From Cladopsammia gracilis (taxonomy: Eukaryota; Cnidaria; Anthozoa; Scleractinia; Dendrophylliidae): a stretch of DNA of 64,000 nucleotides. The DNA is taken from NCBI GenBank assembly GCA_022457155.1, contig JAJGOT010000340.1:615501-679500 (forward strand). The letters run 5' to 3'. The notes below the pieces were generated by a model. That model was given only the letters and a program-made list of their open reading frames with translations. It did not search any database and was not told the DNA's origin. The position numbers were made by a program, and so were the translations under genes. The stretch's first letter is position 1. Each line of letters starts with the position of its first letter. Below are positions 1 to 64,000 of this stretch, piece after piece.

Positions 1-243
1 CAAAGTCGTCGGGATAAGATGGCAAAGGCGCGATTTGGGTTCCTTGATCTTGTCAAATGTTTTTGCACATAGTGCCTCTCTCCTTGCATGCAATGTCATA
101 TGTACACAGGATAGATAATACGAAATGCGCACTTTTAAACCTTCTCAATTATGGCTGATAGTTGGACAGTTTAATAGCAGGCTGAATTTCAAGCAGTTTC
201 AAAGCATATATCTGGGAGCTGTCTTCTTCTCCCAAACAATTAA

Positions 244-390
244 CAATTATTGGATTCGGTTTTCACATGATAGCGATAATTATCAAGGCCAAAGTTTGTG
301 TTATCTGCCGAAGCCGAAGGCTGAGGCGGATAACACAAACTGAGGCCTTGATAATTATCGCTATCATGCGAAAACCGAATCCAATAATTG
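244..390. repeat. Inverted-repeat (MITE-like) element
   Basis: Two arms of about 62 bases face each other around a loop of roughly 22 bases near 309-330. The left arm starts CAATTATTGGATTCGGTTTT and the right arm ends with its reverse complement. Only about three mismatches separate the arms. No clear target duplication was found, so the superfamily is not assigned. Confidence 0.75.
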
Positions 391-480
391 TTTTATTATG
401 CATGTTGCACTTGTAAAGACAAGAGCGCGCACAAAAAAGTGATCAATGCGCAGCAGTCAACTTGTAAGTAAACAACTTAC

Positions 481-562
481 GTCACTTCTGCATGCATAAA
501 ACTATTGTCTGTAGGTATGACGTCACTTCTGCATGCATAAAACTATTGTCTGTAGGTATGAC
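481..562. repeat. 41-bp direct repeat, two copies
   Basis: The unit starting GTCACTTCTGCATGCATAAA is present twice, head to tail, with no visible difference until the final bases. Confidence 0.85.
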
Positions 563-758
563 GTAACAGAAACAGCAAGCAATAATTAGCTGCGTGCTTA
601 TAGCCAATCAAAATCGAGCTAGTGACACCAATGTATAATAATTTAATTTGTTATGCTGTCATTGCGCTTAATTAATGGTGCCAATCAAAGACTCCATAAT
701 AAATTACCTTGTTTATTTCTGCAGTCATAAACTATATTTTCATTTACCCTGCATATAG

Positions 759-3700
759 ACACTGGGAGTGGTTCATCCTCAGGAAATGGTAGAGGAAATG
801 AAAACAAAAAGAACAACAACAACAAGGACACCCCACACAGAAACCCACGTGGTGGGGCAAGATCCGTGAGTCATCTGAACAGTAAACAGCCAAGGTTCTT
901 CATCGGGGGAGGAAATGGAAACTGGATGTAAGAATCAAGTCACTCTCTATAGTTCTGTACTTTTCTCTTCATGCATTGAACATTGTATATAAATATCATT
1001 TCTATTTAAATTTTAGAGTTCCATGCAAAATGCCAGTATATCTCCAAACATGGAGAAAGAAAATATGAAAAAGATACACATCCCTGTAAGATTTCATTGC
1101 TTTCAGCTCTCTTACTTCCACTTCAAAGATAGCAATAATTATTATTCTTGACGATGTTTTCTTAAAATTAAATTTCCAAGTCTTAAAAGGTGAAATTAGC
1201 CTCTTAAAAATCTGACAATTAAGGACAGAACCCATATAAAAAATAATGATGGGGTGCTTGTCGGAAATTTTCAACAAAACACCCTAAAAGGTACCAGAAT
1301 CTTGTTTTATGGGCATCGCTCAAATGAGGTTTTACACCTAAGAGGCAACAATTCTAAACCAACACGTTATATTTTTCTTGGCTCAATACCCTAAAGGTAC
1401 TACTGATGTTTCTAACGGTGGTCATTTTAGATTTTAGCCCCCTAAGTGGTACCATTCTGCAAATTTTGACCCCTAAAAGGTATGACGAGCACCCCTGTCA
1501 TTTTTATGTGAGAGCCCCCCCCCCCCCCCCCCCACAAGGAAACTGAATGTCATTGACATTGACATTGGTTTATTGGATTTCAACATTGTTACATGAATTA
1601 AATGACATCACATGATCTTTAAAGTGCACATGCCCCCATTCTGAAATCCAAATATTCAAGAATTTTCACCGCAATAATGTTGCATGTAACACAAGCACTG
1701 TACTAAATAGTGTGCTCACAGCCTTGCTTTAGTTTAAATTAAGCTATACATGTACTAAATGAATTTAAATACCATAGCTATATATTTTAATTAATATATA
1801 GTTACCTAACTATAGATTGCCCATTTGAAAATGCTTTTTATATTCAGGATTGAATCGACTTTACTTTCGCTGGGATGGTGTAAGCTTGAGGACAAGATGG
1901 ATGAATCATTTAAACTGAAGTGGGTGGAATGTAAGGGTCAAATCAACTATGACAGCTTCAGGGACGGTAAGCTCCTATGATCATTATTACCTTGATCATG
2001 ATTACATAATGCATTCACTGTTCGACTGCATAACCCATTTTTGATCAGCTTGATAATATTTCAACAAAAAGTCACTGCCATAACATTTTGTTGGCTTTCT
2101 TTCTTATAATAAAGAAATGTAAAATATGGCTGCTTTGTGCTGCTGCAACCAGATGCACACACAATGGGAGAATTTCACAGTAGATAAACCCTCACTAATA
2201 CCTCAAGCTGACACAACCTGTTAGATTCTCCCAAACTCCCTACCATTTTTAGCTCTTCAAAATGCCGGAGCATTGAATGAGATATAGTATACTGTGACGA
2301 TATGCAAATTAGTCACTCTATCGGTTGGTCGGGTCATCATTGGAATGTAAACATTTTTGTAATTCCCCAGTGTATTATGTCATCTAGTTGTTTCATTTTC
2401 ACACAATGCATACACCTGTATCTATGTCACGCTACCAGCGCTCCCGGTGACACCATAGCGAACCCCAACACTATAGCCGTAAAATACTATTAAAAATAAA
2501 TGTATTATGTAATAAAGAACAAAATGATAAGTGTCCAAGTCTTTCTTTAGTTGTTTTGGAAGGGATTTGCATCAAAGCAAAGATGGTTTCTCTGTGCAGT
2601 TCTAAAATGTAATGGTTATTTAACAGTTAACATTTCCACTTACCGGATAAGTATATACATTTAATAGCTAATACTCACTCTGTCTATTTTTGAACATTTG
2701 AGGAATGTTCTTGGTTTATTTTCTTGCAGGTGAACAACTGGTGAATCATATTTCTAACATTAACTTGCTCACAACAAAGCTGGGTCTCATGTGCACCTTA
2801 CAAGAGTACCAACGGGTGCAAGACAAAATGGCCAAAACACCATCAAAGTAAGTAACACTGAACACACGTTTGTAAAACTGAAATGTCTCAATACAGTCTC
2901 ACTGTTAGCTGATTGGAGTAGCACAGTCTCACTGTTAGCTGATTGGAGCAGCACAGTCTCACTGTTAGCTGATTGGAGTAGCACAGTCTCATTGTTAGCT
3001 GATTGGAGTAGCACAGTCTCATTGTTATCTGATTGGAGTAGCACAGTCTCATTGTTAGCTGATTGGAGTAGCACAGTCTCACTGTTAGCTGATTGGAGTA
3101 GCACAGTTTCATTGTTAACTGATTGGAGTAGCACAGTCTCATTGTTAGCTGATTGGAGTAGCACAGTCTCACTGTTATCTGATTGGAGTAGCACAGTCTC
3201 ATTGTTAGCTGATTGGAGTAGCACAGTCTCACTGTTAGCTGATTGGAGTAGCACAGTCTCATTGTTAGCTGATTGGAGTAGCACAGTCTCACTGTTATCT
3301 GATTGGAGTAGCACAGTCTCATTGTTAGCTGATTGGAGTAGCACAGTCTCACTGTTAGCTGATTGGAGTAGCACAGTTTCATTGTTAACTGATTGGAGTA
3401 GCACAGTCTCACTGTTAGCTGATTGGAGTAGCACAGTCTCACTGTTAGCTGATTGGAGTAGCACAGTCTCATTGTTATCTGATTGGAGTAGCACAGTCTC
3501 ACTGTTATCTGATTGGAGTAGCACAGTCTCACTGTTAGCTGATTGGAGTAGCAGTCTCATTGTTAGCTGATTGGAGTAGCACTGTCTCACTGTTAGCTGA
3601 TTGGAGTAGCACAGTTTCATTGTTAGCTGATTGGAGTAGCACAGTCTCATTGTTAGCTGATTGGAGTAGCACAGTCTCATTGTTAGCTGATTGGAGTAGC

Positions 3701-6700
3701 ACAGTTTCATTGTTAGCTGATTGGAGTAGCACAGTCTCATTGTTAGCTGATTGGAGTAGCACAGTCTCACTGTTAGCTGATTGGAGTAGCACAGTCTCAT
3801 TGTTATCTGATTGGAGTAGCACAGTTTCACTGTTAGCTGATTGGAGTAGCACACATAATGCTGAAATCATGGTTGCTGAGGAGACAGACATGCATGTTGG
3901 CATTTGTTATGGGGCTATGTCTTGTTGTTAGTGCTGACACTTTTGTATTATTTACAAAGAGATTTCTTTTGTTGGTTTCATTTTCTAGGCTCCAAATTGG
4001 GGTAAGTGAATTTGTTCCTGAGACCTACAAACTTATGTGTACAACAGAAAAGCTCAAGTTTGTCAATGAAGTTTATAAAGGTGAGATTTAGTTATTTGAC
4101 AAACAACATCTCCAAAAAGTTGTCTCATGCCAAATCTTTTTGAAATATCAAGTTAATGTTTCCAGGGCAGCAGAGTCCTGATAATTAAAAATATCTTTTT
4201 TAAAATAATAGTTATAATAGTCTTTAATGACACTTTACATCTAACTTGCGAGTTGACAGTGAAAGTACTAACTGAAAACAAATGAAATCATGTGACCATA
4301 TAGCAATTTTCAATTGACTGTCGTCAGACCAAAACCAAAGTAATTACTCTGACCAATCACAGCAGTCGTAAACAATCCAATGAACCAATCAGAGCTCGAA
4401 ACAATTACATGTCGGCGGCGCCAAGCGCGGGAAAACGCGTGCGAGCAAGTCACGATTGGTTTTGGAAAGTGGCACGTGATTTTTCAGCCAATCACAAAGC
4501 GTAGCAATGCAAAACCAAAGCAATTGTGTGATTACTTTCGACACTTGAAAACAAAAAAATCACTCTGACTGGCCAATCACAACAGACGTAGACAATCCAA
4601 TGAACTAATTAGAACTCAAAGCAAATTCACGTAGCCGGTGCCAAGCGCGGGAAAACGCATGCGAGCAAGTCATGATTGATTTTGCTTTTATTCTGATTGG
4701 ATGATAAAGTGGCGCGAGTTTTTTTTATCCAATCAGAATTTGAGTTACCAGCGAGGGTTTAATTGCAGTAACTGTAAGTGAAGCACAAGAAACGGTTTGA
4801 GTTAACCGGGGCTAAATATACTAATTCAGTTATCATTCTATTCTCACTGTTGGCTTTATCTTCTTAGATGGTGAAACTTGGATCTGTAAACCAACAGGCA
4901 TGAATCAAGGGAAAGGTATTTATCTTGTAAGCAGTAAAGAGCAGCTCACTGAGAAACTAAACATGAATGGAGGCAACGAATCCAGCGCCAGACGAAGCCA
5001 GGTGCGACCACCACAAGGACGAGTCATTCAGAGGTACGACACATCCCGATGTACTTATTCCTACCGGAGCAACCTAGATAGAGTATGAGACCCCCCTGCA
5101 CACTATAAACATGCGTGGCAAGCGCTTGAAAGGCAAGGGGAAAGGGAAATTCATTATTGAAGGCTACCTCTACATTGATGCGTCTTCAAAAAGTCTCCGT
5201 TTTTATTTCACCAAAAACGTGTCAAAATGTTTTTACAGTATCCATACAAACGCTTTCATATTGTTTTCACATGTCAAAGATGAGGGTGGACAGTGTAAAC
5301 AGAAAATTTGATAACAATTATTATATTTTTAGATCAGATACGAATTTAAATTTTCATTTATTAAAGGAACAGTGTCCTGTAGGAGCTTGCTTTAAACTTG
5401 CTTCAGTATTATCTTAAAATAGGAAAACCGCAAAAATCGATGAACGCAAAAAAAAAATTAACTAAAAAGACAAATAAACGACTAAAAAACTTAAAATTCC
5501 ACCAGAATGACAAGTTTGATCTCTTGACCGCCTGTCACTAAATCAATTTGATGAAGTGTAATCCACTTGCGTCCTTGTAATCCTGCACTTTTCTCCAAAC
5601 TGTTGCTTCTGTTTTGCTCAATTTAGTTGTATATTTAATGGAATTTGGCGATAAAACATGGAAATTAAGAAAAAATATAATTTCGTTATTTTGGCCAGAC
5701 GGTGTTTCTTTAGACCCTTTCAGTCCCAGGGTCAATAATGTTATTATTATTAAGACATGAATTGTAGTTCCAACTTTTGAGTCTGTTGATGAAATCCTAT
5801 GTTGTGATCATTCAAATAAAACCTCTTCGCCAATACTTTTGCATGGTACCATTTGTTCTAACTTTTGAGTCTGTGGATGAAAACCTATGGTGTGACCATT
5901 CAAATGAAACCTCTTCAGCAGTACTTTTGCATGGTACCATTTGTTCTAACTTTTGAGTCTGTTGATGAAATCCTATGTTGTGACCATTCAAATAAAACCT
6001 CTTCGCCAATACGTTTGCATTTTGTTTTTCACTATTTTACAAAATGGAATGTAGGATTTTTCTTGAATTTTGAGTTTTGGCACTCTTGGAAGTAAAAGCT
6101 GGATTATAGTCCGTACTGCGCAATCTCAGCTCTGCAATGTTTGTGAGACTCGTAAACAAGGAACGTTTACTGGCGAAAATGAAAATTACGGGACAAACTT
6201 ACCTTTTCCTTCATTATTAACGTCAGATGCCCTTGCCAAACCATAATAACAAGTAAAAGAACCCCAAAGTTTTCCCAAACCGACGTTTCAGCTTATCGAG
6301 CATTCATAAACACAACAGCCGTAATGGTGGACTGACGGTTTACTCCCATTTACTCCATGTATGCTGTTACCGAAGTGTAACATATCAACAAATTTAAAAC
6401 AAAAAATGAAAACAAACCCCGAGATTGCGCAATACTGACTGTAATTCAGCCTTAAAGGGTTAAGAACTAAACGTGTTGTTGTTGTCGTGTTATTGGCAGA
6501 TATGTGATGAACCCTTTGTTGTTGAATGGCTACAAGTTCGATGTCCGTACATACATGTTAATCGCCAGTACTACGCCCTACATTGTCTTCTATCATCCGG
6601 GATATGTACGTCTGTCGTGTGTCCCGTATACTCCGTACACCCAAGACGGCGCTGGCCTGCATGCTCATCTCACTAATCAGGTTTGAGCCGTTTGATTTGC

Positions 6701-9700
6701 TTTCACTTTGTGTTTAGCAGTAAAAACTTTATGACTGGTCCCGAGGGAAACAGTGAATTTTGTTTTCTGAGTATCTCAATGTTTCACTCGACTTTGTCTC
6801 GGGAAACATCGAGATTCCCGGGAAACAAAGTTCACTGTTTTTCCCGAGGGACCAGTCATTAAGTGATTTCTTATACAGCAACAGAAGGCATCATAATCAT
6901 GCCAATTTTTATCACGATCTGATCACGTGCGCTAGCGGACAACAGTCTAGATACTGTTACCCTCTGGCGTCAGAAACGTTGCCCGCTTTCGCAAATGTTG
7001 CCTGCTCATTGAGGTTTGGCGGGAAACAGTTTGTTTCACTTTGTTAGATGTCATGTGGCAATAAATCAACCAATGAACGCGCGCGTATTGAGAAAAACTC
7101 CAGCTATGCGACGAAAAAATTGTGTGTATTCTACTACATTCTTCTAGTATAAGGTCGCTGACTGCTCGATTCACTAAATGCAGGCACATCACACAGCTGG
7201 AAAAACCGGTTGGTCACAAAAGATAGTAAGTGTTGAGCTCGGTAATGAAATGAAAAATATATAATGTTCATCATGTCACGAGCGTGGGACAAAAAAAATC
7301 TGAGTCGCCGACAGATTTGAACCTTTGACCTACCGCGCACCGGTCCGATGCTTATATGAACCTAGTATGTGGCCTAGCTCGCCACGAGTTTCTCATAGCT
7401 CAGTGGTTAGAGCATCCGACCAGTGTGTGAACCTAGTATATGGCCTAGCTCGCCACGAGTCTCTCATAGCTCAGTGGTTAGAGCATCCGACCAGTGTGTG
7501 AACCTAGTATATGGCCTAGCTCGCCACGAGTTTCTCATAGCTCAGTGGTTAGAGCATCCGACCAGTGTGTGAACCTAGTATATGGCCTAGCTCGCCACGA
7601 GTCTCTCGTAGCTCAGTGGTTAGAGCATCTGACCGGTGTGTGAACCTAGCATATGGCCTAGCTCGCTCCGAGTCTCTCGTAGCTCAGTGGTTAAAGCATC
7701 CGACCGGTGTCTGAACCTAGTATATGGCTTAGCTCACCACAAGTCTCTCGTAGTTCAGTGGTTAGAGCATCTGACCGGTGTGCGGAAGGTCATAGGTTCC
7801 GTTCGAATCCTGTCAGGGACACAGTTTTTTTTCTTTCTCCCGCACTCGTGGCAAGATGAAGATTACATCTTTCTCGATTGGTGAATAGTTTGTGTGAAAT
7901 GGGACGCAAAATCACAAAGTGGAAATTCCTTTGGAGATTCGTTGTGTTCCATTTCCTGGAATTGATATAGAAAGGTCCAAATGGTGCGCACACTTTTCTT
8001 CTCTCTCGATGTCTCATTAATTCTCGGCAATTCGTCGACTTTCGGTGACTCTCGTTCTAGTTTGTCCCGCGAACTAAAGCCAGTTTCCACATTGACGTCC
8101 CTTTCTTTAACACAGTATGTTCAAAAGAAGCACCCGATGTATTCTGCCATGAAGGAAGATACAGTTTGGAGTTTTGATCGACTGCAGGCATACATCGATG
8201 AGAAATATGCCAAGGAAAAGGAATTGCCAGAAAACTGGGTCTACACGGCGTTCACGGTAAGTTAGATTAATTTTATTTTCTCCTTTGTATTTCTCTGGCA
8301 AGGGCATGGGAATTCAGCGATTTTCGTAGTTTGAAATCAGGAAAGTTCACAGTTTCTGTTGAGGCTTTTTGTCATATTTTCTCATCATAGATTTTCGTCA
8401 GTGCCTTGCAAATTTTATCTAGTTTTGCACTTTGTTGCATTTCTTGAAAGATATAGCGGTTTTCAATTGTGTGTCGTAAAACCAAAACCAAAGTAATTAC
8501 TCTGACCAATCACAGAACTTGCAAACAATCCGATGAACCAATCAGAACTCGAAGCAAATACAGGTAGCCGACGCCAGGCGCGGGAAAACGCGTGCGAGCA
8601 TGTCACGATTGGTTTTGGTTTTACTTCTGATTGGTTGAGAAAGTGGCGCGAGATTTTTTAGCCAATCACAAAGCGTAGCAATACAAAACCAAAGCAATTA
8701 CGAAATTACTTTCGACACTCAATTGAGAACTGCTGAAAACTAATAATTATCACGTTTTTTGTTAATATTTCAGAAACGCATGCATCAGATAATGACGACA
8801 TGTTTTCACAGTGTTCGCCAAAAGCTTCACAGAAGAACAGGAACTTTTGACTTGCTGGGATTCGACTTTCTTATCGACGAAGACTTGAAGGTTTGTGAAG
8901 ATCATCTCAGTAACTTTTGAGAAAATACCTTCAATGATGAAAGAAGCACCTCGTTTTTCCGCGATTAATACCTGTTGCATGTTTTCCGGCGCGTAGCTCC
9001 GGCTGTATGTTTTTCCACACTTGCTAGCGGTTGCATGTTTTCCCGCGCTTGGCACCGATTGCACTGATGTTTCCCCGCGCTTGACACTGGTTGCATGCGT
9101 TCCCGCGCTTGGTGTCAGTTGTACAGTATGTTTTCCCGCGTTTGGCACCGGTTGCATGTTTTCCCGCACTTGGTATCATTTGCATACACCTTATTCCAAA
9201 ATGGTGGTCAATTTATTATTATTTTATATTTATGTTAATTAGCCCTTGTTGCCTCGTCAGTTGTATTTTCCACACGAAAATGAGGCAAAGAGGGCTAATT
9301 AAAATGCATACAAAAGAATAATAAATTGTCCGCCATTTTGGAATAAGGTGTATGTTTTCCCACGACGCTTGGCACTGGTTGCATGTGTTCCCGCGCTTGG
9401 CATCAGTTTTATGTTTTCCCGCGCTTGGCACCGGTTGCATGTTTTCCCGCACTTGGGATCATTTGCATGTTTTCCCACGCTTGGTACCGGTTGTATGTGT
9501 TCCCGCGCTTGGTATCATTTGCATATTTTCCCGCACTTGGCATCAGTTTTATCTTTTCCCGCGCTTGGTACCGGTTGTATGTGTTCCCGCGCTTGGTATC
9601 ATTTGCATATTTTCCCGCACTTGGCACAAGTTGCTTGTATTCCCGCGCTTGGTATCAGTTGCATGTCTTCCCGCACTTGGCACCAGTTGCTTGTATTCCC

Positions 9701-11765
9701 GCGCTTAGCACCAGTTGTTTATTTTAATTAAGGTGTTGCAATTCTGTGCCGTTTTTTAGGTTTGGCTCCTGGAGGTGAACATTAACCCCGCTCTCCACAC
9801 CAACTGCCAGGTTCTCATGGATCTCATACCAGGAGTGGTTGACGAGACGCTAAGTAAGTAAAGGAGTTGTTGGTAATCCTTGAAAACTGCAAGTTTAATC
9901 TTGGAACAATATTTACGTTCATACCAGATAGCAGAACAAAAAAGTAAAACCTCCTTAAAGGATCACTGTCCCGGCCGAAGTATCGTGTTTAAACACGAAG
10001 TTCCGGTATCAAAGGCTTAGCTCCTCCCCCATTTCACACCTTTTGGGTGTGAAATGCAAATTAAGCCGTCTTTCAGTCACAAAACGTGGTTTACTTGCGC
10101 TTCCTTTAAACATAATTTACTTCAAAAATCTAATTAAACCAAGATTTTACCTAAGCAAAAAAAGAAATAGAAGTTCATAAAGACTTCTGATATAACTTTC
10201 ATAAAGTTTTTCCAAGTTGTGTTAGCAATGCTCTTGGTAATGACGCATGTTTTTTGTCTGTTGTTAATGCTTCAGTGGTTGATTGACAACTGGAGGTGAG
10301 AATGGCCAGGCCAGGCTCCTTTTATACCGGAACTTCGTGTTTAATGATTATGGCCATAAGCTCTTGCTTTAAGCTTACTTTATTATTTTGAAATTGGAAG
10401 AAACCATCGCCAAAGTGATAGAATCAGCAGCTAGAAAAGTCAAAATTTCACAAGGAAGGCAAGTTTGATTTCTTGCCCGCCTGTCAATAAATCAAATTTC
10501 ATGAACTGTAATCCACTTCAATCCTTGTAATCCTGCATTTTATCTCCAAACTACTGCTTTTGTTTTGCTTTATAGAGGCTTTTTGTCCCACTAAGTTGTA
10601 TATTTGGTGGTATTTGGCGATATAACGTGAAAATATGCTATGCGAAGTTAAATAAAATCAATAAATACATAACAATTTTTAAAGAGAGTGGCAGCAAGCT
10701 TATTCTAGGTTAATTGGGGTGGCCATCTAAAAATTCCTGGTCGAATTGGAATTGAGAAATGTTAGTTTTTGAGGAGGAAGGAAATCGGAATACTCGGAAT
10801 AAAAAATCCTTAGAGCAAGGATGAGAACTAAAAACAAACTCTATTTCGGCGGGTTAGTGTCCCTTTAAGTGGACACACTGAGGTTCGCTCCAAGTGTACA
10901 AAATTTAGCGTCTGTATGAAGACCGAGACAAATGGCTTATTTTAGGCGTAAAGCGAGACAAATTTGGTGTCTCGCTCTGTCTCATTCAATGCACGCCGTA
11001 AAAATCAATTTATGGCCAGAATCAGGCCGGATTCTCGCTATGACAGGCTATAATTTTTCGTACGGGTGGAACCACGACTAGTGTCCGCTTGCAAGAGGTA
11101 TCTCCCTACAAAAGGTGTGGTCCATTACTGAGCAAAACTTCAACTATACATCTTTAGAGATAAAAGTAGTATTTTTTTCTGAATACACCTATTTGCTGGA
11201 AAAACCAACTTGTCAGGTGTAATTCTCAGAAGGAATACACATTATACTGACAAAGGACACGAAAAACCATGCTCTTTAATCGTTCTGGGAAAGAGAAATC
11301 TTGGAATTCAATAAACAGGACGTTAACAAGCTTGATTGCGCCGTTTCCCCAGAATGCCTTGTGTCGTATCATTTATGGTTTTCGCGTTTTCCCCGTCAAC
11401 GTTTCTGCAATTTGCTGTATTATGTAATTGTAGAGAGCTGCAAAATTTGGATTGCTATCGCGTTTGGTGAACGCAATCCTAATTTCGTGTTGGTTACCCT
11501 GTGCCTTTCAGAAAAATTTAAAAATTTTTGGCGTCGGGACTGCCGTTTAGCCGCCCCGTTTGCTTTTTTCAGGGGCTGATTTCCGCCGGAAATCAGTCGT
11601 TCGAAGTGTCTCCATAATCTCTGATTACTGCTGGTTTAATTGATGACCTTTTTCCTTCTAGAACTTGTGCTTGAGATCTCAGACAAGACCAAAAGGAAAC
11701 GGCCAATCTTCCCGCTTGAAAACCAAAAGGGCTTCCAGTTACTGTACAATGGAGAAGGCAAATAA
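759..11765 (+). CDS. TTLL10: Tubulin polyglycylase TTLL10-like, ten exons, 5' partial
   Basis: The product is a tubulin-tyrosine-ligase-like enzyme of the TTLL10 type. In that family TTLL10 lengthens glycine side chains on tubulin and other proteins in an ATP-dependent ligation, typically in cilia and flagella. Exons: 759-927, 1848-1966, 2730-2847, 3989-4080, 4868-5033, 6500-6680, 8116-8256, 8774-8890, 9760-9853, 11662-11765. All have GT/AG borders and keep frame, giving about 432 residues after the window's first partial codon. Readable in order: GGGNGNWM (about residue 50), [36 protein letters not shown], the ATP-grasp segment [17 protein letters not shown] (exon 5), [18 protein letters not shown] and HLTNQ (exon 6), [11 protein letters not shown] (exon 8), and [15 protein letters not shown] (exon 9). 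The Lys, Asp, Glu and Asn residues expected for ATP and Mg binding are present, so the enzyme looks active. The order and wording of blocks fit TTLL10 better than glutamylase TTLLs. The short C-terminus ends at TAA 11763-11765. Confidence 0.9.
1229..1533. repeat. Inverted-end repeat with poly(C) tract, TTLL10 intron 1
   Basis: The segment contains several copies of an ACCCTAA...GGTAC word and ends in a C19 run (1515-1533). Its two ends are inverted relatives (CATATAAAAAATAATGATGG on the left; the complement of a similar word near 1483-1514). A relative in the opposite orientation lies at 27402-27665 next to a G20 run. Confidence 0.6.
2895..3852. repeat. 30-bp minisatellite, about 32 units, TTLL10 intron 3
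   Basis: The unit contains GTTAGCTGATTGGAGTAGCA and CAGTCTCACT. Variant positions are C/T in CAYTG, G/T/A before CT, and T/C in CAGTYTC. The array fills most of the 1141-base intron between exons 3 and 4. One unit near 3551 lacks two bases. Because 30 is divisible by three, long open frames run through it on both strands; they are not genes. A pattern of variant units recurs at a spacing of 270 bases (around 3114-3120 and 3384-3390), suggesting a nine-unit block was itself copied. Confidence 0.97.
4302..4551. mobile_element. MITE, 'CAATTG-GTGTCG' family copy 1
   Basis: Ends are inverted: TTTTCAATTGACTGTCG on the left and TTCGACACTTGAAAAC on the right. The inside carries several CCAATCA words and the block GCGCCAAGCGCGGGAAAAC. 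Full relative at 8455-8734; truncated relative directly downstream. Confidence 0.75.
4564..4745. mobile_element. Truncated copy of the same MITE family
   Basis: Shares the CCAATCACAACAGACGTAGAC-type start, the GGTGCCAAGCGCGGGAAAAC block (4637-4656) and the GTGGCGCGAG segment with the copies at 4302 and 8455, but lacks the terminal repeats. Confidence 0.65.
5773..6020. repeat. 88-bp tandem repeat, about 2.8 copies, intron 5
   Basis: ACTTTTGAGTCTGT recurs at 5773, 5861 and 5949, an exact 88-base spacing. Each unit also carries CAAATRAAACCTCTTC and, in the first two units, GCATGGTACCATTTGTTCTA. Confidence 0.9.
6727..6863. mobile_element. Small MITE, TTLL10 intron 6
   Basis: Terminal inverted repeats: CTTTATGACTGGTCCCGAGG on the left, complement of CTTAATGACTGGTCCCTCGG on the right, with CAGTGAA next in both arms. 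Confidence 0.75.
7267..7860. mobile_element. tRNA-derived fold-back element with internal 71-bp tandem repeats
   Basis: The ends are inverted repeats of about 85-94 bases (7267-7351 and 7767-7860): the left arm reads CATCATGTCACGAGCGTGGG and the right arm is its imperfect complement. Each arm carries a tRNA 3'-half-like sequence in opposite orientation (anticodon-stem-like CCGACCGGT, T-arm-like TTCGAATCC). Between them a 71-base unit repeats about six times (7358-7790; GCCACGAG-type word at 7381, 7452, 7523, 7594, 7665, 7736). Each unit holds a pol III A-box-like TAGCTCAGTGGTTAGAGCAT. Confidence 0.8.
7743..7821 (+). pseudogene. tRNA-like sequence with A and B boxes
   Basis: A box TAGTTCAGTGG and B-box-like CGTTCGAATCC are present, and the first seven bases can partly pair with the GGGAC end. 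The anticodon loop CCGGTGT lacks the normal U33 and the anticodon stem has a mismatch, so a working tRNA is unlikely. A T-run starting at 7825 resembles a pol III stop. It is probably the tRNA-like head of a SINE-type repeat. Confidence 0.5.
8455..8734. mobile_element. Full copy of the 'CAATTG-GTGTCG' MITE family
   Basis: Left end AGCGGTTTTCAATTGTGTGTCG is matched by the complement of the right end CGACACTCAATTGAGAAC. The inside shares CCAATCACA, GCGCGGGAAAACGCGTGCGAGC-type and GTGGCGCGAG words with the copies at 4302 and 4564. Confidence 0.8.
8975..9715. repeat. Roughly 28-bp minisatellite, about 20 units, intron 8
   Basis: Units have the form GCATGTTTTCCCGCGCTTGG followed by CACCGGTT or variants. 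A MITE (9185-9352) splits the array into two blocks. The unit is the reverse complement of a segment inside the nearby MITE family: GTTTTCCCGCGCTTGGCACC at 9037-9056 is the exact complement of 4637-4656. Open frames across this array are artefacts of the repeat. Confidence 0.93.
9185..9352. mobile_element. TA-flanked MITE inside the minisatellite
   Basis: TA | CACCTTATTCCAAAATGGTGG ... CCATTTTGGAATAAGGTG | TA. The arms pair over most of their length. Flanking sequence resumes the minisatellite unit on both sides, so it inserted after the array existed. TA duplication and short size fit a Tc1/mariner-type non-autonomous element. Confidence 0.8.
9990..10345. repeat. Inverted repeat, intron 9
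   Basis: ACACGAAGTTCCGGTAT near 10000 is inverted at about 10323-10340 (ATACCGGAACTTCGTGT). The inside holds a short palindrome ACACCTTTTGGGTGTG. The sequence after it (10380-10700) is a relative of 5340-5730. Confidence 0.5.
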
Positions 11766-11766
11766 A
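11761..11766 (+). terminator. AATAAA overlapping the TTLL10 stop codon
   Basis: The canonical poly(A) hexamer overlaps the TAA stop (11763-11765). Use of this site would give an almost absent 3'UTR. It may be chance. Confidence 0.3.
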
Positions 11767-12509
11767 GTAGCACAAAGAAGTGATCTCGAATCATATGAAG
11801 CAATTAACCCTGGGGTTGACACAAGAAAAAAGCTGACAAAGTGCGAGCAGCGTGATCTTTAGCGTGAAGCGTTAACCAGGGCAAGGTACCTGGGACCTGG
11901 GCCTCCTCGGCTTGTTTAAGCCTGGACTCTACTTTGAATTGTGACGTCACCAAATCACATCGCCGGCCCCAGGCTTTGCGCGGACAAAGAAGCAAGAGTG
12001 CAAAGCCTTGGTACTTGGCTGCATAAAAAGGAAAGAACTTGAAGCAAACTGACGAGGGCATTTTTTACATAAGTGCCATTTAGAGTCAGTGTTGTGTGAT
12101 GTGGTTAATTTTATAATTGCGAAAAGACTGTCCACCCTCATGGAAGGGTGTAATTATTTTGCTTTTGTGAATGACGCTGGTGTGTGAATTGTATGTTTAG
12201 TGTTTAGCTCTTTTGTACGTAACAAATTTTAAGCTTTGAAGGAGTGTGTTTAGAGAACAATTTGGTAAATGCATAACAAATGTCTTGTGTGTAAAAAATA
12301 TTCGGTGAGGTAGAATGTTTGATCATGAATGAGAGCCCGCGTGATAATGTAATTTTTTCTCAGTGCAACCTCGTCACCAGGGCCTTCTCTGCTTTGTTCA
12401 AATTCAAAATGGCGGGTCGGGCGGAGAAGACCCTGGACAAGACTGCAAAATACTTCAAACATCGGATTTTGTGCGCGTAAAATATGATGAAATGTCTTCG
12501 TTTCATCCA

Positions 12510-12747
12510 CCGTAGGAAAAAAGATGGCGGCTGTTCATTTTACCACGATACCTTGCGGACCTAACACAGTACACAAGGCACAAAGAAAGCCAAATTTTTA
12601 CAATATTTGTTCCGGTACTAAGGACAATGTGTAGACTAGGTTTGAAGATTTTATAACTTTTCTTTACATTTTTATGAACGTTGTTAAGGTTTTTGTGCGC
12701 TAAGAATTATGGGTAAATGTACCAGTCGCCATCTTTTTTCCTACCGA
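12510..12747. mobile_element. Nested MITE
   Basis: Inverted ends CGTAGGAAAAAAGATGGCGG and, on the right, the complement of CGGTAGGAAAAAAGATGGCG. It lies inside the larger element at 12367-13382. Confidence 0.7.
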
Positions 12748-12828
12748 GGATTGAACAACGGTTTCAAATTACCAGAAAACAAACATGGCTATTAATCGCC
12801 TGAGGACCAAACTACTAAAAGAATTATG

Positions 12829-12979
12829 GGTCTTTCTGCATGTACCGGTACCCGTGAACCACTCATTGTCTTCTATTGTTTGTGAGGTATTGTATTTTTG
12901 GTCTTGTTTTGCATTTGTATTGTCGTTTTTTGTTCCTTTTGTTTTACGTAATATGTGACCGGTACATGCAGAATCTACC
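12829..12979 (+). mobile_element. 151-bp element with 9-bp target duplication, copy 1
   Basis: Flanked by AGAATTATG on both sides (12820-12828 and 12980-12988). Terminal inverted repeats GGTCTTTCTGCATGTACC and the complement of GGTAGATTCTGCATGTACC. A second copy in the other orientation at 24136-24282 also has a 9-base duplication. Nine-base duplications are typical of Mutator-like elements; no transposase is present. Confidence 0.85.
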
Positions 12980-14574
12980 AGAATTATGGAACTCTTAAGA
13001 ATTTTATTTTGTTATTTTAATTGTAATTAGTAGTCAATATTGTATATAAATATAATCTTAGTTAATATTTTTTATTGTAACTTTTATTGTAATTTTATTG
13101 TATTTTTATTGATATTTTTATTGTAATTAGTAGTCAAAAGTGTACACAAATATAATCTTAGTTATATTTTTAATATTGTCTTTGAAAAGCCTCTTTGGGG
13201 AAAGTCAATAAAGTATGTATGTATGTATGTGTGTATGTAATCGAATAACCTCTGAAAACACCATTTCATTGTGTCACGTGACAAAATACTCCACGATTTT
13301 GGCAGTCTTGTCCAGGGTCTTCTCCGCCCGACCCGCCATTTTGAATTGAACAAGGCGGAGAAGGCCCTGGGAACGAGGTAGTTCTCAGGGACACCCAATA
13401 AAGGATTCACAGGGTACCCAATGAGGAATGCACAGGGTACCCAATGAGGAATGCACAGGGTACTTAATGCGGAATGTTTAGAAAAATGCTTGGAATGGCG
13501 TTGTAGTGTTTTTCTGTGCCATTTTTGTGCCTTAAAAGGTCGCTAGAAGAATATTTCAGCGGTGGAAACCTTTATGTAAAGGAACCTTATTTCCCGAATT
13601 TACTCGCTGCTTTATTGTGTCCGAAAATCCTAGCTGACTTTATTTTTTACCCAAAACGACATTTGTTTTATCCCGCGGAAAACAAAAGCCGTTAAATTTT
13701 CCGATGTTACGAAAGTTTGAGGCGACATTTTACTAAAGAAAGCCGAACAGCTTCCGAACATTTTCCGAACACTGTTATCCCTTCCGGAAACAAAAGCCGT
13801 TAAATTTTCCGATGTTACGAAAGTTTGAGGCGACATTTTATTAAAGAAAACTCTAAGATTTTAGTCCAATTGATTACAAATTTTTAATATTACTGCGGCA
13901 CCCGTCTTCTTCACGGGATTCCCGGGACACTTTATATGATACAGTGAAACTTGTATTGAGCGGACACCCTCGGGACACGCGCTAGTGTCCGCTTAATAGG
14001 GGGTTCCGCTGAATACAGGTTTGTTTTTTACAGTAAATTTAGTGACCCAAGCAGCTGGTGTCCGCTTAACAGAAGGTGTCCACTTAATTATATGGGGTCC
14101 GCTTAATACAGTTTTTTTTTTTTCATTCTTTGAAGTGAATGTCTTTTCATTATCCCCTCAATATCCATGGTAATTATTTTTGTGTCCTCCGTGTTGTTAA
14201 TAAAAATTGATAGCTTGGAGTGACGGTTGTGTATCGTCTTTGCTTTCTTTTGCACTCTAAACGTGACAATGGAAGTGCTAAATACATTTTTATGAGCTTC
14301 TAATCTGAAAAGTTTTGGGAAATTAAAATTGACTACAATACGAGCTTCTAATCTGAAAAAAAAAATAGGAAATTTACTACATTAATATTGTCTAAAACAT
14401 AGTAGTAGTTTAAATTTCTAAATCGCCAAGGTTTTCTCTGACGAGATCGACTTTAGAAAGCGGGTCAGTCAAACGTCTTAAATATTGCATGTTTTTGTTA
14501 GTGATTTTTAAGTCTTAATTAAGTTTTTAACTGCATTAAGGTAACCCAGGCCTAACGGACCGAACGATGAAACC

Positions 14575-15215
14575 AATAATCAGAGCACCTTATTCGATGT
14601 TTAACAGATAATAGGCGCGGATATTTTACGAGTTGCGTGGTATTTTTTTCGAGACCAGTAGGAGTGAGAAAAAATGCGAGCAATGAGCGAAATGTCCGCA
14701 CGTATGACCATTCTGTTAAACCATCAAATAAGAGATTTATTATTTGACCGTCGAAATTTTCAGGCTGAAATTATTTTATTTATAATAGCTTGTGTCTTTA
14801 AACCGGGATGCTAAGGTGTAATACGACAATCTACTGTGTAATACGCTCAGATATTTTACGTGTTCTCTTTGCCTTATAAGGTAAAATGACGTCACAGTCG
14901 AACAATAAATACACCTTATTCGATGATTTAACAGATAATACGCGCGGATATTTTACGAGTTGCGTAGTATTTTTTCGAGCCCCGCAGGAGCGAGAAAAAA
15001 TGCGAGCAATGAGTAAAATGTCCGCACGTATTATCTGTTAAACCATCGAATAAGGGATTTATTATTCGACTAAAATTCTTGTATTTATAACAGCTTGTGT
15101 CTTGAAACCGGAACACTAAGGTGTAATACGGCAATCTACTGTGTAATACGCGCGGATATTTTGCGTGTTCTCTTTCCCTTATAAGGTAAAATGACGTCAC
15201 AGCCGAACAATAAAG
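14575..15215. repeat. Tandem duplication of an inverted-repeat element
   Basis: A roughly 320-base block containing CTTATTCGATG, AACAGATAATA, GCGCGGATATTTTACG and AATGCGAGCAATGAG, itself an inverted repeat, is followed by GGTGTAATACGRCAATCTAC and then repeats once. Confidence 0.75.
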
Positions 15216-15256
15216 AATCGACATAAATCGATTGTTATTTAAATCGATGAACTGTA

Positions 15257-15414
15257 TACAGCTATTTCAATTAACGTTGTCGGATAAAAGCTAAAAGCCA
15301 AGACCGCAAGGTAGTATGGGTTAGGGTTAAAAGCTATTGAATAAAAATCCCATACTACCTTGCGGTCTTGGCTTTTCGCCTTTTTCATCCGACAACGTTA
15401 ATTGAAATAGCTGT
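15257..15414. repeat. Long hairpin 1
   Basis: Near-perfect inverted arms from TACAGCTATTTCAATTAACG to the matching end at 15414. The inner stem CAAGACCGCAAGGTAGTATG pairs with CATACTACCTTGCGGTCTTG. The loop contains GGGTTAGGGTTA. Confidence 0.85.
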
Positions 15415-15439
15415 ATCGACAAAGAAAAGTATGTGGTTT

Positions 15440-15602
15440 CAATAGCCCAATTTCGATATATTAAAATTCAACTTCAAACAAAAGACATCACTACGAGGCT
15501 TAAGAGAATAAACCATACAAATCCCTACTATCATTCCCCTAAGCCTCGTAGTGATGTCTTTTGTTTCAAGTTGAATTTTAATATATCGAAATCGGGCTAT
15601 TG
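15440..15602. repeat. Long hairpin 2
   Basis: Arms start CAATAGCCCAATTTCGATAT and end ATATCGAAATCGGGCTATTG. They include AAAAGACATCACTACGAGGC and its complement. It starts only 25 bases after hairpin 1, and both lie between two ATCGATTGTT words (about 15227 and 15605). Confidence 0.85.
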
Positions 15603-16104
15603 CATCGATTGTTGTCAATTTTAATCGACAGTTTTCCATCTCGAGGAAAATATTAATAGATAGCCATCAATGCAAAAAAAGGAAAATATATTTCTCGCTA
15701 TCGATTGGCCTGCATACCAATCGAACAGAAAAAATATTCAGTTCAGCTTTTTCTTCAAAATTGAAGACCGATATCTCAACAACTTTGAACACGTTTCATA
15801 AGTTTGGCTATAAAAACGTGTTGAAATTACGATGAGACGAGTGACTTCAAATATTAATTCCCACTAAAAGCTTTGATGTCCATAACACCGGTTGTGCAAC
15901 ATTTTGAAATGCGGGGCTTAAAATGTGATTTTGACCACTCTTGGAATCAGTAAAAATGTATTCGATTCTCAAACGAGGTTGAGGAAATATCGTGAATTGT
16001 CAGTGAGGGATATATCCGCCGTCTTCCCAATCGGAAAGTTCGAGCTTAAAGTACCGATACCCTGAATAAGGAGGCAAATAATTTATCTACGATATAAATA
16101 CAGT

Positions 16105-16379
16105 GGAATAGCGTTCCGCCCAGATTCTAAAAATAGAATTGGCGCGCAGCATCATGGGATTGAAATGCGTACAAACATTCAAGAACTATGCTGGTAGCTA
16201 CGAAAAAACAGGTGCTACGAAGCACTGTTCTTGGGTACAACTCGGCAATTATCCACAACATGTACAGTAATCGCAAAAACTGGTGTTTCCGAGGCAGCCA
16301 TTTTGAAATATTTGTCCGCACTTCGATCCCACAATGCAATGCTGCCAAATATGACGTCATCTGGGCGGAACGCTATCCC
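16105..16379. mobile_element. MITE, specific to unit A
   Basis: Ends GGAATAGCGTTCCGCCCAGA and the complement at 16359-16379. Unit B lacks it: the AAATAATTTAT...ATAAAT context continues directly to the GGCACGGATAATTCCTACC-type sequence there. Confidence 0.7.
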
Positions 16380-16575
16380 GATTTTTCGAACCAAACTCGT
16401 TTCCCTTGGATTTGATTTCAGTCAATATTCGCCTTCGATTTTTCGAACCCCCGATTTTTTTAACCAATTTCTGTTTCCCTTGGAGGTTTGAAAAATCGTG
16501 ATTCCATTGTAATGGCATGGATAATTCCTACCAAATGACAACAGTACAAGACAACAAGTCACTACAATATGCGAC

Positions 16576-16581
16576 TTTATT
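16576..16581 (-). terminator. Poly(A) signal, precursor gene A
   Basis: AATAAA on the minus strand about 205 bases past the stop. It is conserved at the same place in B and C, followed in all three by a similar AGTGACTTGTT-type stretch (AGTGGCTTGTT in B). Confidence 0.7.
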
Positions 16582-16783
16582 TCACAAACTTTTTAGACAA
16601 ATAACAAGAGAAAATATCAGTGGTTGTAATATAAATATCTCACTATCACTTTTTTCTTACAAAGTGATATTTAATAGATTTATTTCTTTGTTATAAATTT
16701 ATATTTTAATTTGTTTAATACTTTGATCTCTTAATTCTTCCCATGAGTCTTGAGAATTCGAGTGCCCAGTTTCATTTCGTCTT

Positions 16784-18685
16784 TCATTGATCTTCCTTCT
16801 GTGGTCTGGGACGTGCGACATTCCTCACAAAGCGAACACGATCCGCAAGTCGGTTGTTTTGAAGCGTAACATCATTCGTAAAATCATCTTGCAGCTGAAA
16901 AAAAGAAAACATGTTTACTTTCTATTTACAGTCAAAACCTTTAATTTTGAGACCACAGGAAACACGCTAACTGTTCGCACGGAAAACATGTCCGTATTTT
17001 CCAAACGAAATCTCCAAATAGTTCGTTTTATTAGTCTTAACTTTTTTTCTGAGATGGGTTCAGTGTAGACGGAAAGTACAATCCATTGGCCACCAATATT
17101 AACGTTTTCTCGTATTCTTTGAGAACCTATTAGAGTTTTCCGGCGGTAACGTAAAAAATAACTGTCCTTAATAAAGGGGTGTCGGTATTAGAGGGTGTTC
17201 GTAAAGTGGTTCGACTGTAAATTACCATATCTTACTAAACATTATTTCCTGTTATCCACTGGGCTAATATAAGTTTGGGTGTTTCAGTATTTAAAGCAAA
17301 AGACGAAATCCAATGATATTAATTATCATGTTATTCTCTATAGCAGCAAAACGGTATTCTTTTTCTCGTTGTTGTTGATGATGATGTTTTGTAAGTATAT
17401 AAGTCACACCTCTAGCGGCTCTCTATTAAGCGGTCACTCTCTATTAAGCGGTCACAAATCTCCGGAATTAAATGGCCCCCCATATTTATTGTAAACTTGA
17501 CCGCTTTTAAACGGTCACCTCTATTGATCGGTCAGTTGGCTATTCCCCGGCGAGAGTGACTGCTTAATAGAGGTTTGACTGTATTTTGCGACAGTCAGTC
17601 GTCGGCAGGAGCCGGTGAATTCGAAAATAACTACTAATTCATTCTGATCGCTACAAAGTTGTTAGCATACAGCTGTTTCGAGAAAGGTTGTCGGGAAAAA
17701 GCGCAAAAGTGCACGCGACAATCCCGAAAAATAATATGGGATATGATCAATGAATTTTAATAAGTCAAATAAATACATGAAACCCGCGATGCCTCGTCCG
17801 TACAGGGACGATTTTAGATGGGGGGCCATTGGGATAAATGAGTTTTTAGGATATAGCGTGGATGACTGCCCACAATACCTTTCTGGATTGTCGCGTGCAC
17901 TTTTACGCTTTTTTCCGTCAACCTTTCTCGAAACAGCTGTATGATACGATACTGTTTTAACACGGATAATACCCCCGGGCGGGCGATGTTTTGAAAAAGC
18001 TTTTGTTTTTTAGACCTTTCAAAGATATGGTAAATCTTGCTTAGATTATCATACAATTCTTAACGTCGTTCACCTTTCTTTGTGATTCTAATGAGACACA
18101 ATTATCGTTGCAATGGCTTCTTGTTTTGTCAAAGACTGTGAACTTCTCTTGGGATGCTTGATTCACATTCTAAACTACCGAAATTCTACAAAATTTCAAG
18201 GTTCTAACTTCGGTTCCTGGCGACGTAAACGTGAAGTATAAAGTATAAACGGCTCATATTCGTCGATGTAGAACACACCTTTTCCTGAACGTTTATTTGA
18301 TAAAATAATCGTGGCAACCCTGTTTTAATTCGCTTTATATCAGAATTTCGGTGGCTATGAAACATAAATCGAAGCTTCTAAGTAATCAAGTTTCAACAAT
18401 ATGCTATACACACAAAACTAGCCCTCTACAGGACTTTACACTACTATATTTTGTTATAAAATCGTGGGGATTTACTGAGTGTACTTATCAGGGGTTCCCC
18501 CGGGAGAAAGACAATAACAAATTGTGTTACACTGAGCCGGAAGGCTTTCAGTAGAAATATTACTTTGAACAAACCTCTCTTTTCCCACATTTCCAGTCGA
18601 ATGGGCAATTCCACTGAGCCGAGGCCGTGTAGGAAACTACAAGAATACAGAGAAAAAGAAAGGCGATGACTCTCGGAGAATTCAT
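16784..18685 (-). CDS. Secreted precursor of a predicted cyclic amidated decapeptide, copy A
   Basis: Two exons, read right to left: 18685-18575 and 16894-16784, GT/AG borders, phase 0, 73 residues. Residues 1-23 form a signal peptide with a strongly hydrophobic core (VIAFLFLCILVV) and an Ala-Ser-Ala cleavage site. The mature start is QWNCPFDWKC followed by GKRE. Known processing rules predict Gln to pyroglutamate, a Cys-Cys bridge, cutting after Lys-Arg and use of the Gly as amide donor. Exon 2 codes a charged tail (LQDDFTNDVTLQNNRLADRV, then RFVRNVARPRPQKEDQ). A TATA box lies 105 bases upstream of the ATG, which supports this start. I do not recognise a named family. The layout is that of a neuropeptide or hormone precursor; an antimicrobial or other secreted cysteine peptide is the alternative. 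Gene structure is strongly supported by conservation in B and C; function is inferred. Confidence 0.8.
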
Positions 18686-18789
18686 TCTTGTGATGTTCAA
18701 GTCTTTGGTTCAGTCAGTGCTTCTTGGAACTGTGGCAAGAGAGCTCTTTCAGGCTTGAGTATAACTGAACAACGAATCTAATAGCTCTT

Positions 18790-18797
18790 CTTTTATA
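18790..18797 (-). promoter_or_regulatory. TATA box of precursor gene A
   Basis: TATAAAAG on the minus strand, 105 bases 5' of the ATG. It is conserved in position and flanks (AGCTATTAG, CATGCTATAAAAG) in units A and B, and present in C. It predicts a 5'UTR of about 75 bases. Confidence 0.65.
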
Positions 18798-18799
18798 GC

Positions 18800-21720
18800 A
18801 TGAAGAGCGTGTCATGAATATATAAGGGATCCATTTTGTTGTTCATAGAAGTTGCCATCTGCCTTTGCAAAGCCATACACAGGCTTTGAAAAGTTTCGCA
18901 AACTTTCTCTCTCTTTAGATTGAACGCCCAAACTTTTTTTGTCAAACTTATGCAGGTGCATAGGTGGTGTTCATTATTCCCATTTTTTTAAATTATTAAC
19001 AGGCTTGGTTTGTTTGAACGCCTTCGTCTTCAACTTATTTAAATGAACAAACTGACTTTATTGAATGGGCTTTTTAGGTCTGATATACGCGCGCGTAGGA
19101 TTAAAGCGGGAAGCTATGTGGTTAGGCAAATTTGTGCATTGTGACATTAAGGGCCATTTATACGCAAAAAAATAAGTCCACTTTTATCTAACATGCGTCA
19201 TGTTATCATACAGATAATACAGAATAGCTTTTTAACTTATTTAACTTGTTCTTAAATTTTTTGAAAAAAGCAACTTATTTTTTTTCTCTTGCACAAATGG
19301 CCCTATTATTTTGGTTTTAGTTTGGTGGTTTGTACACATGACGCTATAGAGTTAGTAAATTCCCCCAGGCTGACCTAACATTACTTGAAATTTAATTTTA
19401 TCATCCCACACACACGCTTAAAATGGACGTCCTTCTTATAATTGTATGCCTGAATTAGAATTTATTAACACGACTCGGCGGTGTGTTTTTTTTTTCAGTT
19501 CCTTTCTTGTTTTTGCGTCATCACACACACGCTTTTCCTTAGCCTGGTTTCCACTAGCGACATGAGCATAGGATTAAACTTAAGCATAAGCGGAAGCATG
19601 TGGATTTCCGGCTTCCACTTATGCTTAATATTTCCAAACAACAAAAAGAAACGCAACCTTAACCAGAACTTTGACCTTTTCTTAAATGTTTTATTGGGCA
19701 TTCTATACTGGTGTTCCGAACAATGTCGTTTTCAGAAAAAAAATCTTATAGCGAAAAGAAGCTGTTCTTGTCTGTCACACGATTTTGACTTCAAGTTAAC
19801 AACGTGTGTTTGTTGTTTTTGTGTACAATTCTGTTAAAAAAACATCTGTTATCACACTAAAGCCTTGTTACTACATTATACCAAGCCGTGGGATAATCTG
19901 CATTATATAGCGCTTATCCATGCGTTAATTCATATGGCTTATCAAGTTGTTAACGATATCAATGAGCTGAAAAAAAAAATTTACGTATTGAAGGTTACTT
20001 GTAACAATAGCTGAGGTGACTTTCGGGATATTTTTCGAAAGCGCGATATGTTCGGTATATGTGAAACCCCCCAAATTCATGCGTTATCGTAAGGAATAAA
20101 CCTTTGGTACACCGTTCAACATTCAACAAATGTTGAACAGTGCATCATGCCATTTTGAATGTTGAAATAAGACATTCGACATGTTGAACGTTGTTGAACA
20201 TTGTTGAACGAGAAGAGAGACTTTTCCGTTCAACAAGTTGCAACTTGCAATTTGTTGAACAACGTCAGTCAATCTTTACAAAATGTTGAATATGTTTTCT
20301 ACTCAAGTCATGATATTCGACAAGTTCCAACATCAGCAAATAATGAACGACGTTGAACCGTGCATCATTCGAGACGTCATAATCGAAATATATTAATGTG
20401 TTTTTGAAATAACTTTTGTAGCTTTGGTAAGCGCACACCAACTATACAACCAATGCTTACAGACGTTATCATGGAAATGTATATTATATTTTTCAAACGC
20501 CATTTTGTCGCTTTGGTAAGCGCACACTGACTGTCAAGCTGATTGAATTACTGCTCCTTCGTGTATGTACTGCGTGCAACCAAACATAATGAATTTACCA
20601 CGCATGTTACATTAAGTCCATTACTTGGTAGTGTGAGTGATCAACATATCTTAGTAAGAAGGTAATTAAAATTGTTAATATTGAGTGTAATGAAGTCAAC
20701 CTAACCGCAACTCCCCCTTAATGACACGTCATCTCACTACAACAAGGTGGAGTAATTACTTAAATCCTCACGTCACCTCACTAACACACAGTCGAAAAAC
20801 AACAGAAATCCTGACCGCAGGAGTCTATTATCATTGTAAATTCTTGAATTCAAATAAACAATGTTAAACTCCCAAAAGAATTAAAAGGTGGCCGAACGAG
20901 TTCAACATGATGAGTTTAAATTAAATCAGGATGTTGCCGACTCGTTTTTCATGGTCCTCATTAAACAAAAAGAGCATCCAAAGAGCTGTTAGAAAGATAT
21001 ATGTTATCTCCGAAATGTCCTTAATTATTTCTAATAGCTTTTTAGGCGTTTCTTTTTATCCCATTATGTTTCAAACACGTGGATTTGCTCTCAAGCTGCC
21101 GTATACGTGAATGAAACAGTCGGTATATCTAATCAAAGGGCCCTAAGAGCCATCTCGTAAATACGAAACAACGTAAGGTTAAGTCCACAGATCCGGTTTT
21201 AATTTTCCATACTGAGTTTTAAGTAAAAGAATTAAAGATTAAAACAGATTAAAACGCCCAAAACATCTTGGCGTGACATAAATATGCATTGTGTGAAACG
21301 AGACTGTCTAGACAACTGGATGACGTAATACACTGGGGAATAAAAAAAAAGATTACATCTGAGTGATTAATCGAATGAAAAATTGCATAATTCTCCCGTA
21401 TACTGTATATCGTCATAGCATAAAACTTGCTCTTGGGAAATCATTACCAGATGAATTATTTACCGATGCCAAAGATGGAGGTAAATAATTCATGTACCAC
21501 ATACATAAATAGTGGAATGGATAATTAATACCTAACAAGAACTCTACAAGTAGTAAAACCGTTCTTTAAGGAAGGGCAGACAGAGTGTTCAACATCTTAT
21601 TTCTCCTAGCAATATTAACATGTTGTGAAGCAGATATGCGATGAGAATTAAGAAAATTATCAACTCCAAGATATTATCTTGTTTTAGACTAGCCTCTTTC
21701 TCATTCGGCCAAATTGAGAC
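18800..21720. other. 5' flank of gene A, conserved in unit B
   Basis: No coding exon seen. The flank includes an inverted repeat rich in AGCATAAGC around 19540-19630 and a GTTGAAC/GTTCAAC-rich repeat (20110-20360). Words such as GCTTTGGTAAGCGCACACYRA recur. A block (20540-20860) is almost identical in unit B. The plus-strand frame at 19481-19837 has no family features and its B counterpart is not kept open. Confidence 0.6.
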
Positions 21721-21981
21721 GTGTTAATACCAGTAATAGGCAAAGGTTAGGAAGTGCGGGCGAGGACGATGCATTGAGTTTTGGGTTAAGGCGGGGGTAA
21801 ACATGAATTTGAATGAAATTTGAAGAGGTTTAAAGAAGGGATAGAAGAAAGAAAAGGATTTTTGGAACACCATTGTAATCAGTGACGTATTGAGATTAAT
21901 TCTAAAACAGGGGCGTTATACATTTTGGTGTTGCATATATAGAGTGATTTTACTAAACCTATGAAACAGTTACCTACACTT

Positions 21982-22173
21982 AACAAATCGACCGCATTTT
22001 TCCATGGTCTATACTCTCATCGACCATAGAAATGACGTCATAAAATGTTCAAAACTCAAGTGGAACCACGAGCCGTTAGGCGAGTGGTTTCACTGCTAAG
22101 TTTTGAACATTTTATGGCGTCATTTCTATGGTCGATGAGAGTATAGACCATGGAAAAATGCGGTCGATTTGTT
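21982..22173. mobile_element. Inverted-repeat element
   Basis: Arms AACAAATCGACCGCATTTTT and ATGGTCTATACTCTCATCGA pair with their complements on the right (22105-22173) around a loop near 22060-22090. Confidence 0.8.
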
Positions 22174-22442
22174 TTTTACAATAACAAACTTGAATAACTG
22201 CGAGCGCCGAGCGAACTAGTTTAGAAAATCAAGATAAACAACCTAACACTGACAAACTGCTGCAAAATGTTTTTTGCGTGGGGAATAATTAAAGCCTTAA
22301 CTTTTTATGTGAATAAATTATGTAACGAAAAAGGCTCACACAAAAATTCTCTTCAGCTTAAATCATCGCTAGAATCTTTTAATATAAATTTTAACACAGC
22401 AAAACAAAGAGCCGTTACTGTCGGCAAATTTTAGAGAACCGC

Positions 22443-22844
22443 CACTGGACGAAAAAATGGATTTACTCAAGTTTGCACATTGAGCAAATATGTAGCAAAT
22501 TTGGGCCTCTAAATTTGAACCAAATTTGCACTTGGTGTAAAGTGAATGTAAACATACATCTTTGCTCACGTGCAAATTGTGTGCAAATGTGGTGTAAATA
22601 TGCATCTGCGCAAAAATTTACTATATCTTTGCTACCCCAAGCAAATTTCATATTTGCTCATCTTTGCCATGCCAAGCAAACATTAAGAAAATGTGGAATT
22701 TACCAGCTTTGCTTTCTTTGCAAATAAAGTGCAAACATCAAGTTTTGATTTGCTGCAAAGATGAGCAAAGTTGTGCAAATGTCATCTTTACTACATGTTT
22801 ACTACTGTTTTGCCACCCATGTAAATCCATTTTTTCGTCCAGTG
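22443..22844. mobile_element. 402-bp inverted-end element filled with GCAAA/TTTGC words
   Basis: Ends CACTGGACGAAAAAATGGAT and ATCCATTTTTTCGTCCAGTG are exact complements. The inside is unusually rich in TTTGC, GCAAAT and TGCACA words on both strands. No transposase frame. Confidence 0.8.
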
Positions 22845-23984
22845 CGCGCTCGGCGATAATCGCAAAATAGAGCACAATAACCTCACACAAAGTCAAATAT
22901 AAAATTACTTGGCACAGTTTACAAAGCTAACCTTTTTCAAATTTGAAATATCTTCGAATAATCAGATGAATCTTTGCTCCAAGTTGTTTTCGGCTCAGTT
23001 TTAGTTCTTTCGGGCGCCGGCGACTGATTCCGTGGATTTTCCCGTGAAACTACGACAAGTTGTTTGTCCTTTTTGCTTCGCACTTAATTCCAGGCAAGTT
23101 TAGCTGATTGTAAACTAAATTTAGCTGACGAGAGAGCATTCTTTTCATTGAAGAATTCCAGTTTTAAGTGCATTTTTCACTGTTTGAAGAACCCGCAGCG
23201 CCAAAAGTTTGACAAAACTTACCTGTTACGTCATTTTCATGGTCTATACTCTCATCGACCATAGAAATGAGCCAATCAGCGCGCGGGAATTCACACAGTT
23301 ATTGTAAAATATAACATACACTATAACATTCCATGAGACACTAGTTCCATTGTTTTGTTTTGTTTAGTTATAAATTGTTTCTTGTTGTTTCACGGTGTAA
23401 ATAAAATCACTCTAGGTTATAAATTGTGGTATTGATTGAGTCAAAGTTGTTAAATTATTTTAGAAACTCGTTTTAATTTTTTTACATTAATGAACTAAGA
23501 AATATGTTTTATTGTTTTATTTTATTTTATCTGTCGGTGTGATATTCGCTCCAGTCCCTTACAGAGCGAGTATAAATAACAGCCGTGCATCTAATTTCGG
23601 CCCAGTTCAAGTAAGAATCCTTTGGTGCTGTTACCTTCGTGTTCTCACCATGTCCGGCGAGCAAGCTCCCGTGGCGGAGGTAGTTCCAGATAGTTCAAGC
23701 GCTTCTTCAGTCAGCTCAAGCGCCTAAACCAGGCCCAGCTAACCAAAACCCTTACTGGTAAAATTTTCTTTAGTATTTGTCCGGCTTTTTCAGCCGTTTT
23801 GTCGCTTGTTCCCCCGCGGCTCCACGTGCTCGCCGGTTTTTTATCTCCTCACCTTGCTCCTTGTCCCTTATCCGTTCGCCACGTTTCTTTCTATAGTTTT
23901 TCGCTTCCCTACAGCTTATATGGAATTTCCACGCTTTTATATTTGGTTGTTGAGCTATTTATAGCTTTGCGTGCTTCGCTACAC

Positions 23985-24770
23985 AAATATTGGGTTGGTG
24001 CAGTGCTTTTCCCTCGGGTCCCTTTTTAGTTTGTACGCTTGTTTGTACGCTTGTTTGTACGCCTTTATTATGCGTACTTTGCCTCACAAACATCGGGTTT
24101 GTGAGGTGCTTTTGAAGTTTGTACGCCTTTATTTGGGTAGATTCTGCATGTACCAGAGCACATATTACGTAAAACAAAAGGAACAAAGAACGACAATAAT
24201 ACAAATGCAAAACAAGACCAAAAATACAATACCTCACAAACAATAGAAGACAATGAGTGGTTCATGGATACCAGGAAAGACCCTTTATTTGTGACGTTTT
24301 GTTAATATGCGTACTTTGCCTCACGAACATCGGGTTTGTGCAGTGCTTTTGAAGTTTGTACACCTTTGTTATCCGTACTTTGCCTCACAAACATCGGGTT
24401 TGTGCAGTGCCTTTGAAGTTTGTGCGCCTTTATTATGCGTACTTTGCCTCACAAGCATCGGGTTTGTGCGGTGTTTTTGAAGTTTGTACGCCTTTATTAT
24501 GCGTACTTTGCCTCACAAGCATCGGGTTTGTGCAGTGTTTTTGAAGTTTGTACGCCTTTATTATGCGTACTTTGCCTCACAAGCATTGGGTTTGTGCAGT
24601 GCTTTGAAGTTTGTACGCCTTTATTTGTCACGTTTTGTTAATATGAGTACTTTGCCTCACAAATATCGGGTTTGTGTTGTGCTTTCGGAGTTCATACGCA
24701 TTTATCTGTCAAGTTTTTGTTAACAGTACTTTGCCTCACAGACATCGAGTCTGTGCCATACCGTTCGCTT
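23985..24770. repeat. 64-bp tandem repeat, about 10 units
   Basis: The unit contains GTACGCCTTTATTATGCGTA, CTTTGCCTCACAAACATCGG and GTTTGTGCAGTG. It lies inside the Ngaro-like element and is interrupted by the 147-bp element at 24136-24282. Confidence 0.9.
24136..24282 (-). mobile_element. 147-bp element with 9-bp target duplication, copy 2
   Basis: Flanked by CTTTATTTG at 24127-24135 and 24283-24291. It is the reversed relative of 12829-12979, with ends GGTAGATTCTGCATGTACC and GGTCTTTC. It interrupts a unit of the 64-bp repeat, so it is younger than that array. Confidence 0.85.
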
Positions 24771-25069
24771 AGTTCCGTTAAAGTTTGTACGTTGGTTTTT
24801 ATTACCCTGGGTCTGCTTGGTTCCTGTATTATTTTTATGTTTTAAATTTTGCAGATTCGCTATTTTTCATGTCATTGGCATCCAATTGTTTCCTTTTCTA
24901 TAAGTATTGTTGCCAGTTCTACCCAGTTAAGCACTCTTTTATTGTGCGTTCCGCCTTTATTATTGGAATTTTATGGTTCGCGTGTTTATCTTGGTGTTTA
25001 ACTCGAAGTTTACATGCTTCGGATAGTTATCCGTATTCCTTTCCGTTTACTCATTATTTCCCTGTCATT

Positions 25070-25930
25070 TGCGGAGTTTGTTTTGTTCCGCGCCCTCTCC
25101 CGCGCCATTTATCTCGTTTTCTTATTTTCCCATGGTAGCCTGAAAGGGTGTCTAATGCCCTAGTCGGATTACTGACGCTCTGGTTGTCATCCCTTGGGTG
25201 GGTTCTCTCGCAAGTTTCCCGCGCACAATCGTTCACGTTTCCCTCGACATTATATCCTGTTCACCACTCAAGGGCTGGCAGCCTTTATATCATATATACT
25301 TGTCATGTACAGAGTCTTTATATCATATATATTTGTCATGTACAGAGTATAGCCGTCCTTTTCAATTGCAGAGCTTTGCTTTGTCCTCTGCTTATGCTAT
25401 TTAAAGACACCTTAAAAGGAGTTTGCTAGTTTTCTGAGTTCTTGGCCGGGAGACAACATGTTTTCTCTGCCACGCCTAGGATATGTCGCTTTCTGGCTTG
25501 CAAAGGCTCCCGGAAAAAGACGCAGGTCCACATCACTTCTATGTCCTCCTCTAAGAAGGCCTAAAATTCATATCCGTGGTTGCCCTTTTCGTCTATCCTG
25601 TTCCGCGCCTTCTGCCGCGCTATTTGTTTTGCTCCCCTTTTCCCATGGTGGCCTGAAAGGGTGTCTAATGCCCAAGTCGGACTACTGACGCTCAGGTTGC
25701 CATCCCTTGGGTGGGTCTCTCGAGAGTTTCCCGCGCTCAATCGTTTGCGTTTTTCCCAACATTATGTCCTGTTCGCCACTCAAGGGCTGGCAGCCTTTAT
25801 ATCATATATATTTACCATGTTAGAAGCCGTCTTTACCAATTGCAGAGCATCCCTTTGTCCTCTGCTTATGCTAATCAAAGACTCCCTAAAAGGAGTTGTT
25901 TTTGGTTTTTGAGTTCTTTGCCGGGATGCA
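25070..25930. repeat. About 530-bp tandem duplication within the Ngaro-like element
   Basis: GTTCCGCGCC, CCTGAAAGGGTGTCTAATGC and CACTCAAGGGCTGGCAGCCT occur in the same order at 25083-25440 and 25606-25930. Confidence 0.8.
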
Positions 25931-25955
25931 AGATGTTTTCTGCCACGCGTATTGA

Positions 25956-26138
25956 ACAGATTGCGAACTCTACTTTACAGGATTACAGTCCCGCCTCCGT
26001 TACTACCTGCAAGACGCTCAAATTTACGAGGGTAAAACTCTGCACAGCTTTAGAGCCGGGGTGGCCATTATTTTAGCCTTCACTCTAGACGCTATGGCTC
26101 ATTTTGGTTGGTGCCATGTATGTTCCCCTATAACGTGA
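25956..26138 (+). pseudogene. Tyrosine recombinase C-terminal fragment (DIRS/Ngaro type)
   Basis: About 60 residues read in one frame, including YYLQDAQIYEGKTLHSFRAG and VAIILAFTLDAMAHFGW. LHSFR carries the HxxR catalytic box of tyrosine recombinases and HFGW matches the following conserved block. The frame ends at TGA 26136-26138 before a catalytic tyrosine, so the enzyme is dead. Confidence 0.65.
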
Positions 26139-27401
26139 ATGCTGCACAAGACCTTCGTTTTACAGGACCATCGGAGTTGCTGTCTCGCCATGTCTCTCCT
26201 TTAGATTTGGGTGGTTGGATGGGATTTTCTGGTTTGGGGTTTTAGGTTTGAGTGTTGGCAAGTGTCTCGGGTTATTTGGTGTTAGGCCATTGTCACGTTT
26301 AATATCTGGGCACGGTCGCATATCTCCATCTCTTATTAAGCAAGCGTGAAAGGGACTGTCGCGAATAGTATGCTATTCGCTCCAGTCCCTTACAGAGCGA
26401 GTATAAATAAGAGCTGTGCATCTAATTTCGGCCCAGTTCAAGTAAGAATCCTCCAGTTGTTGGTAGCCGTACTTGTTATCTCTCTCTTTCGCGCTTGCCT
26501 CCTATGCCTCCGTGCTTTTCTTTCCCCTCCGTCCCTTTCCCTATCCGTTTTCACTTCCTACTCTCCCAAGCACGGTCGCATATCTCCATCTCTTATTAAA
26601 CAAGCGTGAAAGGGACATGAAATCGTGAATGTGTTGCCTCCTAATTTGCACATGCGCCGAACCGTGAAACCCTCCCTTTAAGGGGACGGTTTATTTTGTT
26701 TAAAAGAGTTAATCCCTGGGCAATATTAGGCATAATTATATGCTTATGTACCCAATATCAAAATCAAACGAAACAAAAATAGGTCAACGGTTTCACCACA
26801 ACAAAGAAACAAGGAAGATTACTCATGCATACACTAGAAACAAAAGCATAAATATTTCGATGCATTAACCAACATATCACGAAAACTGACTACATCTGAC
26901 TAAGCTTTAATGACAAAAGAAAACAAAAAGCGTTTTCGCTCACCTTTAGTCACTATGAATTCGAAAAAAATGGCTTTCAAAGATCTGTATTTTTGACGAC
27001 GTGCTTTCGCTCTCGAAAAGAATTTGACACCGCTGAATCGATAATTACGCGCAGGGCGTCATGGGATACCTGAAAAATCCTACCTCGGCCAAAACCTGAA
27101 CAAAATCTTCACAAGTTACCTCAATCTGGACCAGAAACTCTGGAAGAAACTTTATTTTAAGGTTGCCTTTCAAAGCCAATGGTTGACGATTGATTAAAGG
27201 CCTATTTTTCTATAAAATTGGCGGAAACATTTCAGAAAAAAAAAATTAAAAAAACTTGAATCTATTGTTTTGGCTTTTGAACTCTTTTACAATTGATGTA
27301 GTTTCCGACTGTTTGTTGTATCACGCAATCTGAAAGTGTTTTTTTGTTTTTTTCTCCTGGCTCGGACTGAAGATCTCAATCCGGGGGACGGTGTGAGGTG
27401 A

Positions 27402-27665
27402 GGGGGGGGGGGGGGGGGGGGTTGAGGGGATTCTCATATAAAATTGACCGGGATGATCATCGAAACATTTTGAATGGAAACCCTAAAACGTACCAGGAAC
27501 CAGTTTTGTGAGTGTGACTCCGTCATATTAATTTTAACCCTAAAAACGAGAGGTACCAGTGCTTTCTCAAAGTTCCCGTCAGCATACTGTTTTGATCTTA
27601 ATACTCTAAGAGGCACCCCAAAAGTCCGACTTACATTAAATACCCTAAGAGGTATCAGAATATTT
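27402..27665. repeat. G20-headed repeat, relative of 1229-1533
   Basis: After the G run, TCTCATATAAAATTGACCGG corresponds to the complement of the sequence beside the C19 run at 1515-1533. ACCCTAA...GGTAYCAG words follow in both. Confidence 0.6.
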
Positions 27666-27925
27666 TTTCCTAGCAAAATACATAGGAAAATTCCCAGCCA
27701 GCTATTTAAAAAAAAACTAAAAAAAAAACAAAACAATAATAATAAGTTGCCAAAAAGGGCTTAGAAACATTAATGGCAAACTATTTTGAAACTTTTTCGT
27801 TTATTGTTTTGTACATGTACTGCCCTCTCTAATTTAAACCTGTTCGGGTGTCTCTAAGTACTACTTAAATTTGTTACTACGAAGCTGAACCCTAAGTCGT
27901 AAGTGACCATCATCAAACTTCTCAC

Positions 27926-28054
27926 AAAATCCACACATAACCGGCAGTCTCTTTTCGATCTGCTTAAGTTAGCCAGCAGAGTTTGTTCTTGCGACTTCTT
28001 TCTCCAGTCAGCCAGGGCAAAAATGGTAATTAATAAAAAATATATACAGAGCAT
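27926..28054 (-). CDS. Possible first exon of a secreted saposin-like protein
   Basis: From the minus-strand ATG at 28054 the exon codes 43 residues: hydrophobic start MLCIYFLLITIFALADW, then a basic stretch with SRSKR, then DCRLCVDF, ending at a good donor (GTGAGA) in phase 0. CxxCxxxV is how saposin-B domains often open (the intron reads on into V-R-S-L). No second exon was found, so the call is tentative. Confidence 0.25.
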
Positions 28055-29522
28055 TTTGCCAGCCAGCAAGAATTCCGCTGGGGGACAAATTAAATGAGGA
28101 ACAGATTCGTTGGGTGCCCTTGTAAAAAGGGTTCAATATGTAACCGACGCAGCCATTTTAAAAAGAGCACAGTCCCTACATAAACAGAGAATGGTAAGCT
28201 TTCTGCCTAGTTTGTTTTCATCTGTGAATGAAATTCCCAAGTGTGGTATCCAGATAAAAGCTTTAGAAAAGTGCTTTACCCGGCGTTGTTTGCTGTAAAA
28301 TTCATTCCCAGTATTTGCGAAAGTTTGTATCTGGATGATTATTAATTATTGAACTTGGCTACTCACTTTAACTATTTGATGGTGAATGGGTTTGACACAT
28401 TAACAGCAGGTTCTCATTCGCATATATATTCGTATATTATTATATCCGGCTAAAATCAAGTATTATTAGTTTGTGGTGTCTGAGTCTGGTTCTCAAATAC
28501 GTGGGTCGATTTTCTTGACAAATGTGAACAGGACAAGAAAGTTTCCTAACATACAAAAGTGGTGCAATGTTTCAAACTTTGAAGCTAGTTACTGTAGCAG
28601 CTGTCGCGAGATGTTGATGACTTGTTTTCAGTTCAGGAATCCATTTAAGTAAGAGTACACTTTATATCGCTACCTTTACTTCCTGCCATGAATAATAAAA
28701 AAAAATAACATTGAAAATAAGATGGCAAAAAGAAGTTATGTATATGACTTTTATAAGCAAGTAATCTACAAACATTAAGCAAAAAGGTGACACAATTTTA
28801 TTTATTCTTCATTTTTATTAATTTTAAAACCCGAATTTGTTTGCTTTTTTCCCAATACCCAGCTGTACTTACCGTACGCATCAATGCTGATGTTTTATGC
28901 AATATTGAAATTTTCCAAATATAACAATTTCTCTACTATAACTGCATGGAAACCAAACCAAACGGAACGTGACCTATTATCAGCCTACTTTTCGTCGACC
29001 ATTCAACTTAACTGTCTTCCGATATTAAGCAATCTAAATTTACAATTCGAAGTTAATATTGTCTAAACACAGGTACCCCAAGCTATATGTGTCACAGTAA
29101 CCGTTACGAGCGAAATTATAAGGATTTGTATGAGAAAAAACGGTTCATTCTAGAAGCTAAAAAATACGAACAAGATTTCAATTAAAACTGCCTACCTTAC
29201 TTCGCTTGTGTGTTTCGTCGTCTCCTGTGTGGTTTAGGGGGCGATTCAGATCGTTTCCAGTGAGTTTTAGTTCCATTGCTTTCTCTCCATATGACATCTA
29301 TATGAAGTGAATGTACTTTCCAGTTATTAGCCGAGATCCAAAGATATAAATGTGTCGGTCCTCCTTGAACTTTCATTCGTGTGGGATTTAAAGGAACTGC
29401 CAAACTGAGAGTTATTTCATCGAAGATTCAGTTTCTTTTCAACACGAAACAATCATTTTGTTTTCCAAGATACCGTGCCCTGAAAACAATATCAATCGGA
29501 CAACATCATCTCGAGGTAAAAA

Positions 29523-30060
29523 CAACACGAACAGTTCCTGATAAGAATTACTCGCACAGTCTTGTTCAGCCTAATAGCAACGATCGCTCTGATTGGAAAC
29601 TATGTGGTGTGTCGAGCAGTTTGGAGACAACCTGGAATTAAACCGATCGCACATTACTTAGTCAGCAACTTCAAGTGGCTTTTGTTGAAATCATCAGCAT
29701 GCTTTGTTTGATGTCAGTCACGTTCTACGCCTAGCCGCCATATTCTTGGAAGCTTGGTAATGTCATGTGCATGGTTCCGCCTCCTCTACAGATAGCCCAG
29801 CTGGTCATAACAACAACCTTGGCCATTCTTGGCTCTGTCGTTATGTTCTACTTATCAAGCTGTTGATAGACAAACCAACATACAAACAAACGCTTCGTTT
29901 CTTTCTTGTCTCTTGGGTGGGGTCTGTTGGGCTGGCAATTCATACGGTGACAACTGCGATTTTTATATTTGTGAAGAGGTGTTTCCCGAAGGCTTCAAGC
30001 CACCAGGATATTTACTCAGTCGTTCTTTACGTTATCAGCTATACCCTGCTACTTGTCTAG
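29523..30060 (+). pseudogene. Class A GPCR pseudogene (TM1 to TM5 readable in shifting frames)
   Basis: Three reading frames in succession give consecutive parts of a rhodopsin-like receptor. TM1 LFSLIATIALIGNYVV has the conserved GN, followed by KPIAHYLVSNF. After a shift come the TM2 end, an in-frame TAG, and PPYSWKLGNVMC, where W and C match extracellular loop 1 and the TM3 cysteine, then TTTLAIL. After another shift comes CRY in place of DRY, then TYKQTLRFFLVSWVG with the TM4 tryptophan. The loop 2 cysteines (NCDFYIC) lie in yet another frame. The PPYSWxxGxxxC pattern is typical of peptide-receptor branches of class A. It is disabled by at least three shifts and a stop. Confidence 0.6.
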
Positions 30061-30994
30061 CGCACATATCACTTGTCTCATCGCGCTTTACACTCACTTA
30101 TGAGAATGAGATCGGACGTCAGCTTATGAAGGCGCCTCAGGTGATATCTTACTCGTTGGTCTAGTGCCACTTAAAACTCTAACAAAGAACAATTTTTCCT
30201 AGTCTGCAAAAGCACTGTCGGAACAAAACCGAACTAAAAATCCAATTGGTCACGTTAACAAGTCGAATGCCGCTTGCAAGTCTCAAACTGTTATGATAAC
30301 ACGTTTCCTTTTGAAGATAGGCCACCACCACCCACTCACCTACTTTTTTTTATATATACCTGAGAAGAGGGTATGTGGATAGCGGTATTGCATAGAAAAT
30401 CAGGCAAAAATTAATAAAAAAAAAAATAATAAACCAGCCGGGCGGATTATAACAATCGCTTTCAGAGCTCAAAATTCACCATCTTTCATTTTTTATCAAA
30501 AAACATATTATTCAGGCTCCAGGAAACCGGAGAAAATACTCAGAAAAGTTTTTGCTGAGGTTGTGCAATCTGCTTCTTAAAACCTTATTCACTTTTCAGG
30601 CCAATGTATGCAATTTCCCCTGTTCTTATTTAGACGCAACCTTTATCTTTTTCCATCTACTAATGCGATTCTAATTCCTTACCCTTAGACAAAAGTTGTC
30701 TCTCTATTGGTATTTTCAAACCATCACTGATCGATTCCTCCCTTTTCCCCTAAGCCTACGCCGCGCAGAAAACCGTCGTCCACATTTCAGTTCCTCTTTC
30801 CTTTTTCCCTGTCAGTCCTCTCATGCCCTCTTCAGTTCCCAGTTTTCATTCCCGTTACGTATTACCATCATTCTGTCAAGAGCTGTTTTATACCGGGTCA
30901 CTGCACATTTGATCTTAAATAAAAAACATAAAATGGTAATCTTACAAAAATAAACACGGACGTCATGTGATAAGTAGGATCATCACTTTGGTGA

Positions 30995-31117
30995 GCATTA
31001 AATAACATAAGGTGAAACCTGATTTCTGCGCCCGCGAGAATGAGCAACCCCACAAACCAATTGTTTTTACTGCGACCGCTGGGCAGAAATCAGGTTTCAC
31101 CCTATGTTATCTAATGC
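30995..31117. mobile_element. Small MITE
   Basis: Left GCATTAAATAACATAAGGTG and TTTCTGC pair with the right arm GCAGAAATCAGGTTTCACCC and ATGTTATCTAATGC. Confidence 0.75.
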
Positions 31118-32378
31118 CGACCCATCACTTTCTTTTCGAAGACACCCCAGTACAAACGCAGTTTCGTTTCTTCGGTATAAACCGGGCTTTACTGTCAATT
31201 TTGCTGGCCGCTGATTTACTTCAACACGGTGAGTATATCCATATTATTATATGCATTTAAACATGCCTATAGTTTATTCAGTAGGAGTCGGTGCATTAAC
31301 ATTGCACTCGACCGTAAATACATGTAAAAGTTTCGCGTGTTATGCGTGATTGATCTGCGTAAACGTGATGTCTTTAAATAGCGTGTTCTTTATCACTGTT
31401 TGCCCTGGCCGTTTCTTCTAGTGATACGAAAATTTGCGACGGTGCGAACACTGTTTCTGTCACAATGTCCTGCTTGCTTCTTTTGGGTGAAAACGTCGTT
31501 TAAGTATCAGATTAGCAACTCTACACGAAGAGTCACTGTAGTGATTTAGTGTGGGCACGCATCCTAACATACCGTGGCTACAGAGGCATGTTCTCTCCAT
31601 TGCGATATTAACTCGATTCTTGAAAAAAGTGCTCAGTGCGTGGAGAGTTAATACGATAATCGACGATCTATAGTTTGGAACGGGAAAAAAGGTATGTTGA
31701 TGGCTGCATCATGGCTTCCACATGATTGCAGAGGTTTTGGCGAGAGTTTGAGTTTCTTTTCCCTCCCCGTGCGTGTCTCGCGCTTCGCGCTCGTGTCTCG
31801 CATTACGCGCTCGCGCCCCAAAACCCGCATGAGCGCCCCCCCAATAACGTCTGTTATGCAGACTAGAGTTTGAGCGATCGATCGCCGATAGCGTTCATAT
31901 GGAAACATGCCTTAAGGACACTGAGCTTCCATTTGGTCTGGTTCGATTCAGACCAGCGATATTGACGTCGCAAAGATGTAAGAGCTGAAATAGAAATGGA
32001 ATTTGACAAATATGTAAGCTTGGAATGTGAGCGTATTGTTTCTGTGCTGTATAAACAATGCCGAACAAAAATACTGAATATATAAAAGGAAAAAATCCTT
32101 GCATCTCCAGTGTAACTTCATTCCTCGGCCGTTTGTCCTCTTACCACCAAATTAGCGATGTTTATAGCTCAACTTAAAATTTCATAAAGAACCCCTTAGC
32201 ACGACGAAAGAGAATAGTTTAAAGGTGAAAAGATTGCGGCTTTGTGGGTTTTCAAAACGCGCGTGTCATCGCTCACCTCGCGTGACGCACGCACGAGTGA
32301 AAATGAGTGAAAATAGCCATAAAAATGCGTTACAAGCTTTTTCGATATAGACGCAGTCTGCCTATGACATTTATTTTA

Positions 32379-32570
32379 TATCCTATAGAGCGTATGCACA
32401 TAACGTCACGGCGGCCATATTGGTGTACCAAAACAATAGAACGGCGGCCATGTTGGTGTACCAAAACAATCCTGTGGGATTTGAACGCTTTTCTTATGTT
32501 AACACTTTCTTTTGTTCCAATAAATTTGCATAGCTGCTTGCCACGTGAGTGCATACGCTCTATAGGATAT
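32379..32570. mobile_element. MITE related to the insertion at 52230-52406
   Basis: Ends TATCCTATAGAGCGTATGCA and the exact complement at 32550-32570. Internal CGGCGGCCATATTGGTGT is doubled and matches the CGGCGGTCATGTTGGTGT of the unit B insertion, as do AATCCTGTGGGATT and GCATAGCTGC. Confidence 0.75.
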
Positions 32571-33212
32571 TTGACATGAACATGACTCGCGTGGGCGGAT
32601 TAGTGTCATCCTCGCGACTTCACGCCTAAGTGTGGCGAACTGCTATTTCGTGTTTTTTTTTCTATTTTATGCAGCTGACGAGTGGTTAGAGCGATTTTTT
32701 TACGACCTTGAAAAACAGTTCCCCTGAATGGTATCGATTTGTTTCATACGCCAGTAATTTAAAGGATCAAAACACGCTTTACTCGTTTTCTCTTTACATT
32801 TACCTATTAGAATGCTGAAAAACGTGCACCGTCAAAGGGAAGAGCTACTTTTTAGCTCGCAATCAGTTTGCTTTGTTTTCCGTATTCCCTAAACCAATCA
32901 AAAGCCGCGCGCGTTTGCCTCCGTTCTCTAAACCATCAAATTGCCTCATTAATACATACTTTATTACCACGTCCCCAAAGGGGATTTTCAGAGGCAATGA
33001 TAAATACAATAATAAAATTAGAAATATACAATGTATAGTAAAATATAATACAAAATACTATAAAAGCATAGTATGAATCTATAAACGGAATAAGTAATAT
33101 AAGTCATCTAATCACATAGAATTGCAAAAATTATTTAAAAGCTGAGATTTAAGGCGACGTTTAAAATCGATAACCGATTCGCAAAGTTTAAAATCGTTCG
33201 ATAGAGTATTCC

Positions 33213-33628
33213 CCCAGGGGGGGGGGGGGGGGGGGGTACTCCCTATAATGGGCTATACGGGGATGCTCCGCCCGAAAGGGGTACCTTTTTTAGGCTGGAG
33301 GTATATGAAAGGGTCGTGATTTCACGAGTTGAAGTATGTGAAAGGGTAGGGATTTCACGAAGAATAGGAAAGGGTACCGAAAACACGCCGTTGAGGCGTA
33401 AAAACGATAGGGAAAACTGCCATTTAAGTCTTATAAAAAGGGCCTTTCAAAATATATCAAACAGACGCACCTAAAGGCTATATGAAAGGGGTTCCATTTT
33501 CATTGAAAGGTATATCAAAGGGGTACCTTTTCTGTCAAAAACGGTATATGAAAGGGTAAGGGTTTGAACTTCGGGGCGGAGCATCCCTGTACAAAACTTT
33601 GTTGAGTACCCCCCCCCCCCCCCCCGGG
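33213..33628. mobile_element. G/C-run element copy 1 with 8-bp target duplication
   Basis: AGTATTCC flanks both sides (33205-33212 and 33629-33636). The ends are G20 (33217-33236) and a C17 run (33609-33625). Inside: GTACTCCCTATAATGGGCTA, ATGCTCCGCCCGAAAGGGGT and repeated TATATGAAAGGG words. It is a copy of 35165-35593. Confidence 0.8.
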
Positions 33629-34207
33629 AGTATTCCATAAAGTGACTGTCCTATAATAAAATGTTCTTTGGCCGCTGGTAGTTCTAAAACGAGGTATGTT
33701 GTTTTTTCATTGGTTGTATTCACGCGTAATCATATACAAAAATCAATCTATAAATTGCGAGTCAAACGGAAAATTATAAATGTATTATATGGGTGGCTTT
33801 GCGAGTGGGCAAGATCAAGCAACAACTGTGAGCATATGTGATAGATAAAATATAGACTGGACTGGATTTGTAAATTATGGATTGGTAAAAACATGGACTG
33901 GATTTGATAGAACATGGATTTGTAAAACATGGACTGGTAAGAAAAAAAGACAAGCGAAAGGCAAACAAAACAAAAACAGTTATATTTGTTTGACTCTTAT
34001 CTCTCGCATTTTACTTTTACTTTTTTTTCGGCCATTATTTCGAGACTAAAAAATTGTATACATAATTCACCTTTTTATTCTCTCTCATTTCGTTTGTACC
34101 GCGACCTAAATACTTTCAATACCGTGTTCCTGAGAAAGTTTAGGAAATGACAAAATATTTGCAGATTTCAAACATGTTCAACCATCAATAATGTTTTGTT
34201 ACGATAA

Positions 34208-34510
34208 ACTTTGATGTTAAACGCGACTGCATGACATCTTCTTCAGTCCTCTTAGTTCCTGATGGAACATAGGGCCTCCACTAATGCTCACCATCTGATC
34301 CTGTTTTGTGCAGTGTTCTTTGCCTCACGCCACGTAAGTCCTCTCTCCTCCAACTCTGACATTCCCGTGCGTCTCCAGGTGTGCCGGGGTCTCCCTCTTT
34401 TGCGCTTCTCCTGCGGGTTCCACTCGAGGGCCCTCTTGGCCACGTGTCCGTCTGGTTTCCTCAGTGCCCAATCCAACCCCACGCTCCCAATCAGAAGATC
34501 CACCCAAAAT
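34208..34510 (-). pseudogene. LINE reverse-transcriptase C-terminal fragment
   Basis: Minus-strand frame with KPDGHVAKRALEWNPQEKRK, RGRPRHTWRR and LTWREAKNTAQNRIRW, the usual C-terminal tail of CR1/Jockey-like LINE ORF2. After RIRW the frame meets TGA, then ALVEALCSIRN continues. The stop therefore falls where a tryptophan- or arginine-rich tail would continue, marking a dead copy. The rest of ORF2 is absent. Confidence 0.75.
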
Positions 34511-35164
34511 TATGCTGTCTTGCCTGAGCTCTGTTTCCTAGGCAACAGTACGTAACATAAACACTACGTTAAAGTAATACGGCTATGACCCTTTGCTTGT
34601 GGCTGCTTTTATTAACTGGAAAGAGATTATTCGATTGCAATAACAAGTTATTCAAACTGATAACATGTGTCAGAGTAAGGGTAGATAAAACGACACAATA
34701 GCAGGCCAATCAAATACACCCTACAAAACAACAACAAATAATAATAATACTCTTAATAATGCTACTGTTACTAGACGACCAAACACCAAACAGCAAATCC
34801 TTTCCATTTCCTGGTCAGAGGAAAGGCGTAAAAAAGCCTGGTTACACCCGAGAAACACTGGGAACAAGGTCACTTAAGCTTTCGTGATAACTTGCATAGT
34901 CGGTCGACTTTATCAGTCAACATGTTGATCCGTTTTTTTTTTTAATGTTTATTTTTTACATTTACTGTTTGATTCTTTTGGCAAGAAAATTTGGGGGAAA
35001 ATATACTGTTTATAGACTTGGAGACGATAAAAATTCCTGACTTCAAGAGCTTAACAGAGCCCAATCAGACCCAAATTCGGAAACGTCGTCATCGCTTCTG
35101 CACGCGCTGTGGATATTTATGTTCAATTAGACAGTACAGCGAGTGTAGATTACGATGACTTGTC

Positions 35165-35593
35165 CCCCCGGGGGGGGGGTACTCCCTATAATGGGCTATA
35201 CGGGGGATACTCCGCCCGTAAGGGGTACCTTTTTGAGGCTGGAGGTATATGAAAGGGTCGGGATTTCACGAGTTGAAGTATGTGAAAGGGTAGGGATTTC
35301 ACGAAGAATAGGAAAGGGTAGCAAAAACACGAGTTGAAGCATAAAAAAGGTAGGGAAAACTGCCATTTAAGTATTATAAAAAGGGCCTCTCAAAATATAT
35401 TAAACAGACGCACGTAAAGGCTATATAAAAGGGGTACCATTTTCAATGAAAGGTATATGAAAGGGGTACCATTTTCAATGAAAGGTATATGAAAGGGGTA
35501 CCTTTTCTGTCAAAAACGGTACATGAAAGGGTTAGGGTTTGGACCTTGGGGCGGAGCATCCCCGTACAAAACTTCGTTGAGTACCCCCCCGGG
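35165..35593. mobile_element. G/C-run element copy 2 with 8-bp target duplication
   Basis: GACTTGTC flanks both sides (35157-35164 and 35594-35601). Ends are CCCCCCGGGGGGGGGG and CCCCCCCGGGG. The interior matches copy 1 at 33213-33628, with an extra AGGTATATGAAAGGGGTACC unit. Eight-base duplications fit a hAT-like mechanism, but the termini are unusual. Confidence 0.85.
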
Positions 35594-36013
35594 GACTTGT
35601 CTCCCCCCGGGGAATTGTATCCCCCCTCTCATCCTCAGTTGTGGTCGTGAAATTTCCCTCAGATTTTATTTCCCCTCGACGGAACGCCTGTTAATAAGCT
35701 ACTTTATCCTGGTTAACCTTTTGACACAGAAGCGTTTTAAGATATTTATATTTTTACATCTTCAAGTGAATATAGGAGTAATTTGATAGAGAAACTAAGG
35801 TACTGCTCAGTGGGTTGCCCACTGTAAAGAGATTCAAGCGGACGTTTCGAGCGTCAGCCATTAGTTCGAGTAAATTCGCGTTGGCAAAGGTCTAAAGTTC
35901 AAAATATCAGCTTGTGAATTTATTCAAACTGTCCGTAAAGCCTGCCAGTTTGCTAACACAAAATATCTGTTTTTACAAAAGGTTGCAAGCCCCATTTAAA
36001 AGAGTACGAAAGT

Positions 36014-39000
36014 ATGGCCGCTTCAACGGAATATAGCAGAGAACAGTTGAACTATCTCAGGATTTGTTATGTTACTACAGACATACTAACCGAGGGTCTG
36101 CGTTTTCTTTTCAAACGAGAATGGGATAACCGTTACATGACTACACATGGAGAATGGAAGGATGAACATCGCAATGGATTGGACTTTTATAATGGAGAGT
36201 CCCCGCGCAACCAAAGGCGAAACGCTTATCTCCTGGCGACCATGAAAAACGGTAATAGAGCCGAATGGGACTGTACCATGCTGTTTTACGCCATCCTTTA
36301 CTCTGATTCTATCGGACACGGTCTCAACGCAGGAATCAAGACTAATGTAGACGATCTAAGAAAATTCAGGAACGAAGAATTTGCTCACATGCCACGAGGC
36401 TATCTTACAGATCCAGACTTTCAAAATGCCACCAGTAAAGTTCATGGTGCATTTCAAGCTCTCGGTCTCTCCACTGTAGGAATCCAAGACGTCAAGAATC
36501 AGACAAGTTTTCCCACGGATGAGTTAAGAGTCATTCTAAAGAAGGTTGATTATCTTAAACAGCAACTCCAGGTCCTTGAAGATCAGCTAGAAAAAGATGT
36601 CTCCTCGTTTTGTATTCTCCCTCCTAAACCTTCACATAATGTCTCAGGTCGTGATCGTGAGGTAGCTGAAATAATACAGCAGCTGAAAGAGCTAAAAGAA
36701 GCAAATGAAAACGGCCTAAGTTACCTGTACATTTCCGGAAATCCTGGAAGTGGCAAATCACAGTTAGCTGGCCACGTAGCCAAGCGGTTCTTCGATGCAG
36801 CAAAAGAAGTTCCATGCGCCACTCCATGTGTGATGACATTAAATGCCGCAAGTCCTGATTCCCTTTTGGAGTCGTATGTTCTCTTCGCTCGACAACTAAG
36901 ATGTCCGGAATATGCAGTAACAAACACCCTGAACTCCAAGGATTTCAAGACAGAAGAGAAGATCACCAATTTGAAAACGCTAATTGCCACAAAAATCAAG
37001 TTTCACACCACGTGGCTTCTGGTGGTTGACAATGTCATTAGCATGTCTCGTGTGCATGTTTATCTGCCTGAACGTGGAAACGAACAGTGGTCAAAGGGCC
37101 AGCTATTGATTACAACACAGGACGCCACGTCCATCCCGTTAACAAGCTGCTTTGTTAACCACGTCTCGGTAAGCGAAGGTATGAAGCCCGATGATGCCTG
37201 TTCTTTATTATCCTTGATTTCTGGCATCGACAGCGAGATGGAGAAAGAAATTGCACAGACATTGGACTATCAGCCTCTTGCCTTAGCAAGCGCCGCCACC
37301 TATGTCAAACAGGTTCGGCAAACTAAAGCGACTTCAAACTTCGACTGGGTCGACTACCTAGAGAAGCTACAAAAAGGACTCCGAAGCACTACTGAAACCA
37401 TTCTTTCCGAAACCAATCCTAGTTACCCTAAATCCATGACCGCAGCAATAACTCTTGCCGTTGAAAATGTGATGATATCGGACAAAGTTATAGATCACAC
37501 ATTCACTTTTCTTTCTGTCTGTGCACCACAACCATTAAGTCTGGATATCGTGGTCAATTACATTCTAAACGTAAATGAAGAAATAAAGGATAAAGAGTTA
37601 ATTAGCGCGAGAATCAAAAGATGTTCACTGCTGTTATGCGAAGAAGGCGAGAGTGACATCTTTATACGTGTTCATCAGGTTGTGCATAATGCCATCAAAA
37701 CTGTAATGAATGACCACCTGGAGAGACAACATCTGATTGAAGCCATTAATGCGGCTATGATATCATGCACCCAGTTCAATGACACCATTCCAGCAGACAA
37801 TTGGCACTTGGATACCTTACACATTGTCCCACATTTAAAAACCTTAATTTTTAGCACTGAATATCTGTTTTCGAACGAAAGCATACCTCAAGTTGTCAAC
37901 CAAAGTATGTCAGAATACTTTTATGCAGATACATTTGGAAAGCTCGGCGACATTTGTATTGAGCACTGTGAGTTTTATTTAGCAAAGAAATATCATGAAA
38001 ATTCACTAGCCATTGAATTGGAAAATTGTGGGCCAGAACATGTTAACGTTGCAGCGTGTTATGGACACTTGGGTTCTATTCACCAGGACCTAGGAGACCT
38101 TGAGCGTGCCAAGGAGTATCAAGACCGCGCTCTCGCCATTCACCTAAAGACGCTCGGCCCAGATCATATTCATGTTGCAACGTCTTATAGAAACTTGGGT
38201 TCTATTCACAAGGCCTTAGGAGACCTTGCATGTGCCAAGGAGTATCAAGATCGTGCTCTTGCCATTGAACTAAAGACGCTCGGTTCTGATCATATTATTG
38301 TTGCAACGTCGTATGAACACTTGGGTTCTATTCACCAGGCCTTAGGAAACCTTGAGCGTGCCAAGGAGTATCAAGATCGTGCTCTCGCCATTAGAGTAAA
38401 GAAGCTCGGCCCAGATCATATTCATGTTGCAACGTCTTATGAACACTTGGGTTCTATTCACCAGGACTTAGGAGACCTTGAGCGTGCCAAGGAGTATCAA
38501 GATCGTGCTCTCGCCATTAGAGTAAAGAAGCTCGGTCCTGATCATATTAATGTTGCAACTTCTTATAAAAACTTGGGTTCTATTCACGGGGCCTTAGGAG
38601 ACCTTCAGCGTTCCAAGAAATATCACGATCGTGGTCTCGCCATTGAACTAGAGAAGCTCGGCACAGATCATATCGATGTTGCAACGTCTTATGAAAACTT
38701 GGGTTCTATTCACCAGGACTTAGGAGACCTTGAGCGTGCCAAGGAGTATCAAGATCGTGCTCTCGCCATTAGAGTGAAGAAGTTTGGCCCAGATCATATT
38801 CATGTTGCAACGTCTTATAGAAACTTGGGTTCTATTCACCAGGCCTTAGGAGACCTTGAGCGTGCCAAGGAGTATCAAGATCGTGCTCTCGCCATTAGAG
38901 TAAAGAAGCTCGGTCCACATCACATTCATGTTGCAACGTCTTATGAACACTTGGCTTCTATTCACCAGGCCTTAGGAGACCTTGAGCGTGCCAAGGATTA

Positions 39001-39721
39001 TCAAGATCGTGTTCTCGCCATTGACCTAAAGACGCTCGGCCCTGATCATATTAATGTTGCAACGTCTTATGAACACTTGGGTTCTATTCACCAGGCCTTA
39101 GGAGACCTTAAGTGTGCCAAGGAGTATCAAGCTCGTGCTCTCGCCATTAGAGTAAAGACGCTCGGCACAGATCATATTCATGTTGCAACGTCTTATAGAA
39201 ACTTGGGTTCTATTCACCAGGATTTAGGAGACCTTGAGCGTGCCAAAGAGTATCAAGATCGTGCTCTCGCCATTAGAGTAAAGAAGCTCGGCCCAGATCA
39301 TATTCATGTTGCAACGTCCTATGAACACTTGGGTTCTATTCACCAGGCTTTAGGAGACCTTGAGCGTGCCAAGGAGTATCAAGATCGTGCTCTCGCCATT
39401 AGAGTAAAGAAGCTCGGCCCAGATCATATTCATGTTGCAACGTGTTATGAACACTTGGGTTCTATTCACCAGGACTTAGGAGACCTTGAGTGTGCCAAGG
39501 AGTATCAAGATCGTGCTCTCGCCATTAGAGTAGAGAAGCTCGGCCCCGACCATATTAATGTTGCAACATGTTATAGTAACTTGGGTTATATTCACGAACA
39601 ATTAGGTGACCTTGAGTTGGGCAGGGAGTATCATGAACGTTCTCAAGCTATTCATCTGAAAAAGCAAGTGTCTCAGTATGTTGACGTCAGAATTGCCCAC
39701 GATAACCTGAGTACTACATAA
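36014..39721 (+). CDS. HEPN/NB-ARC/TPR protein (NLR-like STAND ATPase), intronless
   Basis: A 1235-residue single-exon gene. Residues about 10-165 form a DZIP3-type HEPN domain; R119-NEEFA-H125 matches the RX4-6H motif that is catalytic in HEPN ribonucleases. An NB-ARC/NACHT-type ATPase follows: P-loop GNPGSGKS (242-249), Walker B LLVVDN (335-340), GQLLITTQD (362-370), and YQPLAL (419-424), equivalent to the GLPL motif. Residues 638-1225 are 14 tandem 42-residue TPRs of the kinesin-light-chain type, each close to SYEHLGSIHQALGDLERAKE, YQDRALAIRVKKLGPDHIHV. Such proteins are expanded in corals and anemones and are thought to act as oligomerising sensors, the TPRs taking the role LRRs have in vertebrate NLRs. 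The ATG (AGTATGG) has a good context, and no earlier in-frame start was seen. Ligand and effector function are unknown; RNA cleavage is inference from the HEPN motif. Confidence 0.9.
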   Translation: MAASTEYSREQLNYLRICYVTTDILTEGLRFLFKREWDNRYMTTHGEWKDEHRNGLDFYNGESPRNQRRNAYLLATMKNGNRAEWDCTMLFYAILYSDSIGHGLNAGIKTNVDDLRKFRNEEFAHMPRGYLTDPDFQNATSKVHGAFQALGLSTVGIQDVKNQTSFPTDELRVILKKVDYLKQQLQVLEDQLEKDVSSFCILPPKPSHNVSGRDREVAEIIQQLKELKEANENGLSYLYISGNPGSGKSQLAGHVAKRFFDAAKEVPCATPCVMTLNAASPDSLLESYVLFARQLRCPEYAVTNTLNSKDFKTEEKITNLKTLIATKIKFHTTWLLVVDNVISMSRVHVYLPERGNEQWSKGQLLITTQDATSIPLTSCFVNHVSVSEGMKPDDACSLLSLISGIDSEMEKEIAQTLDYQPLALASAATYVKQVRQTKATSNFDWVDYLEKLQKGLRSTTETILSETNPSYPKSMTAAITLAVENVMISDKVIDHTFTFLSVCAPQPLSLDIVVNYILNVNEEIKDKELISARIKRCSLLLCEEGESDIFIRVHQVVHNAIKTVMNDHLERQHLIEAINAAMISCTQFNDTIPADNWHLDTLHIVPHLKTLIFSTEYLFSNESIPQVVNQSMSEYFYADTFGKLGDICIEHCEFYLAKKYHENSLAIELENCGPEHVNVAACYGHLGSIHQDLGDLERAKEYQDRALAIHLKTLGPDHIHVATSYRNLGSIHKALGDLACAKEYQDRALAIELKTLGSDHIIVATSYEHLGSIHQALGNLERAKEYQDRALAIRVKKLGPDHIHVATSYEHLGSIHQDLGDLERAKEYQDRALAIRVKKLGPDHINVATSYKNLGSIHGALGDLQRSKKYHDRGLAIELEKLGTDHIDVATSYENLGSIHQDLGDLERAKEYQDRALAIRVKKFGPDHIHVATSYRNLGSIHQALGDLERAKEYQDRALAIRVKKLGPHHIHVATSYEHLASIHQALGDLERAKDYQDRVLAIDLKTLGPDHINVATSYEHLGSIHQALGDLKCAKEYQARALAIRVKTLGTDHIHVATSYRNLGSIHQDLGDLERAKEYQDRALAIRVKKLGPDHIHVATSYEHLGSIHQALGDLERAKEYQDRALAIRVKKLGPDHIHVATCYEHLGSIHQDLGDLECAKEYQDRALAIRVEKLGPDHINVATCYSNLGYIHEQLGDLELGREYHERSQAIHLKKQVSQYVDVRIAHDNLSTT
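37925..39688 (+). repeat. 126-bp tandem TPR-coding repeats, 14 units
   Basis: Units 2-13 are nearly identical in DNA, for example CGTGCCAAGGAGTATCAAGA and CATGTTGCAACGTCTTATGA recur almost unchanged. The first and last units are diverged caps. This points to recent unit gain or gene conversion. Confidence 0.92.
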
Positions 39722-40564
39722 AATGTCAGAAGCATTGGAAAAATACGTATTTCAGCGCTATTGGTTCAAGAAATCATACTAGTGTTCGTAGTTGAACAGT
39801 CCGTTGATCGTAGGCGCCGTGTGTCTTGTGTGTTTCGTGATGCAGGGTGGGGTAACATATCCGGATCATTCTGAAGTTATATTTAAGACTTATGTCTATA
39901 CTATACCAGATAGGTCTTATGCCGGTATGAAAACCATATCAGATAGGCCTTTGTTCACATATAAAACTCTAATTTCTGCAAGACTTTCAAGTTTGTGCCG
40001 GAACATGTTGCGCCTCTCCTATCGTCAATGTGGAACGTCATGTATCGCCATCGGCGTACGGGAAACATTTTGTCGGGGGGCTGAACTTAATTTGCCCGAA
40101 TGAAAGAGTGAGGTGTGGGATTGCGGAAAATTGGTTCCATTCTTTTCAATTCTTTTTAGAACGAGGCATTGAGACAATGAGCTCTATTCTTATTCAATGA
40201 GATACAAATTAGAATCTTCCAATTTTCTGCAATCCTGCACCTTGGAGGAATGAAACTCGTGACGTCATGTTTATTCGTCATGATGATATGATTCTAGCAC
40301 TCGCTGACATTTCACTTTTCTACAGCTGTGAACGATGCGAGAATGAGCTTCTACATCTCGCATTCTTCGCGCTTCACACGGTACCGATAAGATATCTTAC
40401 GAGACTTTGATAAAGACATACTTTGAACGACCAGATACCAACCACACATAATGTCCCTGAAAAAGAAAGATGGTCGCCAAATGGTATACTTAATTTCAGT
40501 CCCTACGCGGTCTACAATATCATTCCCACCTTTAACGGACCATAACGCAAATTCATCGTTCTAT

Positions 40565-40952
40565 GGCCTTAATTACACGGAAAGAGGATGATCCTAGTGC
40601 TAGGATGATCCTAGATGGAGTTTGGTTTACATGCGTAAATGCGGCATCCAAGATCAACTTTTCATTTGGTTAACGTGAAAAATTCGGCAGGATAGCCTCC
40701 GTGCCTTTGAGTTCGGCGCGGTTGCAAAGAAAGACGGCTGGCGACAATAACAAAAGCGAGCCTGGGGCTCCCGAGGCTGTTTACATGCTGGAGCTCGGAT
40801 GATCCTAGCGCTAGCATCATGTTACCTCTCAGATAGGATGAACCTAGCGCTGGGGCCAAATGCAACCCTTCGCATGTAAACTGATGTTGAAACCAAGTTG
40901 CACTCGGATGATTCTTGCACTAGGATCATCCCCTTTCCACGTAAATATGGCC
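40565..40952. mobile_element. 388-bp inverted-repeat element
   Basis: Ends GGCCTTAATTACACGGAAAG and the complement of GGCCATATTTACGTGGAAAG. GGATGATCCTAGTGC is repeated inside in both orientations. Confidence 0.75.
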
Positions 40953-41251
40953 TTTGTCTGCTCACGTGGTTAGCATCTTATGGAGCCACAATCAATGGCA
41001 TGATTGATGTAGTATAGAGCTCGGTTAGATAGTTAAGTGAGTAATGTGAGTTACGAAAATAAACAATTAATGTAAGACATTGAATCACAAAATAATTCAG
41101 TAATTTTTCTGTGTCCGTGGTGCCCGAATAGTCGACCAGTTTTGCCCGAATAATACCATATTTTTTACCACTGGGGAGCTGCAGCCCCCCCCCCAGCCCC
41201 TACCCCTCGTACGCCTATGTGTATCGCATAGGTTAACGTGCCCAATTTGAA

Positions 41252-41424
41252 CAGTAAAAGTGAAATGTTGTCAAATTTCGAAAATCATTTCTTAGCATAA
41301 CTTAAAAAAGTGAGTTTGTAAAACAAACTTTTCAGCTCGGCCGAAACGTTTGCGTTACAAATTCACTTTTTTAAGTTACGCTAAGAAATGATTTTCAAAA
41401 TTTCACAAAATTTCACATTTACTG
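41252..41424. mobile_element. Inverted-repeat element
   Basis: Left CAGTAAAAGTGAAATGTTGT and GAAAATCATTTCTTAGC pair with GCTAAGAAATGATTTTC and ACATTTACTG on the right. Further pairing follows over AACTTAAAAAAGTGAGTTTG. Confidence 0.75.
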
Positions 41425-42782
41425 ATTTCGAAGTTTCTTGTTTATCGTCGTCATGGTAATATCGATTTTACCAGAAAATATATTTTGCCAAAGTTCAATT
41501 CAAAACCAGTTAGTAGTGAAAATTTCACGTTGATCTGACTTGGAAAAGACCGCTTAAACGCCGATAGAAAATTGTATAGGTATGGTCCCCAGAAAACTGT
41601 ATCGAAACACCTTAAGATTCGTAACCGGCAATCTGGGTAAGCATCTTGACCGGTTTCGTTTCCGTGCTTGCTGCGTCACAGGCTACAGTAGGCGTATTTT
41701 TGGGGCTCGAACGGAGCGATCAGAGCGTGTGCTGTTAATTTGTTTGTAAACAATAATTTGGACCTTTCAACGCAAAATATCTATGAAATAATTAAAGCTG
41801 CACCCTCCTTTGTTGTACCTTAGTTTTTAATATAAACGATAAACGATAAACAAGCGATAAACAAGGAGGGTTGGAAATAAGCTAAATTGTTCTTGTTTGT
41901 CTAACAGACGTTCTCAACAGAAGTAGGTTTGTTGCAATTTTTTATTTCGGTATAATACGTACACCTTATTTGGTTGCTCAGAGAACTGTGCGAACTTATG
42001 GAAAGACTGCACGAAAACCTTGTAAACAGGTGCAAAATAACTGCCGACCATAAAAATGCTTTTATATCAACCTTGGGCAATAAACAAATTATAACCAGGT
42101 TCCAGTCCTTTCAGTCCTTCTTTCCAGCCCTGCCTAGTTCCAGTACGGCTTCTTCCCAGGCCTCACGGTCATGCATTTCGATGACTCATTTTATCCGAGA
42201 CGCGCTGCCGATTCTTCAGCGCTCGGACCACGTGACCCGAAACGCATGACAAGATAGATACTCGGTAACTTCTCGCCCTTGCCAATTTTCCCAGGCTTGG
42301 TTGCAGACGCCTTATTTTCTACTGCGGGAAACGTTTCCACAGTTTTACCGTTGATAAATCACACAGGCGTACCGTTTTCACTGCGATCCCGGTAAGGGCA
42401 GGAAGTTAGGGCTGTACGCTACGAACGGAGCTAGGGCCACTTTCATTCACACCGTCATAAATTACGTTTTGTGTATCCCATGACGCAACGTGAATGAAAG
42501 ATATATACAAAATTCGTGTGATCACGTGACGTCGCATTTGCTTTTGGTCGTCGATGCGATCGCGACCGCGTAGCTGCTGTTCTACGTGTTCTTTTCAGTC
42601 TTCGAACTACCTTTTCGCCTTCTATCGGTTAGTAACACAACAGAACTATGTTGTGAAATCAAAAGCTGTCAGAAAAGGCAATGTTTTTCATGTCATCTCG
42701 TTTTTAAAAGTCTTAAGGACAGGCTTATCTGTGGCGCACCGTTGTTGATCTTGTGGGCATTTGTTTGACATTTGGTCCGGTC

Positions 42783-43180
42783 ATAGACCAATATCAAGCT
42801 AGCATGGCATGAAAATGGGAAAAAGAGTCCAGTATCAAATTCAGCACATCAATATTAGTAAAACTGTAAAGTTTCGTAAAGATTGCTCGTACACTGACGG
42901 AGATATGAACTTTTGAAACTTAGTACTCTGGCCTAATTTTTACAAAAAAATGTATGGGAAAAACACGAGAACGAGGCTGGACGGGCAATCTATGCCTGTC
43001 CACCATACATTTCTTTGTAAAAATGCTCAGTTTCAAAATCTCGTATCTTCGTCAGTTTGCTAGCAATCTTTACAAAACTTTGTAGTTTTACTAATATCGA
43101 TATGCTGAATTTGATGCTGGGCTCTTTTTACCAATAAACTAAATATATTTTTGTGCCATGCTAGCGTGATATTGGTCTAT
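42783..43180. mobile_element. 398-bp inverted-repeat element
   Basis: ATAGACCAATATCAAGCTAG on the left pairs with CTAGCGTGATATTGGTCTAT on the right; imperfect pairing continues through most of the element (for example TTAGTAAAACT with AGTTTTACTAA). Confidence 0.8.
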
Positions 43181-44084
43181 TTGGTTACGAGTTAAGTTAA
43201 GGTTATTTTTGGTCCACCCAGCGTATTCAAAATGCGATGTTACAATTGTATAACTGCAATTGCTGTAATTGATTAATTTAAATTTAGTATAGGCTTTGAT
43301 TCAGTTAAGCAGACAATACAATAGGCTGTAGAGGAGAGGTTTCGATAATGTGGCACATCATTGGACAAAACGAGACAACAGTTCAGTAAAAACAGATAGT
43401 GGTAAACATAGCGATTTTATTTCCCTGTATGCTAAGCGATAAAAAGATAGTGCCAACATAAAGTAGAGTTAATTAAAAATACAAAGGGGGAGGGGGTGGT
43501 TTATTAGGACCTTGTCAACAAACAGAAACGGGACAAGAATAACAAAGATGGGACAGTAGTTCAATAAAGGAGACGGCTGCAATCAGATTGATTTTGATCA
43601 CATTTATTTAGAGTGAAAATGTTGTGAAAGTGGTGATGCTAAATAGAAAACCTCAAGTACACCATATATGATATATGGCATTGAATTATACACCATTAAT
43701 CTTCGAGCGAGAGTAGATTTTTCTTTCATGGTATTATAGTATGAAACACTGATAACATGAATTCACTGTGCCAGATAAATAGTCTGTAACATCAGGCACT
43801 GATTACACCCACAAATTTCCGGTCAGTGGACCACTGAAAGTTCAAAACATGTTAATTCAATCTAGCACGATTATTTCCGAACGGTGTTGTTCTTTTTTCA
43901 TTCGACTTGCTTTGAAGCTTTACAATCGTATACAATCATTAATTTTAAAGTTTTCCCTTCGAGGTTTCACAGATTGACAGACGATTGGCCATAACAGGCT
44001 CATAACAACAAATCGTTTTGTAAGCTTTACAAATAAACGGTTTGCAATAGGAGACGTTTGCCCGCAGGCTACAGTCAGTCCTAC

Positions 44085-44613
44085 CTTGAAAGCTTTGGAA
44101 CTGTACTCGTTAAAAAATTCCTCCTCAATTTTTCGTAGGTCATTGTAAAGTCCATCAGTACCGCTTCTGTAGAAGTCCAGGGCATGGTTCACAGATATAC
44201 GACATAGTAGAGTGTACAGTAAACTGTAGTGAAAGGTTTTCTTCGTCAACTTTCAATTCACCGCGACCTTGAACAACATTTCTGTCGCTATACATCACGA
44301 TAGGCGAGAAACACAGTATACAGTCACCTGATTAGTCGACATATTTTTTAAGATCTGTCATGGAAAAACCCGCATGAAGTTTTATGCAGCATAAATTATT
44401 TCGGCATTTCGTGGTGATAGCCAATCAGAGCTGTTTCTAACAATGCCTACTGTCAAGCGTCCAATCAGAGCGCGGTCCACGGATCCTTGAGAAACAGCAG
44501 GATAGGTGATGAACATGACGTTTTCCGCGGGGAGCAAGGAAATCGGATACGTCTGCGCACAGGCTACATTGGGAATACTTTTTCCATAACTCATCAAAAT
44601 CTTTGTTGTCCAT
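44085..44613 (-). CDS. Weak two-exon candidate gene, unknown
   Basis: Minus strand. Exon 44613-44579 codes MDNKDFDELWK plus two bases. Exon 44223-44085 then continues in compatible phase (LLYTLLCRISVNHALDFYRS, GTDGLYNDLRKIEEEFFNEY) and ends SSKAFK at a GT donor. The second exon reads like real protein and has both splice borders. The first donor (GTATTC) is weak, and no downstream exon was found. The family is not recognised. Confidence 0.3.
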
Positions 44614-45699
44614 AGGTTGATGTAGTCTCAGTAAAAAAACCTAAACGATCTTATATGGGGAAAGCGAAATGCCGCGGAACAATAGAGCATTGCGTACTTC
44701 TTACACGCATTGTTACTAAATAAAACACTGGAGAATTGAGAAGTAGCCTCTTGAAAAGTATTCATTAACACAAGGAAAAGAGGATATGATAGCGTTCAGT
44801 GGCGAAACCAGCGAAAGATAAATACACAGCTCCAAACGAAAGAAATAGGTTGACTTATCGAGGCTTTTCTAAAACCAGTAGGCAAAATACGAAGACAATC
44901 GTTCTTCTAAATAATAGCAGCACACAAAGCTTTTCTTCTTTCTTTTTCAGCACGATGTTTACCTGCAATTGTTAAGTCGTGTACAGTCCTTTCGAACGCC
45001 ATTCCACACATACGACATCTCGTCTCCTGAGCTCAACCAAACGAAACGAGGAAAGCATACACGAAAGGTTTTTTTCATTTCCGGTTTCTGGTATTGAGCA
45101 AGCGCAATAGTACTTTAATCCGTTTAGCATGGCTAACAGATGTCGTGAATTTTGCGACATCCGGAAGGGTTTGGTCTCAGAGCCTTCGTGTTTTCCGCTG
45201 ACCAAACAAAACGAGGGCTCTGGGGACGAGAATGACACGAGAACCGGGCTCTTACTTCGTGTAGAGAACACAAATGACGCAAAACTAAAGGAAACAATGC
45301 TTCATCAAAATTCTTTTACCCCAAAACAATGACCGAAAACAATTAATGTTTCCTATTGTTTTAAGTCATCTGTGTGGTGTCTGTCTTACACGAAGTAAGA
45401 TCCGAAAAGAGGTGTCCGAAATCCTAGACTATAAATTAGACGTTTTATTGGTCTGGAGGGCAAATAAGTATAATGTCCGTTGTCCTCCATTATTAACGGG
45501 TTCTCGTATTAATTGGGCTAACTTTATTGAAATATAAGTAAAACACTTTCCACAGATAAGTTTCGGTGTTTCATGCAGCCTTAATTGTCCTGACCCATTT
45601 TGTCGTCGCTGCCAAAAGCGAAAGCCGAGTTAATCGTCATGTTCAGTTAGATTATACGGCAACAGAAATGAAATTGTGAAAGTTTTGTCGTTGCCTTAA

Positions 45700-46705
45700 A
45701 GTGTATATGACATGAATTTTGTTGTTGTTGTTTTTGGTCCTTTGATATGTATAAAAAAATGTTCTGAAATTGAAATGAATAAATTTCCCATAGTTCTGGG
45801 CGTCGGAAAACTCCAATTTTCCTAGTAAAAATGTCCGGTAGTCTGGGGACGAGTGTAGGACGACAGCCAGGTTCGTGACGTCACATGACGTCACTTGATT
45901 TGTTTGCAGTGTTACTATGACTTTACTTCTGGGATAGATCTGTTATATTTTCTCGCCTACAAATGTCCAGTGATCTCATCCGCAAAATGTCCAGTGATTC
46001 AGAACTCAGCGATTTATCTGATTCTGCAGAAAGTATAGATATGAGCGAAGGTTCGGTGTCATTTTGCCATTTTGCCCTCACTGAAGGCTCCGCTGGAAAG
46101 AGATGCAACGAAATGCCTGGTGAATAGCTAGTATTTTTACAGCTTTCATTGTATGGCGCTCCGGCCGGCCGCACAATATCTCCCTCCTTTCTTCTTATCG
46201 CCTTTTTCTCTTGCTTCCGTTTTGTGTTATGAGTCAAACCTTTCTACGTCATATAACGTCACACAAGCAAGTCACATGACAGTTTTGCCGCGCGCTCGGG
46301 AGGACACTAGGGAGCTTAAGCAACCACGACGGCGACGGCAGCGAGAACGGCACAAAACAATAGGTTTAATGAGCGAAAACAATGCCTCTGCACGTGCGTT
46401 TTACATTTTGCCATCCCATCAAATTCAGCTCCTGGACAATCCAGTCACATTAGACAAACTTAACAAATTGGAACAACTGCAAAATGGTTTAAAATAGCGC
46501 GAATCCATTTTTCAATTGATGTTTTCCTTGGCGTTGCCGTCGTCGTTGCTTAAGCTCCCTAGTACTTTTGAAGTCAACATACGCGTGTTTTGAGGACGAA
46601 GAAAAATGTTTCTTTAATGTTTTTGACACATTTTTATTTCAGAAGATTTTTTATACATATCAAAGAACCGAAAACAGCAAAAAACAAATTTGTGTCATAT
46701 ACACT
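45700..46705. mobile_element. 1006-bp TTAA-flanked non-autonomous transposon
   Basis: TTAA (45696-45699) | AGTGTATATGACATGAATTT ... TGTCATATACACT | TTAA (46706-46709). Ends pair over about 70 bases with modest divergence, including TTTGATATGTATAAAAAA. Unit C shows the empty site with one TTAA at 58478-58481. TTAA targets are used by piggyBac and Kolobok. A minus-sense MITE (46310-46559) sits inside. A plus-strand frame at 45963-46124, with serine/aspartate-rich MSSDSELSDLSDSAESIDMS, could be the remnant N-terminus of its transposase or host cargo. Confidence 0.85.
46310..46559. mobile_element. TA-flanked MITE nested in the TTAA element
   Basis: TA | GGGAGCTTAAGCAACCACGA ... GTTGCTTAAGCTCCC | TA, with CGGCGACGGCA-type arms continuing inward. 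Confidence 0.85.
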
Positions 46706-47324
46706 TTAATTGTTATTGTTGTTTTGTTGTTTATGTTGTTCTGTTAGGGTATGTTTTGACAATCACTCACCGGTGAATTCTAAAATAAGTATTAGTTATA
46801 TCCTGGCTGATTGCCTTAAGTTAGCTATGAATGTGAGCATGCTGTTTTTCCTAGAATAACGCCTTGGGTGATGATTTTATTAATTTGTAATAAGACAAAA
46901 TTATCGTTCTTTGAAAATATTGTTTTCTCGCAAAATGGAAATCAAGAAGTGGTATTTGTTTATCCAACTGATGCCTGATCAGTCTTTATTTTCTTCTTGT
47001 TTGTCAAAGTCCGTAATTTTCTATTGCTTGCTTCCCTTTTTTCGCATTCCAAACTAACGAAATTCTACCTATCGTCTAGGTTTTTCTCCGATTTTTTCAA
47101 GACCATTTATGGTTAGCTCATGCCGTCTTTAGTAGCTGTTCGTTTATCCTTCTGACACATTTTGATAAAGTTTGGCGACAACCGGTTGCTAGGGTAACGA
47201 GATTTGTTGGTTTCACTCGCCTTTGGCTAGTGCTTCTCTGCACTTCTCTCGTGTTCTTAAAAATTCCCGCGTGCTTATATAACTCAATAATGCACTCGGC
47301 GCGTTTTTATTTCTTTTATAAAAT

Positions 47325-47502
47325 AAATACCTCTTACTAACCGAGTTCGAGGGCCGTACTGTAAATTACGGCCCGCGTTTTTCCCCTTCGATTTATGGCC
47401 CAAGCGCGAAGCGCGAAGCGCTTGGGCCATAAATCGAAGGGGAAAAACAAGGGCCGTAATTTACAGTACGGACCGAGAAAACGAGGTTAGTAAGATATTT
47501 AT
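47325..47502. repeat. Near-perfect 178-bp palindrome
   Basis: CCGTACTGTAAATTACGGCC and TTTTTCCCCTTCGATTTATG pair with exact complements; the centre is CCCAAGCGCGAAGCGCGAAG with almost no loop. A related GGACCGTACTGAAAAATACG word is at 49410-49430. Confidence 0.85.
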
Positions 47503-47699
47503 TATATCTCAAAATCGGAGATATTAAAAGGAAAACCTTTCAAGTCAAAAGATGGTCGGCTTCATTTGACTGACGTACGTCACAAGAAAGCAAAGAGCAA
47601 ATTTTATTGGCTTTCAAAAATAGTGTGATCGCTCCTCGATTCGGCGTGAACTTGCGTGGCTCTTGAATGAAAACTATATAAACGAATTAACTTAATCTT

Positions 47700-48463
47700 C
47701 AGGGCTCGAAATAGAAAAAAATTAAAGCCTGCCATTTTTTTTATTTTTGGCAGGCCTAACAAATTTTGACCTGCCATTTATTTTTTTGGGCTGCCACATA
47801 TTGAAATTTTTAACTTTCGTACTTTCGAACTTCCGACTTTCATGCCATTTATTATTTATTATTGTAATTTTATTATTTAAAGCAGTCTGCAATACTCTGT
47901 TAAGAGTGGAGACTTAATTGGAAAAAAATAAATAATTTAGAAGCGAAATAACATAGATTTTATTCCAGACAGTAAACACCACAAATATTCACGGTTTGGT
48001 TTGGTTCATGGTTTCAGATTATATACTATGCACGCGAAAGTAAAGTGAACGGGCGCGGGCAAACCAGGCAAAAATATCTTCAAACGAAAATCAGCGCATC
48101 CGAAGTTTCATGATAAAAGCTTTTATTTCTGTTTTTGTTTTATAATCGGCTGATTTTTTTCCCGCTTTTCCCGGTGGTTTTTAGCCGGCAAAAATCTCAC
48201 AGTAGCTGACGTTATCGCTGGTCACCAGCACTTTTGACAACCCTGTTTGTATAGGTAATATTTTTCATCGGGGACGATGGATTCATGGAAAGGAATAGTA
48301 GATAAAGGAGCATAGCAAGAGGAGTAGAAAGTGTCACAGAACCGGTCCAGTAATTTCGCCTGCCATTTTAATATCCATTTGGCAGTTCATCATTATTTTC
48401 GCCTTCCAAACCTGAAATTTGGCCTGCCATTTGGCCATTGGCAGGCCGCTATTTCGAGCCCTG
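47700..48463. mobile_element. hAT-like non-autonomous element
   Basis: Ends CAGGGCTCGAAATAG and CTATTTCGAGCCCTG. AATCTT is present next to both ends; eight bases would be expected for hAT, so the duplication is partly eroded. GGCAGGCC and CCTGCCATTT words repeat near both ends. The 124-residue minus frame here is not supported as a gene. Confidence 0.65.
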
Positions 48464-48469
48464 AATCTT

Positions 48470-49630
48470 CCATGTGTTTGGTAGGATGACGGAAACCTGA
48501 CATAAGGTAGTTTTCTTTGAAAAGGATTCTTAGTTACTGGCGAAGACAAGTGAGGAAAAGAAGAATGAAAACGCCGCGATAAAATCGCCAAAACAAACGT
48601 GTTTGTCAAACGGGAAAATGTGGCAGCACTTCGGTCTACAGCGGTGAACGAAGAAACTCTCAAACTTCTACAAGGACACTGAAAATATCTCGTCATCAAA
48701 TACTGCAAGTTGTTTTTGGCTTTTTGTGTGCTTCAGTGGCTTCATGTCGAACTTTGTGCATGGATGAGTTTGAATTTCAATCGCACCTGACAAATTTTCA
48801 GCGTGAGCTGCAGCAAGAGCGTATTTGCGAATACGCAAAATTGTTTTCATGGACTCCATTACAAGGGCAAAAATTTCGCTGAGGAATCAAGGTACACTTT
48901 TAGCGTAATTTTGTAGCTTCAAGTCTGTTCTTATTAGAGCCACTGCCACAAACGATAACTCTGAACTTAAGTTTATAACTGGACAAAAACTTGATCAAAC
49001 TAAGTTAATTTAAGCTTACATGATACAGTTTGCCGATGGAAGTCGTTTCAAGTTGTTTTGCAGCTTTATGGTTTTCATAGAGACGTTTTCTTACGAAGAA
49101 AGACTGTTTTGTTAATGCTTAATTAAATTGTAAGAGTTAAACGAATTTGCCGTGTTACTCGAGTTTTTATAACTTACAGCCTAAAAGCTAAATACCAAAA
49201 CAAAAAAACTTACTCGAGAAAATTTTCAATGCTTTTTGATTCGCAGCTAATCAGTTTTTTGCTAAAGTTGTATTTTAATTTCATCGGAGAGTTTTTGTAA
49301 CCTGGCATGTTAACCCACTTAGCTCCAAACGTTTCCTCTGGATAATTTTTAATGTAGAAAACATCTTATGTAAGCGTGTGTTAGGCCCGATGCTGAGACT
49401 CTCAAATTTAGCGGACCGTACTGAAAAATACGGCCCGCTAAATTGACCAATCACAGCGCGCGTACTAACTAAAAGATATAATAAAAACTGTTATAATGAA
49501 CCTTACGTCACGCGCGAGCTTTATCGAGTTATAATGAACTCGGTTTAACCAATCACAGCGCGCGCATTTCCGCGCGCATTTCCTTCCTTGTGCCACGGTG
49601 GGGGTAAAAGTTTGCGTGTACGTCCGACGG
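48470..49630. other. No supported gene
   Basis: AT-rich sequence with no family-like frame and no clear element, apart from ACGGCCCGCTAAATTGACCA and CAATCACAGCGCGCG words near 49430-49565. Confidence 0.45.
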
Positions 49631-49793
49631 TTAAGGTGCCGATACCAATAAGGACGCGAATAATTTATTTAACACATAAATGGTGGCACGGATAATTCCT
49701 ACCGAATGTGGTTAATGGCAAAATAAATAAAAATGAAATGAAAAAAATGAAAATGAAAACAATCCAAGGCAACAAGCCACTGCAATATGCGAC

Positions 49794-49799
49794 TTTATT
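49794..49799 (-). terminator. Poly(A) signal, precursor gene B
   Basis: AATAAA on the minus strand, at the position matching gene A. Confidence 0.7.
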
Positions 49800-50011
49800 T
49801 AACAAGCTTTTTAGACAAATAACAAGAGAAAATATGTAGTTGTTATATAAATATTTCACTATATCACTTTCTTTTTTACAAAGTGATATTAATATATCTA
49901 TTTCGATTCTTTGTTATAAATTTATATTTTAATTTGTTTAAATAAATACTTTGATCTCTTAATTTTTCCCATAAGCCTTGAGAATTCGAGTGCCCAGTTT
50001 CATTTCGTCTT

Positions 50012-53000
50012 TCATTGATCTTCCTTCTGCGGTCTGGGACGTGCGACATTCCTTACAAAGCGAACACGATCCGCAAGTCGGTTGTTTTGAAGCGTAACAT
50101 CATTCGTAAAATCATCTTGCAGCTGAAAAAAAGAAAACATGTTTACTTTCTATTTACAATCAAAATCCTTTAATAGACAAATTCGGCTAACGCACTGTTG
50201 TACCCAATTCAAACCTTCTGGGTATAACATCCTTTGTTCACAATATTTCCATATAATTTCCATGTCAATGCTTCATTGATATGGAAATATGACGAACAAA
50301 AAGTTCTAATCCCAAAAGGTTTGAATTGGGTACAACAATGCGTTAGGGCCTGGTCGCATTACAATCAAAAACAAAAATTAGCCCATGCAAAAATCGAGGA
50401 AAACAAAAGAAACCGCCCCCTGGGACACGCTTTTTGTGGAATGTTTTTGTTTTTATGTCATTTTGCAAAGGTTAATTTTTGTTTTTGACTGTAGTGCGAC
50501 GAAGGCCTTAGCCGAATTTGTCTACAGGACACAGCAGGAATCACGCAAACACTTCGCACGGAAAACCTGCCTGTATTTTTCAAACGTACGTCCCAAATTA
50601 CACGTTTTATTAGTCTTAACTTCTTTATTTCTGAGACGGGTTCAGTGTAGACGGGAAGTACAGTCCATTGGCCACCAATATTAACGGTTTCTCGTATTAT
50701 TTGAGTTTATTTTTTAGGACATATCAGAGTTTTCCGGCGGCAACGAAAAAATAACTGTCCTCAATAAAGGAATGTCTGTATGATAGCGGAGCACTTGCCA
50801 GGCCGAAGGCCTGGCTGCGCAGCCCCATACCCATAGAACCAGAACCTGTGCCCGTCATTTTTCATGGTCATGGCTAGCGGAATGTTTCGCGGGCGCGCGT
50901 GTGCCCTCCGTCCGCCGTCGCACCAATCTCGTACCCAGACTCCTCAGGCTTCTTGGTCAGACCAAGAAGCCTGAGGACTCTGGGTACGAGATTGCCGTCG
51001 CACAGGACCGGACTACTGTACTACTGTAGCTCCGCCGTCGCGCAGGACTAGCTCGCGGGCGCGTATGACGTCGCAAAACATGCGCGTACGACGTCATGTT
51101 GAAACCAAAGCGAGGCTTTGTTTTTCGCGCGGTTACACGGCCGAATGTTACGTCAGCTAGAAAAACACTTTGATGTTTTGCTGTGAATTTACTAAGCGGA
51201 GAAAACCGTTTAAATTAAAGGCGTTATTTTCCTGAATATTTCGCGGTTTGCTACTCAAGACAAGGGTACTAATTAAAGGACATGAGCTATAATTAAATGG
51301 TACGCGTTTTGCTTTTAAACGTAAACTAATGGAGATTTGAATAAATTTTTTCGAAAGAAGATTGTGTTGTACATTTTTATGTGTTTGTTCATTCATTAGA
51401 TAGATTGAAAAGCGATTTTATGTAAACAAAACATGACTTTGATTTTATAGTACAGTTCTATCTTCACTCGCATCGCCTTATGCAAATATGTTTGTGTATT
51501 TTTGCAATTTTTGATTTTCAAATCAGTTTCTCGGGCAATTTTTGACAAACAAAAACTGTATTTTATTCGGAAACTAGTGGTACTAGTTATTCTAGACAGA
51601 GAAAAGTTGTTTTTGTGAACTTTTGTACGGTCTATAAAAATGTACTGTGCAGACGGTCGCATAATACTGTTTTTGAGAATTGTTAAAATTGAACAATCTT
51701 AATTCTTGTGCTTAAAAACCTTTCACCTTAGTTAAGTTTCACCTTAATTAAGCTTTTTCAAAGTGCGACGCTGTTAGGCTTGGGCTATCTATATATATTA
51801 GGGTGTCCGTAAAAAGGTTTGACTCTAATTTACCATATCTTACTAAACGTGATACAATGTCATATCTGCCGAGTTGGTAAACAAGCTGTTTTATGTAACA
51901 AATTAATGACTATTTGGAAACAAATTATATAAGTTTGGGTGTTTCAGGCTTTAAAGTAAAAAACGAAATCCAGTGATATTAATTATCATGTTATTCTCTA
52001 TAGCAGCAAAACGGTATTCTTTTTCTCGTTGTTGTTGTTGATGATGTTCTGTAAGTATATAAGTCACACCTCTAGCGGCTCTCTATTAAGCGGTCACTCT
52101 CTATTAAGCGGTCACTTAACAAATCTCCGGAATTAAATGGCTCCCCATATTTACTATAAATCCGACCTCTTTTAAGCGGTCACCTCTATTTAGCGGTCAG
52201 TTGGCTATTCCCTGAGATTGACCGCTTAATGGAGTGTTTTCACATGACGTCACGGCGGTCATGTTGGTGTCCCAAAACGATAAAACGGCAGCATATTGGT
52301 GTCCCAAGCTAATCCTGTGGGATTAAACTCTTTTCTAATGCAAACTTTTTGTTTTGTTCAAATAAATCAGCATAGCTGCAGACCACGTGATTGAAAACAC
52401 TCTATAGAGGTTTGACTGTATTTTGACAGTCAGTTGCCGGTGAATTCAAAAATAATTACTAATTGTTTCTAATCGCTACAAAGTTGTTAGCATACTATAC
52501 TGTTTTAACACGGATAATACTCCAGGCGATGTCTCGAGAAAGCTTTTCTTTTTTTATACCATTCAAAGAAATATGGTCAATCTTGCTTAGATTATCATAA
52601 GATTCTTATTGTCTTGCACCTTTCTTTGTGATTCTTTTGAGACCCAGTTACCGTTGTAATGGCTTCTTGTTTTGTCAAAGACTGTAAACTTTTCTTGGGA
52701 CGCTTGCTTCGCATTGGCCCATTTCACACTAGAAGACGGACAAATCGTCTGGACGGACAAGTCGTCCGACGATTTGTTCGTGTAATGTGAATTCTAGACG
52801 GACAACTCACCTTGTGTTGGTCATCGTAAATTCATACCTGAACGAAGAAACAGACGATTTTGAAAGCAAGGGGCCTGGCACTAACAGGCTTGGTTACCTT
52901 GCTTTCTATCCGCCATTTTTCTTTTCCCATAAACCATCACTCCCTTTACTGGTTCCATTCCCTTTAGCGAGTGCTGTGACCGAGATACAACCATTTGTTC

Positions 53001-53742
53001 GTCTGGTGTGAATTTAAGTCGGACTTTGGACGACTTATTCGTCTTGACGAACAAATCGTCCACGAAAACCGTCTTAACAGACGGCCAAATCGACGGACAA
53101 AATCAGACGACTTTTACGTCCAAAATTTTGTTCGTCCCTTTTTCTCACTAAGACGACTTGTCCGTCTGAGACGACTTGTCTGTCCAGACGATTTGTCCGT
53201 CTCTAGTGGGAAAACGGCCATTCTGAACTACCAAAATTACACAAAATTTCAAGGTTCTAACTTCGGTTCCTGGCGACGCAAAAAGTGAAGTGTAAAGTAT
53301 AAACGGCTCATATTCGTCGATGTAGAAAACACCTTTTCCTGAACATTTAATTTATTTGATAAAATAATCGTGGCAACCATGTTTTCGCTTTATATCAGAA
53401 TTTCGGTGGCTATGAAACTTAAATCGAAGCTTCTAAGTAATCAAGTTTCAACAATATGCTATACTCGCAAAACTAGCCCTCTATAGAAGTTTACACTACT
53501 ATTTTTTTTTATAAAATCGTGGAGATTTACTGTGAGTGTAATATTAGGGGTTCCCCTGGAAGAAAGACAATGCAAATTGTCAGTTACACTGAGCCGAAAG
53601 GCTTTCAGTAGAAATGTTACTTTGAACAAACCTCTCTTTTCCCACATTTCCAGTCGAATGGGCAATTCCACTGAGCCGAGACCGTGCAGGAAACTACAAG
53701 AATACAGAGAAAAAGGAAAGCCACGACTCTCGGAGAATTCAT
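50012..53742 (-). CDS. Secreted precursor of a predicted cyclic amidated decapeptide, copy B
   Basis: Exons 53742-53632 and 50122-50012, same borders and phase as copy A, 73 residues. The tail exon and the mature decapeptide QWNCPFDWKC plus GKRE are identical in sequence to copy A. Changes are confined to the signal peptide (Val for Ile at residue 7; Cys-Thr-Val near the cleavage site instead of Tyr-Thr-Ala). The intron is about 3.5 kb because four mobile elements landed in it, against 1.7 kb in A. Splice sites, stop codon, TATA box and poly(A) signal are all intact, so the gene appears functional despite the load. Role as in copy A: a neuropeptide or hormone precursor, by inference. Confidence 0.8.
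50176..50522. mobile_element. TA-flanked fold-back element, interrupted
   Basis: TA | GACAAATTCGGCTAACGCAC ... CCGAATTTGTC | TA. GTTGTACCCAATTCAAACCT is exactly inverted in the right arm. Unit A has the corresponding empty region near 16935-16960. Its right arm is split by the insertion at 50346-50507. Confidence 0.85.
50346..50507. mobile_element. Second MITE nested in the arm of the first
   Basis: TTA(G) flanks both sides (50343 and 50508). Ends GGCCTGGTCGCATTACAATC and GGCCTTCGTCGCACTACAGT (complement), continuing CAAAAACAAAAATTA. Removing it with one TTAG restores GCGTTAGCCGAATTTGTC, the exact complement of the outer left arm. A 3-base TTA target fits PIF/Harbinger. Confidence 0.85.
50923..50993. 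mobile_element. 71-bp fold-back with 9-bp target duplication
   Basis: GCCGTCGCA (50914-50922 and 50994-51002) flanks a hairpin whose arms AATCTCGTACCCAGACTCCT and CAGGCTTCTTGGTC pair with one mismatch and almost no loop. It looks like two terminal repeats of a larger Mutator-like element joined with the middle lost. Confidence 0.75.
52230..52406. mobile_element. MITE inserted in intron of gene B only
   Basis: Ends GGAGTGTTTTCACATGACGT and the complement of AGAGTGTTTTCAATCACGTG. Unit A reads straight through (GCTTAATAGAGGTTTGACTG at about 17562). It is related to 32379-32570. Confidence 0.8.
52716..53219. mobile_element. 504-bp element with 3-bp target duplication, intron of gene B
   Basis: ATT (52713-52715) | GGCCCATTTCACACTAG ... 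CTAGTGGGAAAACGGCC | ATT (53220-53222). Unit A has the empty site with a single ATT at 18167-18169. The inside carries many copies of GACGGACAAGTCGTC-like words in both orientations. The 3-base duplication and GGCC-type ends suggest PIF/Harbinger. Confidence 0.85.
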
Positions 53743-53845
53743 TCTTGTGATGTTTAGGTATTTGGTTCAGTCAGTGCTTCGTGGAACTGTGCAAGAGAGT
53801 TCTCTCAGGCTTGAGTGTAAGTGAACAACGAAGCTAATAGCTCTC

Positions 53846-53853
53846 TTTTTATA
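53846..53853 (-). promoter_or_regulatory. TATA box of precursor gene B
   Basis: TATAAAAA on the minus strand, about 104 bases 5' of the ATG at 53742, matching A and C. Confidence 0.65.
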
Positions 53854-53869
53854 GCATGAAGAGCATGTC

Positions 53870-56800
53870 ATGAATAAGGGATCCATTTTCGGTTGTTCAT
53901 AGAAGATGACATCTGCCTTTGTAAAGCCAAACACAGCCTTTGAAAAGTTACGCCAACTTCTCTATCAACCTTTTTTTTGTCAAACTCATGCAGGTGCATA
54001 GGTGGTATTCATTATTCCCAGTTTTTTTAAATTATTAACAGGCTTGGTTTGTTTGAACGCCTTCGTCTTCAACGTATTTAATTGAACAAACTGACTTTAT
54101 TGCATGGGCTTTTCATATCTGATATACGCGCGCGTAGGATTAAAAAGGGAAATTTTTGCATTGTGACATTAAGGGCCCCACTTATACGCGAAAAAGTAAA
54201 CTTTTATCTAACACGCGTCAAGTTATCATACAGATGATACAGGATTGCTTTTATGCTTATTTAAATTGTTCTTACATTTTTTGAAAAAAGCAACTTATTT
54301 TCTCTTGTACAAGGACTGTTATTTTCGTTTTAATCTGGTTGTTTGTACACATGACGCTGTAGAGTTAGTAAATTCCCCCAGGCTGACCTAACGTTATTTT
54401 AAATTTAATTTGATTACCCCACAAACACGCTTAAAATGGAAGTCCTTCTTATAATTGTATGCCTGAATTAGAATTAACACGACTCGGCGGTGTGTTATAT
54501 TTTTCCTTTTTTGTTTTTGCGTCATCGTGCACACATCCGCTTTTCCTAAGCCTGGTTTCCACTATCGACAAAAGCACAGGCTTAAGCATAAACATAAGCG
54601 GGAGCATATTAGAATTTGGATGCTTCCACTTATGTTTAATATTTCCAAACAACGAAAAGAAACGCAGCCATGCATAACCAGAACTTTGACCTTTTCTTTA
54701 CTTAACTTTAAATGTTTTATCGCGCATTCTCTACTGATGTTCCGAATAATGTTGTTTTCAAAGAAAAAAAATCTTACAGCGAAAAGAAGCTGTTCTTGTC
54801 TAGCACACGATTTTGACTACAAGTTAACAACGCGTGTTTGTTGTTTTTGTGTAAAATTCTGTTAAAAAACCCCATCTGTTATCACTATAAAGCCTTCAAT
54901 TGTTACTATATTATACTAAGCCGTGTGATAATCTGCATTATATAGCGCTTGCCATGCGTCAATTCACGTGTTTTATTGATTTGTTAATGAAGTGAATGAG
55001 CTGAACCAAAATTTAAGAAACATATTCAAGGTTACTTGTAACAATAGCAGGTGACTTTCGGGATATTTTTCGAAAGCGCAACATTCTCGAGAAACCTCCC
55101 AAAATCATGCATTATCGTAAGACATAAGCCTATTGTGCACGGCTCAACATTGAACCAAAGTTGAACAGTGTATCATGCCATTGTAAATGTTGAAATAGGC
55201 CATTCGATATGTTGAACCTTGTTAAAGGACTTTATTCCGTTACAAGTTCCAACTTGTTGAGCGACGTTAGTTAATCTTTTCAAAATGTTGAATGTGTTTT
55301 CAACTCATTAAATTTAACAAGTTGAAACATCAGTAACTGTTGAACGATGTTGAACCGTGGTGCATCATTCGCTTTAGAGACTTCATAATCGAAATATATT
55401 AATTTGTTTTTTAAATAACTTTTGTAGCTTTGGTAAGCGCACACCAACAATCCAACCAAGGCTTACAGACGTTATCATGGAAATATATTTTATTTTTGAA
55501 ACGAATTTTGTCGCTTTGGTAAGCGCATACTAAGAATAAAACCAACGCTTAAAAACTTTATAATCGAAATAATTTTGTCGCTTTGGTAAGCGCACACCGA
55601 CTATCAAGCTGATTGAATTACTGCTCCTTCGTGTATGTACTGCGTGGAACCAAACATAATGAATTTACCACGCATGTTATATGAAGTCCATTACTTGGTA
55701 ATGTGAGTGATCAACATATATTAGTAAGAAGATAATTAAAATTGTTAATATTGAGTGTAATGAAGTCAACCTAATCGCAACTCCCCCTTAATGACACGTC
55801 ATCTCACTACAACAAGGTGGAGTAATTACTTAAATCCTCACGTCATCACACTAACACACAGCCGAAAAATTACTGAAATCCTGACCGCAGGAGTCTATTA
55901 TCATTGTAAATTCTTGAATTCAAATAAACAATGTCAAACTTCCAAAAGAATTAAAAGGTGACCGAACGAGTTCAACATGATGAGTTTAAATAGAATCACG
56001 ATGTTGCCGACTCGTTTTAAACAAAAAGAGCACTCAAAGAGTTGTTAGAAAGACAGATGTTATCTCCGAAATTTCCTTAATTATTTCTAATAGCTTTTTA
56101 GGCGTTTCTTTTTATCCCATTATGTTTGAAACACGTGGATTTGCTCTCAAGCTGCCGTGAATGAAACAGTCGGTATATCTAATCAAAGTGCTCCAAGAGT
56201 CATCTCGTGAATGAAACAGTCGGTATATCTAATCAAAGTGCTCGAAGAGCCATCTCGTGAATACGAAACAACGTAAGGTTAAGTCCACAGATCGGTTTTA
56301 ATTTTCCATACTGAGTTTGAAGTCAAACTTATTTGGTAATTCCCTATGATTGATAACTGTCAAACTCCCTCAACTGTTGAGTTGACAGATCAAAAAATTA
56401 TATTAAAAGAATGTTTTCAATCCTCAAAATCAGTTTCTTTTCATTTAATTTTGCTAGCGCAACTCCGTTCTGCTACAGAAACACTTGAAAATACTATATT
56501 TTGAATGTCCCGCCAAAGGGTCATGTGACCTAATTCAACCAATCAGAGTGCTCAAAAGTGGTCAAAACGCCTAATTTTGAATGTCCATATCTTCTGAACG
56601 ATTTAAGATAATGACCCGAAATTTTGGATTTTGAAATTGGACATCAGGATGCTTACTGAGACATTTTTGGGAGATATTCTGAGACGGCAAATATACCCTG
56701 GGCAGGTACCTTAAAACAGATTAAAAACGACCAAAACATCTTGGCGTGACATAAATATGCATTGTGTGAAACGAGACTGTCCACACAACTAAATGACTGG

Positions 56801-57190
56801 GGAATTAAAAAAAGATTACATCTGAGTGATTAATCGAATTATAATGAAAAATTGCATAATTCTCCCGTATACTGTATATCGTCATAGCATAAAACTTGCT
56901 CTTGGGAAATCATTACCAGATGAATTATTTACCGATGCCAAAGATGGAGGTAAATGATTCATCTACCACATATATAAATAGTGGAAAGGATAATTAATAC
57001 CTAACAAGAACTCTACAAGTAGTAAAACCGTTCTATAAGGAAGAGCAGACAGAGTGATCAACATCTTATTTCTCCTAGCAATATTAACAAGTTGTGAAGC
57101 AGATATGTGATGAGAATTAAGAAAATTATCAACTCGAAGATATTATCTTGTTTTACACTACCCTGTTTTTCATTCAGCCAAACTGAAACA
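53870..57190. other. 5' flank of gene B
   Basis: Closely matches 18800-21720. No coding exon seen. A copy-specific block at about 56325-56715 is absent from A. Confidence 0.6.
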
Positions 57191-57769
57191 TCAGAAGTCA
57201 TTGTTTTTTTAATTCCATCCCCCGTTTTTGACTAACCTCTTTTTCATTCAGCCAAACGACGTCTTTAACAAACACAGATTGATCCCTGAATCATGGAAGG
57301 CGTTGTTTTCCGAATTCCTTCCCCCGTTATGATCAGGCTAGCCATTAAAACGCAGGCCGCCAATTTGAATATCCCCTGGATCACAGTACGACTTTGTCTC
57401 ATGCATTGACTCTTGCCAAACGATATTTACAACAACTCATTAGAAACATGCCAGTCTATCCACCACCTTATTAATACACTAATGAAACCTCTTTTCTTAC
57501 AATCGTATCTCCTTTTAACAAATACTTCAAAACACTTAAAGCCACAACTTTGTAGAAACATCTAACACAATAAATATGCCACTAATATCTGTCTGAACGC
57601 TTAAGCACACTTAGCCTGACTTGCGTCGATTTTCCCTAAGTCTACTTAACGCAGACATACTGTCTAGTGTGAGCCCACTACGCTTATCGTCGAATTCTCG
57701 CTCTGGAAATTGGTGCGGTTTAATGACAATAGTGCAAGAAAACAAGTCACTGCAATATAAATATGATAA

Positions 57770-57775
57770 TTTATT
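57770..57775 (-). terminator. Poly(A) signal, precursor gene C
   Basis: AATAAA on the minus strand, same place as in A and B. Confidence 0.65.
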
Positions 57776-57955
57776 TACCAAGCTTTTTAAACAAATAACA
57801 AGAGAAAAAAATCAATATGTTATATAAATATAGATATGTCACTTTCTTTCTTATAAATCTATGTTAATATATTCATTTCTTTATTATAAATTATATTTAA
57901 TTTGTTTAACACTTCGATCTCCCAATTCTTCCCATGAGTGCTCAGTTTTCCTCTT

Positions 57956-59261
57956 TTATTCGTCTTCCTTTTGTGGCCTGGGTCGAGAGTTCCTCAGAAA
58001 GCGAAGACGATCCGCAAGTCGGTTGTTTTGAAGCGTAACATCATTCGTCAAATCATCTTTGAGCTGAGAAAAATGAAAACAGAATTAATTTTCTATTTAC
58101 AGTCAAATGAAACTCCCGTAATATGGACACCGCAGGAACCACGAAAACTGTCCGTACGGAAAATACCCGTCCTAAAAAGGTATCCGAAAGCCTAGACTAT
58201 TAATTGTACGTTTTATTTAGGTTAATATTTTAGATGGCATTGGTCTGGAGGGTAACTAGGTGTACTGTCCGTTGTCCGCCATTATTAACGGATTCTCGTA
58301 TTAATTGGGCTAACTTTAGAGAAATATAAGTAAAACAATTTACACGGTGTTTCATGCAGTCTTAATTGTCTTGACCCATTTTGTCGTCGCTACCAAAAAC
58401 GAAAACCGAATTAATCGTCATGTTCGGTTACCTATACGGCAACAAAAATGTAAAATTGTAAAAGTTTTGTCGTTGTCTTAATTGTTATTGTTATTTTGTT
58501 GTTTATGATGTTGTTCTGTTAGGGTATGTTTTGACAATCACTCGCCGGTGAATACTAAAAAAAGTACTAGTTATATCCTGACTGATTGCCTTAAATTAAC
58601 TATGAATGTTAGCATGCTCTTTTTCCTAGCCATATAGAATAACACCTTGGGCGATATTTTTTATTAATTTGTAATAAGACAAAATATTCGTTCTTTGAAA
58701 ATATTGTTTTTTCGCAAAATGTAAATCAAGAAGTGGTATTTGTTTATCCAACTGATGCCTGATCAGGCTATATTTTCTTCTTGTTTGTCAAAGACCGTAA
58801 TTTTCTATTGCTTGTTTTTTTCTTTCACATTCCAAACTACCGAAATTCTACCTATCGTCAAGGTTTTACTTCTGTTCCTAGCGACGTAATAGTGTAAGTA
58901 TATATGAATGCTGTAGTACACAATAAGCGTAAATTATTTATATCACCATTCTGATGGCCATAGAAGTTCACCGTTCAAAAAAATGTTTTATACACATACC
59001 TCCTTAGAACTTTTCACGGCCACCCTTTTTTAGAAAATCGTGAAGATTTACTAACACTGCATATTAGCCGGGCTCCCCAGGGAGATAGATAATAATAATA
59101 ATAATAAGTTATATATGTTATACTCAAAAGGCTTTCAATGTTGAACAAACCTCTCTTTTCCCACACCTCCAGTCGTATGGGCAAGTCCATTGAGCTAAGG
59201 TCGTGTAGGAAACTACAACAATACAGAGAGAAAGGAAAGCTACGACTCTCGGATAATTCAT
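57956..59261 (-). CDS. Secreted precursor of a predicted cyclic amidated decapeptide, copy C
   Basis: Exons 59261-59151 and 58063-57956, 72 residues. Signal peptide ends Thr-Leu-Ala. Mature QWTCPYDWRC is followed by GKRE. Against A and B the peptide differs only by Asn to Thr, Phe to Tyr and Lys to Arg, while both Cys, both Trp, Gln1, Pro, Asp and GKR are kept. The tail (LKDDLTNDVTLQNNRLADRL, then RFLRNSRPRPQKEDE) is one residue shorter and carries Phe or Val to Leu changes. This pattern suggests selection on the peptide and on the tail. Intron about 1.1 kb, the shortest of the three. It is the oldest split of the family present here. Confidence 0.8.
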
Positions 59262-59355
59262 TCTTGTAATCGTCTGGGTCTTTGGTTCAGTGCTTCTTGT
59301 AACTGTAGCAAGAGAAGTCTCTTGAATGTAGTGAAAAACGAAGCTGGTAGCTCTC

Positions 59356-59363
59356 CTTTTATA
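59356..59363 (-). promoter_or_regulatory. TATA box of precursor gene C
   Basis: TATAAAAG on the minus strand, 95 bases 5' of the ATG. Confidence 0.65.
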
Positions 59364-61129
59364 TCATGAGAAGCATGTCATGAATGTTAAAACGCATGCA
59401 GGTGCATGCACGGGTGTTGAAATTACTGTATTCGTTACTTTCAGTTTTTAAATTATTAACAGGCTTGGTTTGTTTGAACGCCTTCGTGATCGACTTATTT
59501 AGGTTAACAATAAGCTGACTTTCAGTTGCACGGGCTTTTAATATCAGATATACGGACGCGTGGGATTAACTATGTGGTTAGGTAATGGCAAGGAAAATTT
59601 TAGCATTGTGACGTTAGGGCCATTTATACGCAGAAAATAAGTCGATTTTTATCTAAGACGCACCTTAAAATGAGTTTACAAGTTATCGGACAAATTACAC
59701 AAAATTGCGTTTTTGCTTATTCAACTTGTTCTCACATTTTTTGAAAGCCGAGCAACCTATTTTCTCTTGCACAAATAGCTATTATTTTTGGTTTTAATTT
59801 GGTTGTTTTGGCGCAAGCTTCAGTGAAGTAGAAATGACAATATGAAGTAAGTAAATCCCCCCTGGCTGATTTAGCATTATTTTAAATCTAATTTTATCAT
59901 CCCAGAAACACACTTAGAAAAAGAAAAATGGAAGCCGACTTATAATTGCATGAATGTCTGAATTAGAATTTATTAACATGAATCGGCGGTGTGTTGTATT
60001 CTTCATTGCTTTTTTGGCGTGATCACACACCCGCCCTCTTTTTTATTTCCTAACAACGAAAAAAATGCAACCATAACCATAACTTCGCCCTCTTCCGTTG
60101 TTAATTAAAATAAGCATTGTCATAAGGGTTTTGACCTCTAATACAGTGTCTTTACTTATTTACAAAATAGTGCATGCTAAAACACCGTACCAAGAGAAAG
60201 AAATCGTCCGTTTCTTGAAAGCGGAACAAATCATGGTCTGTTGTAGCCCATATTGGAAACGCAGATGTGAGAACTTGAAAAATGTTAGCCGACTAACCTT
60301 TTTCAAATTGCATCTCATTCAACTGAACCCAGCTCGTGTATGAATAGGCACTCCTCTAGCTACAGTTGTGGTACACTAGGGTAGTATAATTTGTCACAAA
60401 ACTAACCATTATTTTACTCTGTTTCTGTTAATAAAAAAGTAACGTTCTTTGGCTTTTGAAATTACACCAAATCCCAATAACACTGCCCCTGTAACTTCAA
60501 ATGTTCTCATGTTTTGAAAAGTATTTTCCAAGCGATGTCGTTCTCAAAAAATCTTCTAGCGAAAAAAAAAAAGCGTTTGTCTGTCATCACACGATTTTGA
60601 CTACAAGTTAACAACGCGTTTTTGTCCTTTTTGTGTGTAATTCTTCTTTTAAAAACATCTGTCATTACATTAAAGCCTTGTTACTAAAGTTTACTGTTAT
60701 GCATTATTCAGCCCTTAACCATGCATTATTCCATATGGCCGACCATTTTGTTAAAGATATGAATGATCTGAAACAAAATTTAACATATAATATGCAAAAG
60801 GTATTCAAGGTTACGTATAAAGTCAACAGCAAAGCGCTATATTTTCTATGAAAACCTCCAAAAATCATACATCACAGTAAAGGTTAGCGACTTCATAATC
60901 AATGTGTTTTTAAATAATTTTGTTGCTTTGGGACGTACATACAAACTATCCAACCAAGGTTAAAAGACTTCATAATCAATGTATATCCAAATATGTTTTG
61001 TAAGTTGTTTTGTCGCTATGGTAAGCACACAACAACTATCAAACCAAGGCTTAAGGATGCTTTAATCGAAATATTTGAAAAACTATATTATAACTTTTTG
61101 AACCTTTTTTTTTTCGATTAAGTAAGCAC

Positions 61130-62778
61130 GCAATAGGGTTTTCCGATTTAGCGGAAATAACGCGGAAACGGAAGGATTTTTTCCGGATATATAAGTGATA
61201 CAATTAACCGTTATATTATTACAATGAAATTCAATTCGTTCTATAGGTGTCGGCACATTCACTAAAGCGTGATATGCTTGAAGTTATTTTTGGCGGTGAA
61301 TTTGCCTGTAAAGACCTGTAAGCCCGGCGTAGCTTTTTCTCGACAGCTAGAGTTACCTTTTTGTAAACAAGGCCAAACACACGAGGATTGACCGGGCACT
61401 GCTAAATGTACTGGTATTCTTAATTTCAAAAACGTACCGTTTTTGTTTTGCTTGACAGTTTGCATAGCTGTATGTTGACTTCATTTTAGACATTTTAGGC
61501 TGCAGGCAATTTTAAATTGTGTCATGAATTTGTAGTATTGTTTCCGTTCCCGGTTTCGCGGCTTAGGTATCTCAATACCTGCCCCTGAGGATACTGAAGA
61601 AGTCGTTGCAGTCAGAGCTTTGCAGGGATGCAGATTTCTATCATATACTCGGTCGGCATTTCGAAAGTTTTTTGACTGTGGAAATAATAATTTTAATCTG
61701 GATAAGTTGTCGGTTTAGGAACTGATGCCTTGTTTTCTCGAGAGAGCGCTACTAAGGTTTTATCTAACTGTGGTCTGGTACTTGACAATGTTCTCACGGG
61801 GCAAGATAATCAAGGTGGACGTAGAAAAAAGAACGTATGAAGGTTAAATCAACTCCTTCGGAGTCGAAAGGACAGTCGCATGAAAAAAATCTTTTACGTG
61901 CAGGCTCAGCCTCACCGGGATGTGATTATTCAAGTCTCCTTTGTTAGAATGGCACAATGGAATTCAGAGTACATGTAGGAACGCTAGGAAGTAGCATTGT
62001 GTGTTCGTATACAAATGTGTACCGTATGCAAATTGCCAGGAAGTTGAAGCATAGCACGTGCAGTTCGTGCTGAAAACAAATGAAATTGAAAAAATTCGTT
62101 GCGTAAGAAAGAAATTAGCATACGAAAAAAACCGCTTTTGTCTCATACGAGCTCTGGCTCAAGGAGTCAACATTGCTTGTTGTTGTCGTACGTTTTGAGA
62201 GCCGAAAATTCTGAAGATGAAAAGAGGAACCTGCCAAACAGAGCTATTCTAAAGACAACTCGCTTAGTAAGTGGTGTATGATTTTTGCTGTTTAGCGACA
62301 GAGAATTCCTGCGATGAACTCACGTGGTTTCAGCTGAACGCAAAAATTCGACACTTGGATACTGGTTACATTATAGTCGCTTCACTTTAGTTTAGTTACG
62401 TTCCTTGTTGATATTTGCCGTTCAATGACTACTGAAAAGGGACATTAACGTTAATTTTACGCAAAAGTAAATCCACTGTGTAATGCAATCGAATTAGGCC
62501 CGGTTCAAATGTACCGAATCTAATGTAAATGAGCAAGAACAACGCAGTTTTCTCATTTGCATTAGATGCGGGCGTTCTGCCGGAGGCTCTACTATTTTTT
62601 AGTTAGAGCTGTAAGGCGTTCCTTGCAAGGTTAAGCGAGCTTCGGTGAGAAGTTTCCTGAAGTTCTTCGGTGATTTTATCACTGCGCTTTTGGGCGGCCA
62701 TTTTGGTCACCCATCCATTTCTTGTCCGCGCGAAACTCGGCTTAACTTTTCGGAGTTTTGCCGTTTTTCGCTTTCATC
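61130..62778. other. Gene-free, then LINE 5' UTR
   Basis: No supported exon. A frame at 62099-62281 ends near a strong donor (GTAAGT at 62265), but it shows no family features. From roughly 62570 the base composition turns GC-rich and leads into the LINE ORF1. Confidence 0.45.
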
Positions 62779-64000
62779 ATGTCTGGTGAGCTGGACTGCT
62801 CCCGTAGCTGTGTCGTGGCCTTTCCACCTGAGGTCTACAAGACAACCGGCGTTGATGTCATCCTTCCTGGCCTGGCTCATGTCGTCCCTGACGACATCCA
62901 GTGCATCCAGTTCCTGACGCAGGGCAAAGTTCGTCTCACCTTCGGGAGTGCGGATTCTGTCGCTGCCTTGTCGGAGAGTGGTATCAAGTACAACGGTGCC
63001 TCCCTCCCAGTCCAGTCTGCTGATCCTCGTTCGCGCCTGGTCTATCTGCGCGACTGTCCCAGTGAGGTGTCCGACGCTGCCGTGAGGGAGTTGTTGGCTC
63101 CTTTTGGGTCTGTTCGCAAAGTGGTCCAGGTGCCCCATGACGGCTACCCACGTATCTCCTCTGGTACTCGACGCGTGTCGATGTCCGTCACCAAGGACAT
63201 TCCATCCATCCTTCGTGTGGCGGGTTTTGACTGTCGAGTGTGGTACCCTGGACAGCCCTCCGTCTGTCCCATCTGTCGGAAGACTGGTCATCGCGTCAAA
63301 CAGTGTCCTGACAACGGGAAGTGCCGCCGCTGTCACCAGCCTGGTCACGTCGCCCGGCAGTGTAGGAGGGCCTGGGGTTCTGCTTCGGCGGCACCTTCGG
63401 GTTCCCCTGCTCCTGTCGACACCGAGACCGCTGACCCGTCGTTTGTGCCTGACTCCGTGGAGATGGATTCCTGCTCCGAGAGTGAGGCCTCCCTTCTGTC
63501 TGGTGACATGGACGTCGTTTGCCATGCCAACATCGTTGACGGCCCTCGTCGCACCCGGTCCATGGGCAAGCCTCAGGCCCGTCCTCGTCGTAAACGCAAG
63601 CCCCGGGGCCCCCCTCCCCAGGAGGATAGGGAAGACCGGGTTGCAGGAGAGCAACACAGTGCTCCTGCTCCTAGTCAGGGTAAAGTTCCTCCCGAGTCCA
63701 TGGCTCTCTCTCCGGAGGGGCCTGGTGCTCGTCTCCTTCACTCCCATCGTGAGGTTTGGGAGGACCGGCTTCAATGGGAGGAAGTCCGTGCCATGAAGCT
63801 CAAGTCCGAGGGTGTTGGTACCTCACAGGAGCCATCCACCACCTCTGTGCCCCTTGTGGCTACCACTCCCCCCACTGTCTCTTCTGTGCCTCTGGGTCCC
63901 CCTGAGTCTCAGGGGGCCTCTGTGGCCTGTTCTGTGTCTCAGAACACTCCGGTGCCTGGTGACACCCCTGTTCCGTCCAATGTTTCCTCGGATGGCTCCG
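62779..64000 (+). CDS. LINE ORF1 (gag-like, RRM-like and two zinc knuckles), open at window edge
   Basis: From ATG 62779 one frame stays open for 407 codons to the window end. Residues about 85-140 (RLVYLRDCPSEVSDAAVREL, LAPFGSVRKVVQV) resemble the RNA-binding RRM of LINE ORF1 proteins. Two CCHC zinc knuckles follow: CPICRKTGHRVKQC (163-176) and CRRCHQPGHVARQC (182-195). The rest is Pro/Ser-rich with a basic patch (PRRKRKPRG). ORF1 proteins coat LINE RNA and help target-primed reverse transcription. Tx1/L1-like clades have this build. The frame is GC-rich and unlike its AT-rich surroundings, and unbroken, so the insertion is probably young. ORF2 would lie beyond the edge. Long frames on the opposite strand (62707-63774) are shadows. 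Confidence 0.85.
   Translation, partial: MSGELDCSRSCVVAFPPEVYKTTGVDVILPGLAHVVPDDIQCIQFLTQGKVRLTFGSADSVAALSESGIKYNGASLPVQSADPRSRLVYLRDCPSEVSDAAVRELLAPFGSVRKVVQVPHDGYPRISSGTRRVSMSVTKDIPSILRVAGFDCRVWYPGQPSVCPICRKTGHRVKQCPDNGKCRRCHQPGHVARQCRRAWGSASAAPSGSPAPVDTETADPSFVPDSVEMDSCSESEASLLSGDMDVVCHANIVDGPRRTRSMGKPQARPRRKRKPRGPPPQEDREDRVAGEQHSAPAPSQGKVPPESMALSPEGPGARLLHSHREVWEDRLQWEEVRAMKLKSEGVGTSQEPSTTSVPLVATTPPTVSSVPLGPPESQGASVACSVSQNTPVPGDTPVPSNVSSDGS

Follow-up and report, generated by a model that had tools for sequence, protein, structure and literature searches.

In the Hexacorallia, precursors with a single peptide copy that starts with pyroglutamate, ends in an amide and directly follows the signal peptide are an established layout (PMC7523074; here and below, statements refer to the available passages of the cited papers). 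The three single-copy LRWamides of Nematostella cross-activate four GPCRs, and most anthozoan GPCRs are still orphan (PMC11087051). Cyclic neuropeptides have been predicted in some medusozoans, namely the cyclic FRamides of Scyphozoa and Cubozoa and the cyclic GPPCRWGCamide of Clytia, which are amidated and carry a predicted disulfide ring; the 2019 paper detected no FRamides in either Staurozoa or Octocorallia (PMC6909153, PMC8638164). For the Hexacorallia, the literature passages and word counts examined yielded no cyclic neuropeptide, and the words 'cyclic', 'cysteine' and 'disulfide' are absent from the main text of the hexacoral paper, in which 'cystine' occurs once, with reference to vasopressin (PMC7523074, word count). 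The screen of that study set a minimum of three cleavage sites and three similar peptides (PMC7523074), and the Nematostella screen required repetitive sites (PMC11087051). Since such screens are based on repeats, single-copy families enter mainly via homology, known motifs or mass spectrometry. Published repeat-leaning screens would thus tend to miss single-copy genes like those described here, which we regard as a gap in method.

Here, we analysed a window of 64,000 nucleotides from a contig of the coral Cladopsammia gracilis. It harbours three related two-exon genes (A, B and C), all on the minus strand, whose positions in the first-pass annotation were confirmed (Table 1). All three introns are of the GT...AG type and the precursors comprise 73, 73 and 72 amino acids. 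As had been proposed, each gene encodes a leader, a Gln-led peptide with two cysteines, the site GKR and a tail, which is conserved; GKR-E is followed by the exon edge in all three genes. The decapeptide QWNCPFDWKC is identical in A and B and altered to QWTCPYDWRC in C, with five residues between the cysteines in each case (C-X5-C). Leader and signal cut site were judged by eye in all genes, and the pyroglutamate, amide and disulfide of the gene A product are predicted from its sequence. The tails encoded by the second exons (36, 36 and 35 residues) are free of cysteine; a single-sequence AlphaFold2 model of the gene A tail consists of one helix (residues 2-26; mean pLDDT 79.6, pTM 0.43). Each copy has its own TATA box and poly(A) signal, again in agreement with the earlier claim, and AATAAA begins 71-343 nt past the stop. 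A pattern of Met, 17-28 residues, Q, C-X5-C, G and a basic pair matched seven places in a 293-kb stretch (count only) and had no match in 60 simulated versions of this stretch (first-order Markov), indicating that the genes are not due to chance.

Table 1 Features of genes A, B and C in the window (position 1 is its first nucleotide).
Feature	Position	Strand	Description
Gene A exon 1	18575..18685	-	leader MNSPRVIAFLFLCILVVSYTASA, QWNCPFDWKC, GKR, E; exon-1 profile E 2.6e-23 (A among the profile's source sequences)
Gene A predicted mature peptide and GKR site	18578..18616	-	pGlu-W-N-C-P-F-D-W-K-C-amide, disulfide; predicted MH+ 1306.513 (computed)
Gene A intron	16895..18574	-	1680 nt, phase 0, GTTTGT...TTTCAG
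Gene A exon 2	16784..16894	-	conserved tail LQDDFTNDVTLQNNRLADRVRFVRNVARPRPQKEDQ and stop
Gene A TATA box	18791..18797	-	TATAAAA, starts 112 nt before ATG
Gene B exon 1	53632..53742	-	predicted mature peptide same as A; profile E 2.3e-22 (B outside the profile)
Gene B intron	50123..53631	-	3509 nt; repeat insertions also present elsewhere on the contig
Gene B exon 2	50012..50122	-	tail protein identical to that of A
Gene B TATA box	53847..53853	-	TATAAAA, 111 nt before ATG
Gene C exon 1	59151..59261	-	leader, QWTCPYDWRC, GKR, E; predicted MH+ 1337.519; profile E 6.5e-22 (C in the profile)
Gene C intron	58064..59150	-	1087 nt
Gene C exon 2	57956..58063	-	tail LKDDLTNDVTLQNNRLADRLRFLRNSRPRPQKEDE and stop
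Gene C TATA box	59357..59363	-	TATAAAA, 102 nt before ATG

The term 'three-gene family' of the first-pass annotation holds for the window, but turned out to be too narrow for the contig: in a stretch of 234 kb, an exon-1 profile search revealed 12 genes with a related exon 1, of which 11 are complete and also have exon 2. Across the 878-Mb genome, protein searches detected clear family members in this cluster only. Three ring types occur in four genes each: C-P-[FY]-D-[WY]-x-C (three of the genes inside the window), C-x-[FY]-N-x-x-C and C-X7-C. Rings of the C-X5-C size are thus found in 8/12 genes and C-X7-C rings in 4/12, the last cysteine being C-terminal. In all 12 genes, a hydrophobic leader is followed by one two-Cys peptide and then by G-K-R or G-R-K-R; the predicted mature peptides (10-14 residues, directly behind the leader) end in Cys-amide throughout. 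Gln occupies the predicted cut in 11 of the 12, Ile in E4. For the peptide of gene D, the predicted MH+ is 1329.466. All 11 complete genes are spliced in frame and in phase 0 immediately after the basic site, and their introns are bordered by GT and AG. A TATA box lies 83-112 nt upstream of the ATG in 11/12 genes (at -562 in gene D), and an AATAAA lies no more than 600 nt past the stop in nine of the 11 complete genes (E3 and F4 being without it). The tail of E2 is short and ends early, no profile match to an exon 2 was obtained in the 23 kb downstream of gene D, and an orphan exon 2 is located at C985:809736.

In the A-C comparison, exon identity amounts to 86.5% and 88.0%, compared to 53.6% for the aligned intron, and the coding sequences show 13 synonymous differences over 45.8 sites against 15 nonsynonymous differences over 161.2 sites (Fisher p = 0.0024). 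These figures show purifying selection on the coding sequence in A-C. The dN/dS analysis across the three copies, which had been suggested as a check, gave pooled values for A, B and C of 0.16 for the mature peptide, 0.17 for the tail and 0.65 for the signal. In A-C, the tail is under as strong a constraint as the ring and could therefore have a function of its own.

That the family could not be matched to a named one is in line with our searches. Spliced A and C, the two precursors scanned, yielded nothing above cut-off in Pfam or NCBIfam, gene A had no credible relative in the PDB, and six ring strings did not occur in the full texts of papers. For gene C, the Pfam entry 'Frizzled' did not reach its cut-off (E 0.15) and was rejected, and homology of gene A to its five PDB matches (glucanases, E 0.21-0.81; lectins, E 0.25 and 1.2) is not credible. 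The window gave no Rfam match at gathering scores, and the available passages of a 'toxin-based' cone-snail paper hold nothing on this family (PMC10501145). We considered as receptor a GPCR fragment that lies 16 kb past gene C; the PDB entries closest to it are adenosine and amine receptors, and we claim no link.

We consider it fairly probable that A, B and C represent a locally duplicating family of single-copy prepropeptides, from which a cyclic amide would be released by secretory cells to act on GPCRs. Judged from sequence, the products of the cluster are most likely cyclic amides that are secreted and serve as neuropeptides or local hormones. This explanation is preferred because of the 12 exon-1 genes, the conserved splice, GKR, Gln, TATA and AATAAA elements, the purifying selection, the hexacoral precursor layout and an RFamide-repeat frame present elsewhere in the genome, on contig C927, which points to an anthozoan origin of the DNA. 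Against it stand the ring variability of group E, the constrained tail, the Ile of E4, gene D without exon 2 and the short tail of E2. Nematostella peptidomics allowed for disulfides and disulfide-bridged peptides are among its uncertain identifications, but the available passages name no family of such peptides, which also counts against a neuropeptide reading (PMC11087051). For A, B and C, we infer that 'neuropeptide or hormone' and 'active use', as worded in the first-pass annotation, may well apply.

According to established processing rules, signal peptidase would free the N-terminal Gln, which would then be converted to pyroglutamate, and the two cysteines would close a seven-residue ring. 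A prohormone convertase would cut at KR, and peptidylglycine monooxygenase would use the Gly to amidate the ring-closing Cys. The tail would be removed and probably assists the precursor in folding or sorting. Release of the ring peptide would occur from secretory cells, most likely neural or neurosecretory ones, with GPCRs as targets. Paralogues with C-x-[FY]-N-x-x-C or C-X7-C rings would constitute related ligands that share some of their receptors, in the way published for the LRWamides of Nematostella with their single-copy precursors.

An exocrine function appears unlikely, in which nematocytes or gland cells would employ venom-type cyclic amidated peptides against prey, predators or competitors and the ring would have diversified by duplication. 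A 12-gene cluster with three ring types on one scaffold would fit such a function, as would group E, in which pooled dN/dS is 1.37 for the ring and 0.18 for the signal (small numbers). A ring that varies more than the signal is a pattern also known from venom peptides. We do not claim positive selection in group E, as the value of 1.37 is suggestive but the p values across four contrasts are weak (0.016, 0.21, 0.65 and 0.07). Contryphans have the same ring size and likewise carry Pro behind the first Cys and an amide on the last (PMC5100318). On the other hand, the ring of group 1 is constrained (0.16 in A, B and C; 0.26 once D is added), and one short peptide right behind the signal corresponds to the layout of hexacoral neuropeptide precursors (PMC7523074). 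As weak evidence in the same direction, word counts in the main text of a cnidarian toxin review returned none of 'single disulfide', 'one disulfide', 'amidated', 'propeptide', 'decapeptide' and 'pyroglutam' (PMC7600780). Such a venom- or gland-type role is conceivable for some genes of the cluster.

Gamete, larval or colony signals released into sea water, with ring variants as species- or stage-specific cues, are improbable: single-copy genes, divergent rings and predicted blocked ends would fit and taxon-restricted short secreted Cys-conserved proteins mark neurosecretory cells in Clytia and coral planulae (PMC12225738), but the sequence holds no pointer to gonad, gamete or larval expression. 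A role as antimicrobial peptides of mucus or epithelium, for which the small, secreted-type, duplicated products with their likely disulfide ring would speak, is very improbable and was rejected, as the mature peptides predicted from all 12 genes carry an approximate net charge of 0 or -1. Antimicrobial peptides of such kind are usually cationic. That the genes are decayed or non-expressed duplicates yielding no active peptide is hardly credible: the state of D and E2 and the orphan exon 2 would agree with it, but 11 of the 12 genes are open across both exons with GT/AG joins, and exon conservation relative to introns and purifying selection in A-C speak against it.

If the preferred reading of secreted, signalling cyclic amides is correct, the anthozoan 12-gene cluster would contribute a family of peptides whose masses are exactly predicted, and its three ring types on one scaffold would form a natural series for ligand diversification after gene duplication. 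Tentatively, and with more doubt than confidence, we propose a form of anthozoan cyclic-peptide signalling, in which one scaffold radiated within the 234-kb cluster into three ring chemotypes, each a Cys-amide with its own GPCR set. This would be a counterpart, of separate evolutionary origin, to the bilaterian cyclic peptide hormones that was overlooked by repeat-seeking surveys.

Vasopressin, urotensin and somatostatin, to which the ring had initially been compared, are not the closest systems; in layout, CCAP, the contryphan ring and the cyclic FRamides of medusozoans come nearer. Vasopressin and oxytocin are cyclic amidated peptides right after the signal peptide, in a precursor that carries a neurophysin domain. 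Their Cys1-Cys6 ring (PMC9545775) with a tail outside is absent from the 12 genes, in which the last Cys is C-terminal, and there is no sign of neurophysin in the Cys-free tails of A, B and C or in the Pfam scans of spliced A and C. CCAP shares two Cys, a C-terminal amide and one copy per precursor, but is a nonapeptide between two upstream and two downstream precursor-related peptides (PMC4655400), whereas the peptides predicted here directly follow the leader. In contryphans of cone snails, five residues lie between the cysteines, mostly with Pro or Hyp after the first and often an aromatic residue next (PMC5100318). A C-Pro ring of seven with a predicted amidated last Cys is found in group 1 (4/4) and in E1, while the other seven genes lack the Pro or the ring size. 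Contryphans differ in being mollusc venom peptides with a D-Trp or D-Leu residue, hydroxyproline and, in the main motif, Pro-Trp before the last Cys, which occurs in 0/12 genes; pGlu is not noted in the available passages (PMC5100318). The simplest reading of this likeness is convergence, without evidence of homology. The cnidarian FRamides have a six-residue ring with WFR outside and described precursors with several peptides (PMC6909153, PMC8638164); such a ring with outer WFR is found in none of the 12 genes, and the Clytia peptide shares the amidated Cys at its end. Antho-RWamides (LRWamides) resemble our genes in one peptide copy right behind the signal, mostly with pQ, amidated and with several paralogues per species (PMC7523074, PMC11087051). 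They differ in being RWamide peptides, the available examples of which are without Cys; a C-terminal RWamide is present in 0/12 predicted peptides. We therefore rejected membership in the vasopressin, CCAP, cyclic FRamide, contryphan and Antho-RWamide families, each of which disagrees in at least one tested feature. The general features of cnidarian single-copy amidated preprohormones, a signal-type leader, one peptide and a Gly-basic site, are present in 12/12 genes, and the blocked N-terminus (pGlu or Pro) is represented in 11 of them by the Gln predicted to become pGlu.

Direct reading and splicing of the three minus-strand genes A, B and C returned exactly the coordinates of the first-pass annotation and bore out the precursor layout it had described. 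All three encode a 23-residue hydrophobic leader of the signal type and, directly behind it, a decapeptide that starts with Gln and contains two Cys. G-K-R-E follows, then an intron (GT-AG, phase 0), and the second exon encodes a charged tail. The predicted peptide, said to be the same in A and B and altered in C, indeed reads QWNCPFDWKC in the former two and QWTCPYDWRC in the latter. A TATA box and a poly(A) signal of its own were likewise found for each gene, with TATAAAA starting 112 nt (A), 111 nt (B) and 102 nt (C) before the ATG and AATAAA downstream of the stop. The intron of gene B (window 50123-53631) is swollen by repeats with further copies on the contig, and an inverted repeat was spotted by eye near window 50970.

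The description as a three-gene family proved too narrow: contig C985 (JAJGOT010000340.1) carries twelve exon-1 genes, eleven of them with both exons. The window spans bases 615,501-679,500 of this contig, whose length is 932,893. The 878 Mb assembly was searched genome-wide with precursor queries, and precursor A as query yielded one further exon 1, that of gene D, which lies 187 kb past the window. Local tblastn of C985:596000-889500 (window included) with A, C and D gave more members, and profiles were built by hand from eight exon-1 and seven exon-2 sequences of the tblastn members. In this stretch, the exon-1 profile had 12 matches (E <= 2.1e-15; all others E >= 0.15) and the exon-2 profile 12 (E <= 4e-8; all others E >= 1.6), whereby profile members match by construction and the exon-1 matches outside the profile are B, F1, F3 and F4. 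With the exon-2 profile, no recognisable exon 2 was found for D in the same stretch, while one exon 2, at C985:809736(-), stands without an exon 1. Since the genome-wide queries point to C985 (all 7 matches of A at E <= 0.001 and all 17 of F2 at E <= 10 are on C985, as are 18 of the 23 that the group-2 composite, i.e. E and F genes, gave at E <= 10, the other 5 having E >= 0.5), we regard the family as one cluster within the sensitivity of an exon-by-exon search. The remainder of C985 was covered by the A, group-2 and F2 protein queries only, and copy counts outside the stretch read could be too low, since strongly diverged copies may escape a protein search done exon by exon.

Members of the gene cluster on contig C985 and their predicted peptides
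Gene	Position	Strand	Model	Predicted peptide
A	C985:634185	-	spliced gene model	
B	C985:669242	-	spliced gene model	
C	C985:674761	-	spliced gene model	
E1	C985:748645	-	spliced gene model	QPEYGCPYNPLC
E2	C985:760383	-	spliced gene model	QYECSFNYQC
E3	C985:802734	-	spliced gene model	QYPCTFNYSC
F1	C985:812541	-	spliced gene model	QSPWECAHKYTPPC (one sequence with F2)
F2	C985:838677	-	spliced gene model	QSPWECAHKYTPPC (one sequence with F1)
F3	C985:843015	+	spliced gene model	QSPWECAYKYTPAC
E4	C985:847175	+	spliced gene model	IFECSFNYSC
F4	C985:857078	-	spliced gene model	QSPWECALKYYPAC
D	C985:866298	+	exon 1 only	QSWNCPFDYSC

Chance does not account for the precursor pattern (Met followed by 17-28 residues, then Q, C-X5-C, G and a basic pair): the 293,501-base stretch contains seven matches, whereas none turned up in any of 60 simulations under a first-order Markov model. 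For the peptide part alone there were again seven matches, while the simulations averaged 0.07 and never exceeded 2. Genes A and C are 86.5% and 88.0% identical in their exons, compared to 53.6% in the aligned intron, 59.6% upstream and 75.9% downstream. With the few processing-site codons excluded, they differ at 13 of 45.8 synonymous and 15 of 161.2 nonsynonymous sites (p = 0.0024 by Fisher's test, counts rounded). A and B agree in every codon of the mature peptide; their tails differ by 2 synonymous changes and their signals by 2.5 synonymous and 3.5 nonsynonymous ones. The dN/dS comparison across A, B and C, proposed earlier as a check, gave pooled values, from non-independent pairs as in all groups, of 0.65 (signal), 0.16 (mature) and 0.17 (tail), or 0.55, 0.26 and 0.21 with D included. 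The peptide of the window genes is thus under constraint. Corresponding values were 0.32, 0.51 and 0.50 in group F and 0.18, 1.37 and 0.75 in group E, which looks less constrained; diversifying selection in group E is not established, given p values of 0.016, 0.21, 0.65 and 0.07 in four contrasts. The tail of A-C shows no less constraint than the ring. AlphaFold2, run on the single sequence, modelled the A tail as one helix (residues 2-26, mean pLDDT 79.6, pTM 0.43); the tail probably serves as a folding or sorting segment.

Common descent of group 1 (A-D) and group 2 is supported by their agreement in splice position and phase, in a tail motif like RL-x-D-R-L-x-x-L-R-x-S-R-P-R-P and in TATA-ATG spacing, which is 83-112 nt in all twelve genes except D, where the box stands at 562 nt, ahead of ~0.45 kb of unrelated sequence. 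Profile-profile comparison gave 98.5% probability (E 1.6e-15), a value inflated by inclusion of the leader. The group-2 tail profile gave tail C 29.6 bits, a score that none of 4,778 scored shuffles (out of 5,000) attained, and tail A 11.3 bits, attained by 2 of 4,633 (out of 5,000). A nucleotide tree split group 1 from E+F with an ultrafast bootstrap of 100; support was 60-76 for the order inside group 1 and 70-95 inside E and F. In D (L008:3700-4420), the promoter and the first part of the leader are conserved, and the unrelated sequence before the ATG may represent either an insertion or the gain of an intron in the leader.

Preprohormones in which a single pQ...amide peptide comes straight after the signal are well established in hexacorals, whose species have several such genes each (PMC7523074), and three single-copy LRWamides of Nematostella are reported to cross-activate four GPCRs (PMC11087051). 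On this basis, secreted cyclic amides acting on GPCRs are the most likely products of the family. Starting from the observed gene anatomy and constraint, we infer that signal cleavage would expose the Gln for conversion to pGlu, the two Cys would form a disulfide, the C-terminus would be amidated, and release from neural cells onto GPCRs would follow. The ring is C-X5-C in eight of the twelve predicted peptides and C-X7-C in four. The main rival explanation is that part of the cluster is used as venom- or gland-type peptides; an antimicrobial function is spoken against by the charge of 0 or -1 in 12/12 predicted peptides.

A rhodopsin-family GPCR piece lies 16 kb past gene C (L012:1002-1751(-) = C985:690502-691251; 7tm_1 E 3.8e-21), its nearest PDB relatives being adenosine and amine receptors. 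Between A and B, at window 35957-39718 (+), lies a TPR-NLR-like gene: an open frame of 1254 residues that carries NPHP3-like TPR repeats and matches AAA/NB-ARC weakly. At window 2764-3866 is a minisatellite that leaves several frames open on either strand; the long repetitive frames that result, CYSNQLT repeats among them, are unlikely to be genes. Long frames at window 62710-63822 (-) and 63086-63793 (+), the two pieces scanned there and without a Pfam match, overlap a 502-residue plus-strand frame that runs past the window edge (C985:678246-679751) and may be the gene of a mobile element. Dense long frames also fill L013, L014, L020, L021 and L022:5878-9495, stretches beyond the window; the L022 frame, the sole one scanned, combines a type-B DNA polymerase domain with one resembling endonuclease VII, a pairing found in large virus-like DNA transposons. 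An Antho-RFamide-type query (QGRFG units with linkers) gave five matches, 75-95% identical, in one 369-residue open frame on another contig (C927:2397368-2397769), and a weak, stop-rich sixth elsewhere; pQGRFamide is described as ubiquitous in Hexacorallia (PMC7523074), which makes an anthozoan genome very probable and a coral plausible.

Presumed cyclic neuropeptides are described from Scyphozoa and Cubozoa, with six-residue rings and WFR outside, and one from Clytia (PMC6909153, PMC8638164). The hexacoral survey does not use 'cyclic', 'cysteine' or 'disulfide' anywhere in its main text and uses 'cystine' once, about vasopressin (PMC7523074); by word counts, all four terms are absent from two mass-spectrometry papers (PMC9525235, PMC6756747). 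Against this absence, however, the mass-spectrometry search in PMC11087051 allowed disulfides and has disulfide-bridged peptides among its uncertain identifications. The ring strings CPFDWKC, CPYDWRC, CPFDYSC, CSFNYQC, CTFNYSC and CSFNYSC occurred in none of the full texts searched; since precursor lists sit in supplementary tables, outside such a search, the family may stand unnamed in one of them. Besides BLAST and known motifs, the hexacoral screen is described as requiring three cleavage sites and three similar peptides (PMC7523074), and the Nematostella screen, besides BLAST and mass spectrometry, repetitive sites (PMC11087051), which would account for a single-copy family being missed. 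The contryphan ring resembles that of group 1 in size, in Pro after the first Cys and in the amidated last Cys (predicted in group 1; PMC5100318), a likeness we regard as convergence.
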